Program-made: the position numbers and the translations under genes | Part shown: positions 1 through 64,000 of the stretch, in pieces | How positions within the stretch are numbered: the stretch's first letter is position 1 | Layout: each line of letters starts with the position of its first letter | Notes under the pieces: model-generated | What the model saw: the letters and a program-made list of their open reading frames with translations, nothing else | What the model was told of the DNA's origin: nothing | The model's database searches: none | Origin: Siphonodentalium dalli | Lineage: Eukaryota; Mollusca; Scaphopoda; Gadilida; Siphonodentaliidae | Assembly (NCBI GenBank): GCA_032622095.1 | Contig: CP136061.1 | Span: forward strand, 15,562,440-15,626,439 | Reading direction: 5' to 3' | Length of the DNA stretch: 64,000 nucleotides

Positions 1-890
1 ACTGCTTTGAATAAGAAATAGAACGCTCTTTATACACGACACACGTTAGTTATAAGATTATACAGGCACATTTGACAGCATGACCGGGGTCACGTCACCA
101 AAGTTGCATACACAAGCTCACAACCCTAAATAAACTAATTAAGCTATTGATGATGCATGGCTCAAATCAGAATGAACAGAAGTGCATATAAACAAAACAA
201 GTGTGCATATAAATAAACAATGGGCATTTTGAGAATAATTGACATCAGATCCCAATTGAATGTGAATTGTTTACAATTTAGCACGTCACAGTTTGTGATT
301 CTACACACTGTAGTATTTGTCTACGAATCTAGGTCATCACTCCATCGATGCGCGACTTGGTCAAGCGATAATTGAATAGCACAATAGTTTGCCTGCACAC
401 TGCACTGGATCAAACAATCACTGAACGAATAGATCACACGGGCGACACATTGTTGTTACTGCGTGCGCGTCCTCAGTTGACAGGTTGGGATTTCCCAGTT
501 TCCAGCAACAGTTATCTTTGGGCTGGTTTACCAGTTTCACTTAAAGAAACACAACTTCTTCGAATTTCCAAGAGTTCTGGAAGCCACTGCCATTACCACG
601 GTGAGCGCCAAATGTCATAGGGTTACTATGGGTCCATTTATATTATTAAATGTCCTTGAGCCTTTGACATTAAATTTATAAAGTTAGCCTTGGCAGTATG
701 GGCTCCGTCAATGAATTCTCAGTGTTGGTGGGCAGGGTCTATGGAAAGTTCATATTACCTTTTGTAGTCTTCAATAGCATTTATTCATCTTAATAACACA
801 TCTTGATTATCATCATCATCACCACCAACACATACAATCAAACATCATCCACAGACTGGCATAGTCTGTTCACATAACACAGAGAGTGTT
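1..890. other. Left-edge sequence, presumed GANP intron
   Basis: No supported exon is seen; the 82-codon plus frame at 372-620 has no recognisable domain. The AAcgCTCTTTAT stretch near 20-33 resembles the AATAAAGAGCGTT motif that recurs at 29.4-30.3 kb. Confidence 0.4.
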
Positions 891-929
891 ATCATACATC
901 ACTATAGGCATAGAATAGGCCCTGCAACC

Positions 930-2325
930 AAATGACATGTAGATGGGAACGAGTCATTTTGGGGTCATTCGGCCAAAAAACATGGCCGCCAGCAGGCATC
1001 TTTGATTTCACTCTTTGTATGACTAAATCCTTTAGCACGGGCTACAGGTCGTACCTTTAGTCCGATCATCATAAAATTTGTCATGGCTGTTGAAATTGGA
1101 ATGTAGATGGGAACGAGTCATTTTGGGGTCATTCGGACAAAAAACATGGCCGCCAGCGGCCATCTTGGATTTCAAAATTCAATCCATTAGCACGGGCCAC
1201 AGGTCGTACTGTTCGTCTGATCATCATGAAATTTGTCATGGATGTTAATATTGACATGTAGATGGGAACGAGTAATTTTGGGGTCATTCGGCCAAAAAAC
1301 ATGGCGGCCAGCAGCCTTCTTGGATTTTACTCTTTGTATGACTAAATTCTTTAGCACGGGCTACAGGTCGTACCTTTAGTCTGATCATCATCAAATTTGT
1401 CATGGATGTTAATATTGACATGTAGATGGGAACGAGTAATTTTGGGGTCATTCGGCCAAAAAACATGGCCGCCAGCAGCCATCTTGGATTTTACTCTTTG
1501 TATGACTAAATCCTTTAGCACGGGCTACAGGTCCTACTTTTAGTCTGATCATCATAAAATTTGTCAAGAATGTTAATAATGACATGTAGATGGGAACAAG
1601 TCATTTTGGGGTCAATCGGCCAAAAAACATGGCCGCCAGCAGCCATCTTGGATTTTACTCTTTGTATGACTAAATCCTTTAGCACGGGCTACAGGCCGTA
1701 CCTTTAGTCTGATCATCATAAAATTTGTCATGGCTGTTGAAATTGGAATGTAGATGGGAACGAGTAATTTTGGGGTCATTCGGCCAATAAACATGGCCGC
1801 CAGTGGCCATCTTGGATTTCAAAATTTAATCCATTAGCACGGGCCACAGGTCGTACTGTTCGTCTGATCATCATAAAATTTGTCGTGGATGTTAACAATG
1901 ACATGTAGATGGGAACGAGTAATTTTGGGGTCATTCGGCCAAAAAACATGGTCGCCAGCAGCCATCTTGGATTTTACTCTTTGTATGACTAAATCCTTTA
2001 GCACGGGCTACAGGTTGTACCTTTAGTCTGATCATCATAAAATTTGTCGTGAATGTTAATAATGACATGTAGATGGGAACGAGTAATTTTGGGGTCATTC
2101 GGCCAAAAAACATGGTCGCCAGCAGCCATCTTGGATTTTACTCTTTGTATGACTAAATTCTTTAGCATAGGCTACAGGTCGTACCTTTAGTCTGATCGTC
2201 ATAAAATTTGTCATGGATGTTAACGATGACATGTAGATGGGATACAATCATTTTGGGGTCATTCGGCCGAAAACATGGCCGCCAGCAGCCATCTTGGATT
2301 TTACTTTTCTCTTCATGTCTATAAA
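930..2325. repeat. ~160-bp imperfect tandem array (about 9 units)
   Basis: Units contain gtagatgggaacgagt, tttggggtcattcggccaaa, CATGGCCGCCAGC, catcttggatttta, ttagcacgggctacaggtcg and tgatcatcataaaatttgtc. CATGG marks recur about every 160 bp (980, 1146, 1298, 1464, 1627, 1792, 1947, 2112, 2274). Divergence between units is clear, so the array is older than the junction arrays. Short minus-strand open frames in it are repeat shadows. Confidence 0.9.
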
Positions 2326-2572
2326 CTAGTATTAGGCATTCAACTTTCCACATTCCTAATCGCTCCATTGACTGTAATACATTAAATTATTCCCTTTCCA
2401 AGTTGAGCTACAGTGTCATTGACACTTTCATTTGTATCCGGAGTGGAAATTCATATGACTTTAATGTGTCTTTTAAACATTGTGTCTGAGAAACAGATAA
2501 TTAACTTTGTGTAGCCTTGATACCTGGAATGGAACATAATCAAAGTGAGCTTCATTAGGTTAAATATTCAGC

Positions 2573-3159
2573 TTAATCCTTCCATGACGGGAGCTTCCTG
2601 AAATTTTGCAAAAACCCTGTGTCAATGCATTCTATTAAAACCCTGTGTGTCAATGCATTCTATTAAAACCCTGTGTCAATGCATTCTATTAAAACCCTGT
2701 GTCAATGCATTCTATTAAAACCCTGTGTCAATGCATTCTATTAAAACCCTGTGTCAATGCATTCTATTAAAACCCTGTGTCAATGCATTCTATTAAAACC
2801 CTGTGTCAATGCATTCTATTAAAACCCTGTGTCAATGCATTCTATTAAAACCCTGTGTCAATGCATTCTATTAAAACCCTGTGTCAATGCATTCTATTAA
2901 AACCCTGTGTCAATGCATTCTATTAAAACCCTGTGTCAATGCATTCTATTAAATATGCGAGTCTCCCTAAGAGTCCCTATAAGAGAATGCATTGGCTTAA
3001 CAATTTAACAGTATTTACCTTGACCTTGTAAGCCAGTGCATTCTCTTATATATGTGAGGCTCCCTATGGGAGACTTGCATATATAAGAGAATGCACTAGC
3101 ACATGATCTTTAATGCTGTACCAGTGCAGTTCCTGTTATGACCCTCATGAAAGGGTTAA
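2573..3159. mobile_element. TTAA-flanked MITE with internal 26-bp expansion
   Basis: Begins TTAATCCTTCCATGACGGGA and ends CATGAAAGGGTTAA. The interior holds the shared hairpin core (aatgcattctcttatatatg) near 2,940-3,100. Its left part is expanded into the array at 2616-2952. It shares its right TTAA with the next MITE. Confidence 0.75.
2616..2952. repeat. 26-bp minisatellite (about 13 units)
   Basis: The unit is aaaaccctgtgtcaatgcat plus tctatt. It is a piece of the MITE left arm (ccctgtgtcaatgcattct) multiplied in place. The first unit has an extra gt. Confidence 0.95.
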
Positions 3160-3509
3160 CCCTTTACCCAACAAACCGGCCAAAACCGGCCAAATAAAGC
3201 TTCAACCGCCTAAAATATCTTCGGTCTGTCTCAATAGAACCATACAAATATGGATATCATTGGAACCGGCTCCTTGACCACATTGTGATAGTTACAGTTA
3301 TGCCCTGTGCCAATGCATTCTCTTATATATGCGAGTCGACCATAGGTCGCCTCGCATATATAAGAGAATGCATTGGCCTAAAACAAATCTTTTTTTAACA
3401 CTTTTTACCATTTTTTCTTACATTCTTTAACAATTTTATAATTTTTAATGTGTTAAGCCAATGCATTCTCTTATATATGCGAGGGCCCTTCTGTTGGGTA
3501 AAGGGTTAA
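3156..3509. mobile_element. piggyBac-like MITE, family A, copy 1
   Basis: Termini TTAACCCTTTACCCAACA and TGTTGGGTAAAGGGTTAA form inverted repeats with TTAA at both ends, as in the piggyBac superfamily. It contains two hairpin cores. The end is 25 bp upstream of exon 1. There is no transposase, so it is non-autonomous. Confidence 0.8.
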
Positions 3510-3534
3510 ATGAACGATTCACATTAATTTTCAG

Positions 3535-3643
3535 GTTATTAATGGTGGTCCGCTGCCAAACGCTCCCTTAATTCAACCTTTATCAAGCTTCGATTCTTCT
3601 GGTACATTCATCGGGTTTAACCAACTTAAGGCTCTACTCCCAG
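3535..3643 (+). CDS. MCM3AP: GANP exon 1 of window (post-Sac3 linker)
   Basis: The acceptor is attaattttcag and the donor CCCAG|GTATGT. It encodes 36 residues starting VINGGPLP and ending KALLP, matching the vertebrate stretch VVNGGPLP...ATELP just after the Sac3 domain. It ends in phase 1, and the first two bases of the next exon complete a Glu codon. Its last 16 nt (AAGGCTCTACTCCCAG) and the donor are the seed of the 45-bp array that follows, so the exact donor used cannot be decided from sequence. The first copy is given here because it is the shortest. Confidence 0.88.
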
Positions 3644-6600
3644 GTATGTATATAGTGATTAAAGTCACAGTTAAGGCTCTACTCCCAGGTATGTATATAG
3701 TGATTAAAGTCACAGTTAAGGCTCTACTCCCAGGTATGTATATAGTGATTAAAGTCACAGTTAAGGCTCTACTCCCAGGTATGTATATAGTGATTAAAGT
3801 CACAGTTAAGGCTCTACTCCCAGGTATGTATATAGTGATTAAAGTCACAGTTAAGGCTCTACTCCCAGGTATGTATATAGTGATTAAAGTCACTGTTAAG
3901 GCTCTACTCCCAGGTATGTATATAGTGATTAAAGTCACAGTTAAGGCTCTACTCCCAGGTATGTATATAGTGATTAAAGTCACAGTTAAGGCTCTACTCC
4001 CAGGTATGTATATAGTGATTAAAGTCACAGTTAAGGCTCTACTCCCAGGTATGTATATAGTGATTAAAGTCACAGTTAGTGTTTAACCAACTTAAGGCTC
4101 TACTCCCAGGTATGTATATAGTGATTAAAGTCACAGTTAAGGCTCTACTCCCAGGTATGTATATAGTGATTAAAGTCACAGTTAAGGCTCTACTCCCAGG
4201 TATGTATATAGTGATTAAAGTCACAGTTAGTGTTTAACCAACTTAAGGCTCTACTCCCAGGTATGTATATAGTGATTAAAGTTACAGTTAAGGCTCTACT
4301 CCCAGGTATGTATATAGTGATTAAAGTCACAGTTAAGGCTCTACTCCCAGGTATGTATATAGTGATTAAAGTCACAGTTAAGGCTCTACTCCCAGGTATG
4401 TATATAGTGATTAAAGTCACAGTTAAGGCTCTACTCCCAGGTATGTATATAGTGATTAAAGTTACAGTTAAGGCTCTACTCCCAGGTATGTATATAGTGA
4501 TTAAAGTTACAGTTAAGGCTCTACTCCCAGGTATGTATATAGTGATTAAAGTCACAGTTAAGGCTCTACTCCCAGGTATGTATATAGTGATTAAAGTCAC
4601 AGTTAAGGCTCTACTCCCAGGTATGTATATAGTGATTAAAGTCACAGTTAAGGCTCTACTCCCAGGTATGTATATAGTGATTAAAGTCACAGTTAAGGCT
4701 CTACTCCCAGGTATGTATATAGTGATTAAAGTCACAGTTAAGGCTCTACTCCCAGGTATGTATATAGTGATTAAAGTCACAGTTAGTGTTTAACCAACTT
4801 AAGGCTCTACTCCCAGGTATGTATATAGTGATTAAAGTCACAGTTAAGGCTCTACTCCCAGGTATGTATATAGTGATTAAAGTCACAGTTAAGGCTCTAC
4901 TCCCAGGTATGTATATAGTGATTAAAGTCACAGTTAGTGTTTAACCAACTTAAGGCTCTACTCCCAGGTATGTATATAGTGATTAAAGTCACAGTTAAGG
5001 CTCTACTCCCAGGTATGTATATAGTGATTAAAGTCACAGTTAAGGCTCTACTCCCAGGTATGTATATAGTGATTAAAGTCACAGTTAAGGCTCTACTCCC
5101 AGGTATGTATATAGTGATTAAAGTCACAGTTAAGGCTCTACTCCCAGGTATGTATATAGTGATTAAAGTCACAGTTAGTGTTTAACCAACTTAAGGCTCT
5201 ACTCCCAGGTATGTATATAGTGATTAAAGTCACAGTTAAGGCTCTACTCCCAGGTATGTATATAGTGATTAAAGTCACAGTTAAGGCTCTACTCCCAGGT
5301 ATGTATATAGTGATTAAAGTCACAGTTAAGGCTCTACTCCCAGGTATGTATATAGTGATTAAAGTCACAGTTAGTGTTTAACCAACTTAAGGCTCTACTC
5401 CCAGGTATGTATATAGTGATTAAAGTCACAGTTAAGGCTCTACTCCCAGGTATGTATATAGTGATTAAAGTCACAGTTAAGGCTCTACTCCCAGGTATGT
5501 ATATAGTGATTAAAGTCACAGTTAAGGCTCTACTCCCAGGTATGTATATAGTGATTAAAGTCACAGTTAAGGCTCTACTCCCAGGTATGTATATAGTGAT
5601 TAAAGTCACAGTTAAGGCTCTACTCCCAGGTATGTATATAGTGATTAAAGTCACAGTTAGTGTTTAACCAACTTAAGGCTCTACTCCCAGGTATGTATAT
5701 AGTGATTAAAGTCACAGTTAAGGCTCTACTCCCAGGTATGTATATAGTGATTAAAGTCACAGTTAAGGCTCTACTCCCAGGTATGTATATAGTGATTAAA
5801 GTCACAGTTAAGGCTCTACTCCCAGGTATGTATATAGTGATTAAAGTCACAGTTAGTGTTTAACCAACTTAAGGCTCTACTCCCAGGTATGTATATAGTG
5901 ATTAAAGTCACAGTTAAGGCTCTACTCCCAGGTATGTATATAGTGATTAAAGTCACAGTTAAGGCTCTACTCCCAGGTATGTATATAGTGATTAAAGTCA
6001 CAGTTAGTGTTTAACCAACTTAAGGCTCTACTCCCAGGTATGTATATAGTGATTAAAGTCACAGTTAAGGCTCTACTCCCAGGTATGTATATAGTGATTA
6101 AAGTCACAGTTAAGGCTCTACTCCCAGGTATGTATATAGTGATTAAAGTCACAGTTAAGGCTCTACTCCCAGGTATGTATATAGTGATTAAAGTTACAGT
6201 TAGTGTTTAACCAACTTAAGGCTCTACTCCCAGGTATGTATATAGTGATTAAAGTCACAGTTAAGGCTCTACTCCCAGGTATGTATATAGTGATTAAAGT
6301 CACAGTTAAGGCTCTACTCCCAGGTATGTATATAGTGATTAAAGTCACAGTTAAGGCTCTACTCCCAGGTATGTATATAGTGATTAAAGTCACAGTTAGT
6401 GTTTAACCAACTTAAGGCTCTACTCCCAGGTATGTATATAGTGATTAAAGTCACAGTTAAGGCTCTACTCCCAGGTATGTATATAGTGATTAAAGTCACA
6501 GTTAAGGCTCTACTCCCAGGTATGTATATAGTGATTAAAGTCACAGTTAAGGCTCTACTCCCAGGTATGTATATAGTGATTAAAGTCACAGTTAAGGCTC

Positions 6601-9600
6601 TACTCCCAGGTATGTATATAGTGATTAAAGTCACAGTTAAGGCTCTACTCCCAGGTATGTATATAGTGATTAAAGTCACAGTTAAGGCTCTACTCCCAGG
6701 TATGTATATAGTGATTAAAGTCACAGTTAGTGTTTAACCAACTTAAGGCTCTACTCCCAGGTATGTATATAGTGATTAAAGTCACAGTTAAGGCTCTACT
6801 CCCAGGTATGTATATAGTGATTAAAGTCACAGTTAAGGCTCTACTCCCAGGTATGTATATAGTGATTAAAGTCACTGTTAAGGCTCTACTCCCAGGTATG
6901 TATATAGTGATTAAAGTCACAGTTAAGGCTCTACTCCCAGGTATGTATATAGTGATTAAAGTCACAGTTAAGGCTCTACTCCCAGGTATGTATATAGTGA
7001 TTAAAGTCACAGTTAAGGCTCTACTCCCAGGTATGTATATAGTGATTAAAGTCACAGTTAGTGTTTAACCAACTTAAGGCTCTACTCCCAGGTATGTATA
7101 TAGTGATTAAAGTCACAGTTAAGGCTCTACTCCCAGGTATGTATATAGTGATTAAAGTCACAGTTAAGGCTCTACTCCCAGGTATGTATATAGTGATTAA
7201 AGTCACTGTTAAGGCTCTACTCCCAGGTATGTATATAGTGATTAAAGTCACAGTTAAGGCTCTACTCCCAGGTATGTATATAGTGATTAAAGTCACAGTT
7301 AAGGCTCTACTCCCAGGTATGTATATAGTGATTAAAGTCACAGTTAAGGCTCTACTCCCAGGTATGTATATAGTGATTAAAGTCACAGTTAGTGTTTAAC
7401 CAACTTAAGGCTCTACTCCCAGGTATGTATATAGTGATTAAAGTCACAGTTAAGGCTCTACTCCCAGGTATGTATATAGTGATTAAAGTCACAGTTAAGG
7501 CTCTACTCCCAGGTATGTATATAGTGATTAAAGTCACAGTTAGTGTTTAACCAACTTAAGGCTCTACTCCCAGGTATGTATATAGTGATTAAAGTTACAG
7601 TTAAGGCTCTACTCCCAGGTATGTATATAGTGATTAAAGTCACAGTTAAGGCTCTACTCCCAGGTATGTATATAGTGATTAAAGTCACAGTTAAGGCTCT
7701 ACTCCCAGGTATGTATATAGTGATTAAAGTCACAGTTAAGGCTCTACTCCCAGGTATGTATATAGTGATTAAAGTCACAGTTAAGGCTCTACTCCCAGGT
7801 ATGTATATAGTGATTAAAGTCACAGTTAGTGTTTAACCAACTTAAGGCTCTACTCCCAGGTATGTATATAGTGATTAAAGTCACAGTTAAGGCTCTACTC
7901 CCAGGTATGTATATAGTGATTAAAGTCACAGTTAAGGCTCTACTCCCAGGTATGTATATAGTGATTAAAGTCACAGTTAAGGCTCTACTCCCAGGTATGT
8001 ATATAGTGATTAAAGTCACAGTTAAGGCTCTACTCCCAGGTATGTATATAGTGATTAAAGTCACAGTTAGTGTTTAACCAACTTAAGGCTCTACTCCCAG
8101 GTATGTATATAGTGATTAAAGTCACAGTTAAGGCTCTACTCCCAGGTATGTATATAGTGATTAAAGTCACAGTTAAGGCTCTACTCCCAGGTATGTATAT
8201 AGTGATTAAAGTCACAGTTAGTGTTTAACCAACTTAAGGCTCTACTCCCAGGTATGTATATAGTGATTAAAGTTACAGTTAAGGCTCTACTCCCAGGTAT
8301 GTATATAGTGATTAAAGTCACAGTTAAGGCTCTACTCCCAGGTATGTATATAGTGATTAAAGTCACAGTTAAGGCTCTACTCCCAGGTATGTATATAGTG
8401 ATTAAAGTCACAGTTAAGGCTCTACTCCCAGGTATGTATATAGTGATTAAAGTCACAGTTAAGGCTCTACTCCCAGGTATGTATATAGTGATTAAAGTCA
8501 CAGTTAAGGCTCTACTCCCAGGTATGTATATAGTGATTAAAGTCACAGTTAGTGTTTAACCAACTTAAGGCTCTACTCCCAGGTATGTATATAGTGATTA
8601 AAGTCACAGTTAAGGCTCTACTCCCAGGTATGTATATAGTGATTAAAGTCACAGTTAAGGCTCTACTCCCAGGTATGTATATAGTGATTAAAGTCACAGT
8701 TAAGGCTCTACTCCCAGGTATGTATATAGTGATTAAAGTCACAGTTAAGGCTCTACTCCCAGGTATGTATATAGTGATTAAAGTCACAGTTAAGGCTCTA
8801 CTCCCAGGTATGTATATAGTGATTAAAGTCACAGTTAAGGCTCTACTCCCAGGTATGTATATAGTGATTAAAGTCACAGTTAAGGCTCTACTCCCAGGTA
8901 TGTATATAGTGATTAAAGTCACAGTTAAGGCTCTACTCCCAGGTATGTATATAGTGATTAAAGTCACAGTTAGTGTTTTAAATTGAAAGGGGTACTGTAC
9001 ACTCAATCCGGCCATTTATGGGACCATCTCCTTTTTAGCTCACCTGAGACGAAGTCTCCGGTGGAGCTATAGTCATCACTCCTCGTCCGTCGTCCGTCCG
9101 TCCGTCTGTCTGTCTGTCTGTCCGTCTGTCCGTCTGTCCGTCCGTCAACTTTTTTAAAAACATCTTCTCCTCTGAAACCATCATACCAAATTGGTTCATA
9201 TTTGGTGTGGATGTTCCCTAGGTGACTCTCATTCAGATTTGTTCAAATGAGGTCACTGGGTCAAATAGTTGCCAAACCAGGGTCATAACTCTATTCCTCC
9301 ACAGTAATTCTTACAACAACTTCTTGTCCATAACCATTGTGCCGATTTAGCTAATATTTGGTATGGAGGGTCCTTGGGTGACTGGTGTTCAGATTTGTTC
9401 AAATGAGGTCACCCGGTCAATTAGTTGAGAAACCAGGGCCATAACTCATAGTAATTCTTACAATGACTTCATCTACAAAAATATTCGGCCGATTTAGCTT
9501 ATATTTGGTACTGAGGGACCTTGGGTGACTGGGAATCAGATTTGTTCAAATTGGATCACTGGGTCATTAGGGGCAGAGCCAGGGACATAACTCTAAAAAC

Positions 9601-12600
9601 CAAAAAATTACATTTTTGTATTTTGATCATATTTGGTGTGGATGTTCCCTAGGTGACTGTCATTCAGATTTGTTCAAATGAGGTCACTGTGTCAAACAGT
9701 TGCGAAACCAGGGCCATAACTATATTCCTCCTTGGTAATTCTTATAACGACTTCTTGTCTATAACCATTGTGCCGATTTAGTTTATATTTGGTATGTGGG
9801 GTCATTGAATGACTGGGGTTCAGATTTGTTCAAATGGGGTCACTGGGTCAAATTCGGGTGCAGGCAGGGCCATAATTCCCCAAAAAATAATAAAAAATTC
9901 AGGAACTCCTTGATCAATTTAACATACAAAAAAAATTATCACCCTCCCCCCACATGACCCAGAACCCCACCCTGCCCCCAACCAACAGCATTCCACCCTA
10001 TCTCATTTCCTAACTCACAGGATCTCCCCCACCAGCATATTAAGTCAATTGTATTAGCTACAGACAGAGAGAGTTAATATAAATACACACACAGGCATCA
10101 ATTGAGATGTTTATCAGGCTGACAGGTGTGAACTTAATGCACCAGACAGCACTCATGCCAATGTGTGTTATTAAAATAAAAACAAATTATTGTTCTCTAA
10201 CCTGAATTTAGTGTGTCTGGCATTTGCAGAATGAGGTTCCCAGAGGGTGAATTTAGTTATGCTACCCTGCACAGCAGTCTAGCATCACCAAATACACTAG
10301 CCAGGGTCCTCATTCTGCTTAAGCCTCATCTTCTGGGAAGTATATAGGCACTTAAATTGACATTTTTACTTACTTTTTCCCTTCTATTTAGTTTCTATAT
10401 CCCCTAATTTGTGAATATAAAATGCATAATTGAGGTGCCCAGTGGGTGCACATCACCAACTTTAACTGGAGAACTTCAATCTAATGCTATGTCTCCCATA
10501 GCAGTTGAGGCCTACACAGAATGAGGTCCTCAGAGGGTGAATTTGGTGATGCTAGCCCGCATTGCAGGATTGTGTCATTAAATTCACCCTTATGGGACCT
10601 CATTGTGCAAATGTCAGACACTATGTTCAGGCTTGGCTGTTCGAATATTATGTTCTTAACCACCAGTATCCAATTGAACTCATTATACCCTGAAAAGAAA
10701 ACTTGGGGGGGGGGGGGGGGGTATATTGGATTGAATTTGTCAGTATCTATGTCAGACTGTTTTCCCATCCATCCATCTGTCATGTCTCTATCCGTCCATC
10801 AATTGTTTTCTTCTCCAGATACATATTAAAGACCAAATGGGTTTAAATATTTAGGTGTGGATGTAAATCCTTGTTTTGAACACAGCTGTAGGAGTAACAC
10901 AATACATTGGTATCACTGGGCAAATGTTTGTGCCATCATTAATTATCTTCATGTCAACAGGTCTCCCAGACATTCTTGTTGCTGATAGTGGCTTTATGAA
11001 TGGAATTTTATCCCATGTTTATCTCAGATACAAATTGCCTGTTTGAAAGATAAAGTTTATTTTTACTATTAATATTAACCATTTCATGACCAGAGTTGTG
11101 CTGGTGAGACCCTGTGCTTGTGCATTCTCTTATATATGCTCCCATGGGAAGCCTCCCATATAAAAGAGAATGCACTGGCTTTCCAGGTCATGGTAATTTT
11201 GTTAAGGCAATAGGCATCCAAATAAATGATGTATGTCATATTCTTGCAGGGATGTCGCCACTGTGTTGGGGGGGGGGGGGTGATTTACAGATTTGTTCAA
11301 TGAAATGTAATTTTTGAGCTCACATCTTCTCTAGACTGAATGGGTTCATATTTGGTGTAGATGTTCCCTAGGTGACTTACATTCATATTTGTTTAAATGA
11401 GGTCACTCTATCAAATGGTTATGAAGGCAGGGCCATAACTCTTGCTCTCCATAGTAATTCTTAAAAACTACCTCTTCTGCTGTACCATCAGGTTGAACGG
11501 GTTCATATTTGGTATGAACAGTCCTTGGGTGACCTGGAGTTCAGATTTTTTTTTCAAATGGGATCATTGGTTTTAAATGGGGTCAACTTGTCAACTAGGG
11601 GTCAAGCAAAGGAAAGTTTTCCTCTTAATATGCTTCCTTCACACAGACCATCAGGTCTATTTTATTGATATTTAGTATGAAGGGTTCTTTGGTATCTGGG
11701 ATTCAAATTTATTCAGATGGGGTCACCAGATTAAATAGACTGGGGCCAGGGACATAACTGTATGTCTCTATAGTAATACTTAAAAATGTCTTCTCAAGAG
11801 AGGTTTGACTATTTAGCTTACATATAGTATGGAGGATCCTTTAGTGACTGAGATTCAGATTTTTTAACATGAGGTCAACCTGTCAAGAAATGAAGGGGCT
11901 ATGGGGACTTCACTTAAAACATCTACCTTGGAACTACCTGACTGATTAATCTTGACATATATATGTTGTTTTCGGGTTCATGGATAATTGGGCTTCAAAC
12001 ATGTCTAAATAGTTTATAAAACGGTGCTTGTGAGATTGGAAATTTCGAACAATTGAGAAAGTTTGAGACGTCAGTTGTGAAATTCTAACCTAAGACTTGG
12101 GAATCTGGAGCCCGGTCTGGAGGGGATATGTTTAGCTGGAGGGGGATCTGTAGTGTTCCATTGGTAATTTAAAGGTAGATATTCGCTGATCGACATGAAG
12201 CCTCTCTAGCCACATATCCTGTGTAGATCCGCTTCTTTTAAAGTGATTATGAAAAGTTCTGACTGTTATGGTCTCAAGAGTCCCAGTCTTATCAGTCTTT
12301 GCAGTCTGGTGAGCGACCCCACAGGTTTTGACTGTCTTGTATACTCAACAGAATATATGCAACAATTAATTTGAGCCATGGATTAGTGCAAAATAAACTC
12401 ATGTGATCTATGAACAATGCAAACAATTGTATGAACATGAATAAATGGCTGGAGTCCTAAATGCATTTTCATTATAATTACACATCGTTCAAAAAGTAAA
12501 TGCGTGTATTTTACACTCATCCATGGCTCAAATTCATTCAATTGTTGCATATATTCTGTTGAGTATAAAAGGAGATGGTCCCATAAATGGTCAGATTTAG

Positions 12601-14293
12601 GATGCATTTCCTGTTTAAAATTTTCAAGATATGAACAGTATCAGATCAACAGGTAAAGTTTGACTCTTTCAGTTTGATACAATTGATTTTGTCAGTTTGT
12701 CTGTTTTGATTTGATTTATTTTGTCAGTTTGTCTGTTTCAAATCCCCAAGTATTATGGTTTCCCGATCAGAACTTGTGTTTTCTAGACCAGATCAAATTT
12801 GTACATAAACGTTTAAGATGAATGTAAAGGTAAATCTGGACTAATTCCCTTTTTAGAGTTGTTCCCCCTTTCAACTCAGATTTTACAATTGATTTTGGTT
12901 TCCATATCATGATTTTTTATCCATATTTGTTTCTATAAACGCCGTTTGGTTTATATTTTTTCTGAAAACATTCCAGAAATGGACGCAACAAACAATGCGA
13001 ACCAGCAGCGACAAGCTACACCAGAGCTTCCGCAGACGATATCAACTATTATTACCACAGGAATCGTCCCAGCATCAGACTCAGAATCACCGCCCACGTC
13101 GTCAGAAGAGCGTCTACCGAAACCCAGACCAGTATATTCGGGAGAGGTATGTCTCAGTCAGTCCTTTGATTTTAAAATATGTAAGTGCTTTGTTTTACTT
13201 TTTGTGGCTGGTAAATAACATAAAGAGGGACTGTACACTAAATCCGGCCCTTTATGGGACCATCTCCTTTTATACTCAACAGAATATATGGAACAAATGA
13301 ATGAATTTGAGTCATGGATTATTGCAAAATATACTCATGTGCTCTATGAACGATGCAAACATGGTAACTATAAACTCATTTTCATTATAATTACCATGTT
13401 GTTGCATCGTTCATAGAGCACACACGTGTATTTTGCTCTGAGCCATGGCTCAAATACATTCATTTGGAGGGACTGGAGCAGATGGCACTCCACAGTTCAT
13501 GCTTCCATCTGTGTGGGGCTCCCTGTGGGTTACCTATATTTTGCACTGATAATGAAGTGCAGAAGATATTCCCGTCAAAGATACGTTACACACTGAACTA
13601 CATGTTATCTTCATTTTTATTCACAAAGAGAGGATCTATGAGATCCGTTTAAAATTTATTATTTTGGTATGAAATAACTTAAGTACCTTTTTGAATCATT
13701 ATTATGACGTAGCAGGTCACAGGTCACGTGTCCACTAGCAGTAAGGCCAAAAAAAAAAAAGGTTTTGGTTCTCAGGCACCGCCGCATTGAATAAAAAGGG
13801 CCGCATTAGGCCTTTTTATTGCAATGCCCGATGTTACGACAAAAAAACTTACGAAAATTTTTTTTTTTTTTGGGGGGATTTAATCAACATGTCCATAGCA
13901 GATATGTGTTGAATATTAGTGTTCATTGAGCTCTAACATGTAATGTGTTAAAAAGTGACTTGCAGGCTTACAACATAAAGTAGATGACTACAATTAAGAA
14001 AATGATTAGCTGATCCTCATGCTCCTCTTACAATTAGTCATTGTGAACAACTTACACTAATTGTAACTTTATACAATTGAAAGGCACAGGACTAAATTCA
14101 GGATCACATATTAGAATGGGGAGTTATCAGTTTTTAGACAACAATAACAGTAGTTAATGTCAGGGGCATTATATATTGTTAGGTAATCCCAGTCATACAC
14201 TGGTAGTACAATGTCATTTTTATGTTTACCCATACCATAGTATGGTAAACATAATGTCGACGTCCGGATTGACCACTCGTCGTGCGTCCGTCC

Positions 14294-14332
<39 letters not shown>

Positions 14333-17300
14333 CGTGGACACTTTACGCATGGTGCGATAACTCAAATATTTTCTATCCGATCGGAACTAAATTTTGTATA
14401 TGAGCTTCTCAGACCGTAATACAGATCGAGTTTTTTTTGACGGAGTTATGGCCCTTTTTCAACTTCGAATTCACGCATGCTGTCATAACTCAAACAATTT
14501 TTATCTGATCGGAACCAAATTTGGTATGCGAGTTTCAGAGCCCAAAATACAGATCGAGTTCGAATATGGGTTTGATCCGAGTTTTTTTTACGGAGTTATT
14601 GCCCTTTTTCGACTTAGAATTCATGGATGCTACAATAACTAAAAAAAATATTATCTCATGAGAAACAAATTTGGTATGTGAGTTTCTCTATCTAAAATAC
14701 AATTCGAGTTCGAATATGGGTTTGATCAGATTATTTTTAATGGAGTTATGGCCCTTTGATATAGAATTCATCCATGCTTCGATAGCTCAACCAGTTATCG
14801 TCTGATAGGAACCAAATTTGGTATGTGAGTTTCTCAACTCAAAATACAGATCAAGTTTGAATATGGGTTAGAACCTGTTTTTTATACCAGAGTTATGGCC
14901 CTTTTTAACTAAGGATTGAACAGATTCGATATTTTTATGCTTATCATGTAGAACCATAGCAGATATATAACCCCTGTGATATCAGTTAGCACTGAGAGAG
15001 AGAATAGATTAACTTGTATTATTGGAAATTAGAGTTATTTTTAGCCATCATATTGTCAGGGCACTGTGGAAGCTGTAATTGGACAGAGAACCATCTGTTG
15101 TTTATTGTATTTCCATACAGCTCTCTGGTTTAGGATATCAATGCAGTGTTCCAGTGACATACCTGTACCTAATTTTATTGAGTTAAAATTGTTAACCCTT
15201 GTCATCAATTTTATGCTTTTGTATATTTTTCATGTAATCATTCTCCTATTATATCCCTTTCACTTGTATGGATTTTTGTGGTTAAAATGAACCCTTAATT
15301 CTCAACATTCCTTATACTTAGCAGAAATACCTTTCATCGGATATATCTCATTTTATTGAGATGTATGTAAATTTTGTATGTGAATTTCTCAGCCCAAAAT
15401 ACAGATAGATTTCGAATTTGGGTTTGATCCATTTTTTTATATTTTAAACAGAGTTATGGCTTTTGGATATTCGTGTCAGAACTGAAAATAGCTGATCACT
15501 ATCGCCAAGGTATGGGTTAAACATCTGCCGATCGTGATCGGCCTCTCGTTATATAAGACTAAATGAGTTTATATGCATAACAGTTCCCTCTACCTTTCTG
15601 GTTATTACAAGACAGAGGAAGGTATCTTTGTCCATGCTTACTATGCGCAGAAAAAAATAAAAAATAAAAATAAAACCCTCCCTCCCTCATTGATTTGAAA
15701 AAAAAATTGCCCGAGAACCAAAACACTTTTTTTTTTTGGCCTAATATAAGCGAGAGGACACACAGGTAACGTTCTCTTTTCATCTTTGTGCGACAAGATC
15801 GAGGGAAGTAAAACGCTATGAGGAAATGAACCACATTACTGTCGGGTTCATTTTTTAGTTTAACCTAATCCGTTCTATATTTTTAACTTGTTGTGACTAC
15901 GTTTCAATTTGAGAAACGACACAATACTTGTTAAATTAATATCAGAGTGACAATTTCATACTTGAATTTATTTGTCTTACGTAAATAAAATTGAAAAATA
16001 TCTTTGTTCTGTTGAGAATTGTGGGAAATTTCCCAACTTCCGGTAACGGCGCACGTGGTTTACATTTCCGAATTGAATTCGTCTTTTCCGGTTCGCGTGT
16101 TGAACTCTCTTCTGGAACAATGTGTTATCTCTGTTCATTTGGTTTTAGAATGTAAGTATTATTTCGAACCTTCGATCAGCGAGACAACATTGGATTTGTA
16201 GCTTTGTTTATGTTGAAATTGTAACGTGACAACAGTCAACATTGGTTTTGTTTACGTTGAAATTGTCACTCACAAATATGTTTCATGTTGACAAATGTAT
16301 AGAATGCGTAGGGAGCAAATTAACTGGCATTGCATCGCAATTTGCTACCCACATTTGTATGGATTATAGCTATGTAATTTGTCATGACTTTGCTATGAGT
16401 TTAGCACAATGATATCTAATTAACTTATTTGCTAATCCAAATTTTAACAGTGATTTGCTCCCTGCATAATTAGGGATCAGGTTTGGGTCCATTTTCGTTT
16501 ATCTATGAATTAACTCACTTTGTGTGGTTTTGCTTGGTTCATAGTTTACTATGAATTAGTTTACTATACACACTGAGGTTGTTTGCCAACAAAATAACTT
16601 GGTGTCCAATGATAAGATCGCTCTGACACAAGTCATAACGTGACTCATCAGTCACCTAATTTCATGGTAAATTTTGAGGTCCCTTTCCTGATCCTTATCA
16701 ATGGTCAAAAAACAGGCTAATTTTCTTCCTCGTGTGGCCTCGGCTTCAGTAACCCCATTGTCCAGCAGGCTCAGGCTAATCCAATTATCCTCATTCCATG
16801 CTGACCTTGAGGTGGCCCCGCCGCATACTTCACCAATGTCACTAGGCAAAAGGCGCCATACTGTTCCGAGGGTAGGTTCCAGTGTTCACGGATCCAACCA
16901 TGCTTGACCGCTCCTGCTGGATCCTACCTCAGATTTTCGTCCTCCCACATCCCTTTCACTAGCATGTGCGATGTACCAAGATCTGTCCGCCCCCCAGGGA
17001 ACATCACAATTTGCCATCCAAATTTGGATAATAGCCATGCAATTTGGTATGAATTTGATGTGATTTGAGATTGAGAACAATGCTCCAGTCCATCCCACGA
17101 GGACAGCGAGAGCATTTATTTGCTCCCGTAATTCGGACGACGGGTGTAATATTGCACCCATACTTTTTCTCAAACAAAAAGGCATTGTGGAATAGGCCTA
17201 TGTCTAGTTACACTTTAATATGCCGTAGTTGAACTGAGCTGGTAAAGGATTTAAATAAACCTTCAAATAGTTCACTGTTGACCCAACAATTATAGTCTCC

Positions 17301-20300
17301 ATTAGTATTTAATGAGATGAGGGTCGGGTGCGAAATTTAGCACCTGTGATTTGAAAATTACGAGTGTGTACGGGTGCGCGAGCAATCACTCCCGTCTCCT
17401 GGGAAGGACTGTTGCTCTCTAATCATGTCAATGAGAGGCTATTTGATAATCAAAATTTCCAAAGTAATTTGCTCCCTGGAGTCCACCCTCGGGTGGAATT
17501 GCTGATAAGACCACTTCCCGGGACTCTGCATGACCTTAAGATGCTTGATATTAGGCGGAAGGCAATTATCGCAAGTGTAGCAGCTGGGGCTGTAGCTATT
17601 CATCGTAAATTTCATTGGAGTGATACTTGTATAGCGATACACGATTCAAGTAATATCTGCATATCTATGGGCTAGTGTAAACCAACGTTTCGGTTTATTC
17701 TATGTAAACTGTTTGACTGATCTGCCCCATAACCATGTAGTTCAATGCAAATAGTGTTCATTTAGAAACACTAGTGGAGTGTATCGTTATCTGTATCGTT
17801 TCATTGGTCGGTTATCTGGATTTGTATCGTGTAATGACCTAGTGTGTCGCACTAATGGCTGCACAGCATGATTCTGCTTCTCGTCCGATTTTAAGCTGGC
17901 TCCGGGTTAGGGGGAAACAGTCTGTACATTAATCATACCTCGATGCCTCTTTCCAGGTTTTACTCAGCCCTGTTTATTCAGTTTAGTACTATACAGAAAA
18001 AAAACCATTGGTTGGGTATGATGATCTGACATTTAGTTACAATTCTAATTAGCAGGGCTGATTGCCATCTGATGTGCATTATGTTTCTCACTTGGGATTT
18101 CGGAAAACACTTGCTGATACATGTATTTCTGGTGTCTGTATGGAAAAAAAAAAGAAATCGAGACAATTGCAGGGCATCGAGGAAAATCAGACGCAGTTTC
18201 TCTCCTCCGGTATGTGTCCTGGGGGGTTCGAGGGGGAACCGAGCGTTGGGCCATCAGACAGCGCGCCGTCTCATACCGGGTTTTCTCGGGTGCTGTACGT
18301 AACAGTTAACATAGCGCAGTCATCGGCCTGGGCAGAGACTTTTAACAGACGCTCAATTTGTTGTTTAAACCATGGAGTTACCAGGGCTCAAACTTATTAC
18401 CTTTCACTTGTCCCTGATTGGCATCTACTTTGTTTATGGGTAACCAATCGATTCTTCTGAATGTAAATTCTCCTCTTTACACAGATCATCTTTCACCCTT
18501 ACTAAAGGTTCCGTGTGGCGGAACTCCAAGCCTTGGAATCCTTCCAACAAATTTGCGAAGGTCAATCTGGTTTTCTACAGCGATCAGCTGCTTTTCCGCA
18601 AACCAAGCTGCGAATCACATTTCTAATTGCGTAGAGCATTCATTCTTTCAACCAGTTTATTACCTCAGACCCGAGGAAATTGTTTTAATTTACAAAAACA
18701 CCATTCATCGACGGATGTCGGGCAGTATTTCTTCACCAATCGCGTGGCAGAAATGTGGAATAAACTTCCAGAATATATTGTGATCGCAGAGACAGGTGCA
18801 TTTCAGAATTTTGAGCCCTGCGTCATGCCAACGACATACCGTGATGCCCTGAATGATTGAGTCCTTCGCCGCCGGGGGGTTGTGGATCATTTAGGGCATT
18901 GCTGTACTCAGTGCTCCTTTTTGACATGCTGTCTTGAATAACTCAAACAGGCGGGCACTCCGTCTAACGGCGCACATGAGGCAATCACCGTTGGCGACAG
19001 ATGAGTCTCTGCCCACGGGGAGGAACTAGGGTCCGGGTCCTCGCTGTATGATAGACAGACAGCCGTCAGACCATACGCACATGTGACTGGTCTTCCGTAC
19101 CATGACATCTCTCGTACAACTGTCGAACGAGATTATGCCTTCACCTTAGTGGCTACGGTGGGTTGGAAACACGAACAGCTCATGGACCCGGGCCCTTCGT
19201 CTGTTAAGAACAATCAGTGAATAACAAGAAGACACTTTCTTCTTGTTATCAACATTCTGGTTGTTTTTAGACCTTCATCCTCCACAGCCTGTTCATCCTT
19301 TCCGACCGTTTGAAGTTGTTCCATCTCGATGGGCTTCCTCCTTCCAAACATTTTCTAATATATTACATTCAGGCCTCCAAGTGTCCCTTTCCTTCAAGGT
19401 AACTGAATACACTCGATTGAATCGACAGGCTGTGGAGGCAGTTTACAACTCGGGACTCTCCGGACTTATTTTCTTCTCGATTGTTTCGATACCAGAAAAC
19501 ATTTTAGGAATTTCAAACTCCTATCACGCTAGGGGTTTTTTTCCAACCAGTTTCACGGCTCATAGTAAATGCTGGTCATGTCATTGTCCGATGGAGATGG
19601 TTTATCTCCGGTGTATTTCGTACTCGAAGTAAAGTTTTTGAAAACAATAACATGGGTTTTCCTGGGCAGCAATTGGACGCTCACTACACTTTGAAGCCTC
19701 ATGGACTACTAATACGTCGATTGGACATTTAACTACTGTCATTTTGACAGTCAGTTACAAAATAATTATTTTGAGCCTTGACCGGTTGTTAACAAAATTG
19801 GGTTTGTACCTGACAGTATGTCGTAAAAACTCACAATCATGGTTATGCAGCTATTGAAATCTGGGTTTCTTCGCCTGAAATGAGGTTTGGTCTGTTTCTA
19901 ATCGTATTTACATTCACCTCTTCCTCATTTTACATCCAGATTGTCTATTCAGGTAGCAATAGATTTCCTTCCTCTGGTGTCAAAACGTCGGGATATCTTG
20001 GTTTGTTCAGTCACAAGCATGGATCAGAGTGGTCTATGCTTTCTGCATATGACCAGCTTGCTCCATGGAGGAGGCGGCACCTGCATGTACATGCATATGA
20101 CCTTTGGGCGATTTCTACCAAATGAGTTTTCAAAATTACTGGTTACCTGACTTCAGGAATAAAAGGGGGGGGGGGCTAAGATTCAGCCATTGGGCTCATT
20201 CATCTACTTTCTCCACTTTACCGTGTATCATAAATCAAATCTGCGAATCGGTACCTTTTGGATTCATTTGTTGCTACTCAGCAGGTTCAAAAGAATTGCT

Positions 20301-23300
20301 CTTAATCAAAATACAATAGTATCTCATTCCTCGCAGCCTCCTCCTATGAGTTGATTCTAACATGTAGTTCAGTGTGTAACGTATCTTTGACGGGAATATA
20401 ACATTTTCAATAGAAAATACATATTCCCTAATAAGATACTTATACACTGAACTCACATGGCCCTCCCAAATTGGGATTTCCCCTCCCCGCTGCTCGGTCA
20501 CACCCCTCGAATCTTGTAAGAGGATGAAAAGAGAACGTTACCTGTGTGTCCTCTCGCTTATATTACTGCTAGTGGACACGTGACCTGTGACCTGCTACGT
20601 CATAATAATGATTCAAAAAGGTACTTAAGCTATTTCGTACCAAAATAATAAATTTTAAACGGATCTCATAGATCCTCTCTTTGTGAATAAAAATGAAGAT
20701 AACATGTAGTTCAGTGTGTAACGTATCTTATTAGGGAATATGTATTTTCTATTGAAAATGTTATTTCATATTCATTGATGGAAATGTATAGATAGTAAGT
20801 TAAACAAACGGAACTTATTATCTGAACAATATTTAGTATAGAATGGTTTAACCCTTTACCCAACAGAACGGCCCTGTGCCAATGCATTCTCATATATAAG
20901 AGAATGCATTGGCTTAACACATTAAAAATTATAAAATTGTTAAAGAATGTAAGAAAAAATGGTAAAAAGTGTTAAAAAAGTGTTTTTTTTAGGCCAATGC
21001 ATTCTCTTATATATGCGAGGCGACCTATGGTTGACTCGCATATATAAGAGAATGCATTGGCACAGGGTATAACTGTAACTATCACAATGTGATCAAGGAG
21101 CCGGTTCCAATGATATCCATATTTGTATGGTTCTATTGAGACAGACCGAAGATATTTTAGGCTGTTGAAGCTTTACTTGGCCGGTTTTGGCCGGTTTGTT
21201 GGGTAAAGGGTTAATAAGGGAACTACTCGTCAATGAGTATTTAGTATAGAATGGGTTAATAAGGGAACTACTCATCAATGAGTATTTAGTATAGAATGGG
21301 TTAATAAGGGAACTACTCATCAATGAGTATTTAGTATAGAATGGGTTAATAAGGGAACTACTCATCAATGAGTATTTAGTATAGAATGGGTTAATAAGGG
21401 AACTACTCATCAATGAGTATTTAGTATAGAATGGGTTAATAAGGGAACTACTCGTCAATGAGTATTTAGTATAGAATGGGTTAATAAGGGAACTACTCGT
21501 CAATGAGTATTTAGTATAGAATGGGTTAATAAGGGAACTACTCATCAATGAGTATTTAGTATAGAATGGGTTAATAAGGGAACTACTCATCAATGAGTAT
21601 TTAGTATAGAATGGGTTAATAAGGGAACTACTCATCAATGAGTATTTAGTATAGAATGGGTTAATAAGGAACTACTCATCAATGAGTATTTAGTATAGAA
21701 TGGGTTAATAAGGAACTACTCGTCAATGAGTATTTAGTATAGAATGGTTTAATAAGGAACTACTCATCAATGAGTATTTAGTATAGAATGGGTTAATAAG
21801 GGAACTACTAATCAATGAGTATTTAGTATAGAATGGGTTAATAAGGGAACTACTCGTCAATGAGTATTTAGTATAGAATGGGTTAATAAGGGAACTACTC
21901 GTCAATGAGTATTAAGTATAGAATGGGTTAATAAGGGAACTACTCGTCAATGAGTATTTAGTATAGAATGGGTTAATAAGGGAACTACTCGTCAATGAGT
22001 ATTTAGTATAGAATGGGTTAATAAGGGAACTACTCGTCAATGAGTATTTAGTATAGAATGGGTTAATAAGGGAACTACTCTTCAATGAGTATTTAGTATA
22101 GAATGGGTTAATAAGGGAACTACTCGTCAATGAGTATTTAGTATAGAATGGGTTAATAAGGGAACTACTCGTCAATGAGTATTTAGTATAGAATGGGTTA
22201 ATAAGGGAACTACTCGTCAATGAGTATTTAGTATAGAATGGGTTAATAAGGGAACTACTCGTCAATGAGTGTTTAGTATAGAATGGGTTAATAAGGGAAC
22301 TACTCGTCAATGAGTATTTAGTATAGAATGGGTTAATAAGGGAACTACTCGTCAATGAGTATTTAGTATAGAATGGGTTAATAATGGAACTACTCGTCCA
22401 TGAGTATTTAGTATAGAATGGGTTAATAAGGGAACTACTCGTCAATGAGTATTTAGTATAGAATGGGTTAATAAGGGAACTACTCATCAATGAGTATTTA
22501 GTATAGAATGGGTTAATAAGGGAACTACTCATCAATGAGTATTTAGTATAGAATGGGTTAATAAGGGAACTACTCATCAATGAGTATTTAGTATAGAATG
22601 GGTTAATAAGGGAACTACTCGTCAATGAGTATTTAGTATAGAATGGGTTAATAAGGGAACTACTCGTCAATGAGTATTTAGTATAGAATGGGTTAATAAG
22701 GGAACTACTCGTCAATGAGTATTTAGTATAGAATGGTTTAATAAGGAACTACTCATCAATGAGTATTTAGTATAGAATGGGTTCATAAGGGAACTACTCG
22801 TCAATGAGTATTTAGTATAGAATGGGTTAATAAGGGAACTACTCGTCAATGAGTATTTAGTATAGAATGGGTTAATAAGGGAACTACTCGTCAATGAGTA
22901 TTTAGTATAGAATGGGTTAATAAGGAACTACTCATCAATGAGAATTTAGTATAGAATGGGTTAATAAGGGAACTACTCGTCAATGAGTATTTAGTATAGA
23001 ATGGGTTAATAAGGGAACTACTCGTCAATGAGTATTTAGTATAGAATGGGTTAATAAGGGAACTACTCGTCAATGAGTATTTAGTATAGAATGGGTTAAT
23101 AAGGGAACTACTCGTCAATGAGTATTTAGTATAGAATGGGTTAATAAGGGAACTACTCGTCAATGAGTATTTAGTATAGAATGGGTTAATAAGGGAACTA
23201 CTCGTCAATGAGTATTTAGTATAGAATGGGTTAATAATGGAACTACTCATCAATGAGTATTTAGTATAGAATGGTTTAATAAGGAACTACTCATCAATGA

Positions 23301-26300
23301 GTATTTAGTATAGAATGGGTTAATAAGGGAACTACTCGTCAATGAGTATTTAGTATAGAATGGGTTAATAAGGGAACTACTCGTCAATGAGTATTTAGTA
23401 TAGAATGGGTTAATAAGGGAACTACTCGTCAATGAGTATTTAGTATAGAATGGGTTAATAAGGGAACTACTCGTCAATGAGTATTTAGTATAGAATGGGT
23501 TAATAAGGGAACTACTCGTCAATGAGAATTTAGTATAGAATGGGTTAATAAGGGAACTACTCGTCAATGAGAATTTAGTATAGAATGGGTTAATAAGGGA
23601 ACTACTCGTCAATGAGTATTTAGTATAGAATGGGTTAATAAGGAACTACTCGTCAATGAGTATTTAGTATAGAATGGGTTAATAAGGGAACTACTCATCA
23701 ATGAGTATTTAGTATAAAATGGTTTAATAAGGGAACTACTCATCAATGAGTATTTAGTATAGAATGGGTTAATAAGGGAACTACTCATCAATGAGTATTT
23801 AGTATAGAATGGGTTAATAAGGGAACTACTCGTCAATGAGTATTTAGTATAGAATGGGTTAATAAGGGAACTACTCGTCAATGAGTATTTAATATAGAAT
23901 GGGTTAATAAGGGAACTACTCGTCAATGAGTATTTAGTATAGAAAGGGTTAAACTTATTATTATAGTATAGAAAGGGTTTAATAAGGGAACTACTCGTTA
24001 GAGATGGGCGGTACTCGGTATTTACCGTGCGGTATCGGTATCAGCGTAATACCGATTTACCGTACCGAATCAAAACTAAAAATACCGAATTTCGGTACTG
24101 AAATTATTCATGTGTTGCCCAACTTGTGTGTCTTCGTATTGAGTAAAGGTTCTCAGTAAACAGTTTTGATTCGGTACTTTAATTAAAATTAATCTCAGAA
24201 TTATACAAATCCATTAGACCATCAGTTTGACAGGCCTTGAGCGAGCAAAAGGAATAAACACTCACAGATGGCTGACCTAGTTACGGGCCTAACAATCAAT
24301 GCAGTTGTTAGAATAGATACACACTACACAGTGTATCAAAGAAGCAGTGCTGTGACTTATTGCTACATTGTAACGTGGACAATACCACATTGACTGTCAC
24401 TGTGTAATACTCAGGTGGTGGCAGTCTGTATAGCACGTGGCTTTGGTGACTTCAAAGACACCGACAATGCAAGCGGCATAAACAGAAATAAGGTCTGATT
24501 TCATTTATACAGTGAATCAAATCTACTTTCACTTTCTAAAAATAGAACAGATCCATCAATTGATTAAATTCTAAGATTTATTTCGGCGTTGCGGCTATTG
24601 ATTGGGATTTGTGAATTGTGATCACTGATTACTACTCACAATTCTATCCACTCGCGAAAATGTGACGAAATTGACACGTATATATATTGTAGCCGTGCAA
24701 TGATGCAATCTCTTATTCTTTTCAAAAGCGGTGCGACGGCCTGCGTGTACATGTAAATGATCAAAGAGATGTGTGATTATTGTGAATATCACTTAATTGA
24801 ATAATTGTGTAGGTCATTGTGTTCCTCATTTAGCTGTTGTCGCGAATGTTGTAAATCCATGGGCATATTTTCATGTATATTGGTCAGTTAAAAACTTGAG
24901 TTACCGCAATTTACCGGGAATTTCTGCTCTGGTTTTGTAATTTAATAGCAATACCGATTACCGTACCGATACCGCGGTAAATCGACGAAAATTTACCGAT
25001 ACCGATACCGAGCTTAAAATTTCAATACCGCCCATCTCTACTACTCGTCAATGAGTATTTAGTATAGAATGGGTTAATAAGGGAACTACTCGTCAATGAG
25101 TATTTAGCATAGACTGGGTTAATAAAAATATATATGTGTCTAATTTAGTAGCGAACTAGAAATTGATGCTCATGTTTCACAAATTTCATGTCTGGTAACT
25201 TGTTGTTATGGTACACCATTCGAGGGCATATGTTCGACTCTCAGTACTGATCACACCAAGAATTCACTTCTACAAATAATGTTCAGGAGTGAATTTTAAG
25301 GCTGATTTCATAATGAGGGATGTAAATAATATTTTTAAAAGCCGGACTCGGTCGAATCAGATGAAAATTAATAATTGTCCTCTAATGTGTACCATTTCGT
25401 TGATCGTTCTCTCATGTTTGAAGTTTCTCAAGAAAAATATAATCGTATTTTCAGGCAATTAAGGATATCGCTCGATCCATGTTCCTCGATGTTATTAGCG
25501 GGATTGCACGGAATGTGGCTGTGGAATGCAAGCATGCTGTGGACACTATTCTCGATACCCAGACTGCATTGATGGATAGCATAGTTAGAGACACTACAGA
25601 CAGCATGTTAAGGTTAGTGATCCATACCTCTCAAGGTCTATATAAGCATGCAGTCCAAGCCATTCTCATTACCCAGAATGCAATAGTGAATAGCATGTTA
25701 AGGTTAGTGGTCCATACTTCTCGAGGTCTATATAAGCATGCAGTCCAAGCCATTCTCGATACCCAGAATGCAATAGTGGATAGCATGTTACGGTTGGTGG
25801 TCCAATTCGGCTGGTTAAACAACACATGTGGCGGCCCACGTCCGGAATTTTCCCGGTCTTCCGATCGGCCATGAAGTCCGCCTCTGCCCTCATGAATTTA
25901 TGTGAGAAGAGTACCATCTTATTGGATACACGGCTGGTTAAACAACACATGTGGCGGCCCACGTCGGTTTCATTTGCGGCCCAAGTTGTGGTTGGGCGGC
26001 CCAACCACATATACCCCCCCCCCCCCCCCCCCCCCCCCCAACCGTAAAAAAAAAACCCTCGGATTTTCGCTTGATAGAAAATCACGTGGAATCAGAATTT
26101 TTCCGGCCTCCGGCCCATCGGGTAATTTCCCGGTCTCCCGATCGGCCAGTCCGCCTCTGCTCCTGGGACCTCATTCTGCAAATAACAGACACACAATTTG
26201 ATCAAAATAGACTGATTTATGGATCATTGAAATGTAATTTGATGATTAAACATTCCATGACTGGAGCTTCCTGATATTTTGCGAAAACCCTGAGCCCAAA

Positions 26301-29300
26301 GGGCACCTCGCATATTTAAGAGAATGCATTGGCTTAACAATATTTACCTTGATCTTGTAAGCCAGTGCATTCTCTAAAATATGCGAGGCTCGAATATATA
26401 AGAGAATGCACTGGCATAGGGTCTTTAATGCTGCACCAGCACAGTACAGCTCCTGTCATGATATGAAAGAGTTAAGGCATGAGAAAAACAATTGCATAAA
26501 AGATATGCAAATAAAAAAAAGATTATATTTGAAAGATATCTGCATTTGTTTCTATTATAGATCTGTCTGCAAAGATGTTTGGTTAGGTGAAATGAAGCAT
26601 GCTGAGAGAAAAGCACTGGAGCGTGAGAGAGAATATACTCTCAACAGACTATCTATCGAGTTAATGGACGATATACTGAAAACCAGCGTCGACAAACAGA
26701 TAGATATCATAGTAAAGGATGAGAATCGGTGAGTTAATATACCATGGGTAAACAGATAGATATCATAGCAAAGGAATAGAATCGGTGAGTTAATATACCA
26801 TGAGTAAACAGATAGATATCATAGCAAAGGAATAGAATCGGTGAGTTAATATACCATGAGTAAACAGATAGATATCATAGCAAAGGAATAGAATCGGTGA
26901 GTTTAAAGGTGCCTTTGTATTAGATTATATTCTATAAAAAAAGTTACCGAATTATTCAAATTTTCCTCAAGAGTATACTAATATAGTAGTATAATGTTAG
27001 TATGAATGCGATATCCACAAAACACGCTTTGTTTGAGAGAAAATTTAGTTTGATTATGTTATCTTTTTGTGAAATAGAACAATGTTACTTTATCATCAGA
27101 GAGTCATGAAGTTAGCCGTAGATTTCCCAAAATCTTCGGCTATTGTCGCGAATCTTCTCTCATAAACAACAACCACGTGTTCACCAAACACAAGGCTCAT
27201 ACCTCCATCAAGCTGGTTTGGGGGCAAACAATTTCTCCTTCACAGGATTTTTCATAAACTCAAAAGGTAATCACTACGTAGAGCTACAAAAATGTACGAT
27301 AAACATAATTAAACAAGAACGAAATGATAAAATGATAAACTCGCTATCTCTTATGCATGTGCTATTGAAATGACATACTGTTGCATCATCTCCTTATTTT
27401 GACATGAGCATGTGTAAATATTCCTTATTTGGTGTGTGACCTAATTATATATGTTATATAGAACATACAATTGACAATGCTATCATTGTTAATTCCTTAG
27501 TTTGTGTAAGATAAGATAAGATAGATAAAGATAAACTTTATTTAAAAGTCGGAGGTATTTAAACATAATTTGACATAATTATAATATATGAGGAGAAAAC
27601 ACAAACTGGATTAACACAATTTGATCTCTTTGCAAAAACAATTCTATTAGGTACAAGCTTTCTGTCTGATCATTCCCCAATCATGAAGTAAGTTCCATCC
27701 AAGTAACATACTAGTACATTAGCTGGATTTTTAACTGACATCAACTTAAAATGTGCCGCTTCTCCCCATTTTTGACCTCTCTCATATAACAGTATGCATA
27801 TGTTCCATCAGAATATTTAACCCTTTGAGTGCCAGGTCGATTTTTGTATCAACCCATATACCCTGTGCCAATGCATTCTCTTATATATGCGAGTCGACCA
27901 TAGGTCGCCTCGCATATATAAGAGAATGCATAGGCCTAACAATTTTTATTTTATTTTTTTACAATGTTTTATTTATTTATTTTTTTTACAATTTTTTACA
28001 ATTTTAATAATTTATTCTTATATTCTTTAGCAGACTTATTTTGTAGGTTTAGGGCCGATGAGATCGGCCCCTGGCACTCAAAGGGTTAAATTGTATTTCT
28101 GTTTATAATGGAGTCCTTAATCATTATAATCTTATGATTTTCTGTTTTCCAGTTATGTCCAGGGAGAGCTGAAGAAGCAGTGCATAGAGAAAGCTAGCGT
28201 TGATTTGAGTGAGGATTATGTGACTCAGTGCGTCGCTTGCATAGCTCTCGAAGTGGGCGTCGACGTCCACCAAACCGATGTACTCAATAGACTCGAGGAA
28301 CTTGAAGAATGTGAGAAATGTATCATGCTCTACAGGAAACATAAATTCTTCTCACACTGGAAATCACTGTTCTCAAAACGGACTAAAATCAAACGATTCA
28401 TGCAGACCTTCCCACAAGCACCCTCCAGAGCGAGCCTCGGTGAAATCAGTTCGGCCATGTTTAATGGACAAGCGACTCTCAACCTTTCCGAGAGCATGTG
28501 GTATGTGGATGAGAAGGCTGTCATGTCGATAGGTTCGCTTTCATTGGCCGTGAAGAACAGATGGTGCGATATAGCATTGAATGCATATAGTATATACCGG
28601 AGGAAGCGGGAAGAGAAGGCATGGCAACCATTAGACATCCCTAAAGTCATAGGATCTTGTATAAACAAGTCCAAACCAGGTTAGTCTCACGTAACATTTA
28701 TATATCTGACATTTGTGACCCGCCATATCAAAACCAGTCGTAAGTCAGGATTTTTTTACCCTGTGCCAATGCATTCTCTTATATATGCGAGTCGACCATA
28801 GGTCACCTCGCATATATAAGAGAATGCATTGGCCTAATACAATTTTAATAATTTTTTCTTGTATTCTTTAAAGGATTACAATGCTCATGAAACAACAAAA
28901 CTCTATCGGAAAGCCACCCCTATTGTTATCACAATAATCCAAGTCCCATAAAAATCGCGTAATAAATAAGCCGAGAAATAAATAAATAATACCGGCACCG
29001 GTTGTCGGCTATCTCCGTCGCAAAACCTCGCATGACGTCAAGCGAGGTAAACTAATTAAAAACACGGAATCCGAGTCGGATTTAATTGTGTCTACCTATA
29101 TGACGATGGAAAATCCGGAATAGACATCAGCGCGTGAGAGTGATGGAATTACTGCGGGGCATATCAATAGCATTGTGTACTCATGCATGGTTAATTGTCA
29201 TCGCGCGGTGAGTTATATTCACTTGTGATTTGTCTTAAGCGCTGTTTGGAAAGTTATTGTTTTGACAAAAAAAAACGAGTGTCCCGTATTTACAATCATT

Positions 29301-32300
29301 CATTCGTAACAATGCCATATAAATGCAGTGTTTTCGGCTGTGGCTGGTCTTGTGACTTTCAGTTAGGTATAATGCTGTATTCATTTCCAAACGATGTTCG
29401 TTTACGTGCCATTTGGCAGGATTTCTGTGGGAAACCCGTTGCGCAAAATCAGAAACCGATTACATATACCAAATAAAGAGCGTTTAATTTGACAAGTCAG
29501 TCATGGTTACGAATACATACAATTGCAGTTAAAGTGGAGAGTATGTTGAATAATTCACGATAACAACTATTCTAAGTTGATTACACATTTCCTTCACCAT
29601 GGCTCAATAAAGAGCGTTCCATGTTAAGAGTTTTCCTAATATGGTACGAATAAAAAGAGTTTAATAAAGTGGAAATTGCTATGACTTGGAAGGGTATATA
29701 AAGCATGCATATCGGAAGTTCGTGTACATGTATTGACCTGTATTGGTGTCATCAGTAAAACAATCACGATGACAACTTTACCTTTACCTTGACGCAATAA
29801 AGAGCGTTCACTATTACGATATATTGCGAATAAAGAACGCTTGTATATGTGCTTACATATTAAACTGGATTATTATCCCTCCTTCAAAAAGTGTTATATA
29901 TGATTGGATGTTTAAACGAACCACAGCGAACGTTGATATATTTTATAATCCTATTGTTATGCGTAATTGACACATAGAGGTCGAGTTATGACCTGCATAT
30001 TGAATAGACCGCATCGCTAGAGTATTAATTTTATAGGCCAATAACCACGCATACACGCAGTTATTTCATCAGTGACAGTCGGCAAGATAGTTTGGGGGTA
30101 GGGGAAGCAATATTCCGAAATATATATAAACACCATATTGCCCTAATATATACATGATTCATAACCAAGAAAAATAAACTTATCATATCATATTGGTAAT
30201 GAATGACTTGATTATAATTGATTAAATCCGACAGCAATAAACCGATTTTGTTTTGTTTTACCGCGTTACGATAAATTAAAACGAAACGCTCTTTATTGAC
30301 ACAAGGTCATCTGGAAATTGGAATGTTTACAAGATGATAATTGCCTAATAACTGTGCAAGTCTTCGCATATATATGCAATCTTTATATGAATATATAATA
30401 TATAATATAACTTGGACTATTCCGGTAACGAAAAAAAATATATAAACACGAGCACGTGTTTATATAGATAAATGAGCGCAAAACTGAATAATATACGGGC
30501 ATTGCTTTATAGTAACAACACATCGCGATACATATAATAATAATAACACGATAAAGACATTTAATTACGAGAACGTCGATGTTTTCGGCAAAGTTTTGCA
30601 TTCGTAGTGTGATAACGCGACAATCTTCAAAGGCCGCGATCGACTACATGCAAACTTAAAATACTGCCGTAGCGTATATATGCGTTGTCGATGGGTTACC
30701 ACGTGATCGATCACGTGCTATGCTTCTGTTTACATGTGACAATCACGTGATCGGGCCGATGATCACGTGACTTCGTCTACAACAAAATCTTCGGCTAACT
30801 TCGGAATTTTTTTATAATCGTTATAAAAATAACGAATGGCGGCCGAATATTAGATTATATGCACCCAATGGACATTATATATATATATTATCGGTATATT
30901 GAAAGAAAATATTATTGTTTTTTTTCAGCACCCTATTCCTTTAACAATTTTATAATTTCACCCATACAGAGCCCCAGACAAACATGAGCAGATGACACTC
31001 TTCTATATGCTTCTATATATGTGTGGGGCTCCCTGCAGGGTAATGGATGTTTTTTATTTTATGTCCTAAAAATTGTAAGAAACATTTTTTGTTTTTAAAT
31101 GATAAAAAATTGTTAGGCCAATGCATTCTCTTATTTATGCGAGGCGACCTATGGTCGACTCGCATATATAATAGAATGCATTGGCACAGGGTAAAAAAAT
31201 CCCAACTTAGGACTGGATTTGATATGGCGGGTCACATTTAATATCTAATAACAGTTGTGATAATCACTTTAAAGAGAGATGTACCTAAATCGAGCCATTG
31301 TATAAACCATCTCCTACTCTATTCAACAGAACTTAAGCAAGAAATGAATGAATTTGAGTCAGGGATGAGTACAATATACATAGGGACCTACGAATATACG
31401 AGATTTGATTCGATATCGACATAGGCCATTGCTTTGAGATCGACAGGGAATTGGTCCACTGATTCTGATATTTCTAATCAGCATGATTTATTGCCGTCTC
31501 GATTTGCATCTAGATAAAATTTCACCAAGTGCATGCAATCACAAAAATTGAAGCACAACATTGCCAACGTGGGCAATTTTTTTGTATTGGCAATTTATGG
31601 TTTATTTACAAAGTGTGTGATCGCTAGATGCTGAACTCAATTAATTATATATAGATATCCAATTCTCATTTTGTCATATTAGGTATTCATGCTCATGTTC
31701 AAGAATCGAATAAATAACAACCTGTGAGGCATGCCTGACCAAGGCTCAAAATAAGTGGTCTGACACGGACAATTGTCAGATGCCAAATTTGAATTTGTAT
31801 AGGTTGTCAGGCTCTGCTTTGAAACTGTCTGACATAATGTCAGGTTGAAATATTGATATATTTTAAAGAAAAATATCGCTGGTAATGTGATATTTTGCAA
31901 AATAAATTAGTTTTTAATTATTTGTTTTGCCAAAATCTGGGGTTTTCAGATGTATGATTATTAGAACTTGAATGTCTACAAAATATTGGAATTGGAAAAT
32001 TTATGGAACAACTTTTTCCTCCCGGTCAAATTATAACATACTCCTGTCCTGCGTTCCATACAGTCATATGTTCATAATGATAGGCATACCCTTAGATGGT
32101 ACTAGTAATAGCGATGGGATCAGAGCAATTAAAGCATGTTTGATGTTGTGGCCAGGGTGAGCAGATTTGCATTATTTATAGTAAAAAAGTGACAATTGAG
32201 AGGAGGAACATAATTGAGGGATAATACATCATTATTAGTTTCACTTAGTATTATATTTTGGGTGATAAAAAAGACATGTCAGGCCTCATTTTGAAATGTC

Positions 32301-35300
32301 ATACCATGTCTGTTTGGTGCCTGACAAAATGTCAGGCAGTCAAATAAAAATTATTTTAAGGTTTGCGCCTGACACTTCTGAATTACCCAAGGTCTATCTA
32401 ATGGACCTCCGAGGATTCCAATCTTAATTATAAACAAATTGTGCCCCATTCCATCAATGTTATCTGACACTTGATACTCAATTGTTTTACAATGGTGAAT
32501 TATCAGAACATGATGATATTTTCACCAGATTTTACAGATGGATAAATGTCTAATCACATACAGTATTAAACGATAGAGTTATCTCCCTTGGAACATCATA
32601 TACTTTTTATAATGATGGTGTGAACTGCACAATATTTTCTGGTAAACAATGAACATTGTAATATTTGTTAACAATTCTTGTTTAGTTGATGGTTGGGTAA
32701 TAATTAATGTTTGTCTTATTATAATATTACCTTTATTAAATTCATTTCTGACATATATTTTATTGAATAAATTCTGAATATAGTAATGCGTGTAGTGATT
32801 ATACATAAAATGGGGGTTACCGTTCCTGGTCAGTGATTATACATAAAATGGGGGTTACCGTTCCTGGTGAGAAAATAGTTTTATTCTTGAACATTATTCC
32901 ATTGCAGTAGATATAATATGAAATTAAATTAAATTACTAATTAATACACATTGGGCTCTTTATCGACATTATACAGTTATCGCATTGTTTCGAGGTTGAC
33001 ACGAGGAATTGTCAACCCGAGGAAGTCAAAATTCACCAAGGCCGTAGGCCGAGGTGAATATTGACTTCCAAGGGCTGACAATTCCTTGTGTCAACCAAGA
33101 AACAATGCGATAACTGTTTTATTATATGAAACGCGCTTTGATTGGACAAGACGTTGTGACGTTGAACGTCGCTGGGAAAATCCTATCTATTTTCAGGTCT
33201 GATAATAAGTTATGTTAACCCCTGAAGTATCTGACGTCACTCAGAACTGTTATTAACCTCTTATTTGATTAATGAGGTGAACATCATTAGATATCTCAAT
33301 TTTTTCATTACGTTTTAACATAGGAATTGGGAAAGAAACTTGTGATCATATAATAAAATTATTAAGTGATCTCTGTAGTTTCAATTGGTGCAAAATCCAT
33401 GATTCGCAGGACACCAATACACTAATATACTCTATGAACGATGTAAACAAAATGGTAATTATAATGAAAATGAGTAAATAAAGACTTCAGCCTTTCACTC
33501 ATTTTTGTTATACATGTACATGGTTCATTTTTATTTAACTCTCATTCTTGACTCATAATAATTATGTTATTGGATATCTATTATAGGACACGAGTTCTTG
33601 AATTCGACCGATATAGTCCTTCAATTAGTCCTTCAATAGTCCTTAAATCAAATCATGAAAATCCTGTACAAACCTTGGACTATATTTTTTGACAGTTTAT
33701 CATATGAATGGTTTGTGACAGCCTTGACTATATTTTTCTACAGGTTATCATATGAATGGTTTGTGACAGCCTTGGACTATATTTTTTGACAGGTTATCAT
33801 ATGAATGGTTTGTGACAGCCTTGGACTATATTTTTTGACAGGTTATCATATGAATGGTTTGTGACAGCCTTGGACTATATTTTTCTACAGGTTATCATAT
33901 GAATGGTTTGTGACAGCCTTGGACTATATTTTTTGACAGGTTATCATATGAATGGTTTGTGACAGCCTTGACTATATTTTTCTACAGGTTATCATATGAA
34001 TGGTTTGTGACAGCCTTGGACTATATTTTTCTACAGGTTATCATATGAATGGTTTGTGACAGCCTTGACTATATTTTTCTACAGGTTATCATATGAATGG
34101 TTTGTGACAGCCTTGGACTATATTTTTCTACAGGTTATCATATGAATGGTTTGTGACAGCCTTGGACTATATATTTCTACAGGTTATCATATGAATGGTT
34201 TGTGACAGCCTTGGACTATATTTTTCTACAGGTTATCATATGAATGGTTTGTGACAGCCTTGGACTATATTTTTCTACAGGTTATCATATGAATGGTTTG
34301 TGACAGCCTTGGACTATATTTTTCTACAGGTTATCATATGAATGGTTTGTGACAGCCTTGGACTATATTTTTCTACAGGTTATCATATGAATGGTTTGTG
34401 ACAGCCTTGGACTATATTTTTCTACAGGTTATCATATGAATGGTTTGTGACAGCCTTGGACTATATTTTTCTACAGGTTATCATATGAATGGTTTGTGAC
34501 AGCCTTGGACTATATTTTTCTACATGTTATCATATGAATGGTTTGTGACAGCCTTGGACTATATTTTTCTACAGGTTATCATATGAATGGTTTGTGACAG
34601 CCTTGGACTATATTTTTCTACAGGTTCTTCAATGACAACTTACTGGAAGCTACTGTTGGCACTACCTGAGTCTGGAGGCAAAGATAAAACAAACAACTTG
34701 TTATGTAAATGGTTAAGGTCAAAGTTCAGCAAAGGAAATCCCAAAGACTACACAGACATTTACAAGGTTGGTATTACAATAATTCATTTGGCCCACCTGG
34801 ATTTGTGGCGCTGCCAGTGGCTCAGTCAGTAGCATGCATAACACATAAGATACATTGGCTGTTATGTGCCATCCAGAAATTCAATAGGCAATTACTTTTA
34901 TCAGATTTCTTTTCTTATAATTTGCGAGTGAATTTCTGGAGCAGACGACACTCCGTAGTGCATGCTTCCATCTGAGGCTCCCTGCGGGTAACCTATAAAA
35001 CATTCATGAGTTATTTCACTTATCCGAGTAGGAGGAAGGCTGGATATAGTGTGTCTTGACATCTGCAGAATGAGGTCCCCAGAGGGCGAATTTAATGACA
35101 CTATCCCACACAGTGGGCTAGTATCACCAAATTCATCCCTCTGGAACCTCACTATATAGTCCAAGCCTTGAAATAGTGTGTCTGTCATTTGCTGAATGAG
35201 GTCCCCAGAGGATGAATTTAGTGCAGGCTGGCATCACTAAATTCACCCTCTGGGAACCTCATTCTGCTTTGGCCTCAACTGCTATGGGAGACCTAGGATC

Positions 35301-38300
35301 AGATTGAAGTTCCCCAGTTGAAGTTGGTTATGTTCACCATCAGTCACCTCGATTATGCATTTTATCTTCTGCAAATAGGGGATATAGAAACTGAACAGAA
35401 GGGAAAAAGTAACATAAAAACAATGTTAATTTGAGACTATAGATACTTCCAGAAGATGAGGCCTAAGCAAAATGAGGTCCCCGGAGCGTGAATTTTGTGA
35501 TTCTAGCACCATGTGCGGGATAGTGTCACTAAATTCACCCTTTGTGGAGCTCATTCTGCGAATGTCAGACACATTATTTTAACCCTTTACCCAACAGAAC
35601 GGCCCTGTGCCAATGCATTCTCTTATATATGCGTCGACCATAGGTCGCCTCGCATATATAAGAGAATGCATTGGCTTAACACATTAAAAATTATAAAAAT
35701 TGTTAAAGAATGTAAGAAAAAATGGTAAAAAGTGTTAAAAAAAGTTTTTTTTTAGGCCAATGCATTCTCTTATATATGCGAGGCGACCTATGGTCGACTC
35801 GCATATATAAGAGAATGCATTGGCACAGGGCATAACTGTAATGTGATCAAGGAGCCGGTTCCAATGATATCCATATTTGTATGGTTCTATTGAGACAGAC
35901 CGAAGATATTTTAGGCTGTTGAAGCTTTATTTGGCCGGTTTGTTGGGTAAAGGGTTAAGGGAAGTATCTATAGCCTCAAATATGTGGTTTGCTAACACCT
36001 TATTATTTGTTCTTGTTATTATAGAGCGATCTCTTGAGCCATTATCGAGTGGAGATTGATGAAGGTAGTAAGCGACAGTTAGCTGTATGCGTACGTAGCG
36101 TGTACGGAATGCTGGATGAGCAGGATACACTAGAGATCGAGGATTTCCGAGCTTTCTCAGGCACCAGTGCTATTCTGTTTGTAATGAAACCAATACCAGA
36201 CGATGACGAAACACTACTCGTGAGTACAAATAACATGTATGACGTCAAAGGCCTCTGAAAGTTCTAACCATATATTTAGTGCTTACTTTCATCATGTTTC
36301 ATATAGAATATTACAGGATATTCTCTAATTATCACACATCCTCTGCATTCACACAATTAAAATCAGTCCAAATCGCGATATTGTTACACGAACATTTCTG
36401 ACATTCATCAGGCAATAACTGACGTTGCCATTTCGCCACTTCATAAAAAGCGATGAACCATGGATGCCTCTATAATCCATATACCTGATTGTTGTGTGTT
36501 ATTAAATTGGGCACACTTAGGCCAAAACAAATTAATTAATTGATTCTCAGGCACCGCCGCTCTCATAAAATAGGGGCCGCCTAACTCTTTTTATTTTAAA
36601 TCCAAACAACCAACGATCAAATAATTCAAATCGAAGCCGATTCGCGTTCAAGTGGCGAGTTCTCCGTTTGCGGAAGTGCCGGAATTCGCTATTTCCTGTT
36701 TACAATTTTAGCACGTGGTAATGTAATAATTACGACAGGAATACCACTTCGAAACGAACTACGGCGAGTTATGGCAGTGCGCTGCTGGGGAGATGATAGG
36801 CCTCGGTATTTACGCAAAAAACATGATTAAATAAAGCGAACTAATGTCATTCATTAAAGCAGGTTGCATTATTTACAGTTATTTATAAGTTCCCAAACAA
36901 ACGAGTCGTGCCGTTTCTTCACCGGCAAATTCCGTGATTTGTGAGGGTGTATGTTCGACAGAACTTTAAATGCTCTGACCAAATCGAAATTCCATATTTC
37001 AGCTGTAAATCCTTCCCAGACATCTGCATAAAATGTGGTGGAATGGAAGATTTGGACAAGGTTGATGGTTGCCATCCACAGTGTAAGACGTGTCTTGAAA
37101 AATTTCAGACAGTGCTATCTCGTAAGCGCAACTTCTCTAGTGAGAAACAGGAGAAGTTGAAAGCTAAACGAAACAAGGCAAAATGAGCATGTCTGCAATT
37201 TCCCAAGATGCATTTAAACAGTGTGAATGGCAAACATCAGTTTAATACCTCACTATATTTAATATAATCATTCCATTTTCCGTCCTTTCATTTGCTTAGC
37301 TTTAAGAGGAACAACCTCGATGTTATTTTAGAAGTAGGATACTTCAATGCATATATTTTATTTTATACACTTTTCCAATTTTATTTCACTACTAGTCTGT
37401 TGTTTTGTTTTGTTTATTGGTTCGCAGTTTCAATTATAATGATTCCACAATTAATTGAGCCTTCTGGTCTTGATTTCGGGGATCCCAGATGTATGTCTGA
37501 ACTGGCCGCTGGAAATAAAAAATAAAAATAAAAACCGCCCTCCCTCATTCATTTGAAAATAAAATTGCCTGAGAATCAATTCAATAATTTTGTTTGGCCT
37601 TACAATTCCAGTTGTTGAAATTTTCCAGTCAGCTGTTATGACCCCGGTTTGTTTATCTTTGTGCTTTTCGTGTTTTGTGCTCATTTGTGTTGCGATATGA
37701 ATTAACTCTGTTGATGCTGGCAAAAATCATAGAGAATATTTCAGAAAATGTCCAGTTTTATTTGCAATGATGCTGGTGAATATACCAGTATATGATTATA
37801 AGAAATGACTGGCAGATCCATTGGGGTTATGACCGGGACAGTAATTAAACAAAGTTTGTGGGAACCTTGCATATTAAGAGAATGCACTGGCTTAAAAGTC
37901 AAGGCATATATTGTTAGGCCAATGTATTCTCTTATATATGTGAGGCTCCCTATGGGAGACTGGCATATATAAGAGATTACATTGGCACAGGGTTTTCGCA
38001 AAATTTCAAGAAGCTCCAGTCATGGAAGGGATAAAGTCGACAGTTATAATCTCAAACTGAACCTGGTAATACTTGCCTTTGTATCATTCCATACATCATA
38101 TGACAAGATACTCCTTATTATGTTTGTTATGAAACCAATACCAGATGGCAATGAAACACCACAATAAGTACAGTAATGCTCTAAGTAATCGACTTCTTAA
38201 CCACAGCAGAATTATGGGTAACTTTTCAGGATAAATCCTGAAAAGTTACCCATAATTCTGCTATGGTTAAGAAGTCATTTACTTATAGCATTACTGTATG

Positions 38301-41300
38301 ACTTCAAAGAGTTCATTTATTAGGATGAGAAAAACCAGAATTCTCTCATTTATCCCTTTCTATACCAAATGGATTCTCCCAGTCAGTTAAAAAGTGTTCA
38401 TCGGAATGGTCTATTATTCACTTGCAGGGCTGTACATGTAATATAAACAGATGACAGGTAAATAAAATTAAGAAGGAGTGCTATATATTGAGGAAATGTT
38501 GGATAATTTTCAAGTTCAACAAATGACCGATATTTTTTATCTGAACATTTCCTAAGGGATAACTACTCATCAATGATGCTTTAGTATAGAAAGGATTAAA
38601 CTTATTATCTGAACATTTCCTATGGGATAACTACTCATCAATGATGCTTTAGTATAGAAAGGATTAAACTTATTATCTGAACATTTCCTATGGGATAACT
38701 ACTCATCAATGATGCTTTAGTATAGAAAGGATTAAACTTATTATCTGAACATTTCCTATGGGATAACTACTCATCAATGATGCTTTAGTATAGAAAGGAT
38801 TAAACTTATTATCTGAACATATTCCTATGGGATAACTACTCATCATTGATGCTTTAGTATAGAAAGGGTTAAACTTATTATCTGAACATTTCCTATGGGA
38901 TAACTCTCATCAATGATGCTTTAGTATAGAAAGGGTTAAACTTATTATCTGAACATTTCCTATGGGATAACTACTCATCAATGATGCTTTAGTATAGAAA
39001 GGATTAAACTTATTATCTGAACATATTCCTATGGGATAACTACTCATCTATGATGCTTTAGTATAGAAAGGGTTAAACTTATCATCTGAACATTTCCTAT
39101 GGGATAACTACTCATCAATTATGCTTTAGAATAGAAAGGGTTAAACTTATTATCTGAACATTTCCTATGGGATAACTACTCATCAATTATGCTTTAGTGT
39201 AGAAAGGGTTAAACTTATCATCTGAACATTTCCTATGGGATAACTACTCATCAATGATGCTTTAGTGTAGAAAGGGTTAAACTTATCATCTGAACATTTC
39301 CTATGGGATAACTACTCATCAATGATGCTTTAGTGTAGAAAGGGTTACACTTATTATCTGAACAAATCCTATGGGATAACTACTCATCAATTATGCTTTA
39401 GTGTAGAAAGGGTTACACTTATTATCTGAACAAATCCTATGGGATAACTACTCATCAATTATGCTTTAGTATAGAAAGGGTTAAACTTATTATCTGAACA
39501 TATTCCTATGGGATAACTACACATCAATTATGCTTTAGTATAGAAAGGGTTACACTTATCATCTGAACATATTCCTATGGGATAACTACACATCAATTAT
39601 GCTTTAGTGTAGAAAGGGATAAACTTATTATCGAAGCATTTTCTATGGGATAACTACTCATCAATCATGCTTTAGTATAGAAAGGGATAAACTTATTATC
39701 TGAACATGTCCTATATCATATCTACACATCAATTATGCTCTAGTATAGAAAGGGATAAACTTATTATTGAAACATTTCCTATAGCATTTAAGAGTTACCT
39801 TAACCCTTTACCCAACAGAACGGCCCTGTGCCAATGCATTCTGTTATATATGCGTGTCGACCATAGGTCGCCTCGCATATATAAGAGAATGCATTGGCTT
39901 AACACATATTAAAAATGATAAAATTGTCAAAGAATGCTGAAGAATGTAGAACAATATTATAAAAATTGTTTAAAAATGTAAGAAAAAATTATAAAATTGT
40001 TAAAGAATGTAAGAAAAAATGGTAAAAAGTGTTAAAATGCATTCTCTTATATATGCGAGGCGACCTATGGTCGACTCGCATATATAAGAGAATGCATTGG
40101 TACAGGGCATAACTGTATCCATCACAATGTGGTCAATGAACCGGTTCCAATGATATCCATATATGTATGGTGTTATTGAGACAGACCAAAGATATTTTAG
40201 GCCGTTGAAGCTTTATTTGGGCGTTTTTGGCCGTTTTGTTGGTACGTACAAAAACTGTAGATATTCAGCCCCCTTAACTCGAAGTTTCTCAATTTAATTT
40301 CAGGAATATTGGTTGGAAGAACAAGACCGACTCCTTACCATTCTTAATTCCAAACCAACTAACCCGGTCGTACCGCTCGTTGTTTTGGTTCCGATCCAGC
40401 GTGAGCAATACAGCTTACTTGAGTCGATGCAAGACTACCTTGACCTTGAGCAGTGCGTCCAGCAGGGGCTCTTAGATAACGTACAGATTATCCCCCTTGA
40501 TCTGAGCGACACTCATCCAGATGGCATCAATGTTGTGGCTGCTGACGCCAACGACAAGGTATATATTAAATCTATAATCATAACCCAGTTTATAAATAGC
40601 TGCAGTTTATTGTAAGGACCAGCCTGGTGGGCGTCTTATGAGAAGACTCCTTAAAATGTGTCACTCCCTAATTTGTCATTGGCAAGTCTTAACAAATTTT
40701 GTGTACATAAACTTTTTTCCATACGTGCAAAAAAGAAAAAAAAATTTATGCCTGGATAAACAAAATAGATTGTTTCTCAGGGATCGCAGCATCAGCAAAA
40801 AAAAACGTGTGACCTTCCATAAATAAATATATAAATACCACCATCCCCCCAATTGATTGGAATGAAGACTCGACCTAGAATGTTGTCACATGCAAATTGC
40901 AAATCTTGTGATATAGACCAGCTGTTACATTCACCCGGCCAAAGGGAGATAATTTGGCAAACCTCCCTGAACTTCCTGTTGTTTTTCGAACTCAGAACTG
41001 ACGGTGCCAAATGTTTTATAATTTTTTTAATTTTTTCTTACATTTTTTAACAATTATAAGAAATAATATAAAATTTGTTGGGCCAATGCATTCTCTAATA
41101 TATGTGAGGCGACCTATGATCAACTTGCATATATAAAGAGAATGCATTGGCACAGGGTTAAAACCTTAAAATATATAATATATCTATAAATCCTATAGTT
41201 ACCTGACAATACTGTAATGTATTTGTGGTGTTGACGTTTTTTGAGCTATAGAGAAATAAACTTTTCTAGTTAAGGTGCTAAAGGTCTTCCAAATGATTTC

Positions 41301-44300
41301 ATGAATAACGTTATAAAAAGTATGTAAAACAACTCTCATCAACAAGTACATGACAAAATAGATTTTGGGTGTATATAGTGTTTGTCTTTTCTGTCTGTCT
41401 GTCTGTCCATATGTAAGATTGTTTGTATTTCTGCATAACATCGGGTTGCTTTATTGGATTCTGTTAAAACTTGCCATAGTTGTTCCTAATGAGACGATGT
41501 GTCGCCCACAACAGTTTTTTACAATTGTTGAAGATCAAGGTCACAGAGTAAGGTCGTTCTCTCGATTAAGGCTCCAGATACTACCTTCATGTCCACTCCA
41601 TAACTACTTGAGGGTAAATTTGGAAAAGGTCAAAGCATTGAAAAATATTCTGAAAATTATATTCAGATTAAAATATTTTAAATTAATATACATTTAACGA
41701 TATTTGTTGACAAATCACTGTAACAGTTTTGTTTAGATAACAATGGTTTCAACATGAAAACTTTTGTTATTGGAGAATTATCAATAATGAATATAAGAAC
41801 AGTTTATCTATTTCTCCATTAACAGAGTTTAATCATTGACCCACTACGAGTGCCTCGAGTCTTGGTGGTGATGTCTTAACCCTTTGAGTGCCACGGGCCG
41901 ATCTCATCGGCCCTAATTTACGGTGTGTAAAATCGGCCCTTAAAAAACATTTAAATTTGTTTGTTTTTTTTGGGTTTGAATTTTTTTTTTTTGGGTTGAA
42001 TTTTTTTTGGGTATGCTTAAGCATGCTATAGCGAATTTAAAAACAAACTGGATAACACCTTAGGGGCATGTTATAACTCAAAACTATCACCAAGTATTCA
42101 TATTAATAATTTTGATGCCCATGAAAAAGTGAGATTCCCTGGCACTAAACCTACAAAATAAGTCTGTTAAAGAATATAAGAACAAATTATTAAAATTGTA
42201 AAAAATTGTAAAAAATAATAACAAATGATGAAAAATTGTTAGGCCAATGCATTCTCTTATATATGCGAGGCGACCTGTGGTCGACTTGCATATATAAGAG
42301 AATGCATTGGCACAGAGTATATGGGTTGATACAAAAATCGGACCTGGCACACAAAGGGTTAACAGATTTTTAAATTTGTGCACATTTACCCACTGAGTGC
42401 CTTGTGTTCCATTAACCACACATTTCTATTATCAATAGCAACATGCCATTTACTTTCTAATTTAAGCTGTGTGATGCTATCCAGTGGTTGGCAAGATTTA
42501 AACCATCAGAGCTACATTTAGAAGCAAAATATGTGCAGGACGTCCTCAACAACTTCCTTCAAGATTCTTTCTTCACTCTCGTTCTACAAAATCTCAAGGA
42601 ACGGAGACAAAAAGGATACCTTCATCATGTGAGTATCTTTATTTAAAGGATATCTTCATCATGTGAGTCTCTTATTAACACGTTGAGTGCCAACTATGAG
42701 TTATCTCGTACTTTTTGCATATAATTGAATGGGAGCTGGCACTCAACGTGTTAAACAAAAACACAATCTTTGAATTTAGTAAAATTGTAAATATTTATCC
42801 CTTCATTGAGACCAAATTAACCCTTCCATGACTGGACCTTCCTGAAATTTTGCGTAAACACTGTGCCAAGGCATTCTCTTATATATGCAAGTCTCACATA
42901 GGGAGTGTCTCATATATAAGATGATACATTGGCCTAACAATATTTACCTTGACTTTGTAAGCCAGTGCATTCTCTATGTCCCTATGGGAGACTCGCATAT
43001 ATAAGAGAATGCACTGGCACAGGATCTTTAATGCTGCACCAGCGCAGCTCTCATCATGAAAGGGTTAATCCATGAGAAGCACGTGAATTGATTCGATCAA
43101 GTATGTTTTTGGCATTCCACAAATATTGTAGTGGAAAATTTGTAGCAGAAAACGATTTTCAGTCTGCATTATTATGTTTAATAATTTTTATTAATGAAAA
43201 TTAGAGTTGAAATAAATATTGTTTAATCCAAACACTTTATGTATAGCTAATCTTGCTAATCTATAAAATATTTGTAGAAATAACCATGTTGAATAATATT
43301 ATTGGCTTTGGACATATGAACACTCCCGTGGAGTTTCTTCACAAATTTCATCAACTTGTGTTCAATCTCCTCCGTTACGTTCTATTGATAGGATCCGAAT
43401 TTGCTGATTAACTTCTACAATCACTGTGTTGAATTCCTGATTAACCTGCTTAGCGATCACCACCTGAAGGATTATTCCTGGCCGGTCTCAGAATACTGTA
43501 ACAGCCATGCTCCAGGTACAGTTCTATTTATAAAGGATTATTCCTGGCCGGTCTCAGAATACTGTAACAGTCATGCTCCAGGTACAGTTCTATTTATAAA
43601 GGATTATTCCTGGCCGGTCTCAGAATACTGTAACAGTCATGCTCCAGGTACAGTTCTATTTATAAAGGATTATTCCTGGCCGGTCTCAGAATACTGTAAC
43701 AGCCATGCTCCAGGTACACTTCTATTTATATAGACAATAGTTTACTCAGTGGCAATTAGAACCAGGTTAACGGGTTCTGTATAGTATAAACCCTGAATCT
43801 GACATGGTATGGCAACAGGAGTCTTACCACTAATTAGGTCACTAGATCACTGAATCTGACATGGTATGGCAACAGGAGTCTTACCACTAATTAGGTCACT
43901 AGATCACACCAGTTCTTCATTCAAAATGATTTTCAAAATGATATATACACACAATTCACAAAAAGATAATAATGTAAGTCACAACGCTGGTCCATTTGTG
44001 GAATGGGGATGATTGGGCTTTGCTTCTTGCTGCAGTGGGTGCATGCCACTGCAGCAAGAAGCAAAGCACAGTAGTCAAACACCTATTGTGTATGGGTAGA
44101 TATGAATTTATTTACAAATTATACATATGCTCTTCAGCGGCAATATAACCAAAGTGGGTTGGGCTGACAGCCCTATCAAATCCTTCCGGGAGTGGTGATA
44201 TGATTTATATTTTGACTGAAAAAGTTAATGAAAATATAATAAGCTAGCTTTGGGAGCCTTTATTCAGCATCGGAGAGGCCTATGAACCCTGCACAAAGAG

Positions 44301-47300
44301 GCCTGCTGCGCATTTCACACACGTTTTGACCTTAGACAGAGGCGATTTGGTGACTCGAATATATAAGAAAATGCACTGGCACAGGATCTTAAATGCTGCA
44401 TCACTGTAGCTCCTGTCATGGAAGGGTTAAGAATTAATATAATTTACATTTCAGAATTACCACCACATTACTGGAATCATGACGACCAGCTTCAGAATAT
44501 CGCAGAGCGTCTGGGTACACTCGGACTACCAGCGTTTATCTTCGGCAAGGAGTCGGAACAATGGACAAATGTGACCGAAGATATCAATAAATTTATGAGT
44601 GCCGTGACTGGCAACGACACTTCATCATCAAGTGTCTTCCTAAAATCAAGGTGAATATCATCCCAAATCTTTTGACAAGTGAATCATACAGCAATGCTAA
44701 TTCAAAATATATCAACCAATCTAAGAGTAACATCCATGATTTGTGGAGATATATGGCCTGTTAAAGACCCAATTAATTTTTGATTGCCCAGTTCACATTA
44801 TACACGACATATTTCATATTATATACACCCCCCAGATCACATTATACACGACAATATATAGAGGATCTACAATGAGTCTCCAGTTTTTGTGGAATTTACA
44901 GACGAGTCCAGTAAATTAGGTCTGGACCAAGCCTTTGGTGAGGCCCAGACCTAATTTCCTGGAAGAGTTTTGTAAATTCCACTATAAACTGGGGACGAGT
45001 TGTAGATTCTATTTATTACATGATCCAGAACCTCGACAAAACAAATTTAAATCAACAAATGGGACATAAAACTGACATCGGGTTCCATAAGACATGCAAT
45101 GACGTTTCACGTAACTATGCATTGTTTGCCCATGTAAAGAAATAGTCCCAGATAAAGACTCTGACATATTTAATGGCATATATTTAATTACAGAACTTTT
45201 CAAACTCTTCATTCATTATAGTTTGTTGGAAAAATATAGGAAACCATAGTATTTTGAGACATAGCATATGGATTGTAAAACAACATATTGGAAGTCAACG
45301 GTCACCAGGAACTATTTCCTGTTATTAAACGTACGTTTAATATCACAATTTATAGAATGTGTTTATTGAATGGAATAAATATAAATTAATTATTAAACCA
45401 GAATACAGAACAGCTGTGGTCTAGGAGTGTCCCCCAAGTGATAGAGATTCTCAGATTCACCCCAAGACTTCCCCTGTTAGTTACCCAAGATGCATCGTAA
45501 TTCACAACTAAGAGATAGAGTTATTCCCCTTCCATTGAGAATAATAAACTATCTGTAAAGACCAGATCGAAAAAATGCACACAACACATGTCGGTACCTT
45601 GACAAAAACAAAATGTTCACAGTTTAATCGAATAGATCAGTGATAATATAATGTTTTGGAGCTCCTCTTTCAAATGGTATATTATAAGGATATCTGGATC
45701 TGGGGATTCGAAGATTAAGTGGGTCTTTATGGTCTATTGGATGTGGTGACAAGAACAAAACACAGCCAGGTCAGGTAAAATTATAATTTAATGCCTCAAG
45801 TTCATTTACATACCTGTTCTATACCCTAGAAGAAGCATGTAAATTAACCCTCACATGACTGGAGCTTCCTGAATTTTTTTTAAAACCCTTTGCCAATGCA
45901 TTATCTTATATATGCGAGGCTCCCTATGTGGGACTCGCATATATAAGAGAATGCACTGGCACATGGTATTTAAGCTGCACCAGCTCAGGTCCCATCATGA
46001 AAGTACATGGTCGACTTTCAAACAGGAAATGGATAGTTTTCGAGAAATTCGCTGGAATTTTTGGTGTGTTTCCATTAGTTCTAAAACTACTCCACATTTA
46101 TGTGCCATCAGGTTGTAATCATTCAATTGGATCGAGCCATCAGGATTTAATCATTCGCTTGGATTGAGGCATGTTTTTATATCACGAAAACAAAGATTGT
46201 ACCAAATTAGTGTGAAACTGATTTTGAATTATTTTTGTGAAACTGATTTTGAATTATTTTTGTGAAATATGATTTTGGGTTATCCCTCTTATATTAAACT
46301 AGAAGGTGACCCGACTTCGTCCTGGCTTTGACCTTGAATTGTCCATTTTGAAGGTCAAGGTCAAGTGGGGTCACGATTTGACCAGTCCAAAAACACTGCC
46401 CGGACAAAAGTACCCGACAAACGTGCCCGTCGAAATCCATCCGGTTTTACCCGATTTGACCTTGCATTGATAATTTTGAAGGTCAAGGTCTGGTCGGGGT
46501 CACGATTGGACCCGTCCAAAACAATCAGTGGACAAAAGTAACCCCACGTATCAAATTTCGTCGAAATCCCATCAAAATTGGCGATTTGACCTTGAAGTTA
46601 CCCGATTTCAAGGTCAAGGTCACGTCGCACGGGCAAATGAATATGCTTATGAGACTCGCCATAAGAAAGTACCCCCACATACCAAGTTTCATCGAAATCC
46701 TGTGATATTCTGGCGTTTGACCTTGAAATGACCCGATTTCAAGGTCAAGGTGACGTCGCACGGACAAATTAATATGCCTATGTTCGTCCCCGGCCGAAAA
46801 TACCCCCACATACCAAGTTTCATCGAAATCGGGTGTGCCGTTTTCGAGTTCATCGCGAACAGACAGACAGACACACAGACAGATCTTCCAAAATATATAA
46901 TAGAAGATTTGTAAAACGGCAAAAATAAAAATAACTCAATCAACGAAAAAGTGAGAACAGTATCATTCTCCGTTATTCCAGGGTGAACAGGCTGTTGGTA
47001 AAAGCTTGTGAAGACTTTGAAGACTCATGTTATCTGATTTCTATGTCTTATTAATTCCAGGGTAAACAGGCTGTTGGTTAAAGCTTGTGAAGACTTTGAA
47101 GACTCAAGTTATAATTATCTGATTTCTATGTCTTATTAATTCCAGGGTAAACAGGCTGTTGGTTAAAGCTTGTGAAGACTTTGAAGACTCATGCTATCTT
47201 ATGGAGAAGGAAGAAGGTTGCCAGCCGATGTACGTCAACGCTCCATGGACCGATGTCATCATGTCATGTATAGACTACAAAATCAAAATGGTTGACTTCT

Positions 47301-50300
47301 CCGACCCAAATATAGAATCCGAGGTACGCCTTCATTGATGAGTAGTTATCCCTCATGAAATGTTCAGATAATAAGTTCATCAAATGTCCATAGGACGAAG
47401 TTATTATCTAAACATTTTCCTCAATAAAAAGGGCTCCTTCTGTACTTTTATTTATCTGTTGTCTGCTTTTATTACCATAACATCCCTCCAAATCAATAAT
47501 AAACTGAATAAATAATGTGATGTACACAGTCAAATTGGAACACACCTCTAATTATACCCCCACTCTAGAAGATAATGGGGGGTATACTGGATTGACTGTC
47601 TCTGTCCGTTTGTCCGTCCGTCTGGCTTGATAACACGGAACAAATATGAACCAATTAAAAAAAAAAATTGTTTACAAGTTGCTTGTCACAGTATCTCAAA
47701 TCAGTGAGTAAACGATGTTTGTCCCAAATTTTTTGCCTGAGTTATGGACCTTAGAGTGTCATTTTTTTGTGATTTTTGTCCATTCAGCTTTCAAACAGAT
47801 ATGAACTGATCTCAATAATTTTTGGTACACAAGTTGCTTGCCACACTCTCTCAAATTATTGCGAAAATAAAGTTTATCCCAATTGTTTTGTCTGTGTTGT
47901 GACCCTTAGTTTATAAATTTTTGGCAATTTTTTTTGGTCAAATCAGTATTTAGGTTTGCAAACTCTTGTTCAGCCTAACCCTTTGTATATTAAATACTCA
48001 TTGATGAGTAGTTCCCTTATTAACCCTTTCTATATTAAATACTCATTGATGAGTAGTTCCCTTATTAACCCTTTCTATATTAAATACTCATTGATGAGTA
48101 GTTCCCTCATGATCCCTTTTTTTTGGTCAAATCAGTATTTAGGTTTGCAACCTCTTGTTCAGCCTAACCCTTTGTATATTAAATACTCATTGATGAGTAG
48201 TTCCCTTATTAACCCTTTGTATATTAAATACTCATTGATGAGTAGTTCCCTTATTAACCCTTTCTATATTAAATACTCATCGATGAGTAGTTCCCTCATG
48301 AACCCTTTCTATACTAAATACTCATTAATGAGTAGTTCCCTTATTAACCCTTTCTATATTAAATACTCATTGATGAGTAGTTCCCTTATTAACCCTTTCT
48401 ATACTAAATATTCATTGAGGAGTAGTTCCCTTGTTAACACTTTCTATATTAAATATTCATTGATGAGTAGTTCCCTCATGAACCCTTTCTATATTAAATA
48501 CTCATCGATGAGTAGTTCCCTCATGAACCCTTTGTATATTAAATACTCATTGATGAGTAGTTCCCTTATTAACCCTTTCTATATTAAATACTCATCGATG
48601 AGTAGTTCCCTCATGAACCCTTTCTATACTAAATACTCATTAATGAGTAGTTCCCTTATTAACCCTTTCTATATTAAATACTCATTGATGAGTAGTTCCC
48701 TTATTAACCCTTTCTATACTAAATATTCATTGAGGAGTAGTTCCCTTGTTAACACTTTCTATATTAAATATTCATTGATGAGTAGTTCCCTCATGAACCC
48801 TTTCTATATTAAATACTCATCGATGAGTAGTTCCCTCATGAACCCTTTCTATATTAAATACTCATTGATGAGTAGTTCCCTTAGGAAATGTTCAGAATAA
48901 TATGTTCAACATCTTATTATCTGAACTTTTCCCCACAAAAGAATATGAATCCTTCTGCATTTGTATCTTCTTTTTGTTTGTTTGTTGTCTGGTCCTATTA
49001 CCTGAACATCCCTCCAAATTAATAATAGACCATTCCGATGTATACTATTATAGTTGAATGGAAGAATCCATTTAGTACAGAAAAGGTTAATATGCCGTCT
49101 GAATTTACATAATTTTATTGACAGGATGTTATGGATGACATGGTTGTTGTGTACAGTGAAGACAATATGAAGAGATTTACTGTGACGCAAGAATGGAAGA
49201 ATGCTGTCAGGGACGCTCAGTTACAAAGTGAGTTCCATCATTGCAAAATGGCATCAGAACATGGCTCACATGGTCATGTGACATCAGGAGGCCAGGCTTA
49301 AAATTAAGAGGACGAAACCCACCATCACGTTAGGCTGGTTCCCTTCAATCCATTCTAATTAACAAATCCCACCATCATGTTAGACTGGTTCTCTGCCATC
49401 CATTATAATTAAAATCTGGTCCATAAAACTGTAAGGTAGAATGAAATCAAGAACGTCGAGATCGAGTTGAGGAATAAGTTATATTGTTCTATTTATTGGA
49501 AATGTTCAGATAATAAATTCAAAAGACAGTCATTTGTTGAACTTATTATTTAAACATTTCCCTGAATAAATAGGGCTCCTTCTGCACACTTATTTATCTG
49601 TCGTCTGTCCATATTTCTTAGACCTAATTGTGTAAAAATCAACCAATATTAACATTATTTAGGTCAATTATAAGTGTCATATATTAACCAGTTCTGTACA
49701 AAAGCATCATGAGTAGTTATCCCTTAGGAAATGTTCAGATAATATGTTCAACAAAGGACAGTCTGAATATTTCCCTCTATAAATAGGGCTCCTTCTGTAC
49801 TTTTATTAATGTGTTGTCTGCTTTTATCAGCTTAACATCCCTACAAATTAAGCATAGACCATTCTGATGTACACTTTTTAACTGAATGGGAGAATCAATT
49901 TAATATAGAAAGGGATATTTGAGGATTTGCCTGACCTGTTTATCTACTGCATGGTTTATTTACAGTAACGTCAACATACAGATTATTCATTGTTGGTGAT
50001 CTTCCCTGGAGATTCACATCTCACCTCTCTTTATATATATTTACAGGAACGTCAACATACAGATTATTCGTTGTTGGTGATCTTCCCTGGAGATTCATAT
50101 CTCACCTCTCTTTATATATATTTACATTAACGTCAACATACAGATTATTCATTGTTGGTGATCTTCCCTGGAGATTCACATCTCACCTCTCTTTATATAT
50201 ATTTACAGGAACGTCAACATACAGATTATTCGTTGTTGGTGATCTTCCCTGGAGATTCATATCTCACCTCTCTTTATATATATTTACATTAACGTCAACA

Positions 50301-53300
50301 TACAGATTATTCATTGTTGGTGATCTTCCCTGGAGATTCACATCTCACCTCTCTTTATATATATTTACAGGAACGTCAACATACAGATTATTCGTTGTTG
50401 GTGATCTTCCCTGGAGATTCATATCTCACCTCTCTTTATATATATTTACATTAACGTCAACATACAGATTATTCATTGTTGGTGATCTTCCTTGGAGATT
50501 CATATCTCACCTCTCTTTATATATATATTTACATTAACGTCAACATACTGATTATTCATTGTTGGTGATCTTCCTTGGAGATTCATATCTCACCTCTCTT
50601 TATATATATTTACAGTAACGTCAACATACAGATTATTCGTTGTTGGTGATCTTCCCTGGAGATTCACATCTCACCTCTCTTTATATATATTTACAGGAGC
50701 GTACAGATTATTCATTGTTGGTGATCTTCCCTGGAGATTCACATCTCACCTCTCTTTATATATATTTACATTAACGTCAACATACAGATTATTCATTGTT
50801 GGTGATCTTCCCTGGAGATTCATATCTCACCTCTCTTTATATATATTTACAGGAACGTCAACATACAGATTATTCATTGTTGGTGATCTTCCCTGGAGAT
50901 TCATATCTCACCTCTCTTTATATATATTTACATTAACGTCAACATACAGATTATTCATTGTTGGTGATCTTCCCTGGAGATTCATATCTCACCTCTCTTT
51001 ATATATATTTACGGGAACGTCAACATACAGATTATTCATTGTTGGTGATCTTCCCTGGAGATTCATATCTCACCTCTCTTTATATATATTTACATTAACG
51101 TCAACATACAGATTATTCGTTGTTGGTGATCTTCCCTGGAGATTCATATCTCACCTCTCTTTATATATATTTACGGGAACGTCAACATACAGATTATTCA
51201 TTGTTGGTGATCTTCCCTGGAGATTCATATCTCACCTCTCTTTATATATATTTACAGGAACGTCAACATACAGATTATTCATTGTTGGTGATCTTCCCTG
51301 GAGATTCATATCTCACCTCTCTTTATATATATTTACATTAACGTCAACATACAGATTATTCGTTGTTGGTGATCTTCCCTGGAGATTCATATCTCACCTC
51401 TCTTTATATATATTTACGGGAACGTCAACATACAGATTATTCATTGTTGGTGATCTTCCCTGGAGATTCATATCTCACCTCTCTTTATATATATTTACAG
51501 GAACGTCAACATACAGATTATTCATTGTTGGTGATCTTCCCTGGAGATTCATATCTCACCTCTCTTTATATATATTTACAGGAACGTCAACATACAGATT
51601 ATTCGTTGTTGGTGATCTTCCTTGGAGATTCATATCTCACCTCTCTTTATATATATTTACATTAACGTCAACATACAGATTATTCATTGTTGGTGATCTT
51701 CCCTGGAGATTCATATCTCACCTCTCTTTATATATATTTACAGGAACGTCAACATACAGATTATTCATTGTTGGTGATCTTCCTTGGAGATTCATATCTC
51801 ACCTCTCTTTATATATATTTACAGTAACGTCAACATACAGATTATTCATTGTTGGTGATCTTCCTTGGAGATTCATATCTCACCTCTCTTTATATATATT
51901 TACATTAACGTCAACATACAGATTATTCATTGTTGGTGATCTTCCTTGGAGATTCATATCTCACCTCTCTTTATATATATTTACAGGAACGTCAACATAC
52001 AGATTATTCGTTGTTGGTGATCTTCCCTGGAGATTCATATCTCACCTCTCTTTATATATATTTACATTAACGTCAACATACAGATTATTCGTTGTTGGTG
52101 ATCTTCCCTGGAGATTCATATCTCACCTCTCTTTATATATATTTACGGGAACGTCAACATACAGATTATTCATTGTTGGTGATCTTCCCTGGAGATTCAT
52201 ATCTCACCTCTCTTTATATATATTTACAGGAACGTCAACATACAGATTATTCATTGTTGGTGATCTTCCCTGGAGATTCATATCTCACCTCTCTTTATAT
52301 ATATTTACAGTAACGTCAACATACAGATTATTCATTGTTGGTGATCTTCCTTGGAGATTCATATCTCACCTCTCTTTATATATATTTACAGGAGCGTCAA
52401 CATACAGATTATTCATTGTTGGTGATCTTCCCTGGAGATTCATATCTCACCTCTCTTTATATATATTTACATTAACGTCAACATACAGATTATTCGTTGT
52501 TGGTGATCTTCCCTGGAGATTCATATCTCACCTCTCTTTATATATATTTACAGGAGCGTCAACATACAGATTATTCATTGTTGGTGATCTTCCCTGGAGA
52601 TTCATATCTCACCTCTCTTTATATATATTTACAGGAACGTCAACATACAGATTATTCATTGTTGGTGATCTTCCTTGGAGATTCATATCTCACCTCTCTT
52701 TATATATATTTACAGGAACGTCAACATACAGATTATTCATTGTTGGTGATCTTCCCTGGAGATTCATATCTCACCTCTCTTTATATATATTTACATTAAC
52801 GTCAACATACAGATTATTCATTGTTGGTGATCTTCCCTGGAGATTCACATCTCACCTCTCTTTATATATATTTACATTAACGTCAACATACAGATTATTC
52901 ATTGTTGGTGATCTTCCCTGGAGATTCATATCTCACCTCTCTTTATATATATTTACAGGAACGTCAACATACAGATTATTCATTGTTGGTGATCTTCCCT
53001 GGAGATTCATATCTCACCTCTCTTTATATATATTTACATTAACGTCAACATACAGATTATTCATTGTTGGTGATCTTCCCTGGAGATTCATATCTCACCT
53101 CTCTTTATATATATTTACATTAACGTCAACATACAGATTATTCATTGTTGGTGATCTTCCCTGGAGATTCATATCTCACCTCTCTTTATATATATTTACA
53201 TTAACGTCAACATACAGATTATTCATTGTTGGTGATCTTCCCTGGAGATTCACATCTCACCTCTCTTTATATATATTTACATTAACGTCAACATACAGAT

Positions 53301-56300
53301 TATTCATTGTTGGTGATCTTCCCTGGAGATTCATATCTCACCTCTCTTTATATATATTTACAGGAACGTCAACATACAGATTATTCATTGTTGGTGATCT
53401 TCCCTGGAGATTCATATCTCACCTCTCTTTATATATATTTACATTAACGTCAACATACAGATTATTCATTGTTGGTGATCTTCCCTGGAGATTCATATCT
53501 CACCTCTCTTTATATATATTTACGGGAACGTCAACATACAGATTATTCATTGTTGGTGATCTTCCCTGGAGATTCATATCTCACCTCTCTTTATATATAT
53601 TTACATTAACGTCAACATACAGATTATTCGTTGTTGGTGATCTTCCCTGGAGATTCATATCTCACCTCTCTTTATATATATTTACGGGAACGTCAACATA
53701 CAGATTATTCATTGTTGGTGATCTTCCCTGGAGATTCATATCTCACCTCTCTTTATATATATTTACAGGAACGTCAACATACAGATTATTCATTGTTGGT
53801 GATCTTCCCTGGAGATTCATATCTCACCTCTCTTTATATATATTTACATTAACGTCAACATACAGATTATTCGTTGTTGGTGATCTTCCCTGGAGATTCA
53901 TATCTCACCTCTCTTTATATATATTTACGGGAACGTCAACATACAGATTATTCATTGTTGGTGATCTTCCCTGGAGATTCATATCTCACCTCTCTTTATA
54001 TATATTTACAGTAACGTCAACATACAGATTATTCATTGTTGGTGATCTTCCCTGGAGATTCATATCTCACCTCTCTTTATATATATTTACAGGAGTGTCA
54101 ACATACAGATTATTCATTGTTGGTGATCTTCCCTGGAGATTCATATCTCACCTCTCTTTATATATATTTACAGGAACGTCAACATACAGATTATTCATTG
54201 TTGGTGATCTTCCCTGGAGATTCATATCTCACCTCTCTTTATATATATTTACATTAACGTCAACATACAGATTATTCGTTGTTGGTGATCTTCCCTGGAG
54301 ATTCATATCTCACCTCTCTTTATATATATTTACGGGAACGTCAACATACAGATTATTCATTGTTGGTGATCTTCCCTGGAGATTCATATCTCACCTCTCT
54401 TTATATATATTTACAGGAACGTCAACATACAGATTATTCATTGTTGGTGATCTTCCCTGGAGATTCATATCTCACCTCTCTTTATATATATTTACAGGAA
54501 CGTCAACATACAGATTATTCGTTGTTGGTGATCTTCCTTGGAGATTCATATCTCACCTCTCTTTATATATATTTACATTAACGTCAACATACAGATTATT
54601 CATTGTTGGTGATCTTCCCTGGAGATTCATATCTCACCTCTCTTTATATATATTTACAGGAACGTCAACATACAGATTATTCATTGTTGGTGATCTTCCT
54701 TGGAGATTCATATCTCACCTCTCTTTATATATATTTACAGTAACGTCAACATACAGATTATTCATTGTTGGTGATCTTCCTTGGAGATTCATATCTCACC
54801 TCTCTTTATATATATTTACAGGAACGTCAACATACAGATTATTCGTTGTTGGTGATCTTCCCTGGAGATTCATATCTCACCTCTCTTTATATATATTTAC
54901 ATTAACGTCAACATACAGATTATTCGTTGTTGGTGATCTTCCCTGGAGATTCATATCTCACCTCTCTTTATATATATTTACGGGAACGTCAACATACAGA
55001 TTATTCATTGTTGGTGATCTTCCCTGGAGATTCATATCTCACCTCTCTTTATATATATTTACAGGAACGTCAACATACAGATTATTCATTGTTGGTGATC
55101 TTCCCTGGAGATTCATATCTCACCTCTCTTTATATATATTTACAGTAACGTCAACATACAGATTATTCATTGTTGGTGATCTTCCTTGGAGATTCATATC
55201 TCACCTCTCTTTATATATATTTACAGGAGCGTCAACATACAGATTATTCATTGTTGGTGATCTTCCCTGGAGATTCATATCTCACCTCTCTTTATATATA
55301 TTTACATTAACGTCAACATACAGATTATTCGTTGTTGGTGATCTTCCCTGGAGATTCATATCTCACCTCTCTTTATATATATTTACAGGAGCGTCAACAT
55401 ACAGATTATTCATTGTTGGTGATCTTCCCTGGAGATTCATATCTCACCTCTCTTTATATATATTTACAGGAACGTCAACATACAGATTATTCATTGTTGG
55501 TGATCTTCCTTGGAGATTCATATCTCACCTCTCTTTATATATATTTACAGGAACGTCAACATACAGATTATTCATTGTTGGTGATCTTCCCTGGAGATTC
55601 ATATCTCACCTCTCTTTATATATATTTACATTAACGTCAACATACAGATTATTCATTGTTGGTGATCTTCCCTGGAGATTCATATCTCACCTCTCCTTAT
55701 ATATATTTACAGGAACGTCAACATACAGATTATTCATTGTTGGTGATCTTCCTTGGAGATTCATATCTCACCTCTCTTTATATATATTTACAGGAACGTC
55801 AACATACAGATTATTCATTGTTGGTGATCTTCCCTGGAGATTCATATCTCACCTCTCTTTATATATATTTACAGGAACGTCAACATACAGATTATTCGTT
55901 GTTGGTGATCTTCCCTGGAGATTCATATCTCACCTATCCTTATATATATTTACAGTAACGTCAACATACAGATTATTCATTGTTGGTGATCTTCCCTGGA
56001 GATTCATATCTCACCTCTCTTTATATATATTTACAGGAACGTCAACATACAGATTATTCGTTGTTGGTGATCTTCCCTGGAGATTCATATCTCACCTCTC
56101 TTTATATATATTTACATTAACGTCAACATACAGATTATTCGTTGTTGGTGATCTTCCCTGGAGATTCATATCTCACCTCTCTTTATATATATTTACATTA
56201 ACGTCAACATACAGATTATTCATTGTTGGTGATCTTCCCTGGAGATTCATATCTCACCTCTCTTTATATATATTTACATTAACGTCAACATACAGATTAT

Positions 56301-56952
56301 TCATTGTTGGTGATCTTCCCTGGAGATTCATATCTCACCTCTCTTTATATATATTTACAGGAGTGTCAACATACAGATTATTCATTGTTGGTGATCTTCC
56401 CTGGAGATTCATATCTCACCTCTCTTTATATATATTTACAGGAACGTCAACATACAGATTATTCATTGTTGGTGATCTTCCCTGGAGATTCACATCTCAC
56501 CTCTCCTCATATATATATTTACAGGAACGTCAACATACAGAAGCACGCTGGATAAAGCTTTAGAAAATAATAAGAAAAAGAATGAGGAAAATAAGGAGAA
56601 TATACCGTTAAAATCTCTGTTAGAGTCGACCAAGGTGAAGGTCATAGAACTCAAAACCCCGACCAAAGCTCTCACATCTGCTCTCCAGGCTGAGAAACAG
56701 AAGGCGCAGGAATTTGATGACTATTTACAGAGAGTTCTGAATGAGGACGTCTGCTACAGTGCGCAGCCAGTACCTATGATGGAGGCGGAGTTAGATTCCT
56801 CTGATTCAACAGATGTTCCACATTCTAATGGAGTTCATGATGATGGCTCACTGAGTGATAGATTGTCGAGTTTTAAATCTGACATGGACAGAATTCGGAG
56901 GTCTGATGAGATGTTCGAGAAGCGATTGAGGAATCTTATGAACTCTTTGTGA
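3535..56952 (+). CDS. MCM3AP: GANP/MCM3AP C-terminal half, 14 exons, TREX-2 scaffold (5' end beyond window)
   Basis: GANP is the large scaffold of nuclear-pore-associated TREX-2, which couples transcription to mRNA export; it binds PCID2, DSS1, ENY2 and centrins. Fourteen exons (3535-3643, 12977-13146, 25455-25612, 26561-26728, 28153-28679, 34624-34766, 36025-36219, 40304-40558, 42467-42628, 43392-43515, 44455-44650, 47146-47323, 49125-49227, 56525-56952) join at GT/AG sites with matching phase throughout and sum to 2,916 nt. The 971-residue product aligns by eye, in order, with vertebrate GANP downstream of its Sac3 domain: NGGPLP, PVYS, a charged CID helix, a basic WK..F..R.K.KR.MQ.FP.AP segment, YWKLLLALP, VPLVVLVP, DYSWPVSEY and APWTDVI. 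Human GANP has a comparable length from NGGPLP to its end. The Sac3/PCI, RRM-like and FG parts must lie upstream. Introns are enlarged by repeats that often begin exactly at splice sites. Identification is from memory of the family, not a search. Confidence 0.93.
3628..8974 (+). repeat. 45-bp tandem array of the exon 1 donor junction (~112 units)
   Basis: Each unit is 16 nt of exon 1 end (AAGGCTCTACTCCCAG) plus the donor and the first 29 intron nt (GTATGTATATAGTGATTAAA onward to CACAGTT). About 19 longer 61-bp units also carry 13 more exon nt (GTTTAACCAACTT), for example near 4078, 4229, 4786, 4936, 5177 and 5373. Units are nearly identical; rare variants are agtTacag and gtcacTgtt. The plus frame continues the exon 1 frame and is open to 4086, adding 15 residues per unit (KALLPGMYIVIKVTV). 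Long open frames on both strands come from the unit length being a multiple of 3 and are not separate genes. Confidence 0.95.
8985..9036. repeat. Partial hairpin-MITE end
   Basis: The stretch ggtactgtacactcaatccg and tttatgggaccatctccttt matches the outer arms of the foldbacks at 12.3-12.6 and 13.2-13.5 kb. It is truncated by the next repeat. Confidence 0.6.
9039..9900. repeat. Mollusc-type dispersed repeat (CTCACCTGAGAC family)
   Basis: A head hairpin CTCACCTGAGAC...GTCTCCGGTGGAGCT is followed by a gtccgtctgtctg microsatellite and degenerate ~130-bp modules containing ggttcatatttggt, cagatttgttcaaatgaggt and agggccataact. No coding capacity is seen. The type is common in mollusc genomes (known); its class is unclear to me. 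Confidence 0.8.
10215..10630. mobile_element. Hairpin MITE (GCAGAATGAGG family), copy 1
   Basis: Arms are gcagaatgaggttcccagag ggtgaattta and reverse complements such as taaattcaccctt..gggacctcatt. Copies recur at 35.06-35.58 and 57.0-57.9 kb with the same interior (cttctattt agtttctatatcccc). Confidence 0.75.
10707..10724 (+). repeat. Poly-G run
   Basis: A run of about 17 G. Similar runs occur at 11268-11280 (G), 20165-20174 (G), 26014-26039 (C, 26 nt) and 62642-62661 (C). Such runs are prone to assembly length error. Confidence 0.9.
11075..11205. mobile_element. Short TTAA MITE, family C
   Basis: TTAACCATTTCATGACCAGA at the left and CCAGGTCATGGTAATTTTGTTAA-type end at the right enclose one hairpin core (gcattctcttatatatgct / agagaatgcactgg). 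About 130 bp. Confidence 0.7.
11318..12000. repeat. Dispersed repeat, same family as 9.0-9.9 kb
   Basis: Modules ggttcatatttggtgtagat, gttccctaggtgac, agggccataactct and cttgggtgacctgg match the 9.0-9.9 kb element, more diverged. Confidence 0.75.
12340..12605. mobile_element. Foldback MITE (gagccatgg family), copy 1
   Basis: The left arm (actcaacagaatatatgcaa, tttgagccatgg) is repeated as reverse complement at 12,530-12,575 (ccatggctcaaattcattca, atatattctgttgagt). A second copy is at 13,226-13,465. Confidence 0.8.
12977..13146 (+). CDS. MCM3AP: GANP exon 2 (low-complexity linker)
   Basis: Acceptor ttccag, donor GGAGAG|GTATGT. The first two bases complete the codon left open by exon 1, and the exon ends in phase 0. 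It encodes a Ser/Thr/Pro/Gln-rich linker (residues about 37-93) ending KPRPVYSGE, which matches the PVPVYSDED motif before the vertebrate CID region. No junction repeat is visible at either edge of this exon. Confidence 0.85.
13226..13465. mobile_element. Foldback MITE (gagccatgg family), copy 2
   Basis: Begins gactgtacactaaatccggc and tatgggaccatctcc, followed by arms gagtcatggattattgcaaa and the inverted ttttgctctgagccatggct. It lies 80 bp after exon 2. Confidence 0.8.
13745..15741. mobile_element. PIF/Harbinger-like element with TAA target duplication
   Basis: Starts GGCCAAAAAAAAAAAAGG then TTTTGGTTCTCAGGCA; ends TGCCCGAGAACCAAAACAC then TTTTTTGGCC. TAA flanks both sides (13742-13744, 15742-15744). 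The flanks joined, ctagcagTAAtataagcgag, match the uninterrupted sequence on the minus strand near 20,563, an empty site. A 3-bp TWA duplication with GG..CC termini suits PIF/Harbinger. No transposase is seen; a nested repeat fills 14.23-15.48 kb. Confidence 0.82.
14230..15480. repeat. Dispersed degenerate repeat (gagttatggccctt type) with gtctgtctg microsatellite
   Basis: A cgtccgtctgtctgtctgtc tract at 14,285-14,335 precedes five or so ~130-bp modules with aaatttggtatgtgagtttc, aaaatacagatcgagtt and gagttatggcccttt. Open frames here are short and without domain. Confidence 0.75.
15745..18600. other. Intron 2 sequence without recognised gene
   Basis: Short open frames only (60-130 codons), none with a recognisable domain and none with a phase-compatible exon needed by the GANP model, since exon 2 joins exon 3 in frame. 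16.3-17.2 kb is locally less AT-rich and may be an old insertion. Confidence 0.4.
18627..18860 (+). pseudogene. Possible LINE reverse-transcriptase C-terminal remnant
   Basis: A 77-codon frame contains RGNCFNLQKHHSSTDVGQYF then FTNRVAEMWNKLPEYIVIA and ETGAFQNF. The pattern F..R....WN.LP..vv.A.....F is typical of the end of non-LTR retrotransposon ORF2 proteins. No upstream catalytic YADD part is seen in frame, so it is a fragment. Confidence 0.5.
18900..20340. other. Intron 2 sequence, unclassified
   Basis: No supported gene. Frames at 19243-19632 and 19880-20125 (PWRRRHLHVHAYDLWAI) could be decayed retroelement fragments but have no firm motif. A G-run lies near 20,165. Confidence 0.35.
20357..20770. 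mobile_element. Inverted-repeat MITE carrying the empty Harbinger site
   Basis: Inverted arms: aacattttcaatagaaaata catattccctaataagatac near 20,400-20,440, and its complement at 20,725-20,765. The interior is the reverse complement of the sequences flanking the 13,745-15,741 element (13.55-13.74 and 15.74-15.80 kb), so two copies of this MITE exist, one split. Confidence 0.75.
20848..21214. mobile_element. piggyBac-like MITE, family A, copy 2
   Basis: TTAACCCTTTACCCAACA to TGTTGGGTAAAGGGTTAA, 367 bp, two hairpin cores and an end segment aatgatatccatatttgtat. Abuts the 45-bp satellite at its right TTAA. Confidence 0.85.
21215..23960 (-). repeat. 45-bp satellite (about 60 units)
   Basis: The unit gggttaataagggaactact is followed by c(g/a)tcaatgagtatttagtatagaat. 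Several units lack one g, giving 44 bp. Minus-strand open frames repeating SLTSSSLINPFYTKY are shadows of the unit length. The same satellite occurs in opposite orientation at 47.97-48.89 kb, and two units follow the hAT element at 25,041-25,125. Confidence 0.95.
23999..25040. mobile_element. Non-autonomous hAT-like element
   Basis: Ends TAGAGATGGGCGGTACTCGG and CGCCCATCTCTA as inverted repeats, with further inverted GGTATCGGTATC motifs. It is flanked by an 8-bp duplication CTACTCGT (23991-23998 and 25041-25048) taken from the satellite unit. The 8-bp duplication and TAGAGATGGG termini are hAT features. No transposase frame in 1,042 bp. Confidence 0.88.
25126..25454. other. Intron sequence before exon 3
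   Basis: Unique AT-rich sequence; nothing recognised. Confidence 0.4.
25455..25612 (+). CDS. MCM3AP: GANP exon 3 (start of CID region)
   Basis: Acceptor gtattttcag, start in phase 0 (AIKDIARSMFLDV), donor ATGTTAAG|GTTAGT. It encodes 52 residues of amphipathic helix (VISGIARNVAVECKHAVDTI) at the start of the region that recruits ENY2 and centrin. It ends in phase 2 and the next exon supplies the third base of an Arg codon. The 3' end and donor are copied twice immediately downstream. If the second or third donor is used the frame stays open and 30 or 60 residues are added. Confidence 0.85.
25530..25805 (+). repeat. Triplicated exon 3 end plus donor (~90 bp units)
   Basis: The units start with AAGCATGC at 25530, 25644 and 25734, each running through a copy of the exon 3 end and a donor. 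Donors are at 25613 (AAG|GTTAGT), 25703 (AAG|GTTAGT) and 25793 (ACG|GTTGGT). Unit 1 is 24 nt longer (VRDTTD insertion). The copies translate as KHAVQAILxTQNAIVxSML. The reading frame is open through all three and on to 25874. Confidence 0.9.
25806..26245. repeat. Intron 3 repeats: duplicated cggctggttaaacaacacat segment and poly-C
   Basis: The segment cggctggttaaacaacacat gtggcggcccacgtc occurs at about 25,809 and 25,930. Fragments with ttcccggtcttccgatcggc occur at about 25,850 and 26,126. A 26-nt C run is at 26014-26039. Confidence 0.75.
26246..26475. mobile_element. TTAA MITE, family C
   Basis: TTAAACATTCCATGACTGGA at left and CATGATATGAAAGAGTTAA at right, with two hairpin cores (cgcatatttaagagaatgca and gtgcattctctaaaatatgc). 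Ends 85 bp before exon 4. Confidence 0.75.
26561..26728 (+). CDS. MCM3AP: GANP exon 4 (CID charged helix)
   Basis: Acceptor tctattatag, donor AATCG|GTGAGT. It encodes about 56 residues with a long charged helix (KHAERKALEREREYTLNRLS) and ELMDDILK, corresponding to the vertebrate GANP helix KERERREQERQ...LVLSELSQGLAVELMERV, the ENY2/centrin-interacting CID segment. Phases match both neighbours (2 in, 2 out). Confidence 0.9.
26694..26906 (+). repeat. 56-bp tandem copies of the exon 4 donor junction (4 units)
   Basis: The last 35 nt of exon 4 (AAACAGATAGATATCATAGT onward), the GTGAGT donor and about 20 intron nt are repeated. Three downstream copies share AAAGGAATAGAATCG|GTGAG instead of AAAGGATGAGAATCG, so one copy diverged and was then multiplied. 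The unit is not a multiple of 3, and reading through the first donor meets TGA at once, so later donors would give a truncated product. Confidence 0.92.
26907..27816. other. Intron 4 sequence, unclassified
   Basis: No exon. It includes a gataagatagataaagataa stretch at about 27,508, like a non-LTR element 3' end, and a TTAAAGGTGCC start at 26,904 that resembles the right end of the insert at 28,868-30,944. Confidence 0.4.
27817..28089. mobile_element. TTAA MITE, family B (gagtgcca), copy 1
   Basis: TTAACCCTTTGAGTGCCAGG and CTGGCACTCAAAGGGTTAA inverted ends, one hairpin core inside, and a subterminal gatgagatcggcc. Ends 64 bp before exon 5. Confidence 0.85.
28153..28679 (+). CDS. MCM3AP: GANP exon 5 (end of CID, start of C-terminal domain)
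   Basis: Acceptor ctgttttccag, donor AACCAG|GTTAGT, 527 nt, phases 2 in and 1 out. This is the largest internal exon. It holds the strongest family signature: a basic segment KHKFFSHWKSLFSKRTKIKR followed by FMQTFPQAP, matching vertebrate [23 protein letters not shown]. The ESMWYVDEKAV...NRWCDIALNAYSI part corresponds to the segment leading to the DVAWASLDLPSLV motif, seen here as EKAWQPLDIPKVI. Not junction-repeated. Confidence 0.95.
29312..29476 (+). pseudogene. THAP zinc-finger N-terminal half
   Basis: The frame starts MPYKCSVFGCGWSCD and continues ...LYSFPNDVRLRAIWQDFCGK, fitting the start of the THAP C2CH finger (C-x4-C, FP, R..W). The distal C-x2-H part is absent before the stop, so it is either one exon of a split gene or a fragment. 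Confidence 0.6.
30690..30790. other. Cluster of CACGTGATC motifs
   Basis: acgtgatcgatcacgt, aatcacgtgatcggg and tgatcacgtgac lie within 80 bp. The palindromes include E-box cores. They sit in the THAP insert; function unknown. Confidence 0.5.
31240..33640. other. Intron 5 sequence with small repeats
   Basis: Contains inverted cctgaca/tgtcagg motifs (31.73-31.85 and 32.27-32.38 kb), a 40-bp direct duplication (cagtgattatacataaaatg) at 32,790-32,870, and a foldback around 32,970-33,115. No exon supported. Confidence 0.5.
32960..33120. mobile_element. Foldback element (gaggtgaatattgac type)
   Basis: Arms cagttatcgcattgtttc, ttgacacgaggaattgtcaa and aagtcaaaattcacc pair with ggtgaatattgacttcc, ttgacaattccttgtgtcaa and gaaacaatgcgataactg. 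Confidence 0.85.
33673..34623 (+). repeat. 49-bp tandem array of the exon 6 acceptor (~19 units)
   Basis: The unit GGTTATCATATGAATGGTTT continues with gtgacagccttggactatatttttctaca. Every unit carries a pyrimidine-rich stretch and AG|GTT identical to the true acceptor; early copies have ttttttgacag instead of tttttctacag, and some lack one G (ccttgac). Bases after GGTT resemble exon 6 only weakly. Using an upstream copy would read Y-H-M-N-G-L then TGA, so only the last acceptor leads into the correct exon. Confidence 0.93.
34624..34766 (+). CDS. MCM3AP: GANP exon 6
   Basis: Acceptor tatatttttctacag, donor TACAAG|GTTGGT. The first two bases complete a Gly codon and the exon ends in phase 0. 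It encodes TYWKLLLALPESGGKDK...LLCKWLRSKF, matching vertebrate HVFWKLVLVLPD...ILANWLKVKF in the C-terminal MCM3AP-type domain. The acceptor is the last copy of a 49-bp array. Confidence 0.92.
35060..35578. mobile_element. Hairpin MITE (GCAGAATGAGG family), copy 2
   Basis: Several gcagaatgaggtccccagag / ttcaccctctgggaacctca arms nest over 520 bp, with the interior gatagaaactgaacagaagg. Confidence 0.75.
35579..35958. mobile_element. piggyBac-like MITE, family A, copy 3
   Basis: TTAACCCTTTACCCAACA to TGTTGGGTAAAGGGTTAA. Nearly identical to copy 2 at 20.8-21.2 kb. Ends 66 bp before exon 7. Confidence 0.87.
36025..36219 (+). CDS. MCM3AP: GANP exon 7
   Basis: Acceptor gttcttgttattatag, donor CTACTC|GTGAGT, 65 codons, phase 0 both sides. 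Encodes SDLLSHYRVEIDEGSKRQLAVCVRSVYGML...FSGTSAILFVMKPIP, matching vertebrate [20 protein letters not shown]...DLLGASGLMLLLPPKM. A diverged copy of its last ~45 nt and its donor lies at 38,120-38,170. Confidence 0.9.
36520..37599. mobile_element. PIF/Harbinger-like element with TTA target duplication
   Basis: GGCCAAAACAAATTAATTAA then TTGATTCTCAGGCACCGCCG at left; TTGCCTGAGAATCAATTCAA then TTTTGTTTGGCC at right; TTA at 36517-36519 and 37600-37602. Same ends as the 13.7-kb element (CTCAGGCACCGCCGC). It holds a frame at 36941-37186 with a CIKCGG...HPQCKTC Cys cluster and a basic tail, of unknown identity. Confidence 0.82.
36941..37186 (+). CDS. Small Cys-rich open frame inside Harbinger-like element
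   Basis: 81 codons with two CxxC pairs (CIKCGG and CKTCLEK) and a Lys/Arg-rich end (SRKRNFSSEKQEKLKAKRNK). Not recognised. It could be a domain remnant of a transposon accessory protein or chance. Confidence 0.3.
   Translation: MRVYVRQNFKCSDQIEIPYFSCKSFPDICIKCGGMEDLDKVDGCHPQCKTCLEKFQTVLSRKRNFSSEKQEKLKAKRNKAK
37838..38034. mobile_element. Degenerate TTAA MITE, family C
   Basis: Two hairpin cores (gcatattaagagaatgcact, gtattctcttatatatgtga) and the end ttcgcaaaatttcaagaagc tccagtcatggaaggg. The TTAA termini are decayed (gggATAA). Confidence 0.6.
38115..38325 (+). pseudogene. Diverged duplicate of exon 7 3' edge and donor, split by a foldback
   Basis: The sequence encodes MFVMKPIPDGNETPQ then a stop, against FVMKPIPDDDETLL in exon 7, followed by aTAAGTACAG in place of the GTGAGTACAA donor (GT lost). 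A segment like the next intron bases (tatgacttcaaagag against tatgacgtcaaaggc) resumes at about 38,298 after the foldback at 38,172-38,294. The copy is therefore a relic of a junction duplication, 1.9 kb from its source. Confidence 0.75.
38172..38294. repeat. Foldback with ~57-bp arms
   Basis: The arm aatgctctaagtaatcgact and onward through ttacttttcagg is followed by a near-perfect reverse complement ending atagcatt. It has almost no loop. It looks like a MITE or foldback insertion and interrupts the exon 7 copy. Confidence 0.85.
38350..39790. repeat. 68-bp array (about 18 units) inside a TTAA-type MITE
   Basis: The unit tttcctatgggataactact continues with catcaatgatgctttagtat, agaaagggttaaacttatta and tctgaaca. 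Upstream 38,350-38,520 is the MITE body (atccctttctataccaaatg, gattctcccagtcagttaaa). The 45-bp satellite shares actactcatcaatga, ttagtatagaa and gggttaa, so both look derived from this end. Confidence 0.85.
39800..40243. mobile_element. piggyBac-like MITE, family A, copy 4 (right end decayed)
   Basis: TTAACCCTTTACCCAACA at left; the right end is ttttgttggtacgt, without TTAA. The interior has a small duplication (aaaattgttaaagaatgtaa). Ends 60 bp before exon 8. Confidence 0.8.
40304..40558 (+). CDS. MCM3AP: GANP exon 8
   Basis: Acceptor ttaatttcag, donor GACAAG|GTATAT, 85 codons, phase 0 both sides. Encodes EYWLEEQDRLLTILNSKPTN then VVPLVVLVP, matching vertebrate [33 protein letters not shown], and QCVQQGLLDNVQIIPL, matching DLVSAKLISDYTVTEIP. 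No junction repeat. Confidence 0.94.
41010..41160. mobile_element. Hairpin core copy with decayed ends
   Basis: ccaatgcattctctaatata and tatataaagagaatgcattg flank gaggcgacctatgatcaact. The outer TIR is not clear. Confidence 0.6.
41876..42362. mobile_element. TTAA MITE, family B, copy 2
   Basis: TTAACCCTTTGAGTGCCACG, then gccgatctcatcggccct, to CTGGCACACAAAGGGTTAA, opposite orientation to copy 1. It includes gggttgaattttttttgggt expansions. Confidence 0.82.
42467..42628 (+). CDS. MCM3AP: GANP exon 9
   Basis: Acceptor tttctaatttaag, donor CATCAT|GTGAGT, 54 codons, phase 0 both sides. Encodes LCDAIQWLARFKPSELHLEA...FLQDSFFTLVLQNLKERRQK, matching vertebrate [21 protein letters not shown]...EFSGRFFHDRRERR. 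Followed by a short tandem copy of its donor edge. Confidence 0.92.
42611..42674 (+). repeat. Two tandem copies of the exon 9 donor junction (34 bp)
   Basis: AAAGGATACCTTCATCAT|GTGAGTATC (exon 9 edge) recurs as AAAGGATATCTTCATCAT|GTGAGTCTC beginning at 42645. Both have a full GTGAGT donor. The offset of 34 nt is not a multiple of 3. Confidence 0.9.
42675..42754. mobile_element. 80-bp minimal TTAA MITE (family B relative)
   Basis: TTAACACGTTGAGTGCCAAC and GCTGGCACTCAACGTGTTAA are close inverted ends with only about 40 bp between. It inserted directly after the exon 9 donor duplicate. Confidence 0.85.
42817..43068. mobile_element. TTAA MITE, family C
   Basis: TTAACCCTTCCATGACTGGA to CATCATGAAAGGGTTAA, with two hairpin cores. 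About 252 bp. Confidence 0.85.
43392..43515 (+). CDS. MCM3AP: GANP exon 10
   Basis: Acceptor tctattgatag, donor GCTCCAG|GTACAG, 41 codons plus 1 nt. Encodes DPNLLINFYNHCVEFLINLL...DYSWPVSEYCNS, matching vertebrate [33 protein letters not shown]. Phase 1 out, completed to a Glu codon by exon 11. The last 49 nt and the donor are repeated. Confidence 0.92.
43467..43730 (+). repeat. 66-bp tandem copies of the exon 10 donor junction (4 units)
   Basis: Each unit is 49 nt of exon 10 end (AAGGATTATTCCTGGCCGGT onward) plus the donor GTACAG and about 11 further intron nt. Starts are 43467, 43533, 43599 and 43665. The frame is open through all four, giving repeats of KDYSWPVSEYCNSHAPGTVL-FI, so use of donors 2-4 adds 22, 44 or 66 residues without a frameshift. 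Confidence 0.95.
43795..43910 (+). repeat. 57-bp direct duplication in intron 10
   Basis: ctgaatctgacatggtatgg through ggtcactagatcac occurs twice in tandem. Confidence 0.9.
44010..44072. repeat. Short hairpin
   Basis: gctttgcttcttgctgcagt and actgcagcaagaagcaaagc pair around a loop gggtgcatgcc. Confidence 0.85.
44345..44430. mobile_element. Truncated family C MITE end
   Basis: aatatataagaaaatgcact and gctcctgtcatggaagggtt then TTAA at 44427-44430. The left half is missing. Lies 25 bp before exon 11. Confidence 0.65.
44455..44650 (+). CDS. MCM3AP: GANP exon 11
   Basis: Acceptor ttacatttcag, donor ATCAAG|GTGAAT. Encodes ELPPHYWNHDDQLQNIAERLGTLGLPAF and on to SSSVFLKS, matching the vertebrate [21 protein letters not shown] region, which is less conserved. 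Phase 2 out. Confidence 0.87.
44850..45010. mobile_element. Foldback element (gaggatct.. type), copy 1
   Basis: Arms tggaatttaca..gacga, aaattaggtctgg and inverted ccagacctaattt, tgtaaattcca. A related copy is at 58,430-58,580. Confidence 0.75.
45010..45843. other. Intron 11 sequence, unclassified
   Basis: AT-rich; short minus frames without domain; nothing recognised. Confidence 0.4.
45844..46005. mobile_element. TTAA MITE, family C, right end decayed
   Basis: TTAACCCTCACATGACTGGA and agcttcctgaa at left, one hairpin core (gcgaggctccctatgtggga), catcatgaaagta at right. Confidence 0.65.
46300..46895. repeat. Dispersed repeat (tgaccttgaa / aaggtcaaggtca type)
   Basis: Modules taccaagtttcatcgaaatc, gaccttgaaatgacccgatt, tcaaggtcaaggtcacgtcg and the tail gaacagacagacagacacac. 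Repeats of this kind are common in molluscs and some other invertebrates. Short minus frames here are shadows. Confidence 0.75.
46980..47200 (+). repeat. Three tandem copies of the exon 12 acceptor (79-85 bp)
   Basis: Copies of attCCAG|GGT(A/G)AACAGGCTG plus about 45 exon nt have acceptor AGs ending at 46981, 47060 and 47145. The upstream copies diverge after GACTCA into ttatctgatttctatgtctt, which is the intron end of the next unit, and read into TAA. Only the third copy continues into the true exon. Confidence 0.92.
47146..47323 (+). CDS. MCM3AP: GANP exon 12
   Basis: Acceptor cttattaattccag, donor TCCGAG|GTACGC. The first base completes an Arg codon; phase 0 out. Encodes VNRLLVKACEDFEDSCYLM...NAPWTDVIMSCIDYKIKMVD, matching vertebrate VENLLHRTYCRW...EIPWDDLIALCINHKLRDW. 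The third acceptor copy was chosen because the earlier two lead to a stop. Confidence 0.92.
47330..47505. mobile_element. Fragment of satellite-parent MITE
   Basis: ttcattgatgagtagttatc, aaatgttcagataataagtt, gggctccttctgtact and aacatccctccaaatcaata match 38.3-38.6, 48.9-49.1 and 49.5-49.9 kb. It starts 7 nt after exon 12. Confidence 0.7.
47575..47950. repeat. Dispersed repeat with gtccgtccgtc head
   Basis: ggggtatactggattgactg tctctgtccgtttgtccgtc is followed by two ~180-bp modules (atatgaactgatctcaataa, cacaagttgcttgcca). Confidence 0.65.
47975..48893 (+). repeat. 45-bp satellite in inverted orientation (about 18 units)
   Basis: aaccctttctatattaaata plus ctcattgatgagtagttccc and tta is the reverse complement of the 21.2-23.9 kb unit. 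It has 315-bp higher-order duplication (48.27-48.58 versus 48.59-48.90) and a copied non-satellite piece (gtcaaatcagtatttaggtt) at 47,938 and 48,126. The 314-codon frame is a shadow. Confidence 0.92.
48885..49095. mobile_element. Satellite-parent MITE copy
   Basis: aggaaatgttcagaataata, atgaatccttctgcatttgt, ggaagaatccatttagtaca and gaaaaggTTAA. It lies between the satellite and exon 13. Confidence 0.7.
49125..49227 (+). CDS. MCM3AP: GANP exon 13
   Basis: Acceptor attttattgacag, donor TTACAAA|GTGAGT, phase 1 out. Encodes DVMDDMVVVYSEDNMKRFTV then TQEWKNAVRDAQLQ, matching vertebrate [28 protein letters not shown]. The last base A is completed by GA of exon 14 to Arg. Confidence 0.9.
49495..49922. 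mobile_element. Satellite-parent MITE copies before the 81-bp array
   Basis: ggaaatgttcagataataaa appears twice with inverted partner gaacttattatttaaacatt. The right end is ggagaatcaatttaatatag aaaggg. Confidence 0.65.
49960..56541 (+). repeat. 81-bp tandem array of the exon 14 acceptor junction (~81 units)
   Basis: Each unit ends with tttatatatatttacag and begins with GAACGTCAACATACAGA, the first 17 nt of exon 14, followed by ttattcattgttggtgatct and on to ctcacctctct. Acceptor versions vary: acag|gaacg, acag|taacg, acgg|gaacg and acat|taacg, so many copies have lost AG. One unit near 50,690 is 6 nt short, and those near 50,520 and 56,510 gain 2 nt. The phase that would follow exon 13 is open through the array (27 residues per unit), giving an 822-codon frame at 54095-56563, but the +2 in the last unit throws it out of frame with exon 14. 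It is not an independent gene. Confidence 0.95.
56525..56952 (+). CDS. MCM3AP: GANP terminal exon 14
   Basis: Acceptor tatatttacag, first codon (with A of exon 13) Arg, then TSTYRSTLDKALENNKKKNE; stop TGA at 56950. The end has heptad-like charged helix (DRIRRSDEMFEKRLRNLMNS), resembling vertebrate ERLKHLERLIRSSREEE near the GANP C-terminus. The KALTSALQAEKQKAQEFDDYLQRVLNED part matches [26 protein letters not shown]. The alternative AG at 56540 would shift to a frame that stops after 6 codons, so it is rejected. A candidate poly(A) signal AATAAA is at 57981. Confidence 0.93.
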
Positions 56953-56997
56953 TTGTGTGATTTTTGTCTGTTGCCATGCCTGGATATAGTATGTCTG

Positions 56998-57390
56998 AAA
57001 TTTGCAGAATGAGGGTGAATTTAATGATGCTATCCCACACGGGGAGCTAGCATCACCATATAATTCACCCTCTGGGAACCTCATTTTACTTAGGCCTCAA
57101 CTGTTGTGGCAGACCTAGGATCAGATTGAAGTTCCCCAGTTTAAGTTGGTGATGTTCACCCATTAGTCATTATGCATTTTATCTTCTGCAAATTAGGGGA
57201 TATAGAAACTGAACAGGAGGGAAAAAGTAACTAAAAACAATGTTAATTTGAGACTATAGATACTTCCCAGAAGAGGAGGCCTAAGAAGAACGAGGTCCCC
57301 CAGAGGGTGAATTTAGTGATGCTAACCAACTGCGATGTAGCATAATTAAATTAACCCTCTGGGGACCTCATTCTGCAAATGTCAGACATA
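56998..57390. mobile_element. Hairpin MITE (GCAGAATGAGG family), copy 3, in GANP 3' UTR/flank
   Basis: gcagaatgagggtgaattta / ttcaccctctgggaacctca and a second nested pair gtcccccagagggtgaattt / taaccctctggggacctcat. Confidence 0.75.
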
Positions 57391-57469
57391 CTATTGAGGA
57401 ATCGTATAAACTCATTGTGATGTTGTCTGTTGCTAGCTATAAACTTTAAAAGGTATGTAGTTAGTGATA

Positions 57470-57870
57470 ATTTGTGCCAGAGGGTGAATTTAGCAACGCT
57501 ACCTTGCATAGTGGGCTAGCATCACTGAATTCAACCTCTGGGAACCTCATTCTGCATGGCGTCATCTACTATAGGAGACATAGTCTCAGATTACAAGATG
57601 GTAAATATTGTGATGTACACCCATTGGGCACCTCGATTTGCAATGTGTCATTGTATATTTGGGGATATAGAGAAACTAAAAAGTAATCTTCGTGAAGAAG
57701 TTTCTAAAGAAACTCAAGAACTTTTTAATTTGATAATAAAGATACTTTCTGTAGAGAAGATGAGGTCTAACCAGAATGAGGTACCCAGAGGGCGAATTTG
57801 GTGGTGGTAGCCCATTGTGGGTGATAGCGTCACTAAATTCACCCTCTATGGACCTCGTTCCGGTCCGGCA
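57470..57870. mobile_element. Hairpin MITE (GCAGAATGAGG family), copy 4
   Basis: cagagggtgaatttagcaac / gaattcaacctctgggaacc, then agaatgaggtacccagaggg / aaattcaccctctatggacc. The interior matches the 10.3 and 35.4 kb copies (gggatatagagaaact). Confidence 0.72.
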
Positions 57871-57980
57871 CCTTATTCTCAGGCCTGAACTAATTGGGTC
57901 ACTCTGAGTATTGTACGCTGTCTTATTGACTACTTATGGCCACTTTAACTCTGCCAAGAAACCATGCGTAGGATAAAAAA

Positions 57981-57986
57981 AATAAA
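57981..57986 (+). terminator. Candidate poly(A) signal
   Basis: AATAAA, the first canonical hexamer after the hairpin MITEs about 1 kb past the GANP stop; an earlier one is near 57,736. Which is used cannot be told. Confidence 0.3.
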
Positions 57987-58224
57987 GCAACTTTCCTGGT
58001 AAGCAAATGCCTGTTCAATGTAATTACTTTTTAATTACTTTCATGGTACTTTCAATGTTCTTGTAGTTTTCATTGTGAATGGCTCTGTAAACAAAAATCT
58101 TGTCACAGAGAACGTACCAGAACTTACTATAATATGTGTGTCATAAGAATTTTGACTTTCAGACTTCAATTTGAGACATGGATGGATTTGAATCATGATA
58201 TTCTCACTTACTGTTGACACCCAT

Positions 58225-58310
58225 CATTAAGCCTGGGGACCCATCATTAAGCATGGGGACCCATCGTTAAGCCTGGGGGACCCATCGTTAAACCTGGGGG
58301 AGCCCGTCAA
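58225..58310 (+). repeat. 20-bp repeat (4 units)
   Basis: acccatcattaagcctgggg, with variants cgttaag and cgttaaa. Confidence 0.85.
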
Positions 58311-58424
58311 TCTTTTGACACAAAAACTTGGGACTAGTCTTTCCTTCGACCCCCGACTAGCAAGATATCAGTTTGCCTTCATTGTGCTAATCTAATGTCA
58401 TGTTTTATATGATATGAATCATGA

Positions 58425-58585
58425 TGTATATAGAGGATCTCACATGAGTTTCTATTTTATACGGAATTTATCAACCGAGTTCACTAAATTCGATTTGAGC
58501 CGAGGTTTACCGAGGCTCAAATAGAATTTAGAGGACGAGGTTGATAAATTACGTATAAAATAGGACGAGTGTGAGATACCCTTTA
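58425..58585. mobile_element. Foldback element (gaggatct.. type), copy 2
   Basis: tattttatacggaatttatc and ctaaattcgatttgagcc pair with ggctcaaatagaatttag and gataaattacgtataaaata. Confidence 0.8.
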
Positions 58586-58898
58586 TCACATGATCAAATA
58601 AACCCGAAGCAACGCGAAATATTCATCGAAAACAACAATCATAAACTACAGCGATCGCAAGTTATTTGAAGAACGCTGTGACGTCATCGCACGCGCTGAT
58701 ATTAAACATGTCTATTACCGATAATTATGAAACTGCTTTTATGGCCAAATTATGTGATAAATTATTGTATTTAATGCAAATAATTTGTTTTGTGTTTTAT
58801 TTATATGTTTGATAAATATTGAAATAAGACACAAAGATTATTTTATATGCTGTAATACAGCATTTTATGAAACACAGGTAGTATTGGGGAAGGTAGTA

Positions 58899-59128
58899 TT
58901 AACCCTTCTATGGCTGGAATTTTGAGAAAACCCTGTGACAATGCATTCTCTTATATATGCGAGTCTGCCATAGGGAGCTTCGCATATATAAGAGATAATA
59001 CATTGGCCTAACTATATTTACCTTGACTTTGTAAGCCAGTGAATTTTCTTATAAAAGCCAGGCTCTCTATGGCAGACTCTCATATATAAGAGAATGCACT
59101 GGCACAGCTTCCATCATGAAAGGATTAA
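58899..59128. mobile_element. TTAA MITE, family C
   Basis: TTAACCCTTCTATGGCTGGA to CATCATGAAAGGATTAA, two hairpin cores, 230 bp. Confidence 0.82.
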
Positions 59129-59229
59129 TGAGTTTGCAATGGAAATTAGCTGGAGTAATGCTATTTTTGTTCCTGAATTTTGTCATCTTCATTCATAGTT
59201 AACCTGACATCAATGTATACTCGCCCACT

Positions 59230-59360
59230 AATGGGGGTGGGCTTATCTTCGAGGACTACCCCATGATCCGGGCTTATCTTCGAGGACCACCCCATGATCC
59301 GGGCTTATCTTCGAGGACCACCCCATGATCCGGGCTTATCTTCGAGGACTACCCCATGAA
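59230..59360 (+). repeat. 31-bp repeat (4 units)
   Basis: gggcttatcttcgaggacca ccccatgatcc, ending in a diverged unit. Confidence 0.9.
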
Positions 59361-59384
59361 TTTTTGGGAGCAAACACAGAGTTA

Positions 59385-59735
59385 TCCTCAGGGATGGGCT
59401 TACTGATGGGTGTATACAGTATAACATAGACTGGGCTTATCCTCAGGGATGGGCTTACTGATGGGTGTATACAGTATAACATAGACTGGGCTTATCCTCA
59501 GGGATGGGCTTACTGATGGGTGTATACAGTATAACATAGACTGGGCTTATCCTCAGGGATGGGCTTACTGATGGGTGTATACAGTATAACATAGACTGGG
59601 CTTATCCTCAGGGATGGGCTTACTGATGGGTGTATACAGTATAACATAGACTGGGCTTATCCTCAGGGATGGGCTTACTGATGGGTGTATACAGTATAAC
59701 ATAGACTGGGCTTATCCTCAGGGATGGGCTGACTA
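59385..59735 (+). repeat. 55-bp repeat (about 6 units)
   Basis: gggcttatcctcagggatgg gcttactgatgggtgtatac agtataacatagact, nearly identical copies. It shares gggcttatc with the preceding 31-bp repeat. Confidence 0.93.
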
Positions 59736-60105
59736 AGGCTGAATAGGTCACTCTCATCGGTTTTCTGTGATAAAGTTACCCAGGTTCCTGAAATTGTGAT
59801 AAAGTTACCCAGGTTGGAGAGAATTGTGATAAAGTTACCCAGGTTAAGCAAATCTCACAATAAGAACTTGATTTAAAAGTGACTGAGGGAAATACTGTTC
59901 AGTTTTTGGCAAGTAAAAGCCCATATTAAGCACACATTAAGACATATTATAGCAAAAATGAATAATTTGTTGCTAAACATGAAATATTCTTAACCTGGGT
60001 AACTTTATCACAAACCTCTCCAACCTGGGTAACTTTATCACAATTTCAGGAACCTGGGTAACTTTATCACAGAAAACCGGTGAGAGTGACCTATTCAGCC
60101 TTACT
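59736..60105. repeat. Foldback with ~115-bp arms, each with triple 29-bp motif
   Basis: The left arm has gtgataaagttacccaggtt three times (59,768-59,845); the right arm has aacctgggtaactttatcac three times (59,995-60,070). Outer ends ggctgaataggtcactctca and gagagtgacctattcagcc complete the palindrome. The spacer is about 140 bp. Confidence 0.9.
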
Positions 60106-60448
60106 AACCGGTGTACACAGCAGTGCCATGAATTATGTGCTAAGTTAAGTGCTTTCAATTGTACATGTATTTTTCTGTATATGGATATTTTTCGCCTAAA
60201 ATTAAATGATTATTTTTGCAAATACAGTGACCTTATTTATTAGCCACACAAAGCCAAGAGGTTGGATGCTCAGACACCCGCTCTCATCACGTGATAGGTG
60301 AATATAGCGAGAAAAATAGGTGGTGAAGCTACATAGAGGGAGCCATTACTTCAAACGATATCCCCCACAAGTATTATGGACATATGTTGATAATACAGGT
60401 TGGATGAGTTTTATTGTTTTAGCTGCCAAGATTCGGTATGTAAAGAGT

Positions 60449-60530
60449 ACAGTAAAACCTGTCTTGAGAGACCACCCATTTTTTCGGACAAAAATGGTCT
60501 TTCAGGACAGGTGGTCTTCCAATAGAGTGG
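60449..60530. repeat. Candidate transposon terminus
   Basis: TACAGTAAAACCTGTCTTGA, then gagaccaccca..ggtctttcaggacaggtggt. TA followed by CAGTAAAACC resembles Tigger/pogo ends and it lies 180 bp beyond the transposase relic. The partner end past 61.45 kb was not found. Confidence 0.4.
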
Positions 60531-60706
60531 TATACCAAAAAAGCTTAAATTATGTACAGTAAGATTGTTGATTATATAGAACATGGATCAGCTATTCAAA
60601 AAGCACAAAGATATAATCTCATTTTAAACAATTTTATTGGTCAAACATAAGATATATAAATTAATGTACATGTCTAAGGTATGTAACGCCACATAAATAG
60701 TTCACA

Positions 60707-61445
60707 TTAATAATCCTTCAGGTAGCTGTCCATTCTGAATTGCTTCTTTTTCTTGTCATCAAGTCTGTTTATGTTTATATTTGCCTCAAATTGACTACAC
60801 ATGAGAAGCATGTCAGGAATTTGCTCCTGCATGGTGTATCCCCTTAGATATTCCAAACACTCTAGTGCCTTGTCGTGTGTATACATGACTGCTTGAATGA
60901 TTGGCACACTCTCATCTTCATCGCTGTCACTGTCTGTAGCTTCTTTGATTATATCAACTGTGTCATTGTTCACATCTCCTGATTCACCTGAGGGAATTTT
61001 CCAGCTGATGTTATATCGTTTACTAAAAGTCTCTAACCACCCATTGTTCACATCTCCTGATTCACCTGAGGGAATTTTCCAGCTGATGTTATATCGTTTA
61101 CTAAAACTCTCTAACCACCCGTTGGAAACAGAAACCAGAAACAGGGACATTTTTAGATCGCGCAACACAGAACCATTGCCACATTCTCTCGTTCAAATCG
61201 CCATACAAAGTACGTCGTGCTGTAACATACTTTCTTGACGAATTGTGTCCATTCTCCCACTCTTTTCGGATGGAATCTTTATTCTGAATAATTTTTTGAA
61301 TTTGCGTCTTGCCAACAGATAGTTCAAACGATATTTTTCGTGCACTTAGACCTTTTTCAGACTTGTCGATCACGTTGATTCTTTCCTCAAGAGTGAGAAT
61401 TTTACGTTTTTTCTGTGGCGTTGCATATTTAGAAAAACGATCCAT
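60707..61445 (-). pseudogene. Tigger/pogo (CENP-B-like) transposase remnant lacking DDE domain
   Basis: From the minus-strand ATG at 61445: KKRKILTLEERINVIDKSEK, LSARKISFELSVGKTQIQKI and NERMWQWFCVARSKNVPVSG form the N-terminal CENP-B-type HTH and start of the second HTH. After NVPVSG the frame is lost; the continuing NGWLESFSKRYNISWKIPSG lies in another frame (60707-61168), is tandemly duplicated (78 bp, 60969-61046 and 61047-61124), and goes straight to an acidic, Tigger-like tail (DSDSDEDESVP..ALECLEYLRGY). The DDE catalytic region is missing, so it is an internally deleted transposon relic, not an active transposase. Confidence 0.78.
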
Positions 61446-62400
61446 GATTTGAAGTTTAAGAACTTACAAACTGCCAGCCACAAACTATCAAATGCTTGTA
61501 TACGACAACACGAGTACATTTACATTAAGTAAGCCACGGGACAGGCATCCACTAAAACCATTTTCACAGTTTGGGCATCCCTCATAATCCCTTATTATAT
61601 TAATTAATTGTTCTCCAACGGGCTGATTGAATCATTTGTCAAAACAAATATACAACCGTGTCTACTTTAACAAAGGACCAATTTGTTAATGGCCTCCAGT
61701 CTGAAGCCAATTAAATATATCAGAAAATAGCACCATACATTGAATAATATTGAGTCGCACTATGCACGCGCACAGAACGTGTCCATTTATGTATGAGGTA
61801 AACGTTAAGACGAGTCCATTTGTCATATCCACTGGGGGGAAAACTGTTTCACCAGGATCGATTCTATCGCCCGTTTGTTCCGTCTCAATCCGCGGCGTTG
61901 AGATCCGACTCCATTTTCACTTTTTAACTTTTTCTAGAAAGATTTGGGCGCCATTTTCACAAAAAGATGACACAAAGGTAAGTTTTAAACTATTAGTATT
62001 GATGTACGAAAGGTTTATAGCAATTCAGGAACAATATTTATGAAATCGATGTTCCGTTACGTGCATATATCCACACATTTAGACCATACAACTCGAGCGT
62101 GTGCATTTCCCATCTAAATTTAGTCTATTCGCCTGTAAATCCAGTCGGAAATGATCAGGATGGTGACAGAGTGTAATGAAACCATCTCCCAAGATTCCAG
62201 CAGCAGAATAACAATCTAAATGAACCGTCAAAAATAGTGAAAAATGTTCCGACTCATTTGTGACTTTCATGTTCTAGATCGATTCTATCGTCCCTTCTAA
62301 AGAGCCGGTTCTATTCGATCGACGCTTGTTTTCTCAGGCTGCCCAGCTTCATTTTTCCAGTTATGACACACCATGACAGCAAGGAACGGGTAACCTAAAT
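61446..62400. other. Unclassified sequence right of the Tigger relic
   Basis: The plus frame at 61750-62043 has no domain I know. A possible donor ACAAAG|GTAAGT at 61980 would fit a first exon, but nothing supports a gene. gatcgattctatcg occurs at 61,857 and 62,279. Confidence 0.35.
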
Positions 62401-62405
62401 GGCCA

Positions 62406-62951
62406 CTAATATTTATTGAATAGCGCGATGAGATTATGGTCCTTTTGCAGTCTAATGTACCAGTTTTGGATATCTATGGCTTTGGAATTCATATCGTTAT
62501 AAAGATTGCCTCTAAAACTTTTGAATTTGTTTTTCTTCAGAATGTATAATGGAATTAATCGGTGGCGCGATGTTGAGCCTGGAGGACTCGCTGTTCTTAC
62601 TTGATTTATCCGTCGATCTGGTGACACAGGCCGATGCAGCGCCCCCCCCCCCCCCCCCCCCAATGATGATGTGATGGAGGTCGGCGATGAACTTAATTCA
62701 GTAAACACCTTCACCACACCGGCTGCAACCAGCACGCCCGCCAAAGCTGCCCGAATAAAACAAAGTTTATACGAGACGTCGTTTGTGGCTGCACTTTTAA
62801 AATGTTCTATATTTTGACCAATGATTCCTGGTTTGTTGCATTCACTCTCTGGATAATTTAATTTTGTCCTAAGTGTTTTTAAACTGGGGCACACAAAGTT
62901 AATTCGGGCATCTTTGTAGCAACACTTTCCCAATCCTGGAACCCTGCACAT
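62406..62951 (-). CDS. Unrecognised 181-codon open frame
   Basis: It contains many Cys in the N-terminal third (MCRVPGLGKCCYKDARINFV..CPSL), a hydrophobic stretch (ALAGVLVAAGVVKVF), a Gly run encoded by the poly-C tract at 62642-62661, and NWYIRLQKDHNLIALFNKY at the end. The poly-C run means the frame could be shifted. No function is suggested. Confidence 0.3.
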   Translation of the reverse strand: MCRVPGLGKCCYKDARINFVCPSLKTLRTKLNYPESECNKPGIIGQNIEHFKSAATNDVSYKLCFIRAALAGVLVAAGVVKVFTELSSSPTSITSSLGGGGGGALHRPVSPDRRINQVRTASPPGSTSRHRLIPLYILKKNKFKSFRGNLYNDMNSKAIDIQNWYIRLQKDHNLIALFNKY

Positions 62952-63183
62952 TTCGTCCCTCCCATAAACCGAATGAATTCAGAATGAAATAGTCTGCAGC
63001 CAACGGCCCAGAACTGTTTTACCTCCGGAGTATATCGCATTCTTTTGCACCCTCGGATTCAAGAAATCGTACAGCATCTAGAAATAGCTGAACATAGACA
63101 TTATTTATAGCGAATGTGCCCGAGGTTAATTGTTGAAGAAAAGACATCCAGTCTGGACCTGTCTGCGTCTTTTAATTGGTGTA

Positions 63184-63513
63184 TTATTTCTGGCCAGTTA
63201 TCTCGTCCAATATCACAGATATCTCGTTAACTGGATCGCAGCAATCTACATCAATATTGGAGTCGATCGTGTCGGTAAATAATGACCTCCTGGAATGAAC
63301 ATCCTTCATTGGTGTGTTATTTTTTGAAACTTTGGCATATGGACTTACTAATAGATGACATTCTGCCGAAGACACAACTTCAAGCGACATTGTTTCTTTG
63401 TTCAGCACGAATTCTACATCGCCCTGTCTCAGTTCCTTCCCTTGCACCCCAAAACGAACGATTCTGTATCTATGGTTTCCACCCAATTTTTTTTTAAATA
63501 CATTTTTATTCAT
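63184..63513 (-). CDS. Unrecognised 109-codon open frame
   Basis: KKLGGNHRYRIVRFGVQGKE, then LRQGDVEFVLNKETMSLEVV, and ISVILDEITGQK at the end. Balanced composition suggests past coding, perhaps part of the same gene or element as the frame at 62,406-62,951. No family recognised. Confidence 0.3.
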   Translation of the reverse strand: MNKNVFKKKLGGNHRYRIVRFGVQGKELRQGDVEFVLNKETMSLEVVSSAECHLLVSPYAKVSKNNTPMKDVHSRRSLFTDTIDSNIDVDCCDPVNEISVILDEITGQK

Positions 63514-63519
63514 TAACTC

Positions 63520-64000
63520 ATGAATGAAATTGGACCCAAAACTCAGGCACAGCCTATTTTATTGGGTCCAAACAGAAAAATACAAAAAGTTGACAAACAA
63601 GGACACATGACAATTTCCACCCAATGACTCAACGTCATCTTCTCCCACTAGAATAACAAGTTAATCATCAGGATGTGAATCTACAAAATGTCTAACGTGA
63701 TTGTCAATTGTCTTGCAATAATATCATCTGATTCTCGGGAAATAGAGATATATAAGTGTGTGACTATAAGCTATCTGCAAATGATGATCTTACGATTGAA
63801 ATTTAACTGTATAAATGTTTGATGCAAATAGTCAAGAAACATACATAAGCTTCGGTGGATCCAAAATAAGTTTTGAAGCTCCATGTCCATTTTTATTGCA
63901 TTACTCTGTCTTAAAATCAGAGTCATTTCGTGTCGATTGAACCGGCAATCGAACCGGAACATATCAATTTGGGGTGAGAAAGAGTCGGAACCAAAAATTA
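63520..64000. other. Right-edge sequence, unclassified
   Basis: A short inverted motif ttggacccaaaactcagg / ttattgggtccaa is near 63,530-63,570; otherwise nothing recognised. Confidence 0.4.

Follow-up and report, generated by a model that had tools for sequence, protein, structure and literature searches.

Why do the splice junctions of a single gene carry tandem repeats, and do they carry them more often than the abundance of repeats in the surrounding DNA predicts? This question is raised by a 64,000-nucleotide stretch of the Siphonodentalium dalli genome (C1:15562440-15626439; hereafter the window; assembly of 2.23 Gb in 9 contigs). Within it, an MCM3AP/GANP gene is represented by its 3′ part, on the + strand.

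Gene model and junction arrays

A gene model of the window was built from open frames and splice sites. It consists of 14 exons bordered by GT and AG sites, whose phases all fit and yield one open frame of 971 codons plus a stop codon. The joined exons matched the Pfam family PF16769 (MCM3AP_GANP; 1.3e-66, residues 350-914). Furthermore, two vertebrate GANP proteins aligned along the joined exons, with matching residues flanking, for example, the exon 9/10 and exon 10/11 junctions as judged by eye. The SAC3 exons of the same gene are located upstream of the window. A search of exon 5 against solved structures revealed no relative.

The model comprises 27 junctions (14 acceptors and 13 donors). 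Arrays found by TRF overlapped eight of them, five donors and three acceptors (Table 1). This is in agreement with the initial annotation, which had described a tandem repeat over one splice junction in 8 of 13 introns, at the donors of exons 1, 3, 4, 9 and 10 and the acceptors of exons 6, 12 and 14. The unit lengths of 34-90 bp and copy numbers from 2 to more than 100 given there were confirmed for the TRF arrays on these eight junctions. Seven arrays extend at least 4 bases to either side of the junction, and the array at exon 6 shares just GTT of the exon. Each array lies in a different intron, and none of the eight introns has repeats at both ends. The duplication at the exon 9 donor was reported by TRF with a period of 17, at the score threshold.

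Table 1. Exons of the GANP gene, junction arrays and long open frames in the window.
Feature	Position	Strand	Basis or description
Exon 1 of the window	3535..3643	+	frame, splice sites; VINGGPLP aligned with vertebrate GANP
Exon 1 donor	3643/3644	+	CTCCCAG|GTATGT
Exon 2, without junction array	12977..13146	+	frame, splice sites
Exon 3	25455..25612	+	frame, splice sites, vertebrate GANP alignment
Exon 4	26561..26728	+	frame, splice sites, vertebrate GANP alignment
Exon 5, without junction array	28153..28679	+	frame, splice sites
Exon 6	34624..34766	+	frame, splice sites, vertebrate GANP alignment
Exon 7	36025..36219	+	splice sites, vertebrate GANP alignment
Exon 8, without junction array	40304..40558	+	frame, splice sites
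Exon 9	42467..42628	+	frame, splice sites, vertebrate GANP alignment
Exon 10	43392..43515	+	frame, splice sites, vertebrate GANP alignment
Exon 11, without junction array	44455..44650	+	frame, splice sites
Exon 12	47146..47323	+	frame, splice sites, vertebrate GANP alignment
Exon 13, without junction array	49125..49227	+	frame, splice sites
Exon 14 with stop codon; conservation weak	56525..56952	+	frame, splice sites, vertebrate GANP alignment
Exon 1 donor array	3626..8972	+	45-bp unit (18 exonic + 27 intronic bases) x 112; 19 breaks of 16 bp
Exon 3 donor array	25602..25804	+	90-bp unit x 2.3
Exon 4 donor array	26694..26903	+	56-bp unit x 3.75 (~3.8)
Exon 6 acceptor array	33673..34626	+	49-bp unit x 19.5; 3 bases into exon
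Exon 9 donor two-copy duplication	42611..42673	+	period about 34 bp
Exon 10 donor array	43467..43730	+	66-bp unit x 4.0
Exon 12 acceptor array	46975..47199	+	unit about 79-85 bp x 2.8
Exon 14 acceptor array	49957..56541	+	81-bp unit x 81, ~6.6 kb
Long open frames in arrays with units divisible by 3	3626-4086, 25602-25871, 43467-43730, 50552-56560		

A displaced and decayed copy of the exon 7 donor had also been noted and is real. It is a single copy at 38116-38162 (+), which matches 36171-36217 with 83% over 47 bp and lies about 1.9 kb from the donor itself. This copy adjoins a palindromic repeat (around CAGGATAAATCCTGAAAAGTTACCC; window 38116-38260), and a similar stretch was seen beside a partial acceptor copy in one of the chaperonin loci considered below (L038).

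Collapsed or inflated arrays are common in assemblies. An assembly artefact can nevertheless hardly account for the arrays on the junctions: their copies carry patterned variants (the acceptor types in the exon 14 array and the breaks in the exon 1 array), eight different units are involved, and the assembly consists of 9 very large contigs, although the copy numbers may still be wrong.

Four of the junction arrays have units that are divisible by 3 (45, 90, 66 and 81 bp) and open in the frame of the repeated exon piece, which results in long open frames. The open frame of the exon 14 array comprises 2003 codons, but the frame is shifted just before exon 14. Use of other copies in such arrays would possibly allow longer proteins; as judged by eye, the excess of open units divisible by 3 is weak.

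Junction arrays compared with chance placement and with other genes

To count events rather than bases, each array was treated as one event and collapsed to one unit, which reduced the gene to a collapsed length of 34.4 kb. All tests of junction excess concern this one gene and were made once the pattern had already been seen. As claimed initially, there were more junction overlaps than random placement gives, with 7-8 of 29 arrays where about 0.9-1.0 would be expected (P about 1e-5, post hoc). When a margin of 4 bases was required, seven arrays crossed a junction compared to 0.89 expected (P 1.4e-5 to 1.5e-5). With a margin of 1 base the number rose to eight compared to 1.03 expected, a value reached in 0 of 200000 simulations. 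Restriction to robust arrays left 6 of 18 on junctions, where 0.77 were expected (P 4e-5). Even with placement confined to 300 bp around the junctions, 7 of 19 arrays were observed on them and 1.94 expected (P 0.0012). These values are likewise post hoc. A raw base-coverage test would show no excess, because robust arrays cover 34.5% of the window bases. The per-event test is in our view the appropriate one, since a functional junction constitutes a single landmark, and additional copies do no more than lengthen the array.

Eleven robust arrays are located in intron interiors, corresponding to 3.2 per 10 kb of collapsed sequence as compared to about 2.25-2.5 per 10 kb in the 200 kb downstream of the window, a region with few recognisable genes. 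The interior density is thus near the local background, and the excess therefore sits on the junctions. The downstream density predicts 0.37 junction arrays in the window, where six robust ones were observed.

In the 50 kb upstream of the window, 19 further junctions were called by hand. A 61-bp array (upstream positions 18307-18477) and a 62-bp array (21337-21684) of the same gene lie on hand-called donors at 18318 and 21383, respectively. Both exons rest on open frames and splice motifs without a homology match, and the arrays may have drawn the eye to them. Read by eye, their phases do not allow an in-frame junction between the two, and the model therefore probably lacks an intervening exon. 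The upstream region by itself, with its exons placed by eye, gave two junction arrays compared to 0.40 expected (P 0.057). Window and upstream region together gave nine compared to 1.28 expected (P 3e-6).

A genome-wide comparison of junctions was sampled in the chaperonin family PF00118, which has 53 matches in the same genome. Ten exons with 20 junctions and a flank of 200-350 bp each were inspected. Four exons were chosen for an odd table value, and six, including L042, followed the order of the table, where two long matches without interruption and near-identical duplicates were skipped. Long open-frame values in this table had been considered as marks of open arrays, which proved wrong. 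The donor of L043 among the 20 sites was placed 3 bases off. One of the 20 junctions was duplicated, namely the L042 acceptor on C2 (period 55 bp, two copies, score 35 of possible 40 around the junction; absent from the TRF list). At the other 19 junctions, no duplication was found within the 200-350 bp flank. Among the controls, 16 of 682 positions reached the threshold, in three loci. They represent the second L042 copy, a repeat within an intron in L039 and, in L038, an incomplete copy of the acceptor's intron side. By chance, about 0.5 of these three events would be expected to span a junction; the sample accordingly shows occurrence in another gene, not excess. Its rate of 1 in 20 is lower than that in GANP.

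Junction duplication is thus not confined to GANP. GANP may have an unusually high density of junction arrays: a comparison of the window (8 of 27 junctions) with the chaperonins (1 of 20) gives a Fisher P of 0.059, and one of the whole gene (10 of 46) with the chaperonins a P of 0.15. A SAC3-related locus on C6 (20 kb), viewed without a precise gene model, contains few arrays, and no array was evident at the end of an exon. A 66-bp array is located near an exon in L006 and L007, which represent a SAC3-like match on C5.

These data bear on one alternative explanation, namely chance in a repeat-rich genome from which this gene was singled out for showing the pattern. The genome is rich in minisatellites, as reflected by 2.25 robust arrays per 10 kb downstream and by their share of the window bases, just one chaperonin junction in 20 was duplicated, and the window was perhaps picked out of many scanned. 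However, the per-event test gave P about 1e-5 for the window and 1e-3 when the strictest local null was applied, and a further junction duplication occurred in an unrelated chaperonin gene. We therefore regard chance as unlikely.

Selection might have acted in two ways. Duplicated splice sites might be kept as useful, be it as redundant sites or as places where U1 binds along long introns. Alternatively, survival might be limited to duplications that leave a working site. The latter had been put forward initially as one of two explanations, but tolerance alone cannot enrich junctions over intron interiors, because interior duplications should be at least equally tolerable. The splice sites within the arrays gave divergent results. 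Of the 81 copies in the exon 14 array, 38 no longer have the acceptor AG, owing to two different changes, and the six-base acceptor core around the junction contains 5 of the 11 positions at which the unit varies (hypergeometric P 1e-4; post hoc, copies non-independent), as if intronic decoys had been switched off. In the exon 1 array, the donor CAG|GTATGT is kept in 112 of 112 copies. Intact donors at exon 1 and dying acceptors at exon 14 point in opposite directions, however, and the acceptor AG of the exon 6 array is kept in 18 of 19 copies. Moreover, the intact donors of the exon 1 array are not very informative, since this array is near-uniform along its whole length (103 of 112 units identical), and the variants of the exon 14 array, counted post hoc, were spread by homogenisation. 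Selection, which we judge improbable as the cause of the arrays, is a weaker reading than a repair mechanism: it could explain the acceptor decay at exon 14, not the junction excess.

Origin of the units and structure of the arrays

Units of the eight arrays in the window and the two upstream were compared with about 0.35 Mb of sequence. None of the ten matched outside its own array, as compared to four of the seven tested units of intron-interior arrays. The junction arrays are therefore local and separate in origin, as had been proposed, as far as about 0.35 Mb goes. Introner-type dispersal of the ten units was likewise not observed in this part of the 2.23 Gb. By visual inspection, a core resembling ACTACTCATCAATGA...TATAGAA recurs, on either strand, in the intron-interior arrays at 21208-23952, 38537-39782 and 47976-48883. 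For the first two, unit matches were also obtained beyond the array itself, and these arrays therefore look like dispersed-repeat expansions, unlike the junction arrays. A scan of viral contigs for a repeat core gave no match.

Six of the eight arrays in the window (exons 3, 4, 6, 9, 12 and 14) have the same junction fragment (R) at their start and at their end, and a filler (F) lies between the R copies, giving the order R-F-R. The R fragments measure about 23, 42, 26, 28, 64 and 25 bp, respectively, determined partly by eye. The fillers of ~5-67 bp were found by eye in neither flank as single-copy sequence. The duplication at the L042 chaperonin acceptor also displays the R-F-R form by eye, with two copies. 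The filler at exon 3 partly corresponds to a diverged copy of exon 3 itself (25530-25587; 81% over 58 bp; shuffle P 0.005), and this was the only one of the six R-F-R arrays for which a local filler template was found. The same type of test on the exon 10 unit gave P values of 0.05 with 150-bp flanks and 0.16 with 1000-bp flanks. The exon 10 array has no terminal overlap, and the breakpoints of the exon 1 array share, by eye, microhomologies of 3 and 4 bases (TTA and GTTT).

The R-F-R order suggests a duplication with filler that was later expanded, because terminal repeats of this length are not expected from a simple contiguous tandem duplication. The same order could also arise if a terminal copy were truncated.

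Relation to mirages and possible mechanism

The initial annotation knew of no named system of this kind. The same structure is, however, called a mirage in amphioxus, where the available text of two reports describes it in Adh3, troponin C, the globins BflGb6 and BflGb9, and PGBD5 (PMC3087553, PMC3902484). According to this text, units measure 10 to 160 bp, both boundaries are affected, splicing is normal, length polymorphism and somatic instability occur and the mechanism is called unclear; mirages are so far described in cephalochordates and reported gene by gene (PMC3087553, PMC3902484). Like the amphioxus mirages in these descriptions, the GANP arrays are minisatellite-like repeats over exon-intron boundaries, 5′ and 3′, with variable unit and copy number, and AG/GT is retained in many, not all, copies (PMC3087553, PMC3902484). 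Unlike the mirages portrayed there, which affect one or two introns, they occupy eight introns of one gene, reach 112 copies and 6.6 kb, and reside in a different genome of 2.23 Gb in 9 contigs. By structure, the GANP arrays, known here from genomic sequence alone, belong with the mirages. Amphioxus genomes are much smaller than 2.23 Gb and have more chromosomes. A search of the open-licence literature found no report of equally dense junction arrays in another animal.

Other boundary repeats resemble the GANP arrays in part. In human genes within segmental duplications, internal tandem repeats of ~30 bp at boundaries alter the exon-intron structure; unlike the GANP arrays, they are portrayed in the available text as occurring in recent paralogues and tied to new introns or longer exons (PMC2812944). 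Direct repeats near intron borders have been attributed to break repair (Rogers and Bendich 2025, PMC11782384). As far as the accessible part of that paper goes, these are 4-30 bp long and shared between the two ends of one intron, whereas the GANP arrays lie at one end. Minisatellites in a first intron are known from earthworm metallothionein genes, in an account whose available part does not mention spanned junctions.

In the Rogers model of intron gain, introns are born by tandem duplication of AGGT-bearing exon pieces, and both ends of the new intron lie in tandem-duplicated copies. Tandem copies carrying splice signals are common to this model and to GANP, where AG|GT occurs within the unit at exons 1, 3, 6 and 10, and the available text on globin mirages proposes them as a route to new introns (PMC3087553). 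The model needs repeats at both intron ends, however, and 0 of 8 introns show that; in addition, most of the introns span kilobases and contain dispersed repeats. An origin of these introns by such gain is accordingly highly improbable.

Segments straddling the junctions of one gene have been duplicated locally and separately per junction, and are now present in 2 to 112 copies. Our preferred reading, to which we give a probability of roughly 0.5, is that these are mirage-type minisatellites, in which local junction duplications were repaired with filler and expanded, and that their excess results from a mutational bias at transcribed exon-intron boundaries. A break or stalled fork at a junction would be repaired by fill-in or template switching, leaving R-F-R, which unequal exchange or slippage would then expand. 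The junction might be marked by transcription or splicing, perhaps through pausing, R-loops or nicks; this step is a guess. Splicing would tolerate the array because one junction copy at its edge keeps the exon usable; a single open frame does run through the edge copies of the arrays. That junctions exceed intron interiors in arrays is best explained by mutation being biased towards transcribed exon-intron boundaries, and a process favouring duplication at junctions is possible. More speculative, and rather doubtful in our view, is the broader idea that germ-line repair is aimed at transcribed junctions, where staggered breaks or stalled forks would be filled in and joined with filler to seed expandable R-F-R, which would make junctions hotspots of minisatellite birth and mirages general in animals.

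With eight to ten mirages, one gene offers enough separate events to compare breakpoints, and the phenomenon is extended to another genome. Should the excess at junctions prove to be genome-wide, it would indicate a mutational hotspot tied to transcription or splicing and a source of raw material for new exons and introns. Furthermore, the arrays are natural cases of a spliceosome facing up to 112 identical donor sites and presumably still yielding usable mRNA.

Further repeats were observed in the window and elsewhere in the genome. The window contains the remains of a CENP-B/Tc5-type transposase gene (60707-61463, - strand; PF04218, PF03221) with a 78-bp tandem duplication inside the coding sequence (60964-61124). 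A protein search with a transposase-like ORF gave no match. Two short arrays of 29-30 bp at 59766-59845 and 59992-60071, ~150 bp apart, have units that by eye are mutually reverse-complement-like. In L030, two near-identical exons, which we take to be thrombospondin-like, lie 1.3 kb apart (1429-1617 and 2765-2953), each preceded by an array with a 51-bp period; from its sequence, the pair looks like a tandem duplication of exon plus flank.
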